Positions 1 through 64,000 of a stretch of 64,000 nt of DNA are shown here, piece by piece. The translations under genes were made by a program, and so were the position numbers. The DNA lies in NCBI GenBank assembly GCA_029168955.1, contig JAPDOI010000289.1, forward strand, positions 1 through 64,000, in the 5' to 3' direction. Position 1 is the stretch's first letter; every line of letters starts with the position of its first letter. The notes beneath the pieces were generated by a model that was given only the letters and a program-made list of their open reading frames with translations, was not told the DNA's origin and ran no database searches. Origin of the DNA: Aplectana chamaeleonis. Lineage: Eukaryota > Nematoda > Chromadorea > Rhabditida > Cosmocercidae.

Positions 1-2
1 TC

Positions 3-18
3 CTGATGACGTCATCAG
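3..18. promoter_or_regulatory. First of ~800+ CRE-like palindromes (ATF/CREB-type bZIP site), one per array A unit
   Basis: CTGATGACGTCATCAG is a perfect 16-bp palindrome with TGACGTCA at 7-14. TGACGTCA is the consensus cAMP-response element bound by CREB/ATF-family and many fungal and plant bZIP dimers, and the outer TGA/TCA bases extend the symmetry. The site recurs every 42 bp through array A. By eye roughly nine units in ten keep the core, and it is lost mainly in GTAATC, GCCATC and GCAATC variants. Similarity to a binding site is seen directly; occupancy in the cell is inference. It could be a chance feature of a satellite, or a protein-binding box that helped the repeat spread. GACGTC is also an AatII site, so digestion should give a 42-bp ladder. 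Confidence 0.7.
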
Positions 19-25
19 ATGCCCT

Positions 26-38
26 ATGTACTTTACAT
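26..38. repeat. Second dyad of array A unit: ATGTA/TACAT with CTT loop (first copy)
   Basis: ATGTACTTTACAT has a perfect 5-bp stem and a 3-nt centre and recurs once per unit. Its centre lies 21.5 bp from the centre of the CRE palindrome, about half a unit or two helical turns away. The frequent variant ATGTACCTTACAT changes only the loop and leaves the stem intact. The linked variant TTTAGATG breaks one stem pair. It is too short to be a terminator or RNA gene by itself. Confidence 0.6.
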
Positions 39-177
39 GACATCCTGATGACGTCATCAGATGCCCTATGTACTTTACATGACATCCTGATGACGTCATC
101 AGATGCCCTATGTACTTTACATGACATCCTGATGACGTCATCAGATGCCCTATGTACTTTACATGACATCCTGATGA

Positions 178-310
178 CGTCACCAGATGCCCTATGTACT
201 TTACATGACATCCTGATGACGTCATCAGATGCCCTATGTACCTTACATGACATCCTGATGACGTCATCAGATGCCTTATGTACCTTATATGACATCTTGA
301 TGACGTCATC
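178..310 (+). repeat. Partial copy of the recurring variant cassette (array A)
   Basis: Three successive units carry GTCACCAG, then ACCTTACATGACATCC, then a unit with ACCTTATATGACATCTTG. The same order occurs at 2,101-2,270, and the GTCACCAG then ACCTTACATGACATC order recurs inside the fuller cassettes near 1.6, 6.3, 24.9 and 35.4 kb. This indicates copying of multi-unit blocks rather than independent mutation. Confidence 0.65.
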
Positions 311-1635
311 AGATGCCCTATGTACTTTACATGACATCCTGATGACGTCATCAGATGCCCTATGTACTTTACATGACATCCTGATGACGTCATCAGATGC
401 CCTATGTACTCTAGATGACACCCTGATGACGTAATCAGATGCCCTATGTACTTTACATGACATCCTGATGACGTCATCAGATGCCCTATGTACTTTACAT
501 GACATCCTGATGACGTCATCAGATGCCCTATGTACTCTAGATGACACCCTGATGACGTAATCAGATGCCCTATGTACTTTACATGACATCCTGATGACGT
601 CATCAGATGCCCTATGTACTTTACATGACATCCTGATGACGTCATCAGATGCCCTATGTACTTTACATGACATCCTGATGACGTCATCAGATGCCCTATG
701 TACTTTACATGACACCATGATGACGTCATCAGATGCCCTATGTACTTTACATGACACCCTGATGACGTCATCAGATGCCCTATGTACTTTACATGACATC
801 CTGATGACGTCATCAGATGCCCTATGTACTTTACATGACATCCTGATGACGTCATCAGATGCCCTATGTACTTTACATGACATCCTGATGACGTCATCAG
901 ATGCCCTATGTACTTTACATGACATCCTGATGACGTCATCAGATGCCCTATGTACTCTAGATGACACCCTGATGACGTAATCAGATGCCCTATGTACTTT
1001 ACATGACATCCTGATGACGTCATCAGATGCCCTATGTACTTTACATGACATCCTGATGACGTCATCAGATGCCCTATGTACTTTACATGACATCCTGATG
1101 ACGTCATCAGATGCCCTATGTACTTTACATGACACCCTGATGACGTCATCAGATGCCCTATGTACCTTACATGACATCTTGATGACGTCATCAGATGCCC
1201 TATGTACTTTAGATGACACCCTGATGACGTAATCAGATGCCCTATGTACTTTACATGACATCCTGATGACGTCATCAGATGCCCTATGTACTTTACATGA
1301 CATCCTGATGACGTCATCAGATGCCCTATGTACTTTACATGACATCCTGATGACGTCATCAGATGCCCTATGTACTCTAGATGACACCCTGATGACGTAA
1401 TCAGATGCCCTATGTACTTTACATGACATCCTGATGACGTCATCAGATGCCCTATGTACTTTACATGACATCCTGATGACGTCATCAGATGCCCTATGTA
1501 CTCTAGATGACACCCTGATGACGTAATCAGATGCCCTATGTACTTTACATGACATCCTGATGACGTCATCAGATGCCCTATGTACTTTACATGACATCCT
1601 GATGACGTCATCAGATGCCCTATGTACTTTACATG

Positions 1636-1904
1636 ACACCATGATGACGCCATCAGATGCCCTATGTACTTTAGATGACACCCTGATGACGCAATCAGAT
1701 GCCCTATGTACTTTACATGACATCCTGATGACGTCACCAGATGCCCTATGTACTTTACATGACATCCTGATGACGTCATCAGATGCCCTATGTACCTTAC
1801 ATGACATCCTGATGACGTCATCAGATGCCCTATGTACCTTACATGACATCTTGATGACGTCATCAGATGCCCTATGTACTTTAGATGACACCCTGATGAC
1901 GTAA
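1636..1904 (+). repeat. Variant cassette copy 1 (about 270 bp, array A)
   Basis: An ordered run of marked units: CACCATGATGACGCCATC; then TTTAGATGACACCC with GACGCAATC; then GTCACCAG; then ACCTTACATGACATCC; then ACCTTACATGACATCTTG; then TTTAGATGACACCC ending in GACGTAATC. The same order of rare markers recurs far away at 6,276-6,544, almost identically at 4,848-5,116 and 35,377-35,645, and partly at 24,924-25,150. Shared rare variants in the same order are the signature of segmental copying within the array. Confidence 0.85.
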
Positions 1905-2037
1905 TCAGATGCCCTATGTACTTTACATGACATCCTGATGACGTCATCAGATGCCCTATGTACTTTACATGACATCCTGATGACGTCATCAGATGCCCTA
2001 TGTACTCTAGATGACACCCTGATGACGTAATCAGATG

Positions 2038-2041
2038 CCCC
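2038..2041 (+). other. One-base insertion breaking the 42-bp register
   Basis: GATGCCCCTATG has four C's where every neighbouring unit has three. Unit starts shift from phase 6 to phase 7 (mod 42) here. It is the first of only three net length changes seen in array A. Confidence 0.9.
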
Positions 2042-2769
2042 TATGTACTTTACATGACATCCTGATGACGTCATCAGATGCCCTATGTACTTTACATGAC
2101 ACCCTGATGACGCAATCAGATGCCCTATGTACTTTACATGACATCCTGATGACGTCACCAGATGCCCTATGTACTTTACATGACATCCTGATGACGTCAT
2201 CAGATGCCCTATGTACCTTACATGACATCCTGATGACGTCATCAGATGCCCTATGTACCTTATATGACATCTTGATGACGTCATCAGATGCCCTATGTAC
2301 CTTACATGACATTTTGATGACGTCATCAGATGCCCTATGTACTTTGGATGACATCCTGATGACGTCATCAGATGCCCTATGTACTTTACATGAAATCCTG
2401 ATGACGTCATCAGATGCCCTATGTACTTTATATGACATCCTGCTGACGTCATCAGATGCCCTATGTACTTTACATGACATCCTGATGACGTCATCAGATG
2501 CCCTATGTACTTTACATGGCATCCTGATGACGTCATCAGATGCCCTATGTACCTTACATGACATCCTGATGACGTCATCAGATGCCCTATGTACCTTACA
2601 TGACATCTTGATGACGTCATCAGATGCCCTATGTACTTTAGATGACACCCTGATGACGTAATCAGATGCCCTATGTACTCTAGATGACACCCTGATGACG
2701 TAATCAGATGCCCTATGTACTTTACATGACATCCTGATGACGTCATCAGATGCCCTATGTACTCTAGAT

Positions 2770-2790
2770 GACACCCTGTACCTTACATGA
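2770..2790 (+). other. 23-bp internal deletion in one unit of array A
   Basis: The text runs ACACCCTGTACCTTACATG, joining the end of one unit directly to the GTACC segment of the next. The CRE palindrome and GATGCCCTAT are missing. Comparison with the consensus gives a 23-bp loss, leaving a 19-bp stub; the exact breakpoint is ambiguous by one or two bases. Phase moves from 7 to 26 (mod 42). Confidence 0.9.
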
Positions 2791-4847
2791 CATCTTGATG
2801 ACGTCATCAGATGCCCTATGTACTTTACATGACATCCTGATGACGTCATCAGATGCCCTATGTACTTTACATGACATCCTGATGACGTCATCAGATGCCC
2901 TATGTACTTTACATGACACCCTGATGACGTCATCAGATGCCCTATGTACTTTACATGACATCCTGATGACGTCATCAGATGCCCTATGTACTCTAGATGA
3001 CACCCTGATGACGTAATCAGATGCCCTATGTACTTTACATGACATCCTGATGACGTCATCAGATGCCCTATGTACTTTACATGACATCCTGATGACGTCA
3101 TCAGATGCCCTATGTACTTTACATGACATCCTGATGACGTCATCAGATGCCCTATGTACTTTACATGACATCCTGATGACGTAATCAGATGCCCTATGTA
3201 CTTTACATGACATCCTGATGACGTCATCAGATGCCCTATGTACTTTACATGACATCCTGATGACGTCATCAGATGCCCTATGTACTCTAGATGACACCCT
3301 GATGACGTAATCAGATGCCCTATGTACTTTACATGACATCCTGATGACGTCATCAGATGCCCTATGTACTTTACATGACGTCCTGATGACGTCATCAGAT
3401 GCCCTATGTACTTTACATGACACCCTGATGACGTCATCAGATGCCCTATGTACTTTACATGACATCCTGATGACGTCATCAGATGCCCTATGTACTTTAC
3501 ATGACATCCTGATGACGTCATCAGATGCCCTATGTACTTTACATGACATCCTGATGACGTCATCAGATGCCCTATGTACTTTACATGACATCCTGATGAC
3601 GTCATCAGATGCCCTATGTACTTTACATGACATCCTGATGACGTCATCAGATGCCCTATGTACTTTAGATGACACCCTGATGACGTCATCAGATGCCCTA
3701 TGTACTTTACATGACATCCTGATGACGTCATCAGATGCCCTATGTACTTTACATGACATCCTGATGACGTCATCAGATGCCCTATGTACTCTAGATGACA
3801 TCCTGATGACGTCATCAGATGCCCTATGTACTTTACATGACATCCTGATGACGTCATCAGATGCCCTATGTACTTTACATGACACCCTGATGACGTCATC
3901 AGATGCCCTATGTACTTTACATGACATCCTGATGACGTCATCAGATGCCCTATGTACTTTACATGACATCCTGATGACGTCATCAGATGCCCTATGTACT
4001 TTACATGACACCCTGATGACGTCATCAGATGCCCTATGTACTTTACATGACATCCTGATGACGTCATCAGATGCCCTATGTACTTTACATGACATCCTGA
4101 TGACGTCATCAGATGCCCTATGTACTTTACATGACATCCTGATGACGTCATCAGATGCCCTATGTACTTTACATGACATCCTGATGACGTCATCAGATGC
4201 CCTATGTACTTTACATGACATCCTGATGACGTCATCAGATGCCCTATGTACTTTACATGACATCCTGATGACGTCATCAGATGCCCTATGTACTTTACAT
4301 GACATCCTGATGACGTCATCAGATGCCCTATGTACTTTACATGACATCCTGATGACGTCATCAGATGCCCTATGTACCTTAGATGACATCCTGATGACGT
4401 CATCAGATGCCCTATGTACTTTAGATGACACCCTGATGACGTCATCAGATGCCCTATGTACTTTACATGACATCCTGATGACGTCATCAGATGCCCTATG
4501 TACTTTACATGACATCCTGATGACGTCATCAGATGCCCTATGTACTTTACATGACATCCTGATGACGTCATCAGATGCCCTATGTACTTTAGATGACATC
4601 CTGATGACGTCATCAGATGCCCTATGTACTTTACATGACATCCTGATGACGTCATCAGATGCCCTATGTACTTTACATGACATCCTGATGACGTCATCAG
4701 ATGCCCTATGTACTCTAGATGACACCCTGATGACGTAATCAGATGCCCTATGTACTTTACATGACATCCTGATGACGTCATCAGATGCCCTATGTACTTT
4801 ACATGACATCCTGATGACGTCATCAGATGCCCTATGTACTTTACATG

Positions 4848-5116
4848 ACACCATGATGACGCCATCAGATGCCCTATGTACTTTAGATGACACCCTGATG
4901 ACGCAATCAGATGCCCTATGTACTTTACATGACATCCTGATGACGTCACCAGATGCCCTATGTACTTTACATGACATCCTGATGACGTCATCAGATGCCC
5001 TATGTACTTTACATGACATCCTGATGACGTCATCAGATGCCCTATGTACTTTACATGACATCCTGATGACGTCATCAGATGCCCTATGTACTTTAGATGA
5101 CACCCTGATGACGTAA
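4848..5116 (+). repeat. Variant cassette copy 2 (array A)
   Basis: It carries the GACGCCATC, GACGCAATC, GTCACCAG and terminal GTAATCAG markers in the same order as copy 1. Here the two ACCTTACAT units read ACTTTACAT, so those markers were lost or had not yet arisen. Displacement from copy 1 is 3,212 bp, which equals 77 units less the net 22 bp removed by the indels near 2,040 and 2,779. Confidence 0.8.
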
Positions 5117-6275
5117 TCAGATGCCCTATGTACTTTACATGACATCCTGATGACGTCATCAGATGCCCTATGTACTTTACATGACATCCTGATGACGTCA
5201 TCAGATGCCCTATGTACTCTAGATGACATCCTGATGACGTAATCAGATGCCCTATGTACTTTACATGACATCCTGATGACGTCATCAGATGCCCTATGTA
5301 CTTTACATGACACCCTGATGACGTCATCAGATGCCCTATGTACTTTACATGACATCCTGATGACGTCATCAGATGCCCTATGTACTTTACATGACATCCT
5401 GATGACGTCATCAGATGCCCTATGTACTTTACATGACATCCTGATGACGTCATCAGATGCCCTATGTACTTTACATGACATCCTGATGACGTCATCAGAT
5501 GCCCTATGTACCTTACATGACATCCTGATGACGTCATCAGATGCCCTATGTACTTTACATGACATCCTGATGACGTCATCAGATGCCCTATGTACTTTAC
5601 ATGACATCCTGATGACGTCATCAGATGCCCTATGTACTTTACATGACATCCTGATGACGTCATCAGATGCCCTATGTACTTTACATGACATCCTGATGAC
5701 GTCATCAGATGCCCTATGTACTTTACATGACATCCTGATGACGTCATCAGATGCCCTATGTACTTTACATGACATCCTGATGACGTCATCAGATGCCCTA
5801 TGTACCTTACATGACATCCTGATGACGTCATCAGATGCCCTATGTACTTTACATGACATCCTGATGACGTCATCAGATGCCCTATGTACTTTAGATGACA
5901 CCCTGATGACGTAATCAGATGCCCTATGTACTTTACATGACATCCTGATGACGTCATCAGATGCCCTATGTACTTTACATGACACCCTGATGACGTCATC
6001 AGATGCCCTATGTACTCTAGATGACAACCTGATGACGTCATCAGATGCCCTATGTACTTTACATGACATCCTGATGACGTCATCAGATGCCCTATGTACT
6101 TTACATGACATCCTGATGACGTCATCAGATGCCCTATGTACTCTGGATGACACCCTGATGACGTCATCAGATGCCCTATGTACTTTACATGACATCCTGA
6201 TGACGTCATCAGATGCCCTATGTACTTTACATGACATCCTGATGACGTCATCAGATGCCCTATGTACTTTACATG

Positions 6276-6544
6276 ACACCATGATGACGCCATCAGATGC
6301 CCTATGTACTTTAGATGACACCCTGATGACGCAATCAGATGCCCTATGTACTTTACATGACATCCTGATGACGTCACCAGATGCCCTATGTACTTTACAT
6401 GACATCCTGATGACGTCATCAGATGCCCTATGTACCTTACATGACATCCTGATGACGTCATCAGATGCCCTATGTACCTTACATGACATCTTGATGACGT
6501 CATCAGATGCCCTATGTACTTTAGATGACACCCTGATGACGTAA
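6276..6544 (+). repeat. Variant cassette copy 3 (array A)
   Basis: It matches copy 1 in all of the marker variants, including both ACCTTACAT units and CATCTTG. It lies exactly 1,428 bp (34 units) downstream of copy 2. Confidence 0.85.
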
Positions 6545-9500
6545 TCAGATGCCCTATGTACTTTACATGACATCCTGATGACGTCATCAGATGCCCTATG
6601 TACTTTACATGACATCCTGATGACGTCATCAGATGCCCTATGTACTCTAGATGACACCCTGATGACGTAATCAGATGCCCTATGTACTTTACATGACATC
6701 CTGATGACGTCATCAGATGCCCTATGTACTTTACATGACACCCTGATGACGTCATCAGATGCCCTATGTACTTTACATGACATCCTGATGACGTCATCAG
6801 ATGCCCTATGTACTTTACATGACATCCTGATGACGTCATCAGATGCCCTATGTACTTTACATGACATCCTGATGACGTCATCAGATGCCCTATGTACTTT
6901 AGATGACATCCTGATGACGTCATCAGATGCCCTATGTACTTTACATGACATCCTGATGACGTCATCAGATGCCCTATGTACTTTAGATGACATCCTGATG
7001 ACGTCATCAGATGCCCTATGTACTTTACATGACATCCTGATGACGTCATCAGATGCCCTATGTACTTTACATGACATCCTGATGACGTCATCAGATGCCC
7101 TATGTACTTTACATGACATCCTGATGACGTCATCAGATGCCCTATGTACTTTACATGACATCCTGATGACGTCATCAGATGCCCTATGTACTTTCCATGA
7201 CATCCTGATGACGTCATCAGATGCCCTATGTACTTTACATGACATCCTGATGACGTCATCAGATGCCCTATGTACTTTACATGACATCCTGATGACGTCA
7301 TCAGATGCCCTATGTACTTTAGATGACATCCTGATGACGTAATCAGATGCCCTATGTACTTTACATGACATCCTGATGACGTCATCAGATGCCCTATGTA
7401 CTTTACATGACATCCTGATGACGTCATCAGATGCCCTATGTACTTTACATGACATCCTGATGACGTCATCAGATGCCCTATGTACTTTACATGACATCCT
7501 GATGACGTCATCAGATGCCCTATGTACTTTACATGACATCCTGATGACGTCATCAGATGCCCTATGTACTTTAGATGACACCCTGATGACGTAATCAGAT
7601 GCCCTATGTACTTTACATGACATCCTGATGACGTCATCAGATGCCCTATGTACTTTACATGACATCCTGATGACGTCATCAGATGCCCTATGTACTTTAC
7701 ATGACACCCTGATGACGTCATCAGATGCCCTATGTACTTTAGATGACACCCTGATGACGTCATCAGATGCCCTATGTACTTTACATGACATCCTGATGAC
7801 GTCATCAGATGCCCTATGTACTTTACATGACATCCTGATGACGTCATCAGATGCCCTATGTACCTTACATGACATCCTGATGACGTCATCAGATGCCCTA
7901 TGTACCTTACATGACATCTTGATGACGTCATCAGATGCCCTATGTACTTTAGATGACACCCTGATGACGTAATCAGATGCCCTATGTACTTTACATGACA
8001 TCCTGATGACGTCATCAGATGCCCTATGTACTTTACATGACATCCTGATGACGTCATCAGATGCCCTATGTACTTTACATGACATCCTGATGACGTCATC
8101 AGATGCCCTATGTACTTTACATGACATCCTGATGACGTCATCAGATGCCCTATGTACTTTAGATGACACCCTGATGACGTAATCAGATGCCCTATGTACT
8201 TTACATGACATCCTGATGACGTCATCAGATGCCCTATGTACTTTACATGACATCCTGATGACGTCATCAGATGCCCTATGTACTTTACATGACATCCTGA
8301 TGACGTCATCAGATGCCCTATGTACTTTACATGACATCCTGATGACGTCATCAGATGCCCTATGTACTTTACATGACATCCTGATGACGTCATCAGATGC
8401 CCTATGTACCTTACATGACATCCTGATGACGTCATCAGATGCCCTATGTACTTTACATGACACCCTGATGACGTCATCAGATGCCCTATGTACTTTACAT
8501 GACATCCTGATGACGTCATCAGATGCCCTATGTACTTTACATGACATCCTGATGACGTCATCAGATGCCCTATGTACTTTACATGACATCCTGATGACGT
8601 CATCAGATGCCCTATGTACTTTACATGACATCCTGATGACGTCATCAGATGCCCTATGTACTTTACATGACATCCTGATGACGTCATCAGATGCCCTATG
8701 TACTCTAGATGACACCCTGATGACGTAATCAGATGCCCTATGTACTTTACATGACATCCTGATGACGTCATCAGATGCCCTATGTACTTTACATGACATC
8801 CTGATGACGTCATCAGATGCCCTATGTACTCTAGATGACACCCTGATGACGTAATCAGATGCCCTATGTACTTTACATGACATCCTGATGACGTCATCAG
8901 ATGCCCTATGTACTTTACATGACATCCTGATGACGTCATCAGATGCCCTATGTACTTTACATGACATCCTGATGACGTCATCAGATGCCCTATGTACCTT
9001 ACATGACATCCTGATGACGTCATCAGATGCCCTATGTACTTTACATGACATCCTGATGACGTCATCAGATGCCCTATGTACTTTACATGACATCCTGATG
9101 ACGTCATCAGATGCCCTATGTACTTTACATGACATCCTGATGACGTCATCAGATGCCCTATGTACTTTACATGACATCCTGATGACGTCATCAGATGCCC
9201 TATGTACTTTACATGACATCCTGATGACCTCATCAGATGCCCTATGTACTTTACATGACATCCTGATGACGTCATCAGATGCCCTATGTACTTTACATGA
9301 CATCCTGATGACGTCATCAGATGCCCTATGTACTTTACATGACATCCTGATGACGTCATCAGATGCCCTATGTACTTTACATGACATCCTGATGACGTCA
9401 TCAGATGCCCTATGTACTTTACATGACATCCTGATGACGTCATCAGATGCCCTATGTACTTTACATGACATCCTGATGACGTCATCAGATGCCCTATGTA

Positions 9501-9714
9501 CTTTACATGACATCCTGATGACGTCATCAGATGCCCTATGTACTTTACATGACATCCTGATGACGTCATCAGATGCCCTATGTACTTTACATGACATCCT
9601 GATGACGTCATCAGATGCCCTATGTACTTTACATGACATCCTGATGACGTCATCAGATGCCCTATGTACTTTAGATGACATCCTGATGACGTCATCAGAT
9701 GCCCTATGTACTTT

Positions 9715-9840
9715 ACATGGCATCCTGATGGAGTCATCAGATGCCCTATGTACTTTACATGACATCCTGATGACGTCATCAGATGCCCTATGTCCTTTAC
9801 ATGACATCCTGGTGAGGTCATCAGATGCCCTGTGTACTTT
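9715..9840 (+). repeat. Small island of degenerate array A units
   Basis: Within three units there are ACATGGCATCC, GATGGAGTCATC, TATGTCCTTTAC, TGGTGAGGTCATC and GCCCTGTGTAC, against near-consensus neighbours on both sides. Two of the changes destroy the TGACGTCA core. Confidence 0.85.
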
Positions 9841-12800
9841 ACATGACATCCTGATGACGTCATCAGATGCCCTATGTACTTTACATGACATCCTGATGAC
9901 GTCATCAGATGCCCTATGTACTTTACATGACATCCTGATGACGTCATCAGATGCCCTATGTACTTTACATGACATCCTGATGACGTCATCAGATGCCCTA
10001 TGTACTTTACATGACATCCTGATGACGTCATCAGATGCCCTATGTACTTTACATGACATCCTGATGACGTCATCAGATGCCCTATGTACTTTACATGACA
10101 TCCTGATGACGTCATCAGATGCCCTATGTACTTTACATGACATCCTGATGACGTCATCAGATGCCCTATGTACTTTACATGACATCCTGATGACGTCATC
10201 AGATGCCCTATGTACTTTACATGACATCCTGATGACGTCATCAGATGCCCTATGTACTTTAAATGACACCCTGACGACGTAATCAGATGCCCTATGTACT
10301 TTAGATGACACCCTGATGACGTAATCAGATGCCCTATGTACTTTAGATGACACCCTGATGACGTCATCAGATGCTCTATGTACTTTACATGACATCCTGA
10401 TGACGTCATCAGATGCCCTATGTACTTTACATGACACCCTGATGACGTCATCAGATGCCCTATGTACTTTACATGACATCCTGATGACGTCATCAGATGC
10501 CCTATGTACTTTACATGACATCCTGATGACGTCATCAGATGCCCTATGTACTTTTCATGACATCCTGATGACGTCATCAGATGCCCTATGTACCTTACAT
10601 GACATCCTGATGACGTCATCAGATGCCCTATGTACTTTACATGACATCCTGATGACGTCATCAGATGCCCTATGTACTTTACATGACATCCTGATGACGT
10701 CATCAGATGCCCTATGTACTTTACATGACATCCTGATGACGTCATCAGATGCCCTATGTACTTTACATGACATCCTGATGACGTCATCAGATGCCCTATG
10801 TACTTTACATGACATCCTGATGACGTCATCAGATGCCCTATGTACTTTACATGACATCCTGATGACGTCATCAGATGCCCTATGTACTTTACATGACATC
10901 CTGATGACGTCATCAGATGCCCTATGTACTTTACATGACATCCTGATGACGTCATCAGATGCCCTATGTACTTTACATGACATCCTGATGACGTCATCAG
11001 ATGCCCTATGTACTTTACATGACATCCTGATGACGTCATCAGATGCCCTATGTACTTTAGATGACATCCTGATGACGTCATCAGATGCCCTATGTACTTT
11101 ACATGACATCCTGATGACGTCATCAGATGCCCTATGTACTTTACATGACATCCTGATGACGTCATCAGATGCCCTATGTACTTTACATGACATCCTGATG
11201 ACGTCATCAGATGCCCTATGTACTTTAGATGACATCCTGATGACGTCATCAGATGCCCTATGTACTTTACATGACATCCTGATGACGTCATCAGATGCCC
11301 TATGTACTTTACATGACATCCTGATGACGTCATCAGATGCCCTATGTACTTTACATGACACCCTGATGACGTCATCAGATGCCCTATGTACTTTACATGA
11401 CATCCTGATGACGTCATCAGATGCCCTATGTACTTTACATGACATCCTGATGACGTCATCAGATGCCCTATGTACTTTACATGACATCCTGATGACGTCA
11501 TCAGATGCCCTATGTACTTTACATGACATCCTGATGACGTCATCAGATGCCCTATGTACTTTACATGACATCCTGATGACGTCATCAGATGCCCTATGTA
11601 CTTTACATGACATCCTGATGACGTCATCAGATGCCCTATGTACTTTACATGACATCCTGATGACGTCATCAGATGCCCTATGTACTTTACATGACATCCT
11701 GATGACGTCATCAGATGCCCTATGTACTTTACATGACATCCTGATGACGTCATCAGATGCCCTATGTACCTTACATGACATCCTGATGACGTCATCAGAT
11801 GCCCTATGTACTTTACATGACATCCTGATGACGTCATCAGATGCCCTATGTACTTTACATGACATCCTGATGACGTCATCAGATGCCCTATGTACTTTAC
11901 ATGACATCCTGATGACGTCATCAGATGCCCTATGTACTTTACATGACATCCTGATGACGTCATCAGATGCCCTATGTACTTTACATGACATCCTGATGAC
12001 GTCATCAGATGCCCTATGTACTTTACATGACACACTGATGACGTCATCAGATGCCCTATGTACTTTACATGACATCCTGATGACGTCATCAGATGCCCTA
12101 TGTACTTTACATGACATCCTGATGACGTCATCAGATGCCCTATGTACTTTTCATGACATCCTGATGACGTCATCAGATGCCCTATGTACTTTACATGACA
12201 TCCTGATGACGTCATCAGATGCCCTATGTACTTTACATGACATCCTGATGACGTCATCAGATGCCCTATGTACTTTACATGACATCCTGATGACGTCATC
12301 AGATGCCCTATGTACTTTACATGACATCCTGATGACGTCATCAGATGCCCTATGTACTTTACATGACATCCTGATGACGTCATCAGATGCCCTATGTACT
12401 TTACATTACATCCTGATGACGTCATCAAATGCCCTATGTACTTTACATGACATCCTGATGACGTCATCAGATGCCCTATGTACTTTAGATGACACCCTGA
12501 TGACGTCATCAGATGCCCTATGTACTTTACATGACATCCTGATGACGTCATCAGATGCCCTATGTACTTTACATGACATCCTGATGACGTCATCAGATGC
12601 CCTATGTACTTTACATGACATCCTGATGACGTCATCAGATGCCCTATGTACTTTACATGACATCCTGATGACGTCATCAGATGCCCTATGTACTTTACAT
12701 GACATCCTGATGACGTCATCAGATGCCCTATGTACTTTACATGACATCCTGATGACGTCATCAGATGCCCTATGTACTTTACATGACATCCTGATGACGT

Positions 12801-12979
12801 CATCAGATGCCCTATGTACTTTACATGACATCCTGATGACGTCATCAGATGCCCTATGTACTTTACATGACATCCTGATGACGTCATCACATGCCCTATG
12901 TACTTTACATGACATCCTGATGACGTCATCAGATGCCCTATGTACTTTACATGACATCCTGATGACGTCATCAGATGCC

Positions 12980-13130
12980 CTATGTACTTTATATGACACC
13001 CTGATAACGTCATCAGATGCCCTATGTACTTTACATGACACCATGATGACGTCATCAGATGCACTATGTACTTTAGATGACACCCTGATGACGTAATCAG
13101 ATGCCCTGTGTACTTTACCTGACATCCTGA
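12980..13130 (+). repeat. Variant block duplicated 9,954 bp downstream (copy 1)
   Basis: Successive units carry TTTATATGACACCCTGATAACG, then CACCATGATGACG, then GATGCACTATG with TTTAGATGACACCC and GTAATC, then GCCCTGTGTACTTTACCTG. The same order is found at about 22,934-23,084, displaced by exactly 237 units. Related shorter forms follow at 13,180-13,290 and 23,090-23,210. Confidence 0.8.
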
Positions 13131-16100
13131 TGACGTCATCAGATGCCCTGTGTACTTTACCTGACATCCTGATGACGTCATCAGATGCCCTATGTACTTT
13201 ACATGACACCCTGATAACATCATCAGATGCCTTATGTACTTTACATGACACCATGATGACGTCATCAGATGCACTATGTACTTTACATGACATCCTGATG
13301 ACGTCATCAGATGCCCTATGTACTTTACATGACATCCTGATGACGTCATCAGATGCCCTATGTACTTTACATGACACCCTGATGACGTCATCAGATGCCC
13401 TATGTACTTTACATGACATCCTGATGACGTCATCAGATGCCCTATGTACTTTACATGACATCCTGATGACGTCATCAGATGCCCTATGTACTTTACATGA
13501 CATCCTGATGACGTCATCAGATGCCCTATGTACTTTAGATGACACCCTGATGACGTCATCAGATGCCCTATGTACTTTACATGACATCCTGATGACGTCA
13601 TCAGATGCCCTATGTACTTTACATGACATCCTGATGACGTCATCAGATGCCCTATGTACTTTACATGACATCCTGATGACGTCATCAGATGCCCTATGTA
13701 CTTTACATGACATCCTGATGACGTCATCAGATGCCCTATGTACTTTACATGACATCCTGATGACGTCATCAGATGCCCTATGTACTTTACATGACATCCT
13801 GATGACGTCATCAGATGCCCTATGTACTTTACATGACATCCTGATGACGTCATCAGATGCCCTATGTACTTTACATGACATCCTGATGACGTCATCAGAT
13901 GCCCTATGTACTTTACATGACATCCTGATGACGTCATCAGATGCCCTATGTACTTTACATGACATCCTGATGACGTCATCAGATGCCCTATGTACTTTAC
14001 ATGACATCCTGATGACGTCATCAGATGCCCTATGTACTTTACATGACATCCTGATGACGTCATCAGATGCCCTATGTACTTTACATGACATCCTGATGAC
14101 GTCATCAGATGCCCTATGTACTCTAGATGACACCCTGATGACGTAATCAGATGCCCTATGTACTTTACATGACATCCTGATGACGTCATCAGATGCCCTA
14201 TGTACCTTACATGACATCCTGATGACGTCATCAGATGCCCTATGTACTTCACATGACACCCTGATGACGTCATCAGATGCCCTATGTACTTTACATGACA
14301 TCCTGATGACGTCATCAGATGCCCTATGTACTTTACATGACATCCTGATGACGTCATCAGATGCCCTATGTACTTTACATGACATCCTGATGACGTCATC
14401 AGATGCCCTATGTACTTTACATGACATCCTGATGACGTCATCAGATGCCCTATGTACTTTACATGACATCCTGATGACGTCATCAGATGCCCTATGTACT
14501 TTACATGACATCCTGATGACGTCATCAGATGCCCTATGTACTTTACATGACATCCTGATGACGTCATCAGATGCCCTATGTACTTTACATGACATCCTGA
14601 TGACGTCATCAGATGCCCTATGTACTTTATATGACATCCTGATGACGTCATCAGATGCCCTATGTACTTTACATGACATCCTGATGACGTCATCAGATGC
14701 CCTATGTACTTTAGATGACATCCTGATGACGTCATCAGATGCCCTATGTACTTTACATGACATCCTGATGACGTCATCAGATGCCCTATGTACTTTACAT
14801 GACATCCTGATGACGTCATCAGATGCCCTATGTACTTTAGATGACATCCTGATGACGTCATCAGATGCCCTATGTACTTTACATGACATCCTGATGACGT
14901 CATCAGATGCCCTATGTACTTTACATGACATCCTGATGACGTCATCAGATGCCCTATGTACTTTACATGACATCCTGATGACGTCATCAGATGCCCTATG
15001 TACTTTACATGACATCCTGATGACGTCATCAGATGCCCTATGTACTTTACATGACATCCTGATGACGTCATCAGATGCCCTATGTACTTTACATGACATC
15101 CTGATGACGTCATCAGATGCCCTATGTACTTTACATGACATCCTGATGACGTCATCAGATGCCCTATGTACTTTACATGACATCCTGATGACGTCATCAG
15201 ATGCCCTATGTACTTTACATGACATCCTGATGACGTCATCAGATGCCCTATGTACTTTAGATGACACCCTGATGGCGTCATCAGATGCCCTATGTACTTT
15301 ACATGACATCCTGATGACGTCATCAGATGCCCTATGTACTTTACATGACATCCTGATGACGTCATCAGATGCCCTATGTACTTTAGATGACACCCTGATG
15401 ACGTAATCAGATGCCCTATGTACTTTAGATAACATCCTGATGACGTCATCAGATGCCCTATGTACTTTACCTGACATCCTGATGACGTCATCAGATGCCC
15501 TATGTACTTTACATGACACCCTGATGACGTCATCAGATGCCCTATGTACTTTACATGACATCCTGATGACGTCATCAGATGCCCTATGTACTTTACATGA
15601 CATCCTGATGACGTCATCAGATGCCCTATGTACTTTACATGACATCCTGATGACGTCATCAGATGCCCTATGTACTTTACATGACATCCTGATGACGTCA
15701 TCAGATGCCCTATGTACTTTACATGACATCCTGATGACGTCATCAGATGCCCTATGTACTTTACATGACATCCTGATGACGTCATCAGATGCCCTATGTA
15801 CTTTACATGACATCCTGATGACGTCATCAGATGCCCTATGTACTTTACATGACATCCTGATGACGTCATCAGATGCCCTATGTACTTTACATGACATCCT
15901 GATGACGCCATCAGATGCCCTATGTACTTTAGATGACACCCTGATGACATAATCAGATGCCCTATGTACTTTACATGACATCCTGATGACGTCATCAGAT
16001 GCCCTATGTACTTTACATGACATCCTGATGACGTCATCAGATGCCCTATGTACTTTACATGACATCCTGATGATGTCATCAGATGCTCTATGTACTTTAC

Positions 16101-16440
16101 ATGACATCCTGATGACGTCATCAGATGCCCTATGTACTTTACATGACATCCTGATGACGTCATCAGATGCCCTATGTACTTTACATGACATCCTGATGAC
16201 GTCATCAGATGCCCTATGTACTTTACATGACATCCTGATGACGTCATCAGATGCCCTATGTACTTTACATGACATCCTGATGACGTCATCAGATGCCCTA
16301 TGTACTTTACATGACATCCTGATGACGTCATCAGATGCCCTATGTACTTTACATGACATCCTGATGACGTCATCAGATGCCCTATGTACTTTACATGACA
16401 TCCTGATGACGTCATCAGATGCCCTATGTACTTTACATGA

Positions 16441-16499
16441 CATCCTGATTACGTCTGCAAATGTCCTATGTTCTTTAGATGTCACCCTGATGACGTAAT
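16441..16499 (+). repeat. Most diverged single monomer inside array A
   Basis: The unit reads CTGATTACGTCTGCAAATG, then TCCTATGTTCTTTAG, then ATGTCACCCTGATG. It has about eight substitutions but keeps its 42-bp length. Units on both sides are near consensus. Confidence 0.85.
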
Positions 16500-19400
16500 C
16501 AGATGCCCTATGTACTTTACATGACATCCTGATGACGTCATCAGATGCCCTATGTACTTTACATGACATCCTGATGACGTCATCAGATGCCCTATGTACT
16601 TTACATGACATCCTGATGACGTCATCAGATGCCCTATGTACTTTACATGACATCCTGATGACGTCATCAGATGCCCTATGTACTTTACATGACATCCTGA
16701 TGACGTCATCAGATGCCCTATGTACTTTACATGACACCCTGATGACGTCATCAGATGCCCTATGTACTTTACATGACATCCTGATGACTTCATCAGATGC
16801 CCTATGTACTTTACATGACATCCTGATGACGTCATCAGATGCCCTATGTACTTTACATGACATCCTGATGACGTCATCAGATGCCCTATGTACTTTACAT
16901 GACATCCTGATGACGTCATCAGATGCCCTATGTACTTTACATGACATCCTGATGACGTCATCAGATGCCCTATGTACTTTACATGACATCCTGATGACGT
17001 CATCAGATGCCCTATGTACTTTACATGACATCCTGATGACGTCATCAGATGCCCTATGTACTTTAGATGACACCCTGATGACGTCATCAGATGCCCTATG
17101 TACTTTACATGACATCCTGATGACGTCATCAGATGCCCTATGTACTTTACATGACATCCTGATGACGTCATCAGATGCCCTATGTACTTTAGATGACACC
17201 CTGATGACGTCATCAGATGCCCTATGTACTTTACATGACATCCTGATGACGTCATCAGATGCCCTATGTACTTTACATGACATCCTGATGACGTCATCAG
17301 ATGCCCTATGTACTTTACATGACATCCTGATGACGTCATCAGATGCCCTATGTACTTTACATGACATCCTGATGACGTCATCAGATGCCCTATGTACTTT
17401 ACATGACATCCTGATGACGTCATCAGATGCCCTATGTACTTTACATGACACCCTGATGACGTCATCAGATGCCCTATGTACTTTACATGACATCCTGATG
17501 ACGTCATCAGATGCCCTATGTACTTTACATGACATCCTGATGACGTCATCAGATGCCCTATGTACTTTACATGACATCCTGATGACGTCATCAGATGCCC
17601 TATGTACTTTACATGACATCCTGATGACGTCATCAGATGCCCTATGTACTTTACATGACATCCTGATGACGTCATCAGATGCCCTATGTACTTTACATGA
17701 CATCCTGATGACGTCATCAGATGCCCTATGTACTTTACATGACACCCTGATGACGTCATCAGATGCCCTATGTACTTTACATGACATCCTGATGACGTCA
17801 TCAGATGCCCTATGTACTTTACATGACATCCTGATGACGTCATCAGATGCCCTATGTACTTTACATGACATCCTGATGACGTCATCAGATGCCCTATGTA
17901 CTTTACATGACATCCTGATGACGTCATCAGATGCCCTATGTACTTTACATGACATCCTGATGTCGTCATCAGATGCCCTATGTACTTTACATGACATCCT
18001 GATGACGTCATCAGATGCTCTATGTACTTTACATGACATCCTGATGACGTCATCAGATGCCCTATGTACTTTACATGACATCCTGATGACGTCATCAGAT
18101 GCCCTATGTACTTTACATGACATCCTGATGACGTCATCAGATGCCCTATGTACTTTAGATGACACCCTGATGACGTCATCAGATGCCCTATGTACTTTAC
18201 ATGACATCCTGATGACGTCATCAGATGCCCTATGTACTTTACATGACATCCTGATGACGTCATCAGATGCCCTATGTACTTTACATGACATCCTGATGAC
18301 GTCATCAGATGCCCTATGTACTTTACATGACACCCTGATGACGTCATCAGATGCCCTATGTACTTTACATGACATCCTGATGACGTCATCAGATGCCCTA
18401 TGTACTTTACATGACATCCTGATGACGTCATCAGATGCCCTATGTACTTTACATGACATCCTGATGACGTCATCAGATGCCCTATGTACTTTACATGACA
18501 TCCTGATGACGTCATCAGATGCCCTATGTACTTTACATGACATCCTGATGACGTCATCAGATGCCCTATGTACTTTACATGACATCCTGATGACGTCATC
18601 AGATGCCCTATGTACTTTACATGACATCCTGATGACGGCATCAGATGCCCTATGTACTTTACATGACATCCTGATGACGGCATCAGATGCCCTATGTACT
18701 TTACATGACATCCTGATGACGTCATCAGATGCCCTATGTACTTTACATGACATCCTGATGACGTCATCAGATGCCCTATGTACTTTACATGACATCCTGA
18801 TGACGTCATCAGATGCCCTATGTACTTTAGATGACATCCTGATGACGTCATCAGATGCCCTATGTACTTTACATGACATCCTGATGACGTCATCAGATGC
18901 CCTATGTACTTTACATGACATCCTGATGACGTCATCAGATGCCCTATGTACTTTAGATGACACCCTGATGACGTCATCAGATGCCCTATGTACTTTACAT
19001 GACATCCTGATGACGTCATCAGATGCCCTATGTACTTTACATGACATCCTGATGACGTCATCAGATGCCCTATGTACTTTACATGACATCCTGATGACGT
19101 CATCAGATGCCCTATGTACTTTACATGACATCCTGATGACGTCATCAGATGCCCTATGTACTTTACATGACATCCTGATGACGTCATCAGATGCCCTATG
19201 TACTTTACATGACATCCTGATGACGTCATCAGATGCCCTATGTACTTTAGATGACACCCTGATGACGTCATCAGATGCCCTATGTACTTTACATGACATC
19301 CTGATGACGTCATCAGATGCCCTATGTACTTTACATGACATCCTGATGACGTCATCAGATGCCCTATGTACTTTACATGACATCCTGATGACGTCATCAG

Positions 19401-22400
19401 ATGCCCTATGTACTTTACATGACATCCTGATGACGTCATCAGATGCCCTATGTACTTTACATGACACCCTGATGACGTCATCAGATGCCCTATGTACTTT
19501 ACATGACATCCTGATGACGTCATCAGATGCCCTATGTACTTTACATGACATCCTGATGACGTCATCAGATGCCCTATGTACTTTACATGACATCCTGATG
19601 ACGTCATCAGATGCCCTATGTACTTTACATGACATCCTGATGACGTCATCAGATGCCCTATGTACTTTACATGACACCCTGATGACGTCATCAGATGCCC
19701 TATGTACTTTACATGACATCCTGATGACGTCATCAGATGCCCTATGTACTTTACATGACACCCTGATGACGTAATCAGATGCCCTATGTACTTTACATGA
19801 CATCCTGATGACGTCATCAGATGCCCTATGTACTTTACATGACATCCTGATGACGTCATCAGATGCCCTATGTACTTTACATGACATCCTGATGACGTCA
19901 TCAGATGCCCTATGTACTTTACATGACATCCTGATGACGTCATCAGATGCCCTATGTACTTTAGATGACACCCTGATGACGTAATCAGATGCCCTATGTA
20001 CTTTACATGACATCCTGATGACGTCATCAGATGCCCTATGTACTTTACATGACATCCTGATGACGTCATCAGATGCCCTATGTACTTTAGATGACACCCT
20101 GATGACGTAATCAGATGCCCTATGTACTTTACATGACATCCTGATGACGTCATCAGATGCCCTATGTACTTTACATGACATCCTGATGACGTCATCAGAT
20201 GCCCTATGTACTTTACATGACATCCTGATGACGTCATCAGATGCCCTATGTACTTTACATGACATCCTGATGACGTCATCAGATGCCCTATGTACTTTAC
20301 ATGACATCCTGATGACGTCATCAGATGCCCTATGTACTTTACATGACATCCTGATGACGTCATCAGATGCCCTATGTACTTTACATGACACCCTGATGAC
20401 GTCATCAGATGCCCTATGTACTTTAGATGACACCCTGATGACGTCATCAGATGCCCTATGTACTTTACATGACATCCTGATGACGTCATCAGATGCCCTA
20501 TGTACTTTACATGACATCCTGATGACGTCATCAGATGCCCTATGTACTTTACATGACATCCTGATGATGTCATCAGATGCCCTATGTACTTAACATGACA
20601 TCCTGATGACGTCATCAGATGCCCTATGTACTTTACATGACATCCTGATGACGTCATCAGATGCCCTATGTACTTTACATGACATCCTGATGACGTCATC
20701 AGATGCCCTATGTACTTTACATGACATCCTGATGACGTCATCAGATGCCCTATGTACTTTAGATGACACCCTGATGACGTAATCAGATGCCCTATGTACT
20801 TTACATGACATCCTGATGACGTCATCAGATGCCCTATGTACTTTACATGACACCCTGATGACGTCATCAGATGCCCTATGTACTTTACATGACATCCTGA
20901 TGACGTCATCAGATGCCCTATGTACTTTACATGACATCCTGATGACGTCATCAGATGCCCTATGTACTTTACATGACATCCTGATGACGTCATCAGATGC
21001 CCTATGTACTTTACATGACATCCTGATGACGTCATCAGATGCCCTATGTACTTTACATGACATCCTGATGACGTCATCAGATGCCCTATGTACTTTACAT
21101 GACATCCTGATGACGTCATCAGATGCCCTATGTACTTTACATGACATCCTGATGACGTCATCAGATGCCCTATGTACTTTACATGACATCCTGATGACGT
21201 CATCAGATGCCCTATGTACTTTAGATGACATCCTGATGACGTCATCAGATGCCCTATGTACTTTACATGACATCCTGATGACGTCATCAGATGCCCTATG
21301 TACTTTACATGACATCCTGATGACGTCATCAGATGCCCTATGTACTTTACATGACATCCTGATGACGTCATCAGATGCCCTATGTACTTTAGATGACACC
21401 CTGATGACGTCATCAGATGCCCTATGTACTTTAGATGACATCCTGATGACGTCATCAGATGCCCTATGTACTTTACATGACATCCTGATGACGTCATCAG
21501 ATGCCCTATGTACTTTACATGACATCCTGATGACGTCATCAGATGCCCTATGTACTTTACATGACACCCTGATGACGTCATCAGATGCCCTATGTACTTT
21601 AGATGACATCCTGATGACGTCATCAGATGCCCTATGTACTTTACATGACATCCTGATGACGTCATCAGATGCCCTATGTACTTTACATGACATCCTGATG
21701 ACGTCATCAGATGCCCTATGTACTTTACATGACATCCTGATGACGTCATCAGATGCCCTATGTACTTTACATGACATCCTGATGACGTCATCAGATGCCC
21801 TATGTACTTTAGATGACACCCTGATGACGTAATCAGATGCCCTATGTACTTTACATGACATCCTGATGACGTCATCAGATGCCCTATGTACTTTACATGA
21901 CATCCTGATGACGTCATCAGATGCCCTATGTACTTTACATGACATCCTGATGACGTCATCAGATGCCCTATGTACTTTACATGACATCCTGATGACGTCA
22001 TCAGATGCCCTATGTACTTTAGATGACACCCTGATGACGTAATCAGATGCCCTATGTACTTTACATGACATCCTGATGACGTCATCAGATGCCCTATGTA
22101 CTTTACATGACATCCTGATGACGTCATCAGATGCCCTATGTACTTTATATGACACCCTGATGACGTCATCAGATGCCCTATGTACTTTACATGACATCCT
22201 GATGACGTCATCAGATGCCCTATGTACTTTACATGACATCCTGATGACGTCATCAGATGCCCTATGTACTTTACATGACATCCTGATGACGTCATCAGAT
22301 GCCCTATGTACTTTACATGACATCCTGATGACGTCATCAGATGCCCTATGTACTTTACATGACATCCTGATGACGTCATCAGATGCCCTATGTACTTTAG

Positions 22401-22933
22401 ATGACACCCTGATGACGTCATCAGATGCCCTATGTACTTTACATGACATCCTGATGACGTCATCAGATGCCCTATGTACTTTACATGACATCCTGATGAC
22501 GTCATCAGATGCCCTATGTACTTTAGATGACACCCTGATGACGTAATCAGATGCCCTGTGTACTTTACATGACATCCTGATGACGTCATCAGATGCCCTA
22601 TGTACTTTACATGACATCCTGATGACGTCATCAGATGCCCTATGTACTTTACATGACACCCTGATGACGTCATCAGATGCCCTATGTACTTTACATGACA
22701 TCCTGATGACGTCATCAGATGCCCTATGTACTTTACATGACATCCTGATGACGTCATCAGATGCCCTATGTACTTTACATGACACCCTGATGACGTCATC
22801 AGATGCCCTATGTACTTTAGATGACACCCTGATGACGTCATCAGATGCCCTATGTACTTTACATGACATCCTGATGACGTCATCAGATGCCCTATGTACT
22901 TTACATGACATCCTGATGACGTCATCAGATGCA

Positions 22934-23084
22934 CTATGTACTTTATATGACACCCTGATAACGTCATCAGATGCCCTATGTACTTTACATGACACCATGA
23001 TGACGTCATCAGATGCACTATGTACTTTAGATGACACCCTGATGACGTAATCAGATGCCCTGTGTACTTTACCTGACATCCTGA
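22934..23084 (+). repeat. Variant block duplicated from 9,954 bp upstream (copy 2)
   Basis: It has the same sequence of rare markers as 12,980-13,130, including CTGATAACG, GCACTATG and TTTACCTGACATCC. The last part is then repeated locally at about 23,100-23,210 with an added GATGCTCTATG marker, and again near 26,250. This suggests serial short duplications in the 22.9-26.3 kb tract. Confidence 0.8.
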
Positions 23085-24923
23085 TGACGTCATCAGATGC
23101 TCTATGTACTTTACATGACACCATGATGACGTCATCAGATGCACTATGTACTTTAGATGACACCCTGATGACGTAATCAGATGCCCTGTGTACTTTACCT
23201 GACATCCTGATGACGTCATCAGATGCTCTATGTACTTTACATGACATCCTGATGACGTCATCAGATGCCCCATGTACTTTAGATGACACCCTGATGACGT
23301 CATCAGATGCCTTGTGTACTTTACCTGACATCCTGATGACGTCATCAGATGCCCTATGTACTTTAGATGACATCCTGATGACGTCATCAGATGCCCTATG
23401 TACTTTACATGACATCCTGATGACGTCATCAGATGCCCTATGTACTTTACATGACATCCTGATGACGTCATCAGATGCCCTATGTACTTTACATGACACC
23501 CTGATGACGTCATCAGATGCCCTATGTACTTTAGATGACACCCTGATGACGTAATCAGATGCCCTGTGTACTTTACATGACATCCTGATGACGTCATCAG
23601 ATGCCCTATGTACTTTACATGACATCCTGATGACGTCATCAGATGCCCTATGTACTTTACATGACATCCTGATGACGTCATCAGATGCCCTATGTACTTT
23701 AGATGACACCCTGATGACGTCATCAGATGCCCTATGTACTTTACATGACATCCTGATGACGTCATCAGATGCCCTATGTACTTTACATGACATCCTGATG
23801 ACGTCATCAGATGCCCTATGTACTTTAGATGACACCCTGATGACGTAATCAGATGCCCTGTGTACTTTACATGACATCCTGATGACGTCATCAGATGCCC
23901 TATGTACTTTACATGACATCCTGATGACGTCATCAGATGCCCTATGTACTTTACATGACATCCTGATGACGTCATCAGATGCCCTATGTACTTTAGATGA
24001 CACCCTGATGACGTCATCAGATGCCCTATGTACTTTACATGACACCCTGATGACGTCATCAGATGCCCTATGTACTTTACATGACATCCTGATGACGTCA
24101 TCAGATGCCCTATGTACTTTGGATGACATCCTGATGACGTCATCAGATGCCCTATGTACTTTAGATGACATCCTGATGACGTAATCAGATGCCCTATGTA
24201 CTTTACATGACATCCTGATGACGTCTTCAGATGCCCTATGTACTTTACATGACATCCTGATGACGTCATCAGATGCCCTATGTACTTTACATGACATCCT
24301 GATGACGTCATCAGATGCCCTATGTACTTTACATGACATCCTGATGACGTCATCAGATGCCCTATGTACTTTAGATGACACCCTGATGACGTCATCAGAT
24401 GCCCTATGTACTTTACATGACATCCTGATGACGTCATCAGATGCCCTATGTACTTTACATGACATCCTGATGACGTCATCAGATGCCCTATGTACTTTAC
24501 ATGACATCCTGATGACGTCATCAGATGCCCTATTAACTTTACATGACATCCTGATGACGTCATCAGATGCCCTATGTACTTTACATGACATCCTGATGAC
24601 GTCATCAGATGCCCTATGTACTTTACATGACATCCTGATGACGTCATCAGATGCCCTATGTACTCTAGATGACACCCTGATGACGTAATCAGATGCCCTA
24701 TGTACTTTACATGACATCCTGATGACGTCATCAGATGCCCTATGTACTTTACATGACATCCTGATGACGTCATCAGATGCCCTATGTACTCTAGATGACA
24801 CCCTGATGACGTAATCAGATGCCCTATGTACTTTACATGACATCCTGATGACGTCATCAGATGCCCTATGTACTTTACATGACATCCTGATGACGTCATC
24901 AGATGCCCTCTGTACTTTACATG

Positions 24924-25150
24924 ACACCATGATGACGCCATCAGATGCCCTATGTACTTTAGATGACACCCGGATGACGCAATCAGATGCCCTATGTACT
25001 TTACATGACATCCTGATGACGTCACCAGATGCCCTATGTACTTTACATGACATCCTGATGACGTCATCAGATGCCCTATGTACCTTACATGACATCCTGA
25101 TGACGTCATCAGATGCCCTATGTACCTTACATGACATCCTGATGACGTCA
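24924..25150 (+). repeat. Variant cassette copy 4, partial and diverged (array A)
   Basis: The ordered markers CACCATGATGACGCCATC, GACGCAATC, GTCACCAG and two ACCTTACAT units are present. The unit before GCAATC carries the private change ACCCGGATGACG, the entry unit has GCCCTCTGTAC, and the closing CATCTTG/GTAATC units are replaced by ordinary ones. This looks like an older copy or one trimmed by gene conversion. Confidence 0.75.
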
Positions 25151-28100
25151 TCAGATGCCCTATGTACTTTACATGACATCCTGATGACGTCATCAGATGC
25201 CCTATGTACTTTACATGACATCCTGATGACGTCATCAGATGCCCTATGTACTTTACATGACACCATGATGACGTCATCAGATGCCCTATGTACTTTACAT
25301 GACATCCTGATGACGTCATCAGATGCACTATGTACTTTAGATGACACCCTGATGACGTAATCAGATGCCCTATGTACTTTACATGACATCCTGATGACGT
25401 CATCAGATGCCCTATGTACTTTACATGACATCCTGATGACGTCATCAGATGCCCTATGTACTTTACATGACATCCTGATGACGTCATCAGATGCCCTATG
25501 TACTTTACATGACATCCTGATGACGTCATCAGATGCCCTATGTACTTTACATGACATCCTGATGACGTCATCAGATGCCCTATGTACTTTACATGACATC
25601 CTGATGACGTCATCAGATGCCCTATGTACTTTAGATGACACCCTGATGACGTAATCAGATGCCCTATGTACTTTAGATGACACCCTGATGACGTCATCAG
25701 ATGCCCTATGTACTTTACATGACATCCTGATGACGTCATCAGATGTCTTATGTACTTTACATGACATCCTGATGACGTCATCAGATGCCCTATGTACTTT
25801 AGATGACACCCTGATGACGTAATCAGATGCCCTATGTACTTTACATGACATCCTGATGACGTCATCAGATGCCCTATGTAGTTTACATGACATCCTGATG
25901 ACGTCATCAGATGCCCTATGTACTTTACATGACATCCTGATGACGTCATCAGATGCCCTATGTACTTTACATGACACCCTGATGACGTCATCAGATGCCC
26001 TATGTACTTTACATGACATCCTGATGACGTCATCAGATGCCCTATGTACTTTACATGACATCCTGATGACGTCATCAGATGCCCTATGTACTTTACATGA
26101 CATCCTGATGACGTCATCAGATGCCCTATGTACTTTACATGACATCCTGATGACGTCATCAGATGCCCTATGTACTTTACCTGACATCCTGATGACGTCA
26201 TCAGATGCCCTATCTACTTTAAATGACACCCTGATGACGTAATCAGATGCCCTGTGTACTTTACCTGACATCCTGATGACGTCATCTGATGCTCTATGTA
26301 CTTTACATGACATCCTGATGACGTCATCAGATGCCTTATGTACTTTAGATGACACCCTGATGACGTCATCAGATGCCCTATGTACTTTACATGACATCCT
26401 GATGACGTCATCAGATGCCCTATGTACTTTACATGACATCCTGATGACGTCATCAGATGCCCTATGTACTTTAGATGACACCCTGATGACGTAATCAGAT
26501 GCCCTATGTACTTTACATGACATCCTGATGACGTCATCAGATGCCCTATGTACTTTACATGACATCCTGATGACGTCATCAGATGCCCTATGTACTTTAG
26601 ATGACACCCTGATGACGTAATCAGATGCCCTATGTACTTTACATGACATCCTGATGACGTCATCAGATGCCCTATGTACTTTACATGACATCCTGATGAC
26701 GTCATCAGATGCCCTATGTACTTTACATGACATCCTGATGACGTCATCAGATGCCCTATGTACTTTACATGACATCCTGATGACGTCATCAGATGCCCTA
26801 TGTACTTTACATGACATCCTGATGACGTCATCAGATGCCCTATGTACTTTACATGACATCCTGATGACGTCATCAGATGCCCTATGTACTCTAGATGACA
26901 CCCTGATGACGTAATCAGATGCCCTATGTACTTTACATGACATCCTGATGACGTCATCAGATGCCCTATGTACTTTACATGACATCCTGATGACGTCATC
27001 AGATGCCCTATGTACTCTAGATGACACCCTGATGACGTAATCAGATGCCCTATGTACTTTACATGACATCCTGATGACGTCATCAGATGCCCTATGTACT
27101 TTACATGACATCCTGATGACGTCATCAGATGCCCTATGTACTTTAGATGACACCCTGATGACGTAATCAGATGCCCTATGTACTTTAGATGACACCCTGA
27201 TGACGTCATCAGATGCCCTATGTACTTTACATGACATCCTGATGACGTCATCAGATGCCCTATGTACTTTACATGACATCCTGATGACGTCATCAGATGC
27301 CCTATGTACTTTACATGACATCCTGATGACGTCATCAGATGCCCTATGTACTTTACATGACATCCTGATGACGTCATCAGATGCCCTATGTACTTTACAT
27401 GACATCCTGATGACGTCATCAGATGCCCTATGTACTTTAGATGACACCCTGATGACGTAATCAGATGCCCTATGTACTTTACATGACATCCTGATGACGT
27501 CATCAGATGCCCTATGTACTTTACATGACATCCTGATGACGTCATCAGATGCCCTATGTACTTTACATGACATCCTGATGACGTCATCAGATGCCCTATG
27601 TACTTTACATGACATCCTGATGACGTCATCAGATGCCCAATGTACTTTACATGACATCCTGATGACGTCATCAGATGCCCTATGTACTTTACATGACATC
27701 CTGATGACGTCATCAGATGCCCTATGTACTTTACATGACATCCTGATGACGTCATCAGATGCCCTATGTACTTTACATGACACCCTGATGACGTCATCAG
27801 ATGCCCTATGTACTTTAGATGACATCCTGATGACGTCATCAGATGCCCTATGTACTTTACATGACATCCTGATGACGTCATCAGATGCCCTATGTACTTT
27901 ACATGACATCCTGATGACGTCATCAGATGCCCTATGTACTTTAGATGACACCCTGATGACGTAATCAGATGCCCTATGTACTTTACATGACACCCTGATG
28001 ACGTCATCAGATGCCCTATGTACTTTACATGACATCCTGATGACGTCATCAGATGCCCTATGTACTTTACATGACATCCTGATGACGTCATCAGATGCCC

Positions 28101-31100
28101 TATGTACTTTACATGACATCCTGATGACGTCATCAGATGCCCTATGTACTTTACATGACATCCTGATGACGTCATCAGATGCCCTATGTACTTTACATGA
28201 CATCTTGATGACGTCATCAGATGCCCTATGTACTTTAGATGACACCCTGATGACGTCATCAGATGCCCTATGTACTTTACATGACATCCTGATGACGTCA
28301 TCAGATGCCCTATGTACTTTACATGACACCCTGATGACGTCATCAGATGCCCTATGTACTTTACATGACACCCTGATGACGTCATCAGATGCCCTATGTA
28401 CTTTAGATGACACCCTGATGACGTCATCAGATGCCCTATGTACTTTACATGACATCCTGATGACGTCATCAGATGCCCTATGTACTTTACATGACATCCT
28501 GATGACGTCATCAGATGCCCTATGTACTTTACATGACATCCTGATGACGTCATCAGATGCCCTATGTACTTTACATGACATCCTGATGACGTCATCAGAT
28601 GCCCTATGTACTTTACATGACACCCTGATGACGTCATCAGATGCCCTATGTACTTTACATGACACCCTGATGACGTCATCAGATGCCCTATGTACTTTAG
28701 ATGACATCCTGATGACGTCATCAGATGCCCTATGTACTTTACATGACATCCTGATGACGTCATCAGATGCCCTATGTACTTTAGATGACATCCTGATGAC
28801 GTCATCAGATGCCCTATGTACTTTACATGACATCCTGATGACGTCATCAGATGCCCTATGTACTTTACATGACATCCTGATGACGTCATCAGATGCCCTA
28901 TGTACTTTACATGACACCCTGATGACGTCATCAGATGCCCTATGTACTTTACATGACATCCTGATGACGTCATCAGATGCCCTATGTACTTTACATGACA
29001 TCCTGATGACGTCATCAGATGCCCTATGTACTTTAGATGACACCCTGATGACGTCATCAGATGCCCAATGTACTTTACATGACATCCTGATGACGTCATC
29101 AGATGCCCTATGTACTTTACATGACATCCTGATGACGTCATCAGATGCCCTATGTACTTTACATGACACCCTGATGACGTCATCAGATGCCCTATGTACT
29201 TTAGATGACATCCTGATGACGTCATCAGATGCCCTATGTACTTTACATGACATCCTGATGACGTCATCAGATGCCCTATGTACTTTACATGACATCCTGA
29301 TGACGTCATCAGATGCCCTATGTACTTTAGATGACACCCTGATGACGTAATCAGATGCCCTATGTACTTTACATGACATCCTGATGACGTCATCAGATGC
29401 CCTATGTACTTTACATGACACCCTGATGACGTCATCAGATGCCCTATGTACTTTACATGACATCCTGATGACGTCATCAGATGCCCTATGTACTTTACAT
29501 GACATCCTGATGACGTCATCAGATGCCCTATGTACTTTACATGACATCCTGATGACGTCATCAGATGCCCTATGTACTTTACATGACATCCTGATGACGT
29601 CATCAGATGCCCTATGTACTTTACATGACATCCTGATGACGTCATCAGATGCCCTATGTACTTTACATGACATCCTGATGACGTCATCAGATGCCCTATG
29701 TACTTTACATGACATCCTGATGACGTCATCAGATGCCCTATGTACTTTACATGACATCCTGATGACGTCATCAGATGCCCTATGTACTTTAGATGACATC
29801 CTGATGACGTCATCAGATGCCCTATGTACTTTACATGACATCCTGATGACGTCATCAGATGCCCTATGTACTTTACATGACATCCTGATGACGTCATCAG
29901 ATGCCCTATGTACTTTACATGACATCCTGATGACGTCATCAGATGCCCTATGTACTTTACATGACATCCTGATGACGTCATCAGATGCCCTATGTACTTT
30001 ACATGACATCCTGATGACGTCATCAGATGCCCTATGTACTTTACATGACATCCTGATGACGTCATCAGATGCCCTATGTACTTTACATGACATCCTGATG
30101 ACGTCATCAGATGCCCTATGTACTTTACATGACATCCTGATGACGTCATCAGATGCCCTATGTACTTTACATGACATCCTGATGACGTCATCAGATGCCC
30201 TATGTACTTTACATGACATCCTGATGACGTCATCAGATGCCCTATGTACTTTACATGACATCCTGATGACGTCATCAGATGCCCTATGTACTTTACATGA
30301 CATCCTGATGACGTCATCAGATGCCCTATGTACTTTAGATGACACCCTGATGACGTCATCAGATGCCCTATGTACTTTACATGACATCCTGATGACGTCA
30401 TCAGATGCCCTATGTACTTTACATGACATCCTGATGACGTCATCAGATGCCCTATGTACTTTACATGACATCCTGATGACGTCATCAGATGCCCTATGTA
30501 CTTTACATGACATCCTGATGACGTCATCAGATGCCCTATGTACTTTACATGACATCCTGATGACGTCATCAGATGCCCTATGTACTTTACATGACATCCT
30601 GATGACGTCATCAGATGCCCTATGTACTTTACATGACATCCTGATGACGTCATCAGATGCCCTATGTACTTTACATGACATCCTGTTGACGTCATCAGAT
30701 GCCCTATGTACTCTACATGACATCCTGATGACGTCATCAGATGCCCTATGTACTTTATATGACACCCTGATGACGTCATCAGATGCCCTATGTACTTTAG
30801 ATGACACCCTGATGACGTCATCAGATGCCCTATGTACTTTACATGACATCCTGATGACGTCATCAGATGCCCTATGTACTTTACATGACATCCTGATGAC
30901 GTCATCAGATGCCCTATGTACTTTACATGACATCCTGATGACGTCATCAGATGCCCTATGTACTTTACATGACACCCTGATGACGTCATCAGATGCCCTA
31001 TGTACTTTACATGACATCCTGATGACGTCATCAGATGCCCTATGTACTTTACATGACATCCTGATGACGTCATCAGATGCCCTATGTACTTTACATGACA

Positions 31101-31385
31101 TCCTGATGACGTCATCAGATGCCCTATGTACTTTACATGACATCCTGATGACGTCATCAGATGCCCTATGTACTTTACATGACACCCTGATGACGTCATC
31201 AGATGCCCTATGTACTTTACATGACATCCTGATGACGTCATCAGATGCCCTATGTACTTTACATGACATCCTGATGACGTCATCAGATGCCCTATGTACT
31301 TTACATGACATCCTGATGACGTCATCAGATGCCCTATGTACTTTAGATGACATCCTGATGACGTCATCAGATGCCCTATGTACTT

Positions 31386-31990
31386 TCCATTACATGCTGA
31401 TGACGTCACCAGATGCCCTATGTACTTTCCATGACATGCTGATGACGTCATCAGATGCCCTATTTACATGACATGCTGTTAACGTCATCAGATGCCCTAT
31501 GTACTTCACATGACATGCTGATGACGTCATCAGATGCCCTATGTACTTTACATGACATCCTGATGACGTCATCAGATGCCCTATGTACTTTAGATGACAT
31601 CCTGATGACGTCATCAGATGCCCTATGTACTTTACATGACATCCTGATGACGTCATCAGATGCCCTATGTACTTTACATGACATCCTGATGACGTCATCA
31701 GATGCCCTATGTACTTTACATGACATCCTGATGACGTCATCATATGCCCAATGTACTTTACATGACATCCTGATGACGTCATCAGATGCCGTATGTACTT
31801 CACATGGCATCCTGATGACGTCATCAGATGCCCTATGTACTTCACATGACACCCTGATGACGTCATCAGATGCCCTATGTACTTTACATGACATCCTGAT
31901 AACGTCATAACATGCCCTATGTACTTTACATGACATCCTGATGACGTCGTCAGATGTCCTATGTACTTTTCATGACATCCTGATGACGTC
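31386..31990 (+). repeat. Degenerate sub-block of array A with private CATGCTG variant and 5-bp deletion
   Basis: Four consecutive junctions read CATGCTG rather than CATCCTG, which looks like a local amplification of a private variant. Other changes include TTTCCATTACATG, GCCCTATTTACATG (5 bp lost near 31,463, shifting phase from 26 to 21), GTTAACGTC, CATATGCCCAATG, TTCACATGGCATCC, CATAACATGCCC and GTCGTCAGATGTCC. Units beyond about 32,000 return to near consensus. This may be an old array edge now buried inside the array. Confidence 0.85.
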
Positions 31991-34900
31991 ATCAGATGCC
32001 CTATGTACTCTTCATGACATCCTGATGACGTCATCAGATGCCCTATGTACTTTACATGACATCCTGATGACGTCATCAGATGCCCTATGTACTTTACATG
32101 ACATCCTGATGACGTCATCAGATGCCCTATGTACTTTAGATGACACCCTGATGACGTCATCAGATGCCCTATGTACTTTACATGACATCCTGATGACGTC
32201 ATCAGATGCCCTATGTACTTTACATGACATCCTGATGACGTCATCAGATGCCCTATGTACTTTACATGACATCCTGATGACGTCATCAGATGCCCTATGT
32301 ACTTTACATGACATCCTGATGACGTCATCAGATGCCCTATGTACTTTACATGACATCCTGATGACGTCATCAGATGCCCTATGTACTTTACATGACATCC
32401 TGATGACGTCATCAGATGCCCTATGTACTTTACATGACATCCTGATGACGTCATCAGATGCCCTATGTACTTTACATGACATCCTGATGACGTCATCAGA
32501 TGCCCTATGTACTTTACATGACATCCTGATGACGTCATCAGATGCCCTATGTACTTTACATGACACCCTGATGACGTCATCAGATGCCCTATGTACTTTA
32601 CATGACATCCTGATGACGTCATCAGATGCCCTATGTACTTTACATGACATCCTGATGACGTCATCAGATGCCCTATGTACTTTACATGACACCCTGATGA
32701 CGTCATCAGATGCCCTATGTACTTTACATGACATCCTGATGACGTCATCAGATGCCCTATGTACTTTACATGACATCCTGATGACGTCATCAGATGCCCT
32801 ATGTACTTTAGATGACATCCTGATGACGTCATCAGATGCCCTATGTACTTTACATGACATCCTGATGACGTCATCAGATGCCCTATGTACTTTACATGAC
32901 ATCCTGATGACGTCATCAGATGCCCTATGTACTTTACATGACATCCTGATGACGTCATCAGATGCCCTATGTACTTTACATGACATCCTGATGACGTCAT
33001 CAGATGCCCTATGTACTTTACATGACATCCTGATGACGTCATCAGATGCCCTATGTACTTTACATGACATCCTGATGACGTCATCAGATGCCCTATGTAC
33101 TTTAGATGACACCCTGATGACGTAATCAGATGCCCTATGTACTTTACATGACATCCTGATGACGTCATCAGATGCCCTATGTACTTTACATGACATCCTG
33201 ATGACGTCATCAGATGCCCTATGTACTTTAGATGACACCCTGATGACGTCATCAGATGCCCTATGTACTTTACATGACATCCTGATGACGTCATCAGATG
33301 CCCTATGTACTTTACATGACATCCTGATGACGTCATCAGATGCCCTATGTACTTTAGATGACACCCTGATGACGTAATCAGATGCCCTATGTACTTTACA
33401 TGACATCCTGATGACGTCATCAGATGCCCTATGTACTTTACATGACATCCTGATGACGTCATCAGATGCCCTATGTACTTTACATGACATCCTGATGACG
33501 TCATCAGATGCCCTATGTACTTTACATGACATCCTGATGACGTCATCAGATGCCCTATGTACTTTACATGACATCCTGATGACGTCATCAGATGCCCTAT
33601 GTACTTTACATGACATCCTGATGACGTCATCAGATGCCCTATGTACTTTAGATGACACCCTGATGACGTAATCAGATGCCCTATGTACTTTACATGACAT
33701 CCTGATGACGTCATCAGATGCCCTATGTACTTTACATGACATCCTGATGACGTCATCAGATGCCCTATGTACTTTACATGACATCCTGATGACGTCATCA
33801 GATGCCCTATGTACTTTACATGACATCCTGATGACGTCATCAGATGCCCTATGTACTTTACATGACACCCTGATGACGTCATCAGATGCCCTATGTACTT
33901 TACATGACATCCTGATGACGTCATCAGATGCCCTATGTACTTTACATGACATCCTGATGATGTCATCAGATGCCCTATGTACTTTACATGACACCCTGAT
34001 GACGTCATCAGATGCCCTATGTACTTTAGATGACACCCTGATGACGTCATCAGATGCCCTATGTACTTTACATGACATCCTGATGACGTCATCAGATGCC
34101 CTATGTACTTTACATGACATCCTGATGACGTCATCAGATGCCCTATGTACTTTAGATGACACCCTGATGACGTAATCAGATGCCCTATGTACTTTACATG
34201 ACATCCTGATGACGTCATCAGATGCCCTATGTACTTTACATGACATCCTGATGACGTCATCAGATGCCCTATGTACTTTAGATGACATCCTGATGACGTC
34301 ATCAGATGCCCTATGTACTTTACATGACATCCTGATGACGTCATCAGATGCCCTATGTACTTTACATGACATCCTGATGACGTCATCAGATGCCCTATGT
34401 ACTTTACATGACACCCTGATGACGTCATCAGATGCCCTATGTACTTTACATGACATCCTGATGACGTCATCAGATGCCCTATGTACTTTACATGACATCC
34501 TGATGACGTCATCAGATGCCCTATGTACTTTACATGACATCCTGATGACGTCATCAGATGCCCTATGTACCTTACATGACATCCTGATGACGTCATCAGA
34601 TGCCCTATGTACTTTACATGACATCCTGATGACGTCATCAGATGCCCTATGTACTTTACATGACATCCTGATGACGTCATCAGATGCCCTATGTACTTTA
34701 CATGACACCCTGATGACGTCATCAGATGCCCTATGTACTTTACATGACATCCTGATGACGTCATCAGATGCCCTATGTACTTTAGATGACACCCTGATGA
34801 CGTAATCAGATGCCCTATGTACTTTACATGACATCCTGATGACGTCATCAGATGCCCTATGTACTTTACATGACATCCTGATGACGTCATCAGATGCCCT

Positions 34901-35376
34901 ATGTACTTTACATGACATCCTGATGACGTCATCAGATGCCCTATGTACTTTACATGACATCCTGATGACGTCATCAGATGCCCTATGTACTTTACATGAC
35001 ATCCTGATGACGTCATCAGATGCCCTATGTACTCTAGATGACATCCTGATGACGTCATCAGATGCCCTATGTACTTTACATGACATCCTGATGACGTCAT
35101 CAGATGCCCTATGTACTCTAGATGACACCCTGATGACGTAATCAGATGCCCTATGTACTTTACATGACATCCTGATGACGTCATCAGATGCCCTATGTAC
35201 TTTACATGACATCCTGATGACGTCATCAGATGCCCTATGTACTTTAGATGACACCCTGATGACGTAATCAGATGCCCTATGTACTTTACATGACATCCTG
35301 ATGACGTCATCAGATGCCCTATGTACTTTACATGACATCCTGATGACGTCATCAGATGCCCTATGTACTTTACATG

Positions 35377-35645
35377 ACACCATGATGACGCCATCAGATG
35401 CCCTATGTACTTTAGATGACACCCTGATGACGTCATCAGATGCCCTATGTACTTTACATGACATCCTGATGACGTCACCAGATGCCCTATGTACTTTACA
35501 TGACATCCTGATGACGTCATCAGATGCCCTATGTACCTTACATGACATCCTGATGACGTCATCAGATGCCCTATGTACCTTACATGACATCTTGATGACG
35601 TCATCAGATGCCCTATGTACTTTAGATGACACCCTGATGACGTAA
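35377..35645 (+). repeat. Variant cassette copy 5 (array A)
   Basis: It has the same ordered markers as copies 1 and 3 some 29-34 kb away. The one difference is that the second unit reads GACGTCATC where the others have GACGCAATC. This may be a conversion back to consensus or the state before that mutation. Confidence 0.8.
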
Positions 35646-36360
35646 TCAGATGCCCTATGTACTTTACATGACATCCTGATGACGTCATCAGATGCCCTAT
35701 GTACTTTACATGACATCCTGATGACGTCATCAGATGCCCTATGTACTCTAGATGACACCCTGATGACGTAATCAGATGCCCTATGTACTTTACATGACAT
35801 CCTGATGACGTCATCAGATGCCCTATGTACTTTACATGACATCCTGATGACGTCATCAGATGCCCTAAGTACTTCAGATGACATCCTGATGACGTCATCA
35901 GCTGCCCTATGTACTTTACATGACATCCTGATGATGTCATCAGATGCCCTATGTGCTTTACATGACATCCTGATGACGTCATCAGATGCCCTATGTACTT
36001 TAGATGACACCCTGATGACGTCATCAGATGCCCTATGTACTTTACATGACATCCTGATGACGTCATCAGATGCCCTATGTACTTTACATGACATCCTGAT
36101 GACGTCATCAGCTGCCCTATGTACTTTACATGACATCCTGATGACGTCATCAGATGCCCTATGTACTTTACATGACATCCTGATGACGTCATCAGATGCC
36201 CTATGTACTTTACATGACATCCTGATGACGTCATCAGATGCCCTATGTACTTTACATGACATCCTGATGACGTCATCAGATGCCCTATGTACTTTAAATG
36301 ACATCCTGATGACGTCATCAGATGCCCTATGTACTTTAGATGACACCCTGATGACGTAAT

Positions 36361-36425
36361 CAGATGGGCTATATTCTTTAGATAACAAACTGATGACGTC
36401 ATCAGATGCCCTATGTACTTAAGAT
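36361..36425 (+). repeat. Degenerate array A monomer
   Basis: One unit reads CAGATGGGCTATATTCTTTA followed by GATAACAAACTGATG, with about eight substitutions and no length change. It is flanked by TTTAGATGACACCC-type units, and the next unit ends ACTTAAGATG. Confidence 0.85.
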
Positions 36426-37899
36426 GACACCCTGATGACGTCATCAGATGCCCTATGTACTTTAGATGACACCCTGATGACGTCATCAGATGCCCTATGT
36501 ACTTTACATGACATCCTGATGACGTCATCAGATGCCCTATGTACTTTACATGACATCCTGATGACGTCATCAGATGCCCTATGTACTTTAGATGACACCC
36601 TGATGACGTAATCAGATGCCCTATGTACTTTAGATGACATCCTGATGACGTCATCAGATGCCCTATGTACTTTACATGACATCCTGATGACGTCATCAGA
36701 TGCCCTATGTACTTTACATGACATCCTGATGACGTCATCAGATGCCCTATGTACCTTACATGACATCCTGATGACGTCATCAGATGCCCTATGTACTTTA
36801 CATGACATCCTGATGACGTCATCAGATGCCCTATGTACTTTAAATGACATCCTGATGACGTCATCAGATGCCCTATGTACTTTACATGACATCCTGATGA
36901 CGTCATCAGATGCCCTATGTACTTTACATGACATCCTGATGACGTCATCAGATGCCCTATGTACTTTACATGACACCCTGATGACGTCATCAGATGCCCT
37001 ATGTACCTTACATGACATCCTGATGACGTCATCAGATGCCCTATGTACCTTACATGACATCCTGATGACGTCATCAGATGCCCTATGTACTTTACATGAC
37101 ACCCTGATGACGTCATCAGATGCCCTATGTACTTTACATGACATCCTGATGACGTCATCAGATGCCCTATGTACTTTAGATGACACCCTGATGACGTCAT
37201 CAGATGCCCTATGTACTTTACATGACACCATGATGACGTCATCAGATGCCGTATGTACTTTAGATGACACCCTGATGACGTCATCAGATGCCCTATGTAC
37301 TTTAGATGACACCCTGATGACGTAATCAGATGCCCTATGTACTTTACATGACATCCTGATGACGTCATCAGATGCCCTATGTACTTTACATGACATCCTG
37401 ATGACGTCATCAGATGCCCTATGTACTCTAGATGACACCCTGATGACGTAATCAGATGCCCTATGTACTTTACATGACATCCTGATGACGTCATCAGATG
37501 CCCTATGTACTTTACATGACATCCTGATGACGTCATCAGATGCCCTATGTACCTTACATGACATCTTGATGACGTCATCAGATGCCCTATGTACTTTACA
37601 TGACACCATGATGACGTCATCAGATGCCCTATGTACTTTAGATGACATCCTGATGACGTCATCAGATGCCCTATGTACCTTACATGACATCCTGATGACG
37701 TCATCAGATGCCCTATGTACTTTACATGACATCCTGATGACGTCATCAGATGCCCTATGTACTCTAGATGACACCCTGATGACGTAATCAGATGCCCTAT
37801 GTACCTTACATGACATCCTGATGACGTCATCAGATGCCCTATGTACCTTACATGACATCTTGATGACGTCATCAGATGCCCTATGTACTTTAGATGACA

Positions 37900-38799
37900 C
37901 CCTGATGACGTAATCAGATGCCCTATGTACTTTACATGACATCCTGATGACGTCATCAGATGCCCTATGTACTTTACATGACATCCTGATGACGTCATCA
38001 GATGCCCTATGTACCTTACATGACATCCTGATGACGTCACCTAATGCCCTATGTACCTTACATGACATCCTGATGACGTCATCAGATGCCCTATGTACTC
38101 TAGATGACACCCTGATGACGTAATCAGATGCCCTATGTACTTTACATGACATCCTGATGACGTCATCAGATGCCCTATGCACTTTACATGACATCCTGAT
38201 GACGTCATCAGATGCCCTATGTACCTTACATGACATCTTGATGACGTCATCAGATGCCCTATGTACTTTACATGACACCATGATGACGTCATCAGATGCC
38301 CTATGTACTTTAGATGACATCCTGATGACGTCATCAGATGCCCTATGTGCCTTATATGACATCTTGATGACGTCATCAGATGCCCTATGTACTTTACACG
38401 ATATCCTGATGACGTCATCAGATGCCCTATGTACTCTAGATGACACCCCGATGACGTAATCAGATGCCCTATGTACCTTACATGACATCCTGATGACGTC
38501 ACCTAATGCCCTATGTACCTTACATGACATCTTGATGACGTCATCAGATGCCCTATGTACTTTACATGACACCATGATGACGTCATCAGATGCCCTATGT
38601 ACTTTAGATGACACCCTGATGACGTCATCTGGTGCCCTATGTACTTTAGATGACACCCTGATGACGTCATCAGATGCCCTATGTACCTTACATGACATCT
38701 TGATGACGTCATCAGATGCCCTATGCTTTTTACATGACACCATGATGACGTCATCAGGTGCCCTATGTACTTTAGATGACACCCTCTAGACGTCATCAG
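37900..38799 (+). repeat. Diverging right edge of array A
   Basis: Variants become denser toward the junction: CACCTAATGCCC (twice, near 38,037 and 38,499), GATATCCTG, ACACCCCG, TATGCAC, TATGTGCCTTATATG, TCTGGTGCCC, CAGGTGCCC, TATGCTTTTTAC and many CATCTTG and CACCATG units. Higher divergence at array ends is the usual pattern when unequal exchange homogenises the interior more than the edges. The 42-bp register still holds (phase 21). Confidence 0.8.
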
Positions 38800-38812
38800 T
38801 GCGGGACCCGAC
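38780..38812 (+). other. Direct junction between satellite arrays A and B
   Basis: Array A ends in a mutated unit reading ACACCCTCTAGACGTCATC, where GAT has become CTA, followed by AG at 38,798-38,799. TGCGGGACCCGACTGG of array B begins at 38,800. No spacer, transposon, target-site duplication or polyA tract is visible. At most one base (G) of microhomology exists between the two sides. The break falls just 3' of the CRE palindrome core of A and within the GTGTGCGGG segment of B. Confidence 0.93.
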
Positions 38813-38823
38813 TGGAAGTGCAC

Positions 38824-38836
38824 CACGCGCCGTGGA
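38824..38836. repeat. Array B unit dyad CCACG/CGTGG with CGC centre (representative copy)
   Basis: CCACGCGCCGTGG has a perfect 5-bp stem around a 3-nt centre and recurs in GTGG-type units. In GTGTAAA-type units the outermost pair is lost. A second short dyad, CGGGACCCG, lies 23 bp away centre to centre in the modal unit. The arrangement parallels the two dyads of array A. Function is unknown. Confidence 0.55.
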
Positions 38837-38990
38837 AAGCGTGCGGGACCCAATCGGAAGTGGGCCAAGCGCCGTGTAAAGGGTGCGGGACCCAACTGGA
38901 AGTGCACCACGCGCCGTGGAAAGTGTGCGGGACCCGACTGGAAGTGCGCCACGCCCGTCGAAAGTGAGCGGGACCTAACTGGAAGTGCGC

Positions 38991-40945
38991 CATGCGCCGT
39001 GTAATGTGTGCGGGACCCAATCGGAAGCGGGCCAAGCGCCGTGTAAAGGGTGCGGGACCCAACTGGAAGTGCACCACGCGCCGTGGAAAGTGTGCGGGAC
39101 CCGACTGGAAGTGCGCCACGCACCATGTAAAGTGTGAGGGACCCAACCGGAAGTGCGCCACGCGCCATGGAAAGTGTGCGGGACCCGACTGGAAGTACGC
39201 CACGCGCCGTGTAAACTGTGCGGGACCCGACTGGAAGTGCGCCACGCAGCGTGGAAAGTGTGCGGGGCCCGACTGCAAGTGCGCCACGCGCCGTGTAAAG
39301 TGTGCGGCAAGAGTGGAAGTGCGCCACGCGCCGTGGAAGGTGTGCGGGACCCGACTGGAAGTGCACCGCGCGCCGTGTAAAGTGTGCGGGACCCAACTGG
39401 AAGTGCGCCACGCGCCGTGTAAAGTGTTCGGGCCCGACTGGAAGTTCGCCACGCGCCGTGTAAAGTGTGCGGGACCCAACTGGAAGTGCGTCACGCGCCG
39501 TAAAGTGTGCGGCAAGACTGGAAGTGCGCCACGCGCCGTGGAAAGTGTGTGGACCCGACTGGAAGTGCGCCACGCCCGTCGAAAGTGAGCGGACCTAACT
39601 GGAAGTGCGCCATGCGCCGTGTAATGTGTGCGGGACCCAATCGGAAGTGGGCCAAGCGCCGTGTAAAGGGTGCGGGACCCAACTGGAAGTGCACCACGCG
39701 CCATGGAAAGTGTGCGGGACCCGACTGGAAGTGCGCCACGCACCATGTAAAGTGTGCGGACCCAACCGGAAGTGCGCCACGCTCCGTGTAAAGTGTGCCG
39801 GACCCACTGGAAGTGTGCCATGCGCCGTGTAAAGTGTGCGGCAAGACTAGAAGTGCGCCACGCCCGTGTAAAGTGCGCGGGCCCGACTGGAAGTTCGCCA
39901 CGCGCCGTGGAAAGCGTGCGGGAACCGACTGGAAGTACGCCACGCGCCGTGTAAAATGTGCGGCCCGACTGGAAGTGGGCCACGCGCCGTGGAAAGTGTG
40001 CGGGCCCGGCTGGAAGTTCGCCACGCGCCGTGTAAACTGTGCGGGACCCGACTGGAAGTGCGCCACGCAGCGTGGAAAGTGTGCGGGGCCCGACTGCAAG
40101 TGCGCCACGCGCCGTGTAAAGTGTGCGGCAAGAGGGAAGTGCGCCACGCGCCGTGGAAGGTGTGCGGACCCGACTGGAAGTGCACCGCGCGCCGTGTAAA
40201 GTGTGCGGACCCAACTGGAAGTGCGCCACGCGCCGTGTAAAGTGTTCGCCCGACTGAAGTGCGCCACGCACCATGTAAAGTGTGCGGGACCCAACCGGAA
40301 GTGCGCCACGCGCCGTGTAAAGTGTGCGGCAAGACTGGAAGTGCGCCACGCGCCGTGGAAGGTGTGCGGACCCGACTTGAAGTGCACCACGCGCCGTGTA
40401 AAGTGTGCGGGACCCAACTGGAAGTGCGCCACGCGCCGTGGAAAGTGTGCGGGACCCGACTGGAAGTGCGCCACGCGCCGTGGAAAGTGTGCGGGACCTA
40501 ACTGGCAGTGCGCCACGCGCCGTGTAAAGTGTGCGAACCCAACTGGAAGTGCGCCACGCGCCGTGTAAAGTGTGCGGGACCCACTGGAAGTGCGCCAAGC
40601 ACCGTGTAAAGGGTGCGGGACCCAACTGGAAGTGCACAACGCGTCGTGGAAAGTGTGCGGAACCCGACTGGAAGTGCGCCACGCACCATGTGCGGTGTGC
40701 GGGACCCAATCGGAAGTGCGCCACGCTCCGTGTAAAGTGTGCCGGACCCACTGGAAGTGTGCCATGCGCCGTGTAAAGTGTGCGGACCCAACTGGAAGTG
40801 CGCCACGCGCCGTGTAAAGTGTGCGGCCCGACTGGAAGTTCGCCACGCGCCGTAAAGTGTGCGGGACCCAACTGGAAGTGCGTCACGCGCCGTGTAAAGT
40901 GTGCGGCAAGACTGGAAGTGCGCCACGCGCCGTGGAAAGTGTGCG
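38991..40945 (+). repeat. Array B left segment: paired markers about 620 bp apart
   Basis: The marker CATGCGCCGTGTAATGTG at 38,991 recurs at 39,611. The same doublet appears at 42,164/42,783, 44,023/44,645, 48,598/49,215 and 50,417/51,041, and at 47,222/47,846 in mutated form. Each doublet is 617-624 bp apart, about 15 units. Between the markers the order of unit variants (CCAATCGG, GAGGGACCCAACC, GTACGCC, CAGCGTGG, GGGGCCC, GGCAAGA) is largely conserved, so the doublet is part of a higher-order repeat. Confidence 0.8.
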
Positions 40946-43900
40946 AGACCTAACTGGAAGTGCGCCACGCGCCGTGGAAAAGTGCGGGACTTATTTGGCA
41001 GTGCGCCACGCGCAGTGTAAAGTGTGCGAACCCAACTGGAAGTGCGCCACGCGCCGTGTAAAGTGTGCGGACCCAATCGGGAAGCGCGCCAAGCGCCGTG
41101 TAAAGGTGCGGGACCCAACTGGAAGTGCACCACGCGCCGTGGAAAGTGTGCGGACCCGACTGGAAGTGCGCCACGCACCATGTAAAGTGTGCGGAGCCAA
41201 CCGGAAGTGCGCCACGCTTCGTGTAAAGTGTGCCGGACCCACTGGAAGTGTGCCATGCGCCGTGTAAAGTGTGCGGGACCCAACTGGAAGTGCGCCACGA
41301 GTCGTAAAGTGTGCGGGCCCGACTGGAAGTTCGCCACGCGCCTTGGAAAGCGTGCGGAACCAACTGGAAGTGCGCCACGCGCCGTGTAAAATGTGCGGCC
41401 CGACTGGAAGTGCGCCACGCGCCGTGGAAAGTGTGCGGGACCCGACTGGAAGTACGCCACGCGCAGTGTAAACTGTGCGGGACCCGACAAGAAGTGCGCC
41501 ACGCACCGTGTAAAGTGTGCGGGACCCAACTGGAAGTGCGCCACGCGCGGTGAAAAGTGTGCGGGACCCCACTGGAAGTGCGTCACGCGCCGTGGAAAGT
41601 GTGCGGGACCCAACTGGAAGTGCGCCACGAGTCGTGTAAAGTGTGCGGGCCCGACTGGAAGTTCGCCACGCGCGGTGTAAACTGTGCGGGACCCGACTGG
41701 AAGTGCACCACGCACCGTGGAAAGTGTGCGGGGCCCGACTGCAAGTGCCCCACGCGCCGTGTGAAGTGTGCGGCAAGACTGGAAGTGTGCCACGCGCCGT
41801 GGAAGGTGTGCGGGACCCGACTGGAAGTGCACCACGCGCCGTGTAAAGTGTGCAGGACCCAACTGGAAGTGCGCCACGCGCCGTGGAAAGTGTGGTGACC
41901 TGACTGGAAGTGCGACACGCGCCGTGGAAAGTGTGCGGGACCTAACTGGCAGTGCGCCACGCGCCGTGTAAAGTGTGCGAACCCAACTGGAAGTGCACCA
42001 CGCGCCGTGGAAAGCGTGCGGGACCCAATCGGAAGTGGCCAAGCGCCGTGTAAAGGGTGCGGGACCCAACTGGAAGTGCACCACGCGCCGTGGAAAGTGT
42101 GCGGACCCGACTGGAAGTGCGCCACGCCCGTCGAAAGTGAGCGGGACCTAACTGGAAGTGCGCCATGCGCCGTGTAATGTGCGGGACCCAATCGGAAGCG
42201 GGCCAAGCGCCGTGTAAAGGGTGCGGACCCAACTGGAAGTGCACCACGCGCCGTGGAAAGTGTGCGGGACCCGACTGGAAGTGCGCCACGCACCATGTAA
42301 AGTGTGAGGACCCAACCGGAAGTGCGCCACGCGCCATGGAAAGTGTGCGGGACCCGACTGGAAGTACGCCACGCGCCGTGTAAACCGTGCGGGACCCGAC
42401 TGGAAGTGCGCCACGCAGCGTGGAAAGTGTGCGGGGCCCGACTGCAAGTGCGCCACGCGCCGTGTAAAGTGTGCGGCAAGAATGGAAGTGCGCCACGCGC
42501 CGTGGAAGGTGTGCGGGACCCGACTGGAAGTGCACCGCGCGCCGTGTAAAGTGTGCGGGACCCAACTGGAAGTGCGCCACGCGCCGTGTAAAGTGTGCGG
42601 GGCCGACCGGGAGTGCGGCACGCGCCGTGTAAAGTGTGCGGGACCCAACTGGAAGTGCGTCACGCGCCGTGTAAAGTGTGCGGCAAGACTGGAAGTGCGC
42701 CACGCGCCGTGGAAAGTGTGTGGACCCGACTGGAAGTGCGCCACGCCCGTCGAAAGTGAGCGGGACCTAACTGGAAGTGCGCCATGCGCCGTGTAATGTG
42801 TGCGGGACCCAATCGGAAGTGGGCCAAGCGCCGTGTAAAGGGTGCGGGACCCAACTGGAAGTGCACCACGCGCCATGGAAAGTGTGCGGGACCCGACTGG
42901 AAGTGCGCCACGCACCATGTAAAGTGTGCGGACCCAACCGGAAGTGCGCCACGCTCCGTGTAAAGTGTGCCGGACCCAATTGAAGTGTGCCATGCGCCGT
43001 AAAGTGTGCGGCAAGACTAGAAGTGCGCCACGCCCGTGTAAAGTGCGCGGGCCCGACTGGAAGTTCGCCACGCGCCGTGGAAAGCGTGCGGGAACCGACT
43101 GAAAGTACGCCACGCGCCGTGTAAAATGTGCGGCCCGACTGGAAGTGGGCCACGCGCCGTGGAAAGTGTGCGGGACCCGACAAGAAGTGCGTCACGCGCC
43201 GTGGAAAGTGCGCGGGAGCCAGCTGGAAGGACGGCAGGCGCCGTGTAAACTGTGCGGGACCCGACTGGAAGTGCGCCACGCAGCGTGGAAAGTGTGCGGG
43301 GCTCGACTGCAAGTGCGCCACGCGCCGTGTAAAGTGTGCGGCAAGACTGGAAGTGCGCCACGCGCCGTGGAAGGTGTGCGGGACCCGACTTGAAGTGCAC
43401 CACGCGCGGTGAAAAGTGTGCGGGACCCCACTGGAAGTGCGTCACGCGCCGTGGAAAGTGTGCGGGACCCAGCTGGAAGTGCGCCACGCGCCGTGGAAAG
43501 TGTGCGGGACCCGACTGGAAGTACGCCACGCGCGGTGTAAACTGTGCGGGACCCGACTGGAAGTGCACCACGCACCGTGGAAAGTGTGCGGGGCCCGACT
43601 GCAAGTGCCCCACGCGCCGTGTGAAGTGTGCGGCAAGACTGGAAGTGTGCCACGCGCCGTGGAAGGTGTGCGGGACCCGACTGGAAGTGCACCACGCGCC
43701 GTGTAAAGTGTGCGGGACCCAACTGGAAGTGCGCCACGCGCCGTGGAAAGTGTGCGGGACCTGACTGGAAGTGCGACACGCGCCGTGGAAAGTGTGCGGA
43801 CCTAACTGGCAGTGCGCCACGCGCCGTGTAAAGTGTGCGAACCCAACTGGAAGTGCACCACGCGCCGTGGAAAGCGTGCGGGACCCAATCGGAAGTGCTG

Positions 43901-44022
43901 CCAAGCGTGTAAAGGGTGCGGGACCCAACTGGAAGTGCACCACGCGCCGTGGAAAGTGTGCGGGACCCGACTGGAAGTGCGCCACGCCCGTCGAAAGTGA
44001 GCGGACCTAACTGGAAGTGCGC

Positions 44023-47000
44023 CATGCGCCGTGTAATGTGTGCGGACCCAATCGGAAGCGGGCCAAGCGCCGTGTAAAGGGTGCGGGACCCAACTGGAAG
44101 TGCACCACGCGCCGTGGAAAGTGTGCGGGACCCGACTGGAAGTGCGCCACGCACCATGTAAAGTGTGAGGGACCCAACCGGAAGTGCGCCACGCGCCATG
44201 GAAAGTGTGCGGGACCCGACTGGAAGTACGCCACGCGCCGTGTAAACTGTGCGGGACCCGACTGGAAGTGCGCCACGCAGCGTGGAAAGTGTGCGGGGCC
44301 CGACTGCAAGTGCGCCACGCGCCGTGTAAAGTGTGCGGCAAGAGTGGAAGTGCGCCACGCGCCGTGGAAGGTGTGCGGACCCGACTGGAAGTGCACCGCG
44401 CGCCGTGTAAAGTGTGCGGGACCCAACTGGAAGTGCGCCACGCGCCGTGTAAAGTGTTCGGGCCCGACTGGAAGTTCGCCACGCGCCGTGTAAAGTGTGC
44501 GGGACCCAACTGGAAGTGCGTCACGCGCCGTGTAAAGTGTGCGGCAAGACTGGAAGTGCGCCACGCGCCGTGGAAAGTGTGTGGGACCCGACTGGAAGTG
44601 CGCCACGCCCGTCGAAAGTGAGCGGGACCTAACTGGAAGTGCGCCATGCGCCGTGTAATGTGTGCGGGACCCAATCGGAAGTGGGCCAAGCGCCGTGTAA
44701 AGGGTGCGGGACCCAACTGGAAGTGCACCACGCGCCATGGAAAGTGTGCGGGACCCGACTGGAAGTGCGCCACGCACCATGTAAAGTGTGCGGGACCCAA
44801 CCGGAAGTGCGCCACGCTCCGTGTAAAGTGTGCCGGACCCAATTGGAAGTGTGCCATGCGCCGTGTAAAGTGTGCGGCAAGACTAGAAGTGCGCCACGCT
44901 CCGTGTAAAGTGCGCGGGCCCGACTGGAAGTTCGCCACGCGCCGTGGAAAGCGTGCGGGAACCGACTGGAAGTACGCCACGCGCCGTGTAAAATGTGCGG
45001 CCCGACTGGAAGTGGGCCACGCGCCGTGGAAAGTGTGCGGGCCCGGCTGGAAGTTCGCCACGCGCCGTGTAAACTGTGCGGGACCCGACTGGAAGTGCGC
45101 CACGCAGCGTGGAAAGTGTGCGGGGCCCGACTGCAAGTGCGCCACGCGCCGTGTAAAGTGTGCGGCAAGAGTGGAAGTGCGCCACGCGCCGTGGAAGGTG
45201 TGCGGGACCCGACTGGAAGTGCACCGCGCGCCGTGTAAAGTGTGCGGGACCCAACTGGAAGTGCGCCACGCGCCGTGTAAAGTGTTCGGGCCCGACTGGA
45301 AGTGCGCCACGCACCATGTAAAGTGTGCGGGACCCAACCGGAAGTGCGCCACGCGCCGTGTAAAGTGTGCGGCAAGACTGGATGTGCGCCACGCGCCGTG
45401 GAAGGTGTGCGGGACCCGACTTGAAGTGCACCACGCGCCGTGTAAAGTGTGCGGGACCCAACTGGAAGTGCGCCACGCGCCGTGGAAAGTGTGCGGGACC
45501 CGACTGGAAGTGCGCCACGCGCCGTGGAAAGTGTGCGGGACCTAACTGGCAGGGGGCCACGCGCCGTGTAAAGTGTGCGAACCCAACTGGAAGTGCGCCA
45601 CGCGCCGTGTAAAGTGTGCGGGACCCAATTGGAAGTGCGCCAAGCACCGTGTAAAGGGTGCGGGACCCAACTGGAAGTGCACAACGCGTCGTGGAAAGTG
45701 TGCGGAACCCGACTGGAAGTGCGCCACGCACCATGTAGTGTGCGGGACCCAATCGAAGTGCGCCACGCGCCGTGGAAAGTGTGCCGGACCCAATTGGAAG
45801 TGTGCCATGCGCCGTGTAAAGTGTGCGGGACCCAACTGGAAGTGCGCCACGCGCCGTGTAAAGTGTGCGGGCCCGACTGGAAGTTCGCCACGCGCCGTGT
45901 AAAGTGTGCGGGACCCAACTGGAAGTGCGTCACGCGCCGTGTAAAGTGTGCGGCAAGACTGGAAGTGCGCCACGCGCCGTGGAAAGTGTGCGAGACCTAA
46001 CTGGAAGTGCGCCACGCGCCGTGGAAAAAGTGCGGGACTTATTTGGCAGTGCGCCACGCGCAGTGTAAAGTGTGCGAACCCAACTGGAAGTGCGCCACGC
46101 GCCGTGTAAAGTGTGCGGGACCCAATCGGAAGCGCGCCAAGCGCCGTGTAAAGGGTGCGGGACCCAACTGGAAGTGCACCACGCGCCGTGGAAAGTGTGC
46201 GGACCCGACTGGAAGTGCGCCACGCACCATGTAAAGTGTGCGGGAGCCAACCGGAAGTGCGCCACGCTCCGTGTAAAGTGTGCCGGACCCAATTGGAAGT
46301 GTGCCATGCGCCGTGTAAAGTGTGCGGGACCCAACTGGAAGTGCGCCACGAGTCGTGTAAAGTGTGCGGGCCCGACTGGAAGTTCGCCACGCGCCTTGGA
46401 AAGCGTGCGGGAACCAACTGGAAGTGCGCCACGCGCCGTGTAAAATGTGCGGCCCGACTGGAAGTGCGCCACGCGCCGTGGAAAGTGTGCGGGACCCGAC
46501 TGGAAGTACGCCACGCGCAGTGTAAACTGTGCGGGACCCGACAAGAAGGGCGCCACGCACCGTGTAAAGTGTGCGGGACCCAACTGGAAGTGCGCCACGC
46601 GCGGTGAAAAGTGTGCGGGACCCCACTGGAAGTGCGTCACGCGCCGTGGAAAGTGTGCGGGACCCAGCTGGAAGTGCGCCACGCGCCGTGGAAAGTGTGC
46701 GGGACCCGACTGGAAGTACGCCACGCGCGGTGTAAACTGTGCGGGACCCGACTGGAAGTGCACCACGCACCGTGGAAAGTGTGCGGGGCCCGACTGCAAG
46801 TGCCCCACGCGCCGTGTGAAGTGTGCGGCAAGACTGGAAGTGTGCCACGCGCCGTGGAAGGTGTGCGGGACCCGACTGGAAGTGCACCACGCGCCGTGTA
46901 AAGTGTGCGGGACCCAACTGGAAGTGCGCCACGCGCCGTGGAAAGTGTGCGGGACCTGACTGGAAGTGCGACACGCGCCGTGGAAAGTGTGCGGGACCTA

Positions 47001-47221
47001 ACTGGCAGTGCGCCACGCGCCGTGTAAAGTGTGCGAACCCAACTGGAAGTGCACCACGCGCCGTGGAAAGCGTGCGGGACCCAATCGGAAGTGGGCCAAG
47101 CGCCGTGTAAAGGGTGCGGGACCCAACTGGAAGTGCACCACGCGCCGTGGAAAGTGTGCGGGACCCGACTGGAAGTGCGCCACGCCCGTCGAAAGTGAGC
47201 GGGACCTAACTGGAAGTGCGC
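44023..47221 (+). repeat. Array B higher-order repeat type 1 (3,199 bp), copy 1
   Basis: Anchored on CATGCGCCGTGTAATGTG. A second anchor, the block beginning with GCGGGACCCCACTGG near 43,416, recurs at 46,611 (offset 3,195) with the same 96-codon conceptual translation. The repeat has about 77 units. Copy boundaries are arbitrary anchor points, not known breakpoints. Confidence 0.75.
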
Positions 47222-50200
47222 CATGCGCCGTGTAATGTGTGCGGGACCCAATCGGAAGCGGGCCAAGCGCCGTGTAAAGGGTGCGGGACCCAACTGGAAG
47301 TGCACCACGCGCCGTGGAAAGTGTGCGGGACCCGACTGGAAGTGCGTCACGCACCATGTAAAGTGTGAGGGACCCAACCGGAAGTGCGCCACGCGCCATG
47401 GAAAGTGTGCGGGACCCGACTGGAAGTACGCCACGCGCCGTGTAAACTGTGCGGGACCCGACTGGAAGTGCGCCACGCAGCGTGGAAAGTGTGCGGGGCC
47501 CGACTGCAAGTGCGCCACGCGCCGTGTAAAGTGTGCGGCAAGAATGGAAGTGCGCCACGCGCCGTGGAAGGTGTGCGGGACCCGACTGGAAGTGCACCGC
47601 GCGCCGTGTAAAGTGTGCGGGACCCAACTGGAAGTGCGCCACGCGCCGTGTAAAGTGTGCGGGCCCGACTGGAAGTTCGCCACGCGCCGTGTAAAGTGTG
47701 CGGGACCCAACTGGAAGTGCGTCACGCGCCGTGTAAAGTGTGCGGCAAGACTGGAAGTGCGCCACGCGCCGTGGAAAGTGTGTGGGACCCGACTGGAAGT
47801 GCGCCACGCCCGTCGAAAGTGAGCGGGACCTAACTGGAAGTGCGCCATGCGCCGTGTAAAGGGTGCGGGACCCAACTGGAAGTGCACCACGCGCCATGGA
47901 AAGTGTGCGGGACCCGACTGGAAGTGCGCCACGCACCATGTAAAGTGTGCGGGACCCAACTGGAAGTGCGCCACGCGCGGTGAAAAGTGTGCGGGACCCC
48001 ACTGGAAGTGCGTCACGCGCCGTGGAAAGTGTGCGGGACCCAGCTGGAAGTGCGCCCCGCGCCGTGGAAAGTGTGCGGGACCCGACTGGAAGTACGCCAC
48101 GCGCGGTGTAAACTGTGCGGGACCCGACTGGAAGTGCACCACGCACCGTGGAAAGTGTGCGGGGCCCGACTGCAAGTGCCCCACGCGCCGTGTGAAGTGT
48201 GCGGCAAGACTGGAAGTGTGCCACGCGCCGTGGAAGGTGTGCGGGACCCGACTGGAAGTGCACCACGCGCCGTGTAAAGTGTGCGGGACCCAACTGGAAG
48301 TGCGCCACGCGCCGTGGAAAGTGTGCGGGACCTGACTGGAAGTGCGACACGCGCCGTGGAAAGTGTGCGGGACCTAACTGGCAGTGCGCCACGCGCCGTG
48401 TAAAGTGTGCGAACCCAACTGGAAGTGCACCACGCGCCGTGGAAAGCGTGCGGGACCCAATCGGAAGTGGGCCAAGCGCCGTGTAAAGGGTGCGGGACCC
48501 AACTGGAAGTGCACCACGCGCCGTGGAAAGTGTGCGGGACCCGACTGGAAGTGCGCCACGCCCGTCGAAAGTGAGCGGGACCTAACTGGAAGTGCGCCAT
48601 GCGCCGTGTAATGTGCGGGACCCAATCGGAAGCGGGCCAGGCGCCGTGTAAAGGCTGCGGGACCCGCCTGGAAGTGCACCACGGGCCGTGGAAAGTGTGC
48701 GGGACCCGACTGGAAGTGCGTCACGCACCATGTAAAGTGTGAGGGACCCATCCGGAAGTGCGCCACGCGCCATGGAAAGTGTGCGGGACCCGACTGGAAG
48801 TACGCCACGCGCCGTGTAAACTGTGCGGACCCGACTGGAAGTGCGCCACGCAGCGTGGAAAGTGTGCGGGCCCGACTGCGCGCGCCACGCGCCGTGTAAA
48901 GTGTGCGGCAAGAATGGAAGTGCGCCACGCGCCGTGGAAGGTGTGCGGGACCCGACTGGAAGTGCACCGCGCGCCGTGTAAAGTGTGCGGGACCCAACTG
49001 GAAGTGCGCCACGCGCCGTGTAAAGTGTGCGGCCCGACTGGAAGTTCGCCACGCGCCGTGTAAAGTGTGCGGGACCCAACTGGAAGTGCGTCACGCGCCG
49101 TGTAAAGTGTGCGGCAAGACTGGAAGTGCGCCACGCGCCGTGGAAAGTGTGTGGGACCCGACTGGAAGTGCGCCACGCCCGTCGAAAGTGAGCGGGACCT
49201 AACTGGAAGTGCGCCATGCGCCGTGTAATGTGTGCGGGACCCAATCGGAAGTGGGCCAAGCGCCGTGTAAAGGGTGCGGGACCCGACTGGAAGTGCGCCA
49301 CGCACCATGTAAAGTGTGCGGGACCCAACCGGAAGTGCGCCACGCCCGTGTAAAGTGTGCCGGACCCAATGGAAGTGTGCCATGCGCCGTGTAAAGTGTG
49401 CGGCAAGACTAGAAGTGCGCCACGCCCGTGTAAAGTGCGCGGGCCCGACTGGAAGTCCGCCACGCGCCGTGGAAAGCGTGCGGGAACCGACTGAAAGTAC
49501 GCCACGCGCCGTGTAAAATGTGCGGCCCGACTGGAAGTGGGCCACGCGCCGTGGAAAGTGTGCGGGACCCGACAAGAAGTGCGTCACGCGCCGTGGAAAG
49601 TGTGCGGGACCCAGCTGGAAGTACGCCACGCGCCGTGTAAACTGTGCGGGACCCGACTGGAAGCGCGCCACGCAGCGTGGAAAGTGTGCGGGGCTCGACT
49701 GCAAGTGCGCCACGCGCCGTGTAAAGTGTGCGGGACCCAACTGGAAGTGCGCCACGCGCCGTGGAAGGTGTGCGGGACCCGACTTGAAGTGCACCACGCG
49801 CGGTGAAAAGTGTGCGGGACCCCACTGGAAGTGCGTCACGCGCCGTGGAAAGTGTGCGGACCCAGCTGGAAGTGCGCCACGCGCCGTGGAAAGTGTGCGG
49901 ACCCGACTGGAAGTACGCCACGCGCGGTGTAAACTGTGCGGGACCCGACTGGAAGTGCACCACGCACCGTGGAAAGTGTGCGGGCCCGACTGCAAGTGCC
50001 CCACGCGCCGTGTGAAGTGTGCGGCAAGACTGGAAGTGTGCCACGCGCCGTGGAAGGTGTGCGGGACCCGACTGGAAGTGCACCACGCGCCGTGTAAAGT
50101 GTGCGGGACCCAACTGGAAGTGCGCCACGCGCCGTGGAAAGTGTGCGGGACCTGAGTGGAAGTGCGTCACGCGCCGTGGAAACTGTGCGGACCTAACTGG

Positions 50201-50416
50201 CAGTGCGCCACGCGCCGTGTAAAGTGTGCGAACCCAACTGGAAGTGCACCACGCGCCGTGGAAAGCGTGCGGGACCCAATCGGAAGTGGGCCAAGCGCCG
50301 TGTAAAGGGTGCGGGACCCAACTGGAAGTGCACCACGCGCCGTGGAAAGTGTGCGGGACCCGACTGGAAGTGCGCCACGCCCGTCGAAAGTGAGCGGGAC
50401 CTAACTGGAAGTGCGC
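47222..50416 (+). repeat. Array B higher-order repeat type 1 (3,195 bp), copy 2
   Basis: The same anchor runs from 47,222 to 50,417. This copy contains an extra internal duplication: the interval from about 46,611 to at least 47,230 reappears from 47,987 at a constant offset of 1,376 bp. Conceptual translations of 96, 95 and 75 codons are identical across that offset. Confidence 0.75.
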
Positions 50417-52226
50417 CATGCGCCGTGTAATGTGTGCGGGACCCAATCGGAAGCGGGCCAAGCGCCGTGTAAAGGGTGCGGGACCCAACTGGAAGTGCAC
50501 CACGCGCCGTGGAAAGTGTGCGGGACCCGACTGGAAGTGCGCCACGCACCATGTAAAGTGTGAGGGACCCAACCGGAAGTGCGCCACGCGCCATGGAAAG
50601 TGTGCGGGACCCGACTGGAAGTACGCCACGCGCCGTGTAAACTGTGCGGGACCCGACTGGAAGTGCGCCACGCAGCGTGGAAAGTGTGCGGGGCCCGACT
50701 GCAAGTGCGCCACGCGCCGTGTAAAGTGTGCGGCAAGAATGGAAGTGCGCCACGCGCCGTGGAAGGTGTGCGGGACCCGACTGGAAGTGCACCGCGCGCC
50801 GTGTAAAGTGTGCGGGACCCAACTGGAAGTGCGCCACGCGCCGTGTAAAGTGTGCGGGCCCGACTGGAAGTTCGCCACGCGCCGTGTAAAGTGTGCGGGA
50901 CCCAACTGGAAGTGCGTCACGCGCCGTGTAAAGTGTGCGGCAAGACTGGAAGTGCGCCACGCGCCGTGGAAAGTGTGTGGGACCCGACTGGAAGTGCGCC
51001 ACGCCCGTCGAAAGTGAGCGGGACCTAACTGGAAGTGCGCCATGCGCCGTGTAATGTGTGCGGGACCTAATCGGAAGTGGGCCAAGCGCCGTGTAAAGGG
51101 TGCGGGACCCAACTGGAAGTGCACCACGCGCCATGGAAAGTGTGCGGGACCCGACTGGAAGTGCGCCACGCACCATGTAAAGTGTGCGGGACCCAACCGG
51201 AAGTGCGCCACGCTCCGTGTAAAGTGTGCCGGACCCAATTGGAAGTGTGCCATGCGCCGTGTAAAGTGTGCGGCAAGACTAGAAGTGCGCCACGCTCCGT
51301 GTAAAGTGCGCGGGCCCGACTGGAAGTTCGCCACGCGCCGTGGAAAGCGTGCGGGAACCGACTGGAAGTACGCCACGCGCCGTGTAAAATGTGCGGCCCG
51401 ACTGGAAGTGGGCCACGCGCCGTGGAAAGTGTGCGGGACCCGACAAGAAGTGCGTCACGCGCCGTGGAAAGTGTGCGGGACCCAGCTGGAAGTACGCCAC
51501 GCGCCGTGTAAACTGTGCGGGACCCGACTGGAAGTGCGCCACGCAGCGTGGAAAGTGTGCGGGGCTCGACTGCAAGTGCGCCACGCGCCGTGTAAAGTGT
51601 GCGGCAAGACTGGAAGTGCGCCACGCGCCGTGGAAGGTGTGCGGGACCCGACTTGAAGTGCACCACGCGCCGTGTAAAGTGTGCGGGACCCAACTGGAAG
51701 TGCGCCACGCGCCGTGGAAAGTGTGCGGGACCCGACTGGAAGTGCGCCACGCGCCGTGGAAAGTGTGCGGGACCTAACTGGCAGTGCGCCACGCGCCGTG
51801 TAAAGTGTGCGAACCCAACTGGAAGTGCGCCACGCGCCGTGTAAAGTGTGCGGGACCCAATTGGAAGTGCGCCAAGCACCGTGTAAAGGGTGCGGGACCC
51901 AACTGGAAGTGCACAACGCGTCGTGGAAAGTGTGCGGAACCCGACTGGAAGTGCGCCACGCACCATGTAAAGTGTGCGGGACCCAATCGGAAGTGCGCGA
52001 CGCTCCGTGTAAAGTGTGCCGGACCCAATTGGAAGTGTGCCATGCGCCGTGTAAAGTGTGCGGGACCCAACTGGAAGTGCGCCACGCGCCGTGTAAAGTG
52101 TGCGGGCCCGACTGGAAGTTCGCCACGCGCCGTGTAAAGTGTGCGGGACCCAACTGGAAGTGCGTCACGCGCCGTGTAAAGTGTGCGGCAAGACTGGAAG
52201 TGCGCCACGCGCCGTGGAAAGTGTGC

Positions 52227-55200
52227 GAGACCTAACTGGAAGTGCGCCACGCGCAGTGGAAAGTGTGCGGGACCCGACTGGAAGTGCGCCACGCGCCGTG
52301 GAAAGTGTGCGGGACTTATTTGGCAGTGCGCCACGCGCAGTGTAAAGTGTGCGAACCCAACTGGAAGTGCGCCACGCGCCGTGTAAAGTGTGCGGGACCC
52401 AATCGGAAGCGCGCCAAGCGCCGTGTAAAGGGTGCGGGACCCAACTGGAAGTGCACCACGCGCCGTGGAAAGTGTGCGGGACCCGACTGGAAGTGCGCCA
52501 CGCACCATGTAAAGTGTGCGGAGCCGACCGGAGGTGCGCCACGCTCCGTGTAAAGTGTGCCGGACCCAATTGGAAGTGTGCCATGCGCCGTGTAAAGTGT
52601 GCGGGACCCAACTGGAAGTGCGCCACGAGTCGTGTAAAGTGTGCGGGCCCGACTGGAAGTTCGCCACGCGCCTTGGAAAGCGTGCGGAACCAACTGGAAG
52701 TGCGCCACGCGCCGTGTAAAATGTGCGGCCCGACTGGAAGTGCGCCACGCGCCGTGGAAAGTGTGCGGGACCCGACTGGAAGTACGCCACGCGCAGTGTA
52801 AACTGTGCGGGACCCGACAAGAAGTGCGCCACGCACCGTGTAAAGTGTGCGGGACCCAACTGGAAGTGCGCCACGCGCGGTGAAAGTGCGGGACCCCACT
52901 GGAAGTGCGTCACGCGCCGTGGAAAGTGTGCGGGACCCAGCTGGAAGTGCGCCACGCGCCGTGGAAAGTGTGCGCGACCCGACTGGAAGTACGCCACGCG
53001 CGGTGTAAACTGTGCGGGACCCGACTGGAAGTGCACCACGCACCGTGGAAAGTGTGCGGGGCCCGACTGCAAGTGCCCCACGCACCCTGTGAAGTGTGCG
53101 GCAAGACTGGAAGTGCGCCACGCGCCGTGGAAGGTGTGCGGGACCCGACTGGAAGTGCACCACGCGCCGTGTAAAGTGTGCGGGACCCAACTGGAAGTGC
53201 GCCACGCGCCGTGGAAAGTGTGCGGGACCCGACTGGAAGTGCGACACGCGCCGTGGAAAGTGTGCGGGACCTAACTGGCAGTGCGCCACGCGCCGTGTGA
53301 AGTGTGCGAACCCAACTGGAAGTGCGACACGCGCCGTGTAAAGTGTGCGGGACCCTATAGAAAGTGCGCCAAGCACGGTGTAAAGTGTGCGGGATTTAAC
53401 TGGCAGTGCGCCACGCGCCGTGTAAAGTGTGCGAACCCAACTGGAAGTGCGCCGCGCGCCGTGTAAAGTGTGCGGGACCCAATAGGAAGTGCGCCAAGCA
53501 CGGTGTAAAGGGTGCGGGACCCAACTGGAAGTGCACCACGCACCTTGTAAAGTGAGCGGGGCCAACCCCGGAAGTGCGCCACGCCCGCGTAAAGTGTGCC
53601 GGACCCAATTGGAAGTGTGCCATGCGCCGTGTAAAGTGTGCGGACCCAACTGGAAGTGCGCCTAGCGCCGTGTGAAGTGTGCGGGACCCAACTGGAAGTG
53701 CGCCACGCGCAGTGAAAAGTGTGCGGGACCCCACTGGAAGTGCGTCACGCGCCATGGAAAGTGTGCGGGACCCAGCTGGAAGTGCGCCCCGCGCCGTGGA
53801 AAGTGTGCGGGACCCGACTGGAAGTACGCCACGCGCCGTGTAAACTGTGCGGGACCCGACTGGAAGTGCGCCACGCACCGTGGAAAGCGTGCGGGGCCCG
53901 ACTGCAAGTGCCCCACGCGCCGTGTGAAGTGTGCGGCAAGACTGGAAGTGCGCCACGCGCCGTGGAAGGTGTGCGGGACCCGACTGGAAGTGCACCACGC
54001 GCCGTGTAAAGTGTGCGGGACCCAACTGGAAGTGCGCCACGCGCCGTGGAAAGTGTGCGGGACCCGACTGGAAGTGCGCCACGCGCCGGGTAAAGTGTGC
54101 GAACCAAACTGGAAGTGCGCCACGCGCCGTGTAAAGTGTGCGGGACCCAATTGGAAGTGCGCCAAGCACCGTGTAAAGGGTGCGGGACCCAAGTGGAAGT
54201 GCACAGCGCGTCGAGGAAAGTGTGCGGAACCCGACTTGAAGTGCACCACGCGCCGTGTAAAGTGTGCGGGACCCAACTGGAAGTGCGCCACGCGCCGTGG
54301 AAAGTGTGCGGGCCCCGACTGGAAGTGCGCCACGCGCCGTGGAAAGTGTGCGGGACCTAACTGGCAGTGCGCCACGCGCCGTGTAAAGTGTGCGAACCCA
54401 ACTGGAAGTGCGCCACGCGCCGTGTAAAGTGTGCGGGACCCAATAGAAGTGCGCCAAGCACGGTGTAAAGGGTGCGGGACCCAACTGGAAGTGCACCACG
54501 CACCATGTAAAGTGTGCGGACCAACCCGGAAGTGCGCCACGCTCCGCGTAAAGTGTGCCGGACCCACTGGAAGTGTGCCATGCGCCGTGTAAAGTGTGCG
54601 GGACCCAACTGGAAGTGCGCCTAGCGCCGTGTGAAGTGTGCGGGACCCAACTGGAAGTGCGCCACGCGCGGTGAAAAGTGTGCGGGACCCCACTGGAAGA
54701 GCGTCACGCGCCATGGAAAGTGTGCGGGACCCAGCTGGAAGTGCGCCACGCGCCGTGGAAAGTGTGCGGGACCCGACTGGAAGTACGCCACGCGCCGTGT
54801 AAACTGTGCGGGACCCGACAAGAAGTGCGCCACGCACCGTGTAAAGTGTGCGGGACCCAACTGGAAGTGCGCCACGCGCGGTGAAAAGTGTGCGGGACCC
54901 CACTGGAAGTGCGTCACGCGCCGTGGAAAGTGTGCGGGACCCAGCTGGAAGTACGCCACGCGCCGTGTAAACTGTGCGGGACCCGACTGGAAGTGCGCCA
55001 CGCAGCGTGGAAAGTGTGCGGGGCTCGACTGCAAGTGCGCCACGCGCCGTGTAAAGTGTGCGGCAAGACTGGAAGTGCGCCACGCGCCGTGGAAGGTGTG
55101 CGGGACCCGACTTGAAGTGCACCACGCGCCGTGTAAAGTGTGCGGGACCCAACTGGAAGTGCGCCACGCGCCGTGGAAAGTGTGCGGGACCCGACTGGAA

Positions 55201-55675
55201 GTGCGCCACGCGCCGTGGAAAGTGTGCGGGACCTAACTGGCGGTGCGCCACGCGCCGTGTAAAGTGTGCGAACCCAACTGGAAGTGCGCCACGCGCCGTG
55301 TAAAGTGTGCCGGGACCCAGCGCCAACACCGTGTAAAGGGTGCGGGACCCAACTGGAAGTGCACAACGCGTCGTGGAAAGTGTGCGGAACCCGACTGGAA
55401 GTGCGCCACGCACCATGTAAAGTGTGCGGGACCCAATCGGAAGTGCGCGACGCTCCGTGTAAAGTGTGCCGGACCCACTGGAAGTGTGCCATGCGCCGTG
55501 TAAAGTGTGCGGGACCCAACTGGAAGTGCGCCACGCGCCGTGTAAAGTGTGCGGGCCCGACTGGAAGTTCGCCACGCGCCGTGTAAAGTGTGCGGGACCC
55601 AACTGGAAGTGCGTCACGCGCCGTGTAAAGTGTGCGGCAAGACTGGAAGTGCGCCACGCGCCGTGGAAAGTGTGC
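52227..55675 (+). repeat. Array B higher-order repeat type 2 (about 3.46 kb), copy 1
   Basis: Rare markers are repeated in order. GCGAGACCTAAC at 52,227 recurs at 55,676. GGGACTTATTTGG at 52,316 recurs at 55,765. ACCCTATAGAAAG near 53,353 recurs at 56,807. GCGCCTAGCGCC near 53,661 and 54,620 recurs at 57,117 and 58,080. Offsets are 3,449-3,460 bp, drifting with small indels. Confidence 0.85.
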
Positions 55676-58600
55676 GAGACCTAACTGGAAGTGCGCCACG
55701 CGCAGTGGAAAGTGTGCGGGACCCGACTGGAAGTGCGCCACGCGCCGTGGAAAGTGTGCGGGACTTATTTGGCAGTGCGCCACGCGCAGCGTAAAGTGTG
55801 CGAACCCAACTGGAAGTGCGCCACGCGCCGTGTAAAGTGTGCGGGACCCAATCGGAAGCGCGCCAAGCGCCGTGTAAAGGGTGCGGGACCCAACTGGAAG
55901 TGCACCACGCGCCGTGGAAAGTGTGCGGGACCCGACTGGAAGTGCGCCACGCACCATGTAAAGTGTGCGGGAGCCAACCGGAAGTGCGCCACGCTCCGTG
56001 TAAAGTGTGCCGGACCCAATTGGAAGTGTGCCATGCGCCGTGTAAAGTGTGCGGGACCCAACTGGAAGTGCGCCACGAGTCGTGTAAAGTGTGCGGGCCC
56101 GACTGGAAGTTCGCCACGCGCCTTGGAAAGCGTGCGGGAACCAACTGGAAGTGCGCCACGCGCCGTGTAAAATGTGCGGCCCGACTGGAAGTGCGCCACG
56201 CGCCGTGGAAAGTGTGCGGGACCCGACTGGAAGTACGCCACGCGCAGTGTAAACTGTGCGGGACCCGACAAGAAGTGCGCCACGCACCGTGTAAAGTGTG
56301 CGGGACCCAACTGGAAGTGCGCCACGCGCGGTGAAAAGTGTGCGGGACCCCACTGGAAGTGCGTCACGCGCCGTGGAAAGTGTGCGGGACCCAGCTGGAA
56401 GTGCGCCACGCGCCGTGGAAAGTGTGCGGGACCCGACTGGAAGTACGCCACGCGCGGTGTAAACTGTGCGGGACCCGACTGGAAGTGCACCACGCACCGT
56501 GGAAAGTGTGCGGGGCCCGACTGCAAGTGCCCCACGCACCCTGTGAAGTGTGCGGCAAGACTGGAAGTGCGCCACGCGCCGTGGAAGGTGTGCGGGGCCC
56601 GACTGGAAGTGCACCACGCGCCGTGTAAAGTGTGCGGGACCCAACTGGAAGTGCGCCACGCGCCGTGGAAAGTGTGCGGGACCTGACTGGAAGTGCGACA
56701 CGCGCCGTGGAAAGTGTGCGGGACCTAACTGGCAGTGCGCCACGCGCCGTGTGAAGTGTGCGAACCCAACTGGAAGTGCGACACGCGCCGTGTAAAGTGT
56801 GCGGGACCCTATAGAAAGTGCGCCAAGCACGGTGTAAAGTGTGCGGGATTTAACTGGCAGTGCACCACGCGCCGTGTAAAGTGTGCGAACCCAACTGGAA
56901 GTGCGCCGCGCGCCGTGTAAAGTGTGCGGGACCCAATAGGAAGTGCGCCAAGCACGGTGTAAAGGGTGCGGGACCCAACTGGAAGTGCACCACGCACCTT
57001 GTAAAGTGTGCGGGACCAACCCCGGAAGTGCGCCACGCTCCGCGTAAAGTGTGCCGGACCCAATTGGAAGTGTGCCATGCGCCGTGTAAAGTGTGCGGGA
57101 CCCAACTGGAAGTGCGCCTAGCGCCGTGTGAAGTGTGCGGGACCCAACTGGAAGTGCGCCACGCGCGGTGAAAAGTGTGCGGGACCCCACTGGAAGTGCG
57201 TCACGCGCCATGGAAAGTGTGCGGGACCCAGCTGGAAGTGCGCCCCGCGCCGTGGAAAGTGTGCGGGACCCGACTGGAAGTACGCCACGCGCCGTGTAAA
57301 CTGTGCGGGACCCGACTGGAAGTGCGCCACGCACCGTGGAAAGCGTGCGGGGCCCGACTGCAAGTGCCCCACGCGCCGTGTGAAGTGTGCGGCAAGACTG
57401 GAAGTGCGCCACGCGCCGTGGAAGGTGTGCGGGACCCGACTGGAAGTGCACCACGCGCCGTGTAAAGTGTGCGGGACCCAACTGGAAGTGCGCCACGCGC
57501 CGTGGAAAGTGTGCGGGACCCGACTGGAAGTGCGCCACGCGCCGTGTAAAGTGTGCGAACCAAACTGGAAGTGCGCCACGCGCCGTGTAAAGTGTGCGGG
57601 ACCCAATTGGAAGTGCGCCAAGCACCGTGTAAAGGGTGCGGGACCCAACTGGAAGTGCACAACGCGTCGTGGAAAGTGTGCGGAACCCGACTTGAAGTGC
57701 ACCACGCGCCGTGTAAAGTGTGCGGGACCCAACTGGAAGTGCGCCACGCGCCGTGGAAAGTGTGCGGGACCCGACTGGAAGTGCGCCACGCGCCGTGGAA
57801 AGTGTGCGGGACCTAACTGGCAGTGCGCCACGCGCCGTGTAAAGTGTGCGAACCCAACTGGAAGTGCGCCACGCGCCGTGTAAAGTGTGCGGGACCCAAT
57901 AGGAAGTGCGCCAAGCACGGTGTAAAGGGTGCGGGACCCAACTGGAAGTGCACCACGCACCATGTAAAGTGTGCGGGACCAACCCCGGAAGTGCGCCACG
58001 CTCCGCGTAAAGTGTGCCGGACCCAATTGGAAGTGTGCCATGCGCCGTGTAAAGTGTGCGGGACCCAACTGGAAGTGCGCCTAGCGCCGTGTGAAGTGTG
58101 CGGGACCCAACTGGAAGTGCGCCACGCGCGGTGAAAAGTGTGCGGGACCCCACTGGAAGAGCGTCACGCGCCATGGAAAGTGTGCGGGACCCAGCTGGAA
58201 GTGCGCCACGCGCCGTGGAAAGTGTGCGGGACCCGACTGGAAGTACGCCACGCGCCGTGTAAACTGTGCGGGACCCGACAAGAAGTGCGCCACGCACCGT
58301 GTAAAGTGTGCGGGACCCAACTGGAAGTGCGCCACGCGCGGTGAAAAGTGTGCGGGACCCCACTGGAAGTGCGTCACGCGCCGTGGAAAGTGTGCGGGAC
58401 CCAGCTGGAAGTGCGCCACGCGCCGTGGAAAGTGTGCGCGACCCGACTGGAAGTACGCCACGCGCGGTGTAAACTGTGCGGGACCCGACTGGAAGTGCAC
58501 CACGCACCGTGGAAAGTGTGCGGGGCCCGACTGCAAGTGCCCCACGCACCCTGTGAAGTGTGCGGCAAGACTGGAAGTGCGCCACGCGCCGTGGAAGAAG

Positions 58601-59120
58601 TGCGGGACCCGACTGGAAGTGCACCACGCGCCGTGTAAAGTGTGCGGGACCCAACTGGAAGTGCGCCACGCGCCGTGGAAAGTGTGCGGGACCCGACTGG
58701 AAGTGCGACACGCGCCGTGGAAAGTGTGCGGGACCTAACTGGCAGTGCGCCACGCGCCGTGTGAAGTGTGCGAACCCAACTGGAAGGGCGACACGCGCCG
58801 TGTAAAGTGTGCGGGACCCTATAGAAAGTGCGCCAAGCACGGTGTAAAGTGTGCGGGATTTAACTGGCAGTGCGCCACGCGCCGTGTAAAGTGTGCGAAC
58901 CCAACTGGAAGTGCGCCGCGCGCCGTGTAAAGTGTGCGGGACCCAATAGGAAGTGCGCCACGCGGTGTAAAGGGTGCGGGACCCAACTGGAAGTGCACCA
59001 CGCACCTTGTAAAGTGTGCGGGACCAACCCCGAAGTGCGCCACGCTCCGCGTAAAGTGTGCCGGACCCACCGGAAGTGTGCCATGCGCCGTGTAAAGTGT
59101 GCGGGACCCAACTGGAAGTG
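55676..59120 (+). repeat. Array B higher-order repeat type 2 (about 3.46 kb), copy 2
   Basis: It carries the same ordered markers as copy 1, with 200-codon conceptual translations nearly identical across the offset. A further internal reuse is seen: the CCCTATAGAAAG marker appears again at 58,817, 2,010 bp later. The right boundary is approximate. Confidence 0.8.
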
Positions 59121-61740
59121 CGCCTAGCGCCGTGTGAAGTGTGCGGGACCCCACTGGAAGTGCGTCACGCGCCATGGAAAGTGTGCGGGACCCAGCTGGA
59201 AGTGCGCCACGCGCCGTGGAAAGTGTGCGGGACCCGACTGGAAGTACGCCACGCGCCGTGTAAACTGTGCGGGACCCGACTGGAAGTGCGCCACGCACCG
59301 TGGAAAGCGTGCGGGGCCCGACTGCAAGTGCCCCACGCGCCGTGTGAAGTGTGCGGCAAGACTGGAAGTGCGCCACGCGCCGTGGAAGGTGTGCGGGACC
59401 CGACTGGACGTGCACCACGCGCCGTGTAAAGTGTGCGGGAGCCAACTGGAAGTGCGCCACGCGCCGTGGAAAGTGTGCGGGACCCGACTGGAAGTGCGCC
59501 ACGCGCCGTGTAAAGTGTGCGAACCAAACTGGAAGTGCGCCACGCGCCGTGGTAAAGTGTGCGGGACCCAACTGGAAGTGCGCCAAGCACCGTGTAAAGG
59601 GTGCGGGACCCAACTGGAAGTGCACAACGCGTCGTGGAAAGTGTGCGGAACCCGACTTGAAGTGAGCCACGCGCCGTGGAGAGTGTGCGATACTCGAGTA
59701 GAAGTGCGCCACGCGCCCTGAAAGTGTGCGGGACCAACCTGGAAGTGCGCCGCGCGTCGTGGAAAGTGTTCCGGACCTAACTGGCAGTGCGCCACGCGCC
59801 GTGTAAAGTGTGCGAACCCAACTGGAAGTGCGCCACGCGCCGTGTAAAGTGTGCGGGACCCAACAGGAAGTGCGCCAAGCACGGTGTAAAGGGTGCGGGA
59901 CCCAACTGGAAGTGCACCACGCACCATGTAAAGTGTGCGGGACCAACCCCGGAAGTGCGCCACGCTCCGCGTAAAGTGTGCCGGACCCAATTGGAAGTGT
60001 GCCATGCGCCGTGTAAAGTGTGCGGGACCCAACTGGAAGTGCGCCTAGCGCCGTGGAAAGTGTGCGGGACCCGACTGGAAGTGCGACACGCGCCGTGGAA
60101 AGTGTGCGGGACCTAACTGGCAGTGCGCCACGCGCCGTGTGAAGTGTGCGAACCCAACTGGAAGTGCGACACGCGCCGTGTAAAGTGTGCGGGACCCTAT
60201 AGAAAGTGCGCCAAGCACGGTGTAAAGTGTGCGGGATTTAACTGGCAGTGCGCCACGCGCCGTGTAAAGTGTGCGAACCCAACTGGAAGTGCGCCGCGCG
60301 CCGTGTAAAGTGTGCGGGACCCAATAGGAAGTGCGCCAAGCACGGTGTAAAGGGTGCGGGACCCAACTGGAAGTGCACCACGCACCTTGTAAAGTGTGCG
60401 GGACCAACCCCGGAAGTGCGCCACGCTCCGCGTAAAGTGTGCCGGACCCAATTGGAAGTGTGCCATGCGCCGTGTAAAGTGTGCGGGACCCAACTGGAAG
60501 TGCGCCTAGCGCCGTGTGAAGTGTGCGGGACCCAACTGGAAGTGCGCCACGCGCGGTGAAAAGTGTGCGGGACCCCACTGGAAGTGCGTCACGCGCCATG
60601 GAAAGTGTGCGGGACCCAGCTGGAAGTGCGCCACGCGCCGTGGAAAGTGTGCGGGACCCGACTGGAAGTACGCCACGCGCCGTGTAAACTGTGCGGGACC
60701 CGACTGGAAGTGCGCCACGCACCGTGGAAAGCGTGCGGGGCCCGACTGCAAGTGCCCCACGCGCCGTGTGAAGTGTGCGGCAAGACTGGAAGTCCGCCAC
60801 GCGCCGTGGAAGGTGTGCGGGACCCGACTGGAAGTGCACCACGCGCCGTGTAAAGTGTGCGGGACCCAACTGGAAGTGCGCCACGCGCCGTGGAAAGTGT
60901 GCGGGACCCGACTGGAAGTGCGCCACGCGCCGTGTAAAGTGTGCGAACCAACTGGAAGTGCGCCACGCGCCGTGTAAAGTGTGCGGGACCCAACTGGAAG
61001 TGCGCCACGCACCGTGTAAAGGGTGCGGGACCCAACTGGAAGTGCACAACGCGTCGTGGAAAGTGTGCGGAACCCGACTTGAAGTGCACCACGCGCCGTG
61101 TAAAGTGTGCGGGACCCAACTGGAAGTGCGCCACGCGCCGTGGAAAGTGTGCGGGACCCGACTGGAAGTGCGCCACGCGCCGTGGAAAGGGTGCGGGACC
61201 TAACTGGCAGTGCGCTACGCGCCGTGTAAAGTGTGCGAACCCAACTGGAAGTGCGCCACGCGCCGTGTAAAGTGTGCGGGACCCAACAGGAAGTGCGCCT
61301 AGCACGGTGTAAAGGGTGCGGGACCCAACTGGAAGTGCACCACGCACCATGTAAAGTGTGCGGGACCAACCCCGGAAGTGCGCCACGCTCCGCGTAAAGT
61401 GGGCCGGACCCAATTGGAAGTGTGCCATGCGCCGTGTAAAGTGTGCGAGACCCAACTGGAAGTGCGCCTAGCGCCGTGTGAAGTGTGCGGGACCCAACTG
61501 GAAGTGCGCCACGCGCGGTGAAAAGTGTGCGGGACCCCACTGGAAGAGCGTCACGCGCCATGGAAAGTGTGCGGGACCCAGCTGGAAGTGCGCCACGCGC
61601 CGTGGAAAGTGTGCGGGACCCGACTGGAAGTACGCCACGCGCCGTGTAAACTGTGCGGGACCCGACTGGAAGTGCGCCACGCACCGTGGAAAGCGTGCGG
61701 GGCCCGACTGCAAGTGCCCCACGCGCCGTGTGAAGTGTGC
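59121..61740 (+). repeat. Array B higher-order repeat type 2, shortened third copy
   Basis: Markers CCCTATAGAAAG (60,195) and GCGCCTAGCGCC (60,505 and 61,467) match copy 2 at offsets of 3,387-3,388 bp, about 70 bp less than the copy 1 to copy 2 spacing. A degenerate patch near 59,655-59,770 (GTGAGCCACG, GAGAGTGTGCGATACTCGAG, CGCCCTGAAAG, GTGTTCCGG) lies inside it. Extra CCTAGCGCC markers at 59,123 and 60,044 show local rearrangement. Confidence 0.7.
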
Positions 61741-61774
61741 GGCCCGACTGGAAGTGCGCCACGCGCCGTGTAAA

Positions 61775-62537
61775 GTGTGCGGGACCCAACTGGAAGTGCG
61801 CCACGCGTGGTGAAAAGTGTGCGGGACCCAACTGGAAGTGCGTCACGCGCCGTGGAAAGTGTGCGGGACCCAGCTGGAAGTGCGCCACGCGTGGTGAAAA
61901 GTGTGCGGGACCCAACTGGAAGTGCGTCACGCGCCGTAGAAAGTGTGCGGGACCCGACTGGAAGTACGCCACGCGCCGTGTAAACTGTGCGGGACCCGAC
62001 TGGAAGTGCGCCACGCACCGTGGAAAGTGTGCGGGGCCCGACTGCAAGTGCGCCACGCGCCAAGGAAAGTGTGCGGGACCAGACTGAAAGTGCGCCACGC
62101 GCCGTGTAAAATGTGCGGCCCGACTGGAAGTGGGCCACGCGCCGTGGAAAGTGTGCGGGACCCGACAAGAAGTGCGTCACGCGCCGTGGAAAGTGTGCGA
62201 GACCCAGCTGGAAGTGCGCCACGCGCCATGGAAAGTGTGCGGGACCCGACTGGAAGTACGCCACGCGCCGTGTAAACTGTGCGGGACCCGACTGGAAGTG
62301 CGCCACGCAGCGTGGAAAGTGTGCGGGACCCAGCTGGAAGTGCGCCACGCGTGGTGAGAAGTGTGCGGGACCCAACTGGAAGTGCGCCACGCTCCGTGTA
62401 AAGTGTGCGGAACCCAGCTGGAAGTGCGCCACGCGCCATGGAAAGTGTGCGGGACCCGACTGGAAGTACGCCACGCGCCGTGTAAACTGTGCGGGACCCG
62501 ACTGAAAGTGCGTCACGCGCCGTGGAAAGTGTGCGGG
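61775..62537 (+). repeat. Right-end duplication, left copy (offset 1,463 bp)
   Basis: From GCGGGACCCAACTGG with CGCGTGGTGAAAAG through GACCCGACTGAAAGTGCGTC, this block matches 63,238-64,000 at a constant offset of 1,463 bp. Conceptual translations of 110 and 130 codons are identical in the two copies. Markers include CGCCAAGGAAAG, GGGACCAGACTGAAAG, GCGAGACCCAGC and CGTGGTGAGAAG. Confidence 0.88.
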
Positions 62538-63237
62538 ACCCAGCTGGAAGTGCGCCACGCGTGGTGAGAAGTGTGCGGCAAAGACTGGAAGTGCGCCACG
62601 CGCCGTGGAAAGTGTGCGGGACCCGACTGGAAGTGCGCCACGCCCGTCGAAAGTGAGCGGGACCTAACTGGAAGTGCGCCATGCACGGTGTAAAGGGTGC
62701 GGGACCCAACTGAAAGTGCACCACGCGCCGCGGAAAGTGTGCGGAACCGGACTGGGAGCGCGCCACGCACCATGTAAAGTGTGCGGGACCCAACCGGAAG
62801 TGCGCCACGCTCCGCGTAAAGTGTGCCGGACCCAATTGGAAGTGTGCCATGCGCCGTGTAAAGTGTGCGGCCCGACTGGAAGTGGGCCACGCGCCGTGGA
62901 AAGTGTGCGGAACCCGACAAGGAAGTGCGTCACGCGCCGTGGAAAGTGTGCGGGACCCAGCTGGAAGTGCGCCACGCGCCATGGAAAGTGTGCGGGACCC
63001 GACTGGAAGTACGCCACGCGCCGTGTAAACTGTGCGGGACCCGACTGGAAGTGCGCCACGCACCGTGGAAAGTGTGCGGGGCCCGACTGTAAGTGCGCCA
63101 CGCGCCGAGGAAAGTGTGCGGGACCAGACTGAAAGTGCGCCACGCGCCGTGTAAAATGTGCGGCCCGACTGGAAGTGGGCCACGCGCCGTGGAAAGTGTG
63201 CGGGACCCGACAAGAAGTGCGTCACGCGCCGTGGAAA

Positions 63238-64000
63238 GTGTGCGGGACCCAACTGGAAGTGCGCCACGCGTGGTGAAAAGTGTGCGGGACCCAACTGGAA
63301 GTGCGTCACGCGCCGTGGAAAGTGTGCGGGACCCAGCTGGAAGTGCGCCACGCGTGGTGAAAAGTGTGCGGGACCCAACTGGAAGTGCGTCACGCGCCGT
63401 AGAAAGTGTGCGGGACCCGACTGGAAGTACGCCACGCGCCGTGTAAACTGTGCGGGACCCGACTGGAAGTGCGCCACGCACCGTGGAAAGTGTGCGGGGC
63501 CCGACTGCAAGTGCGCCACGCGCCAAGGAAAGTGTGCGGGACCAGACTGAAAGTGCGCCACGCGCCGTGTAAAATGTGCGGCCCGACTGGAAGTGGGCCA
63601 CGCGCCGTGGAAAGTGTGCGGGACCCGACAAGAAGTGCGTCACGCGCCGTGGAAAGTGTGCGAGACCCAGCTGGAAGTGCGCCACGCGCCATGGAAAGTG
63701 TGCGGGACCCGACTGGAAGTACGCCACGCGCCGTGTAAACTGTGCGGGACCCGACTGGAAGTGCGCCACGCAGCGTGGAAAGTGTGCGGGACCCAGCTGG
63801 AAGTGCGCCACGCGTGGTGAGAAGTGTGCGGGACCCAACTGGAAGTGCGCCACGCTCCGTGTAAAGTGTGCGGAACCCAGCTGGAAGTGCGCCACGCGCC
63901 ATGGAAAGTGTGCGGGACCCGACTGGAAGTACGCCACGCGCCGTGTAAACTGTGCGGGACCCGACTGAAAGTGCGTCACGCGCCGTGGAAAGTGTGCGGG
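63238..64000 (+). repeat. Right-end duplication, right copy, cut by window end
   Basis: It is the near-identical partner of 61,775-62,537 and continues to the last base, so the true duplicated length is at least 763 bp. The intervening 700 bp (about 62,538-63,237) share only parts of the block, including a diverged CGCCGAGGAAAG copy near 63,105. Confidence 0.88.

Follow-up and report, generated by a model that had tools for sequence, protein, structure and literature searches.

The CENP-B box is a recurring box of satellites with a known binder, whereas the CRE box of the 42-bp unit analyzed here is a putative site only. Canonical Helitrons present a 3′ end in which a hairpin is followed by CTRR. 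Among the non-autonomous Helentrons of the Pacific oyster (Cg_HINE), the available part of the description reports two conserved modules that enclose satellite-like central repeats, subterminal inverted repeats of 11–12 bp, a terminal palindrome, a microsatellite and no target duplication; some of these central repeats are related to classical satellite DNA (PMC7492417). The element that we describe here appears to share these features (its terminal palindrome lies where the right module ends), but differs by its nematode host, by its 42-bp unit and by the CRE palindrome found in that unit. The foldback transposon Tetris of Drosophila virilis is similar in its foldback structure and in its internal tandem repeats that also form satellite-like arrays. 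The repeats of Tetris are described as lying within its terminal inverted repeats (about 220 bp; PMC4079207), whereas those of our element lie between a foldback end and a short hairpin end. The chicken CNM (41 bp) and W-chromosome (21 bp) satellites present a comparable 21/41-bp period and dyad symmetry; their sequence is different, CNM is centromeric and no mobile-element module is mentioned in the portion of the source available to us (PMC9974502). Finally, satellites with a CENP-B box resemble the present repeat in their recurring, protein-site-like box (PMC9070824, in the part available). Element-borne tandem repeats are of a known kind, and an apparent nematode case now joins those of the oyster and the fly; the CRE load of this one is unusual. 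We consider it quite probable that the array of this locus (array A) arose by expansion of the central tandem repeat of a Helitron/Helentron-like element that is abundant and apparently non-autonomous.

Composition of the two arrays

The window that we analyzed spans the first 64 kb of C1377, a contig of 923,241 bp. Array A, a 42-bp tandem repeat with the consensus TCCTGATGACGTCATCAGATGCCCTATGTACTTTACATGACA, occupies positions 1–38799 (forward strand) and begins at the contig end, where its left end is lost; its true length is thus at least 38.8 kb. It was covered by two 42-bp calls of TRF (1–2778 and 2777–38799) and was segmented into 924 full units, with 109 distinct monomers. The array is interrupted by an irregular unit pair at positions 2732–2798 (forward strand), where bases were lost and the phase is shifted, and by a second phase shift with a unit that lost bases at positions 31437–31521 (forward strand). 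The final unit (38780–38799, forward strand) is truncated, and an abrupt junction with array B falls at the right edge of its damaged palindrome. No regular higher-order repeat was detected in array A, in which lag signals barely exceeded those of shuffles.

The first-pass annotation of this DNA had reported CRE palindromes every 42 bp over 38.8 kb, with an estimate of 800 or more intact cores, and exact string counts bear this out. The 8-bp core TGACGTCA occurs 817 times (first copy at positions 7–14, last at 38746–38753) and the 16-bp palindrome CTGATGACGTCATCAG 772 times (first copy at positions 3–18), all copies in the window being confined to positions 3–38753. Across the 816 successive pairs of cores, the spacing was 42 bp in 720, 84 bp in 82, 126 bp in 11 and irregular in 3. 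A second dyad, ATGTACTTTACAT (first copy at positions 26–38; arms of 5, loop of 3), is centered about half a unit away from the first. The proposed scan against dinucleotide-matched sequence also gave the expected excess (817 cores against a mean of 2.6 and a maximum of 8 in 100 shuffles of the window); this shows that an array is present and not that 817 sites originated independently, because the copies descend from one unit. For a single unit, shuffling seldom gave a perfect dyad with arms ≥ 8 (0.07% of 100,000 base shuffles; 19 of 20,000 when dinucleotides were intended to be kept). The same annotation assigned one palindrome to each unit. This holds for most of the 921 monomers tallied (the 924 full units minus three gapped ones), with the core in 815 and the 16-bp palindrome in 770, but 80 of the 924 monomers carry GTAATC, a variant at position 13 that breaks the core.

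Array B (positions 38800–64000, forward strand) is a GC-rich 42-bp repeat of 606 full units without TGACGTCA, and it extends past the window to about contig position 71,798. The genome also contains a satellite, C, to which array B is related. The direct relation of B to array A was not significant (18 of 42 positions matching, a value equalled or reached by 658 of 2,000 shuffles).

A dispersed element carrying the 42-bp unit

Our results do not support the reading of the array as a satellite assembled around a protein-binding box: rather than being solely a free satellite, the 42-bp unit forms the central repeat of a mobile element that is dispersed in the genome. We identified 1,706 candidate copies of a 129-bp arm, of which 40 were scored and 20 loci were cut out, including the query's own locus. 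In 20/20 of these loci the arm runs directly into the repeat, the A units starting at the identical base, and 15 loci present the same degenerate first unit. This common start indicates that the repeat was inside the element before these copies spread. The right terminus was found in 2,954 exact copies genome-wide, and arrays of A or of its sister version A′ lie upstream of it in 23 of the 40 loci examined (some loci, including L056, L057, L065 and L083, have flanks in common and do not represent independent insertions). Two copies on contig C1 have both modules in common (85.5% and 90%) and enclose about 6 and about 174 units, and the number of A units per element copy ranged from about 3 to about 174.

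The ends of the element are sharp. In 17 of 20 loci the left end lies where expected; there it begins with TC and is preceded by A or T (17/17). At the right end, 16 of 20 loci fit the end pattern: T comes directly after the terminal CGA in 14 of them and the flanking base is A or T in 16/16. By eye, T followed the terminal CGA in 18 of 20 further loci. We saw no target-site duplication by eye in the four copies with both ends; this and the insertion at A/T are both features of the Helitron superfamily. The two ends are linked by a 12-bp subterminal inverted repeat (chance expectation of 0.0013). In the one full copy that we compared, AGAGGTTTGGTT stands at each end; other loci carry the motif in one orientation or in both. 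A terminal hairpin, CCAGCCGC-TTC-GCGGCTGG, stands about 5 bases before the right end. The 3′ end of the element is AGCGA, and the CTRR of canonical Helitrons is absent. The 7-bp microsatellite of a C1 copy is located 33 bp from the array on the hairpin side, whereas the microsatellite of HINE is described in the left module beside the repeats (PMC7492417). Likewise, the complement of the 5′ subterminal repeat, reported 1–12 bp away in HINE (PMC7492417), is found only about 0.5 kb inward in our element, in an inverted repeat of roughly 190 bp (by eye, locus L009). The ends and the apparent lack of target duplication thus resemble those of Helentrons and HINEs, a class suggested by resemblance to elements from which this one departs in its non-CTRR end and in the place of this complement. 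The Helitron-like helicase domain PF14214 had 42 matches genome-wide, counted regardless of termini, and several of these were in open frames of more than 1,000 aa.

In the copies examined, the element comprises a foldback left module, the 129-bp arm, 42-bp A units that vary in number, 145-bp repeats in some copies and a right module. The right module combines the 7-bp microsatellite, the 12-bp subterminal inverted repeat and the GC-rich terminal hairpin. Copies may have been scattered by rolling-circle-type transposition and their arrays lengthened by unequal exchange or slippage. The CRE palindrome would already have been in the unit and would have been copied along with the element, in which case bZIP binding is not what built the array. 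The palindrome 16-mer presents 125,605 exact occurrences in the 1.04-Gb assembly, and is somewhat more common than the single comparison 16-mer (111,279). A mobile element can apparently multiply one transcription-factor consensus to more than 100,000 copies.

Alternatively, the repeat might have begun as an independent satellite of pericentromeric or other heterochromatin, of which an element captured a few units later. The array of the window (at least 924 units) is indeed far longer than those inside element copies, and B and C form long arrays with no arm, left or right module found beside them. Neither the window nor L019, L024 and L025 (30 kb beyond it) yielded an arm, a left or right module, or a 145-bp module. 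However, the start of the repeat at one base in all arm loci and the degenerate first unit that 15 of them share argue against a late capture, and the sister version A′ is likewise element-borne. We consider this order of events unlikely. Returning to the element as the source of the repeat, we infer the descent of array A from an element copy through the identity of their units, since the contig does not include the left end of the array and, on the right, the array meets array B.

Conservation of the CRE core

We take the CRE palindrome of the A unit to be a likely bZIP site in vitro, as predicted from its consensus. The core could then be functional within the element: a bZIP of the CREB/ATF type would bind the repeat for transcription, replication or chromatin, selection would keep the 8-bp core as the remainder of the unit drifts, and the sites would constitute a genome-wide bZIP sponge, which the number of exact palindromes makes arithmetically conceivable. 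We find this improbable. It is equally doubtful that the repeat of the Helitron-like element is a maintained CREB/ATF docking array, with a core selected across sister families and more than 125,000 sites that titrate or redirect bZIP or seed silent chromatin. There is a parallel in fission yeast, where Atf1 is described as having a part in mat-locus heterochromatin (PMC9389250, in the part available).

Within array A, palindrome substitutions were no rarer than substitutions elsewhere, one of the two observations that the first-pass annotation had named as counting against its reading: rates in the palindrome and at the other unit positions were alike (921 monomers; P = 0.86; Mann–Whitney test) and the core 8-mer ranked 22 of 42 in conservation. 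Its rank was 4 of 42 in the 131 edge units and 33 in the 790 inner units. Across 492 units of 20 insertions it ranked 6 to 9, which was not significant (cut or strongly divergent units were excluded, and one locus with fewer than three units was omitted from averages). New mutations do reach the core. In the first units of the 20 insertions, the core presented 4 changes over 160 positions and the preceding 14 bases 1 over 280; restricting the count to the 15 loci whose first unit is of the standard form gave 2/120 and 0/210, with 13/570 downstream.

Comparisons across versions of the repeat are more favorable to selection on the core. The locus consensus keeps the core in 23/23 right-end loci with A or A′ arrays. 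In total, 16 differences separate A from two of its sister versions (A′ and the first unit of the element); none falls in TGACGTCA (P = 0.024), and none of 24 does so when a third version, A″, is added (P = 0.003–0.004). However, A″ comprises the 41 bases, picked because they resemble A, of a 73-bp unit from a single decayed locus, and counting the other part of this unit as well gives P = 0.38. The first two versions with C yielded P = 0.17, and with both C and B P = 0.15. The sparing of the core is therefore weak and fades when more relatives are included (P = 0.06–0.38). Moreover, the sister versions have some differences in common, array B is devoid of the core and the full 16-bp dyad is not retained in A′, A″ or the first unit of the element. 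These results suggest that a motif-rich satellite can pass wrongly for a functional array. Core-bearing repeats (A and A′) beside core-less relatives (B and C) would offer a natural test of the sponge in one nucleus.

Dyad symmetry and sequence searches

It could also be the dyad or cruciform that matters, rather than a protein site, the two dyads about half a unit apart aiding hairpins and thereby replication slippage, rolling-circle copying or centromere-type chromatin. Two dyads (arms ≥ 5) 20–21 bp apart appeared in only 29 of 20,000 and 10 of 5,000 shuffles. Folding is much stronger for three units than for shuffles (z = −8.7; z = −2.2 for one unit), and dyad-rich short satellites are described in some centromeres (PMC9070824 and PMC9974502, in the parts available). 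Nevertheless, we regard this explanation as very improbable, given that common variants break both dyads (the position 13 variant and that at position 36, which breaks the second dyad in 163 of 924 monomers), that the palindrome changes of array A comprise 178 one-sided cases and zero compensatory pairs, that A′ and A″ lack the 16-bp dyad and that the array B consensus has no dyad with arms ≥ 5.

We found no CRE-bearing 42-bp satellite in the literature searched, the papers retrieved for TGACGTCA and satellite DNA being off-topic by title. The unit strings of A or B had no match there, nothing related was seen among published 42-bp satellites as judged from their listing, and the bZIP decoy literature, searched alongside, gave no match. 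Kinship with avian 41-bp repeats was dropped: their A/T-tract motif is absent by eye, and the host has SL1-like leaders, from which we take it to be a nematode. A repeat protein encoded by the long frames of array A (up to 4,794 aa) was also rejected, and these frames were taken as a by-product of the 42-bp period. Searches with 140-aa pieces yielded 0 and 1 match for two A frames and 0 for one B frame; the single matching protein, P0004, was discarded because its 7-aa repeat differs, and no loci related to P0004 and P0002 were confirmed. The whole window had no match in Rfam (gathering scores) or in a tRNA scan. An exact 22-mer of A had 0 matches in GTDB species genomes and IMG/VR, and 841 bases of A had none against plasmids and phages. 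The palindrome 16-mer is present in eight viral contigs, with one site apiece.

Satellite arrays of the window

Array A, a 42-bp tandem repeat identified by tandem repeat detection, opens the window and spans positions 1-38799; its left end is cut off because the window is the initial 64 kb of contig C1377 (assembly: 1.04 Gb in 2,087 contigs). The first-pass annotation described CRE palindromes repeated throughout this array, and the word counts bear this out: A contains 817 copies of the 8-bp core TGACGTCA and 772 copies of the 16-bp palindrome CTGATGACGTCATCAG, relative to about 3 cores in the shuffled window. Its 924 full units comprise 109 distinct versions, the plain consensus accounting for 505 units, and at least 3% variation was observed at unit positions 1, 3, 13, 32, 33 and 36.

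The GC-rich 42-bp repeat of array B occupies positions 38800-64000, reaching the window end, and extends to about 71.8 kb on the contig. This array is more divergent and indel-rich (gaps in 175 of 606 units) and presents large internal duplications (lags of 3195, 1463 and 3388 bp). The core TGACGTCA is absent from B, which harbors 427 GGAAGTG words, a sequence that we take to be an ETS motif. As a look-elsewhere control, the logic applied to CRE would make B an ETS satellite.

The A repeat in a mobile element

The A repeat belongs to a mobile element, for which we directly observed dispersed copies, precise ends, variable internal arrays and a common repeat start. A whole-genome search yielded 125,605 copies of the 16-mer in the assembly (control pattern: 0); A would represent roughly 6 Mb, or 0.6% of the assembly, assuming that the number of units per 16-mer is everywhere as in the window. 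Two arrays of contig C1, one of about 6 units at 700 kb and one of about 174 units at 2,636,178-2,643,486, share both flanking modules (identity: 85.5% and 90%), and their wider surroundings differ. There are 1,706 candidate positions for the 129-bp arm that adjoins the array, and the 40 that were scored all reached 98-100%. In the 20 arm loci cut out (the query's own locus counted), which are best-scoring copies and no random sample, the repeat starts at the identical base in every case. The 20-base terminus of the opposite end has 2,954 exact copies in the genome. Among 40 right-terminus loci, not all independent (two are the C1 copies, L070 and L071 represent a single place, and a flank is common to four), 42-bp arrays were present at 14 of the first 20 listed and 9 of the next 20 in list order. 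These 23 arrays, located within about 1.3-1.5 kb of the terminus, consist of A in 10 cases and of its sister version A' in 13; over this distance, the remaining 17 loci have 145-bp repeats, repeats of another kind or no repeats at all. The four copies with both ends measure 892, 2,112, 2,196 and 8,391 bp.

At 17 of 17 located ends, the element opens with TC preceded by A or T, and it terminates with a GC-rich hairpin and AGCGA, mostly followed by T. A 12-bp inverted repeat lies just inside both ends (chance 0.0013), and no target duplication was seen by eye in the four complete copies. Canonical Helitrons end in CTRR, whereas this end is absent here. The element is close to the layout of the oyster HINE, a non-autonomous Helentron (PMC7492417), but the short complement beside the left subterminal repeat is missing and the microsatellite sits on the hairpin side. 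Because of these two differences and the absent CTRR end, we call the element HINE-like and stop short of a HINE assignment. Helitron-like helicase domains are present in the genome, with 42 PF14214 matches; several of these are inside open frames of 1,000-3,351 aa. The element may move in a rolling-circle manner using the proteins of an autonomous relative; arrays would lengthen by unequal exchange or slippage, and very long arrays such as A in the window may escape from the element. The CRE core would be a passenger, with a genome-wide number that tracks the success of the element.

The element has another central repeat, a 145-bp tandem repeat (L009 1528-2184; L029 1-3000), and the start of contig C1500 resembles it by eye. 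Around position 1500 of L070/L071, two element termini are arranged head to head and meet at the terminal hairpin, beside decayed repeats with TGACGTCA. A near-perfect palindrome of ~138 bp (L009 2252-2388, L019 8540-8623 and L022 7554-7640) recurs within a single element copy as well as close to arrays B and C, and is perhaps a separate small mobile element.

Substitutions in the palindrome

Within array A, the palindrome is not significantly special. Across 921 ungapped units, median substitution rates were equal inside and outside the palindrome (0.0043 each; P = 0.86; Mann-Whitney test), and the means were 0.012 and 0.022, respectively, the latter being pushed up by positions 1 and 36. The palindrome window was mid-rank among the 42 rotations for substitution rate in these units, and by intact-word count the core 8-mer ranked 22nd and the 16-mer 18th of 42 (11th and 25th in the second array, that of about 174 units on contig C1). 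Palindrome pairs in A presented 178 one-sided changes and no two-sided ones. The substitution that breaks the core most often, C>A at position 13, affects 80 of 924 units; by eye, it is frequently accompanied by changes in the neighbouring block, at its positions 36 and 1. Two results point towards conservation. In A, the core window ranked 4th of 42 in 131 edge units (33rd in 790 inner units), and for 492 units from 20 insertions (19 for the averages), the core and palindrome windows ranked 4th to 9th, without significance (P = 0.59 and 0.74; Mann-Whitney test). The core is unprotected in the element's first units: over 20 insertions, it is changed at 4 of 160 positions, relative to 1 of 280 in the preceding 14 bases. 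When limited to the 15 standard first units, these values are 2 of 120 and 0 of 210, with 13 of 570 downstream.

Sister repeats and the core

Satellite C, a third 42-bp repeat that divides clearly into 21-bp halves (identical at 14 of 21 positions), is located about 9 kb past the C1 array (L021 2577-5926 and L021 9692 to L022 6431; contig C1 about 2,652,576-2,666,430). Matches to C were found at 25 of 42 positions for A and 29 of 42 for B (reversed), and the direct comparison of A and B was not outstanding against shuffles. Because the A-C and B-C similarities both exceed all 2,000 shuffles, the three repeats appear to form a single superfamily. In C, it is the other half-unit that carries the motif TGACGTCC. 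A 1,027-aa open frame between the two C stretches looks, by eye, like an endonuclease-reverse transcriptase of RTE/LINE type.

The sister version A' matches A at 33-35 of 42 positions, and both A' and the element's degenerate first unit retain TGACGTCA without the 16-bp dyad. Of the 16 differences between these two and A, 0 lie in the core (P = 0.024), and 0 of 24 (P = 0.003-0.004) when adding A'', a decayed version from one locus that is part of a 73-bp unit and was picked by its likeness to A; P is 0.38 when the other part of this unit is also counted. Adding C and B gives P = 0.15 without A'' and 0.06 with it. This sparing of the core across sister versions is a weak hint of constraint and no proof; a functional bZIP role, though improbable, may exist across the element family.

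A 100-aa ENA protein (P0004) with 7-aa (21-bp) repeats weakly resembles a translation of A. From spliced-leader genes, we take the host, whose 1.04-Gb assembly is large, to be a nematode. Among 50 scored candidates of 256,011, SL1-like spliced-leader genes were found at three loci (L053-L055, near 1500), with a best Rfam score of 50, below the cut-off of 75, and a leader that is presumably the exact SL1 leader.
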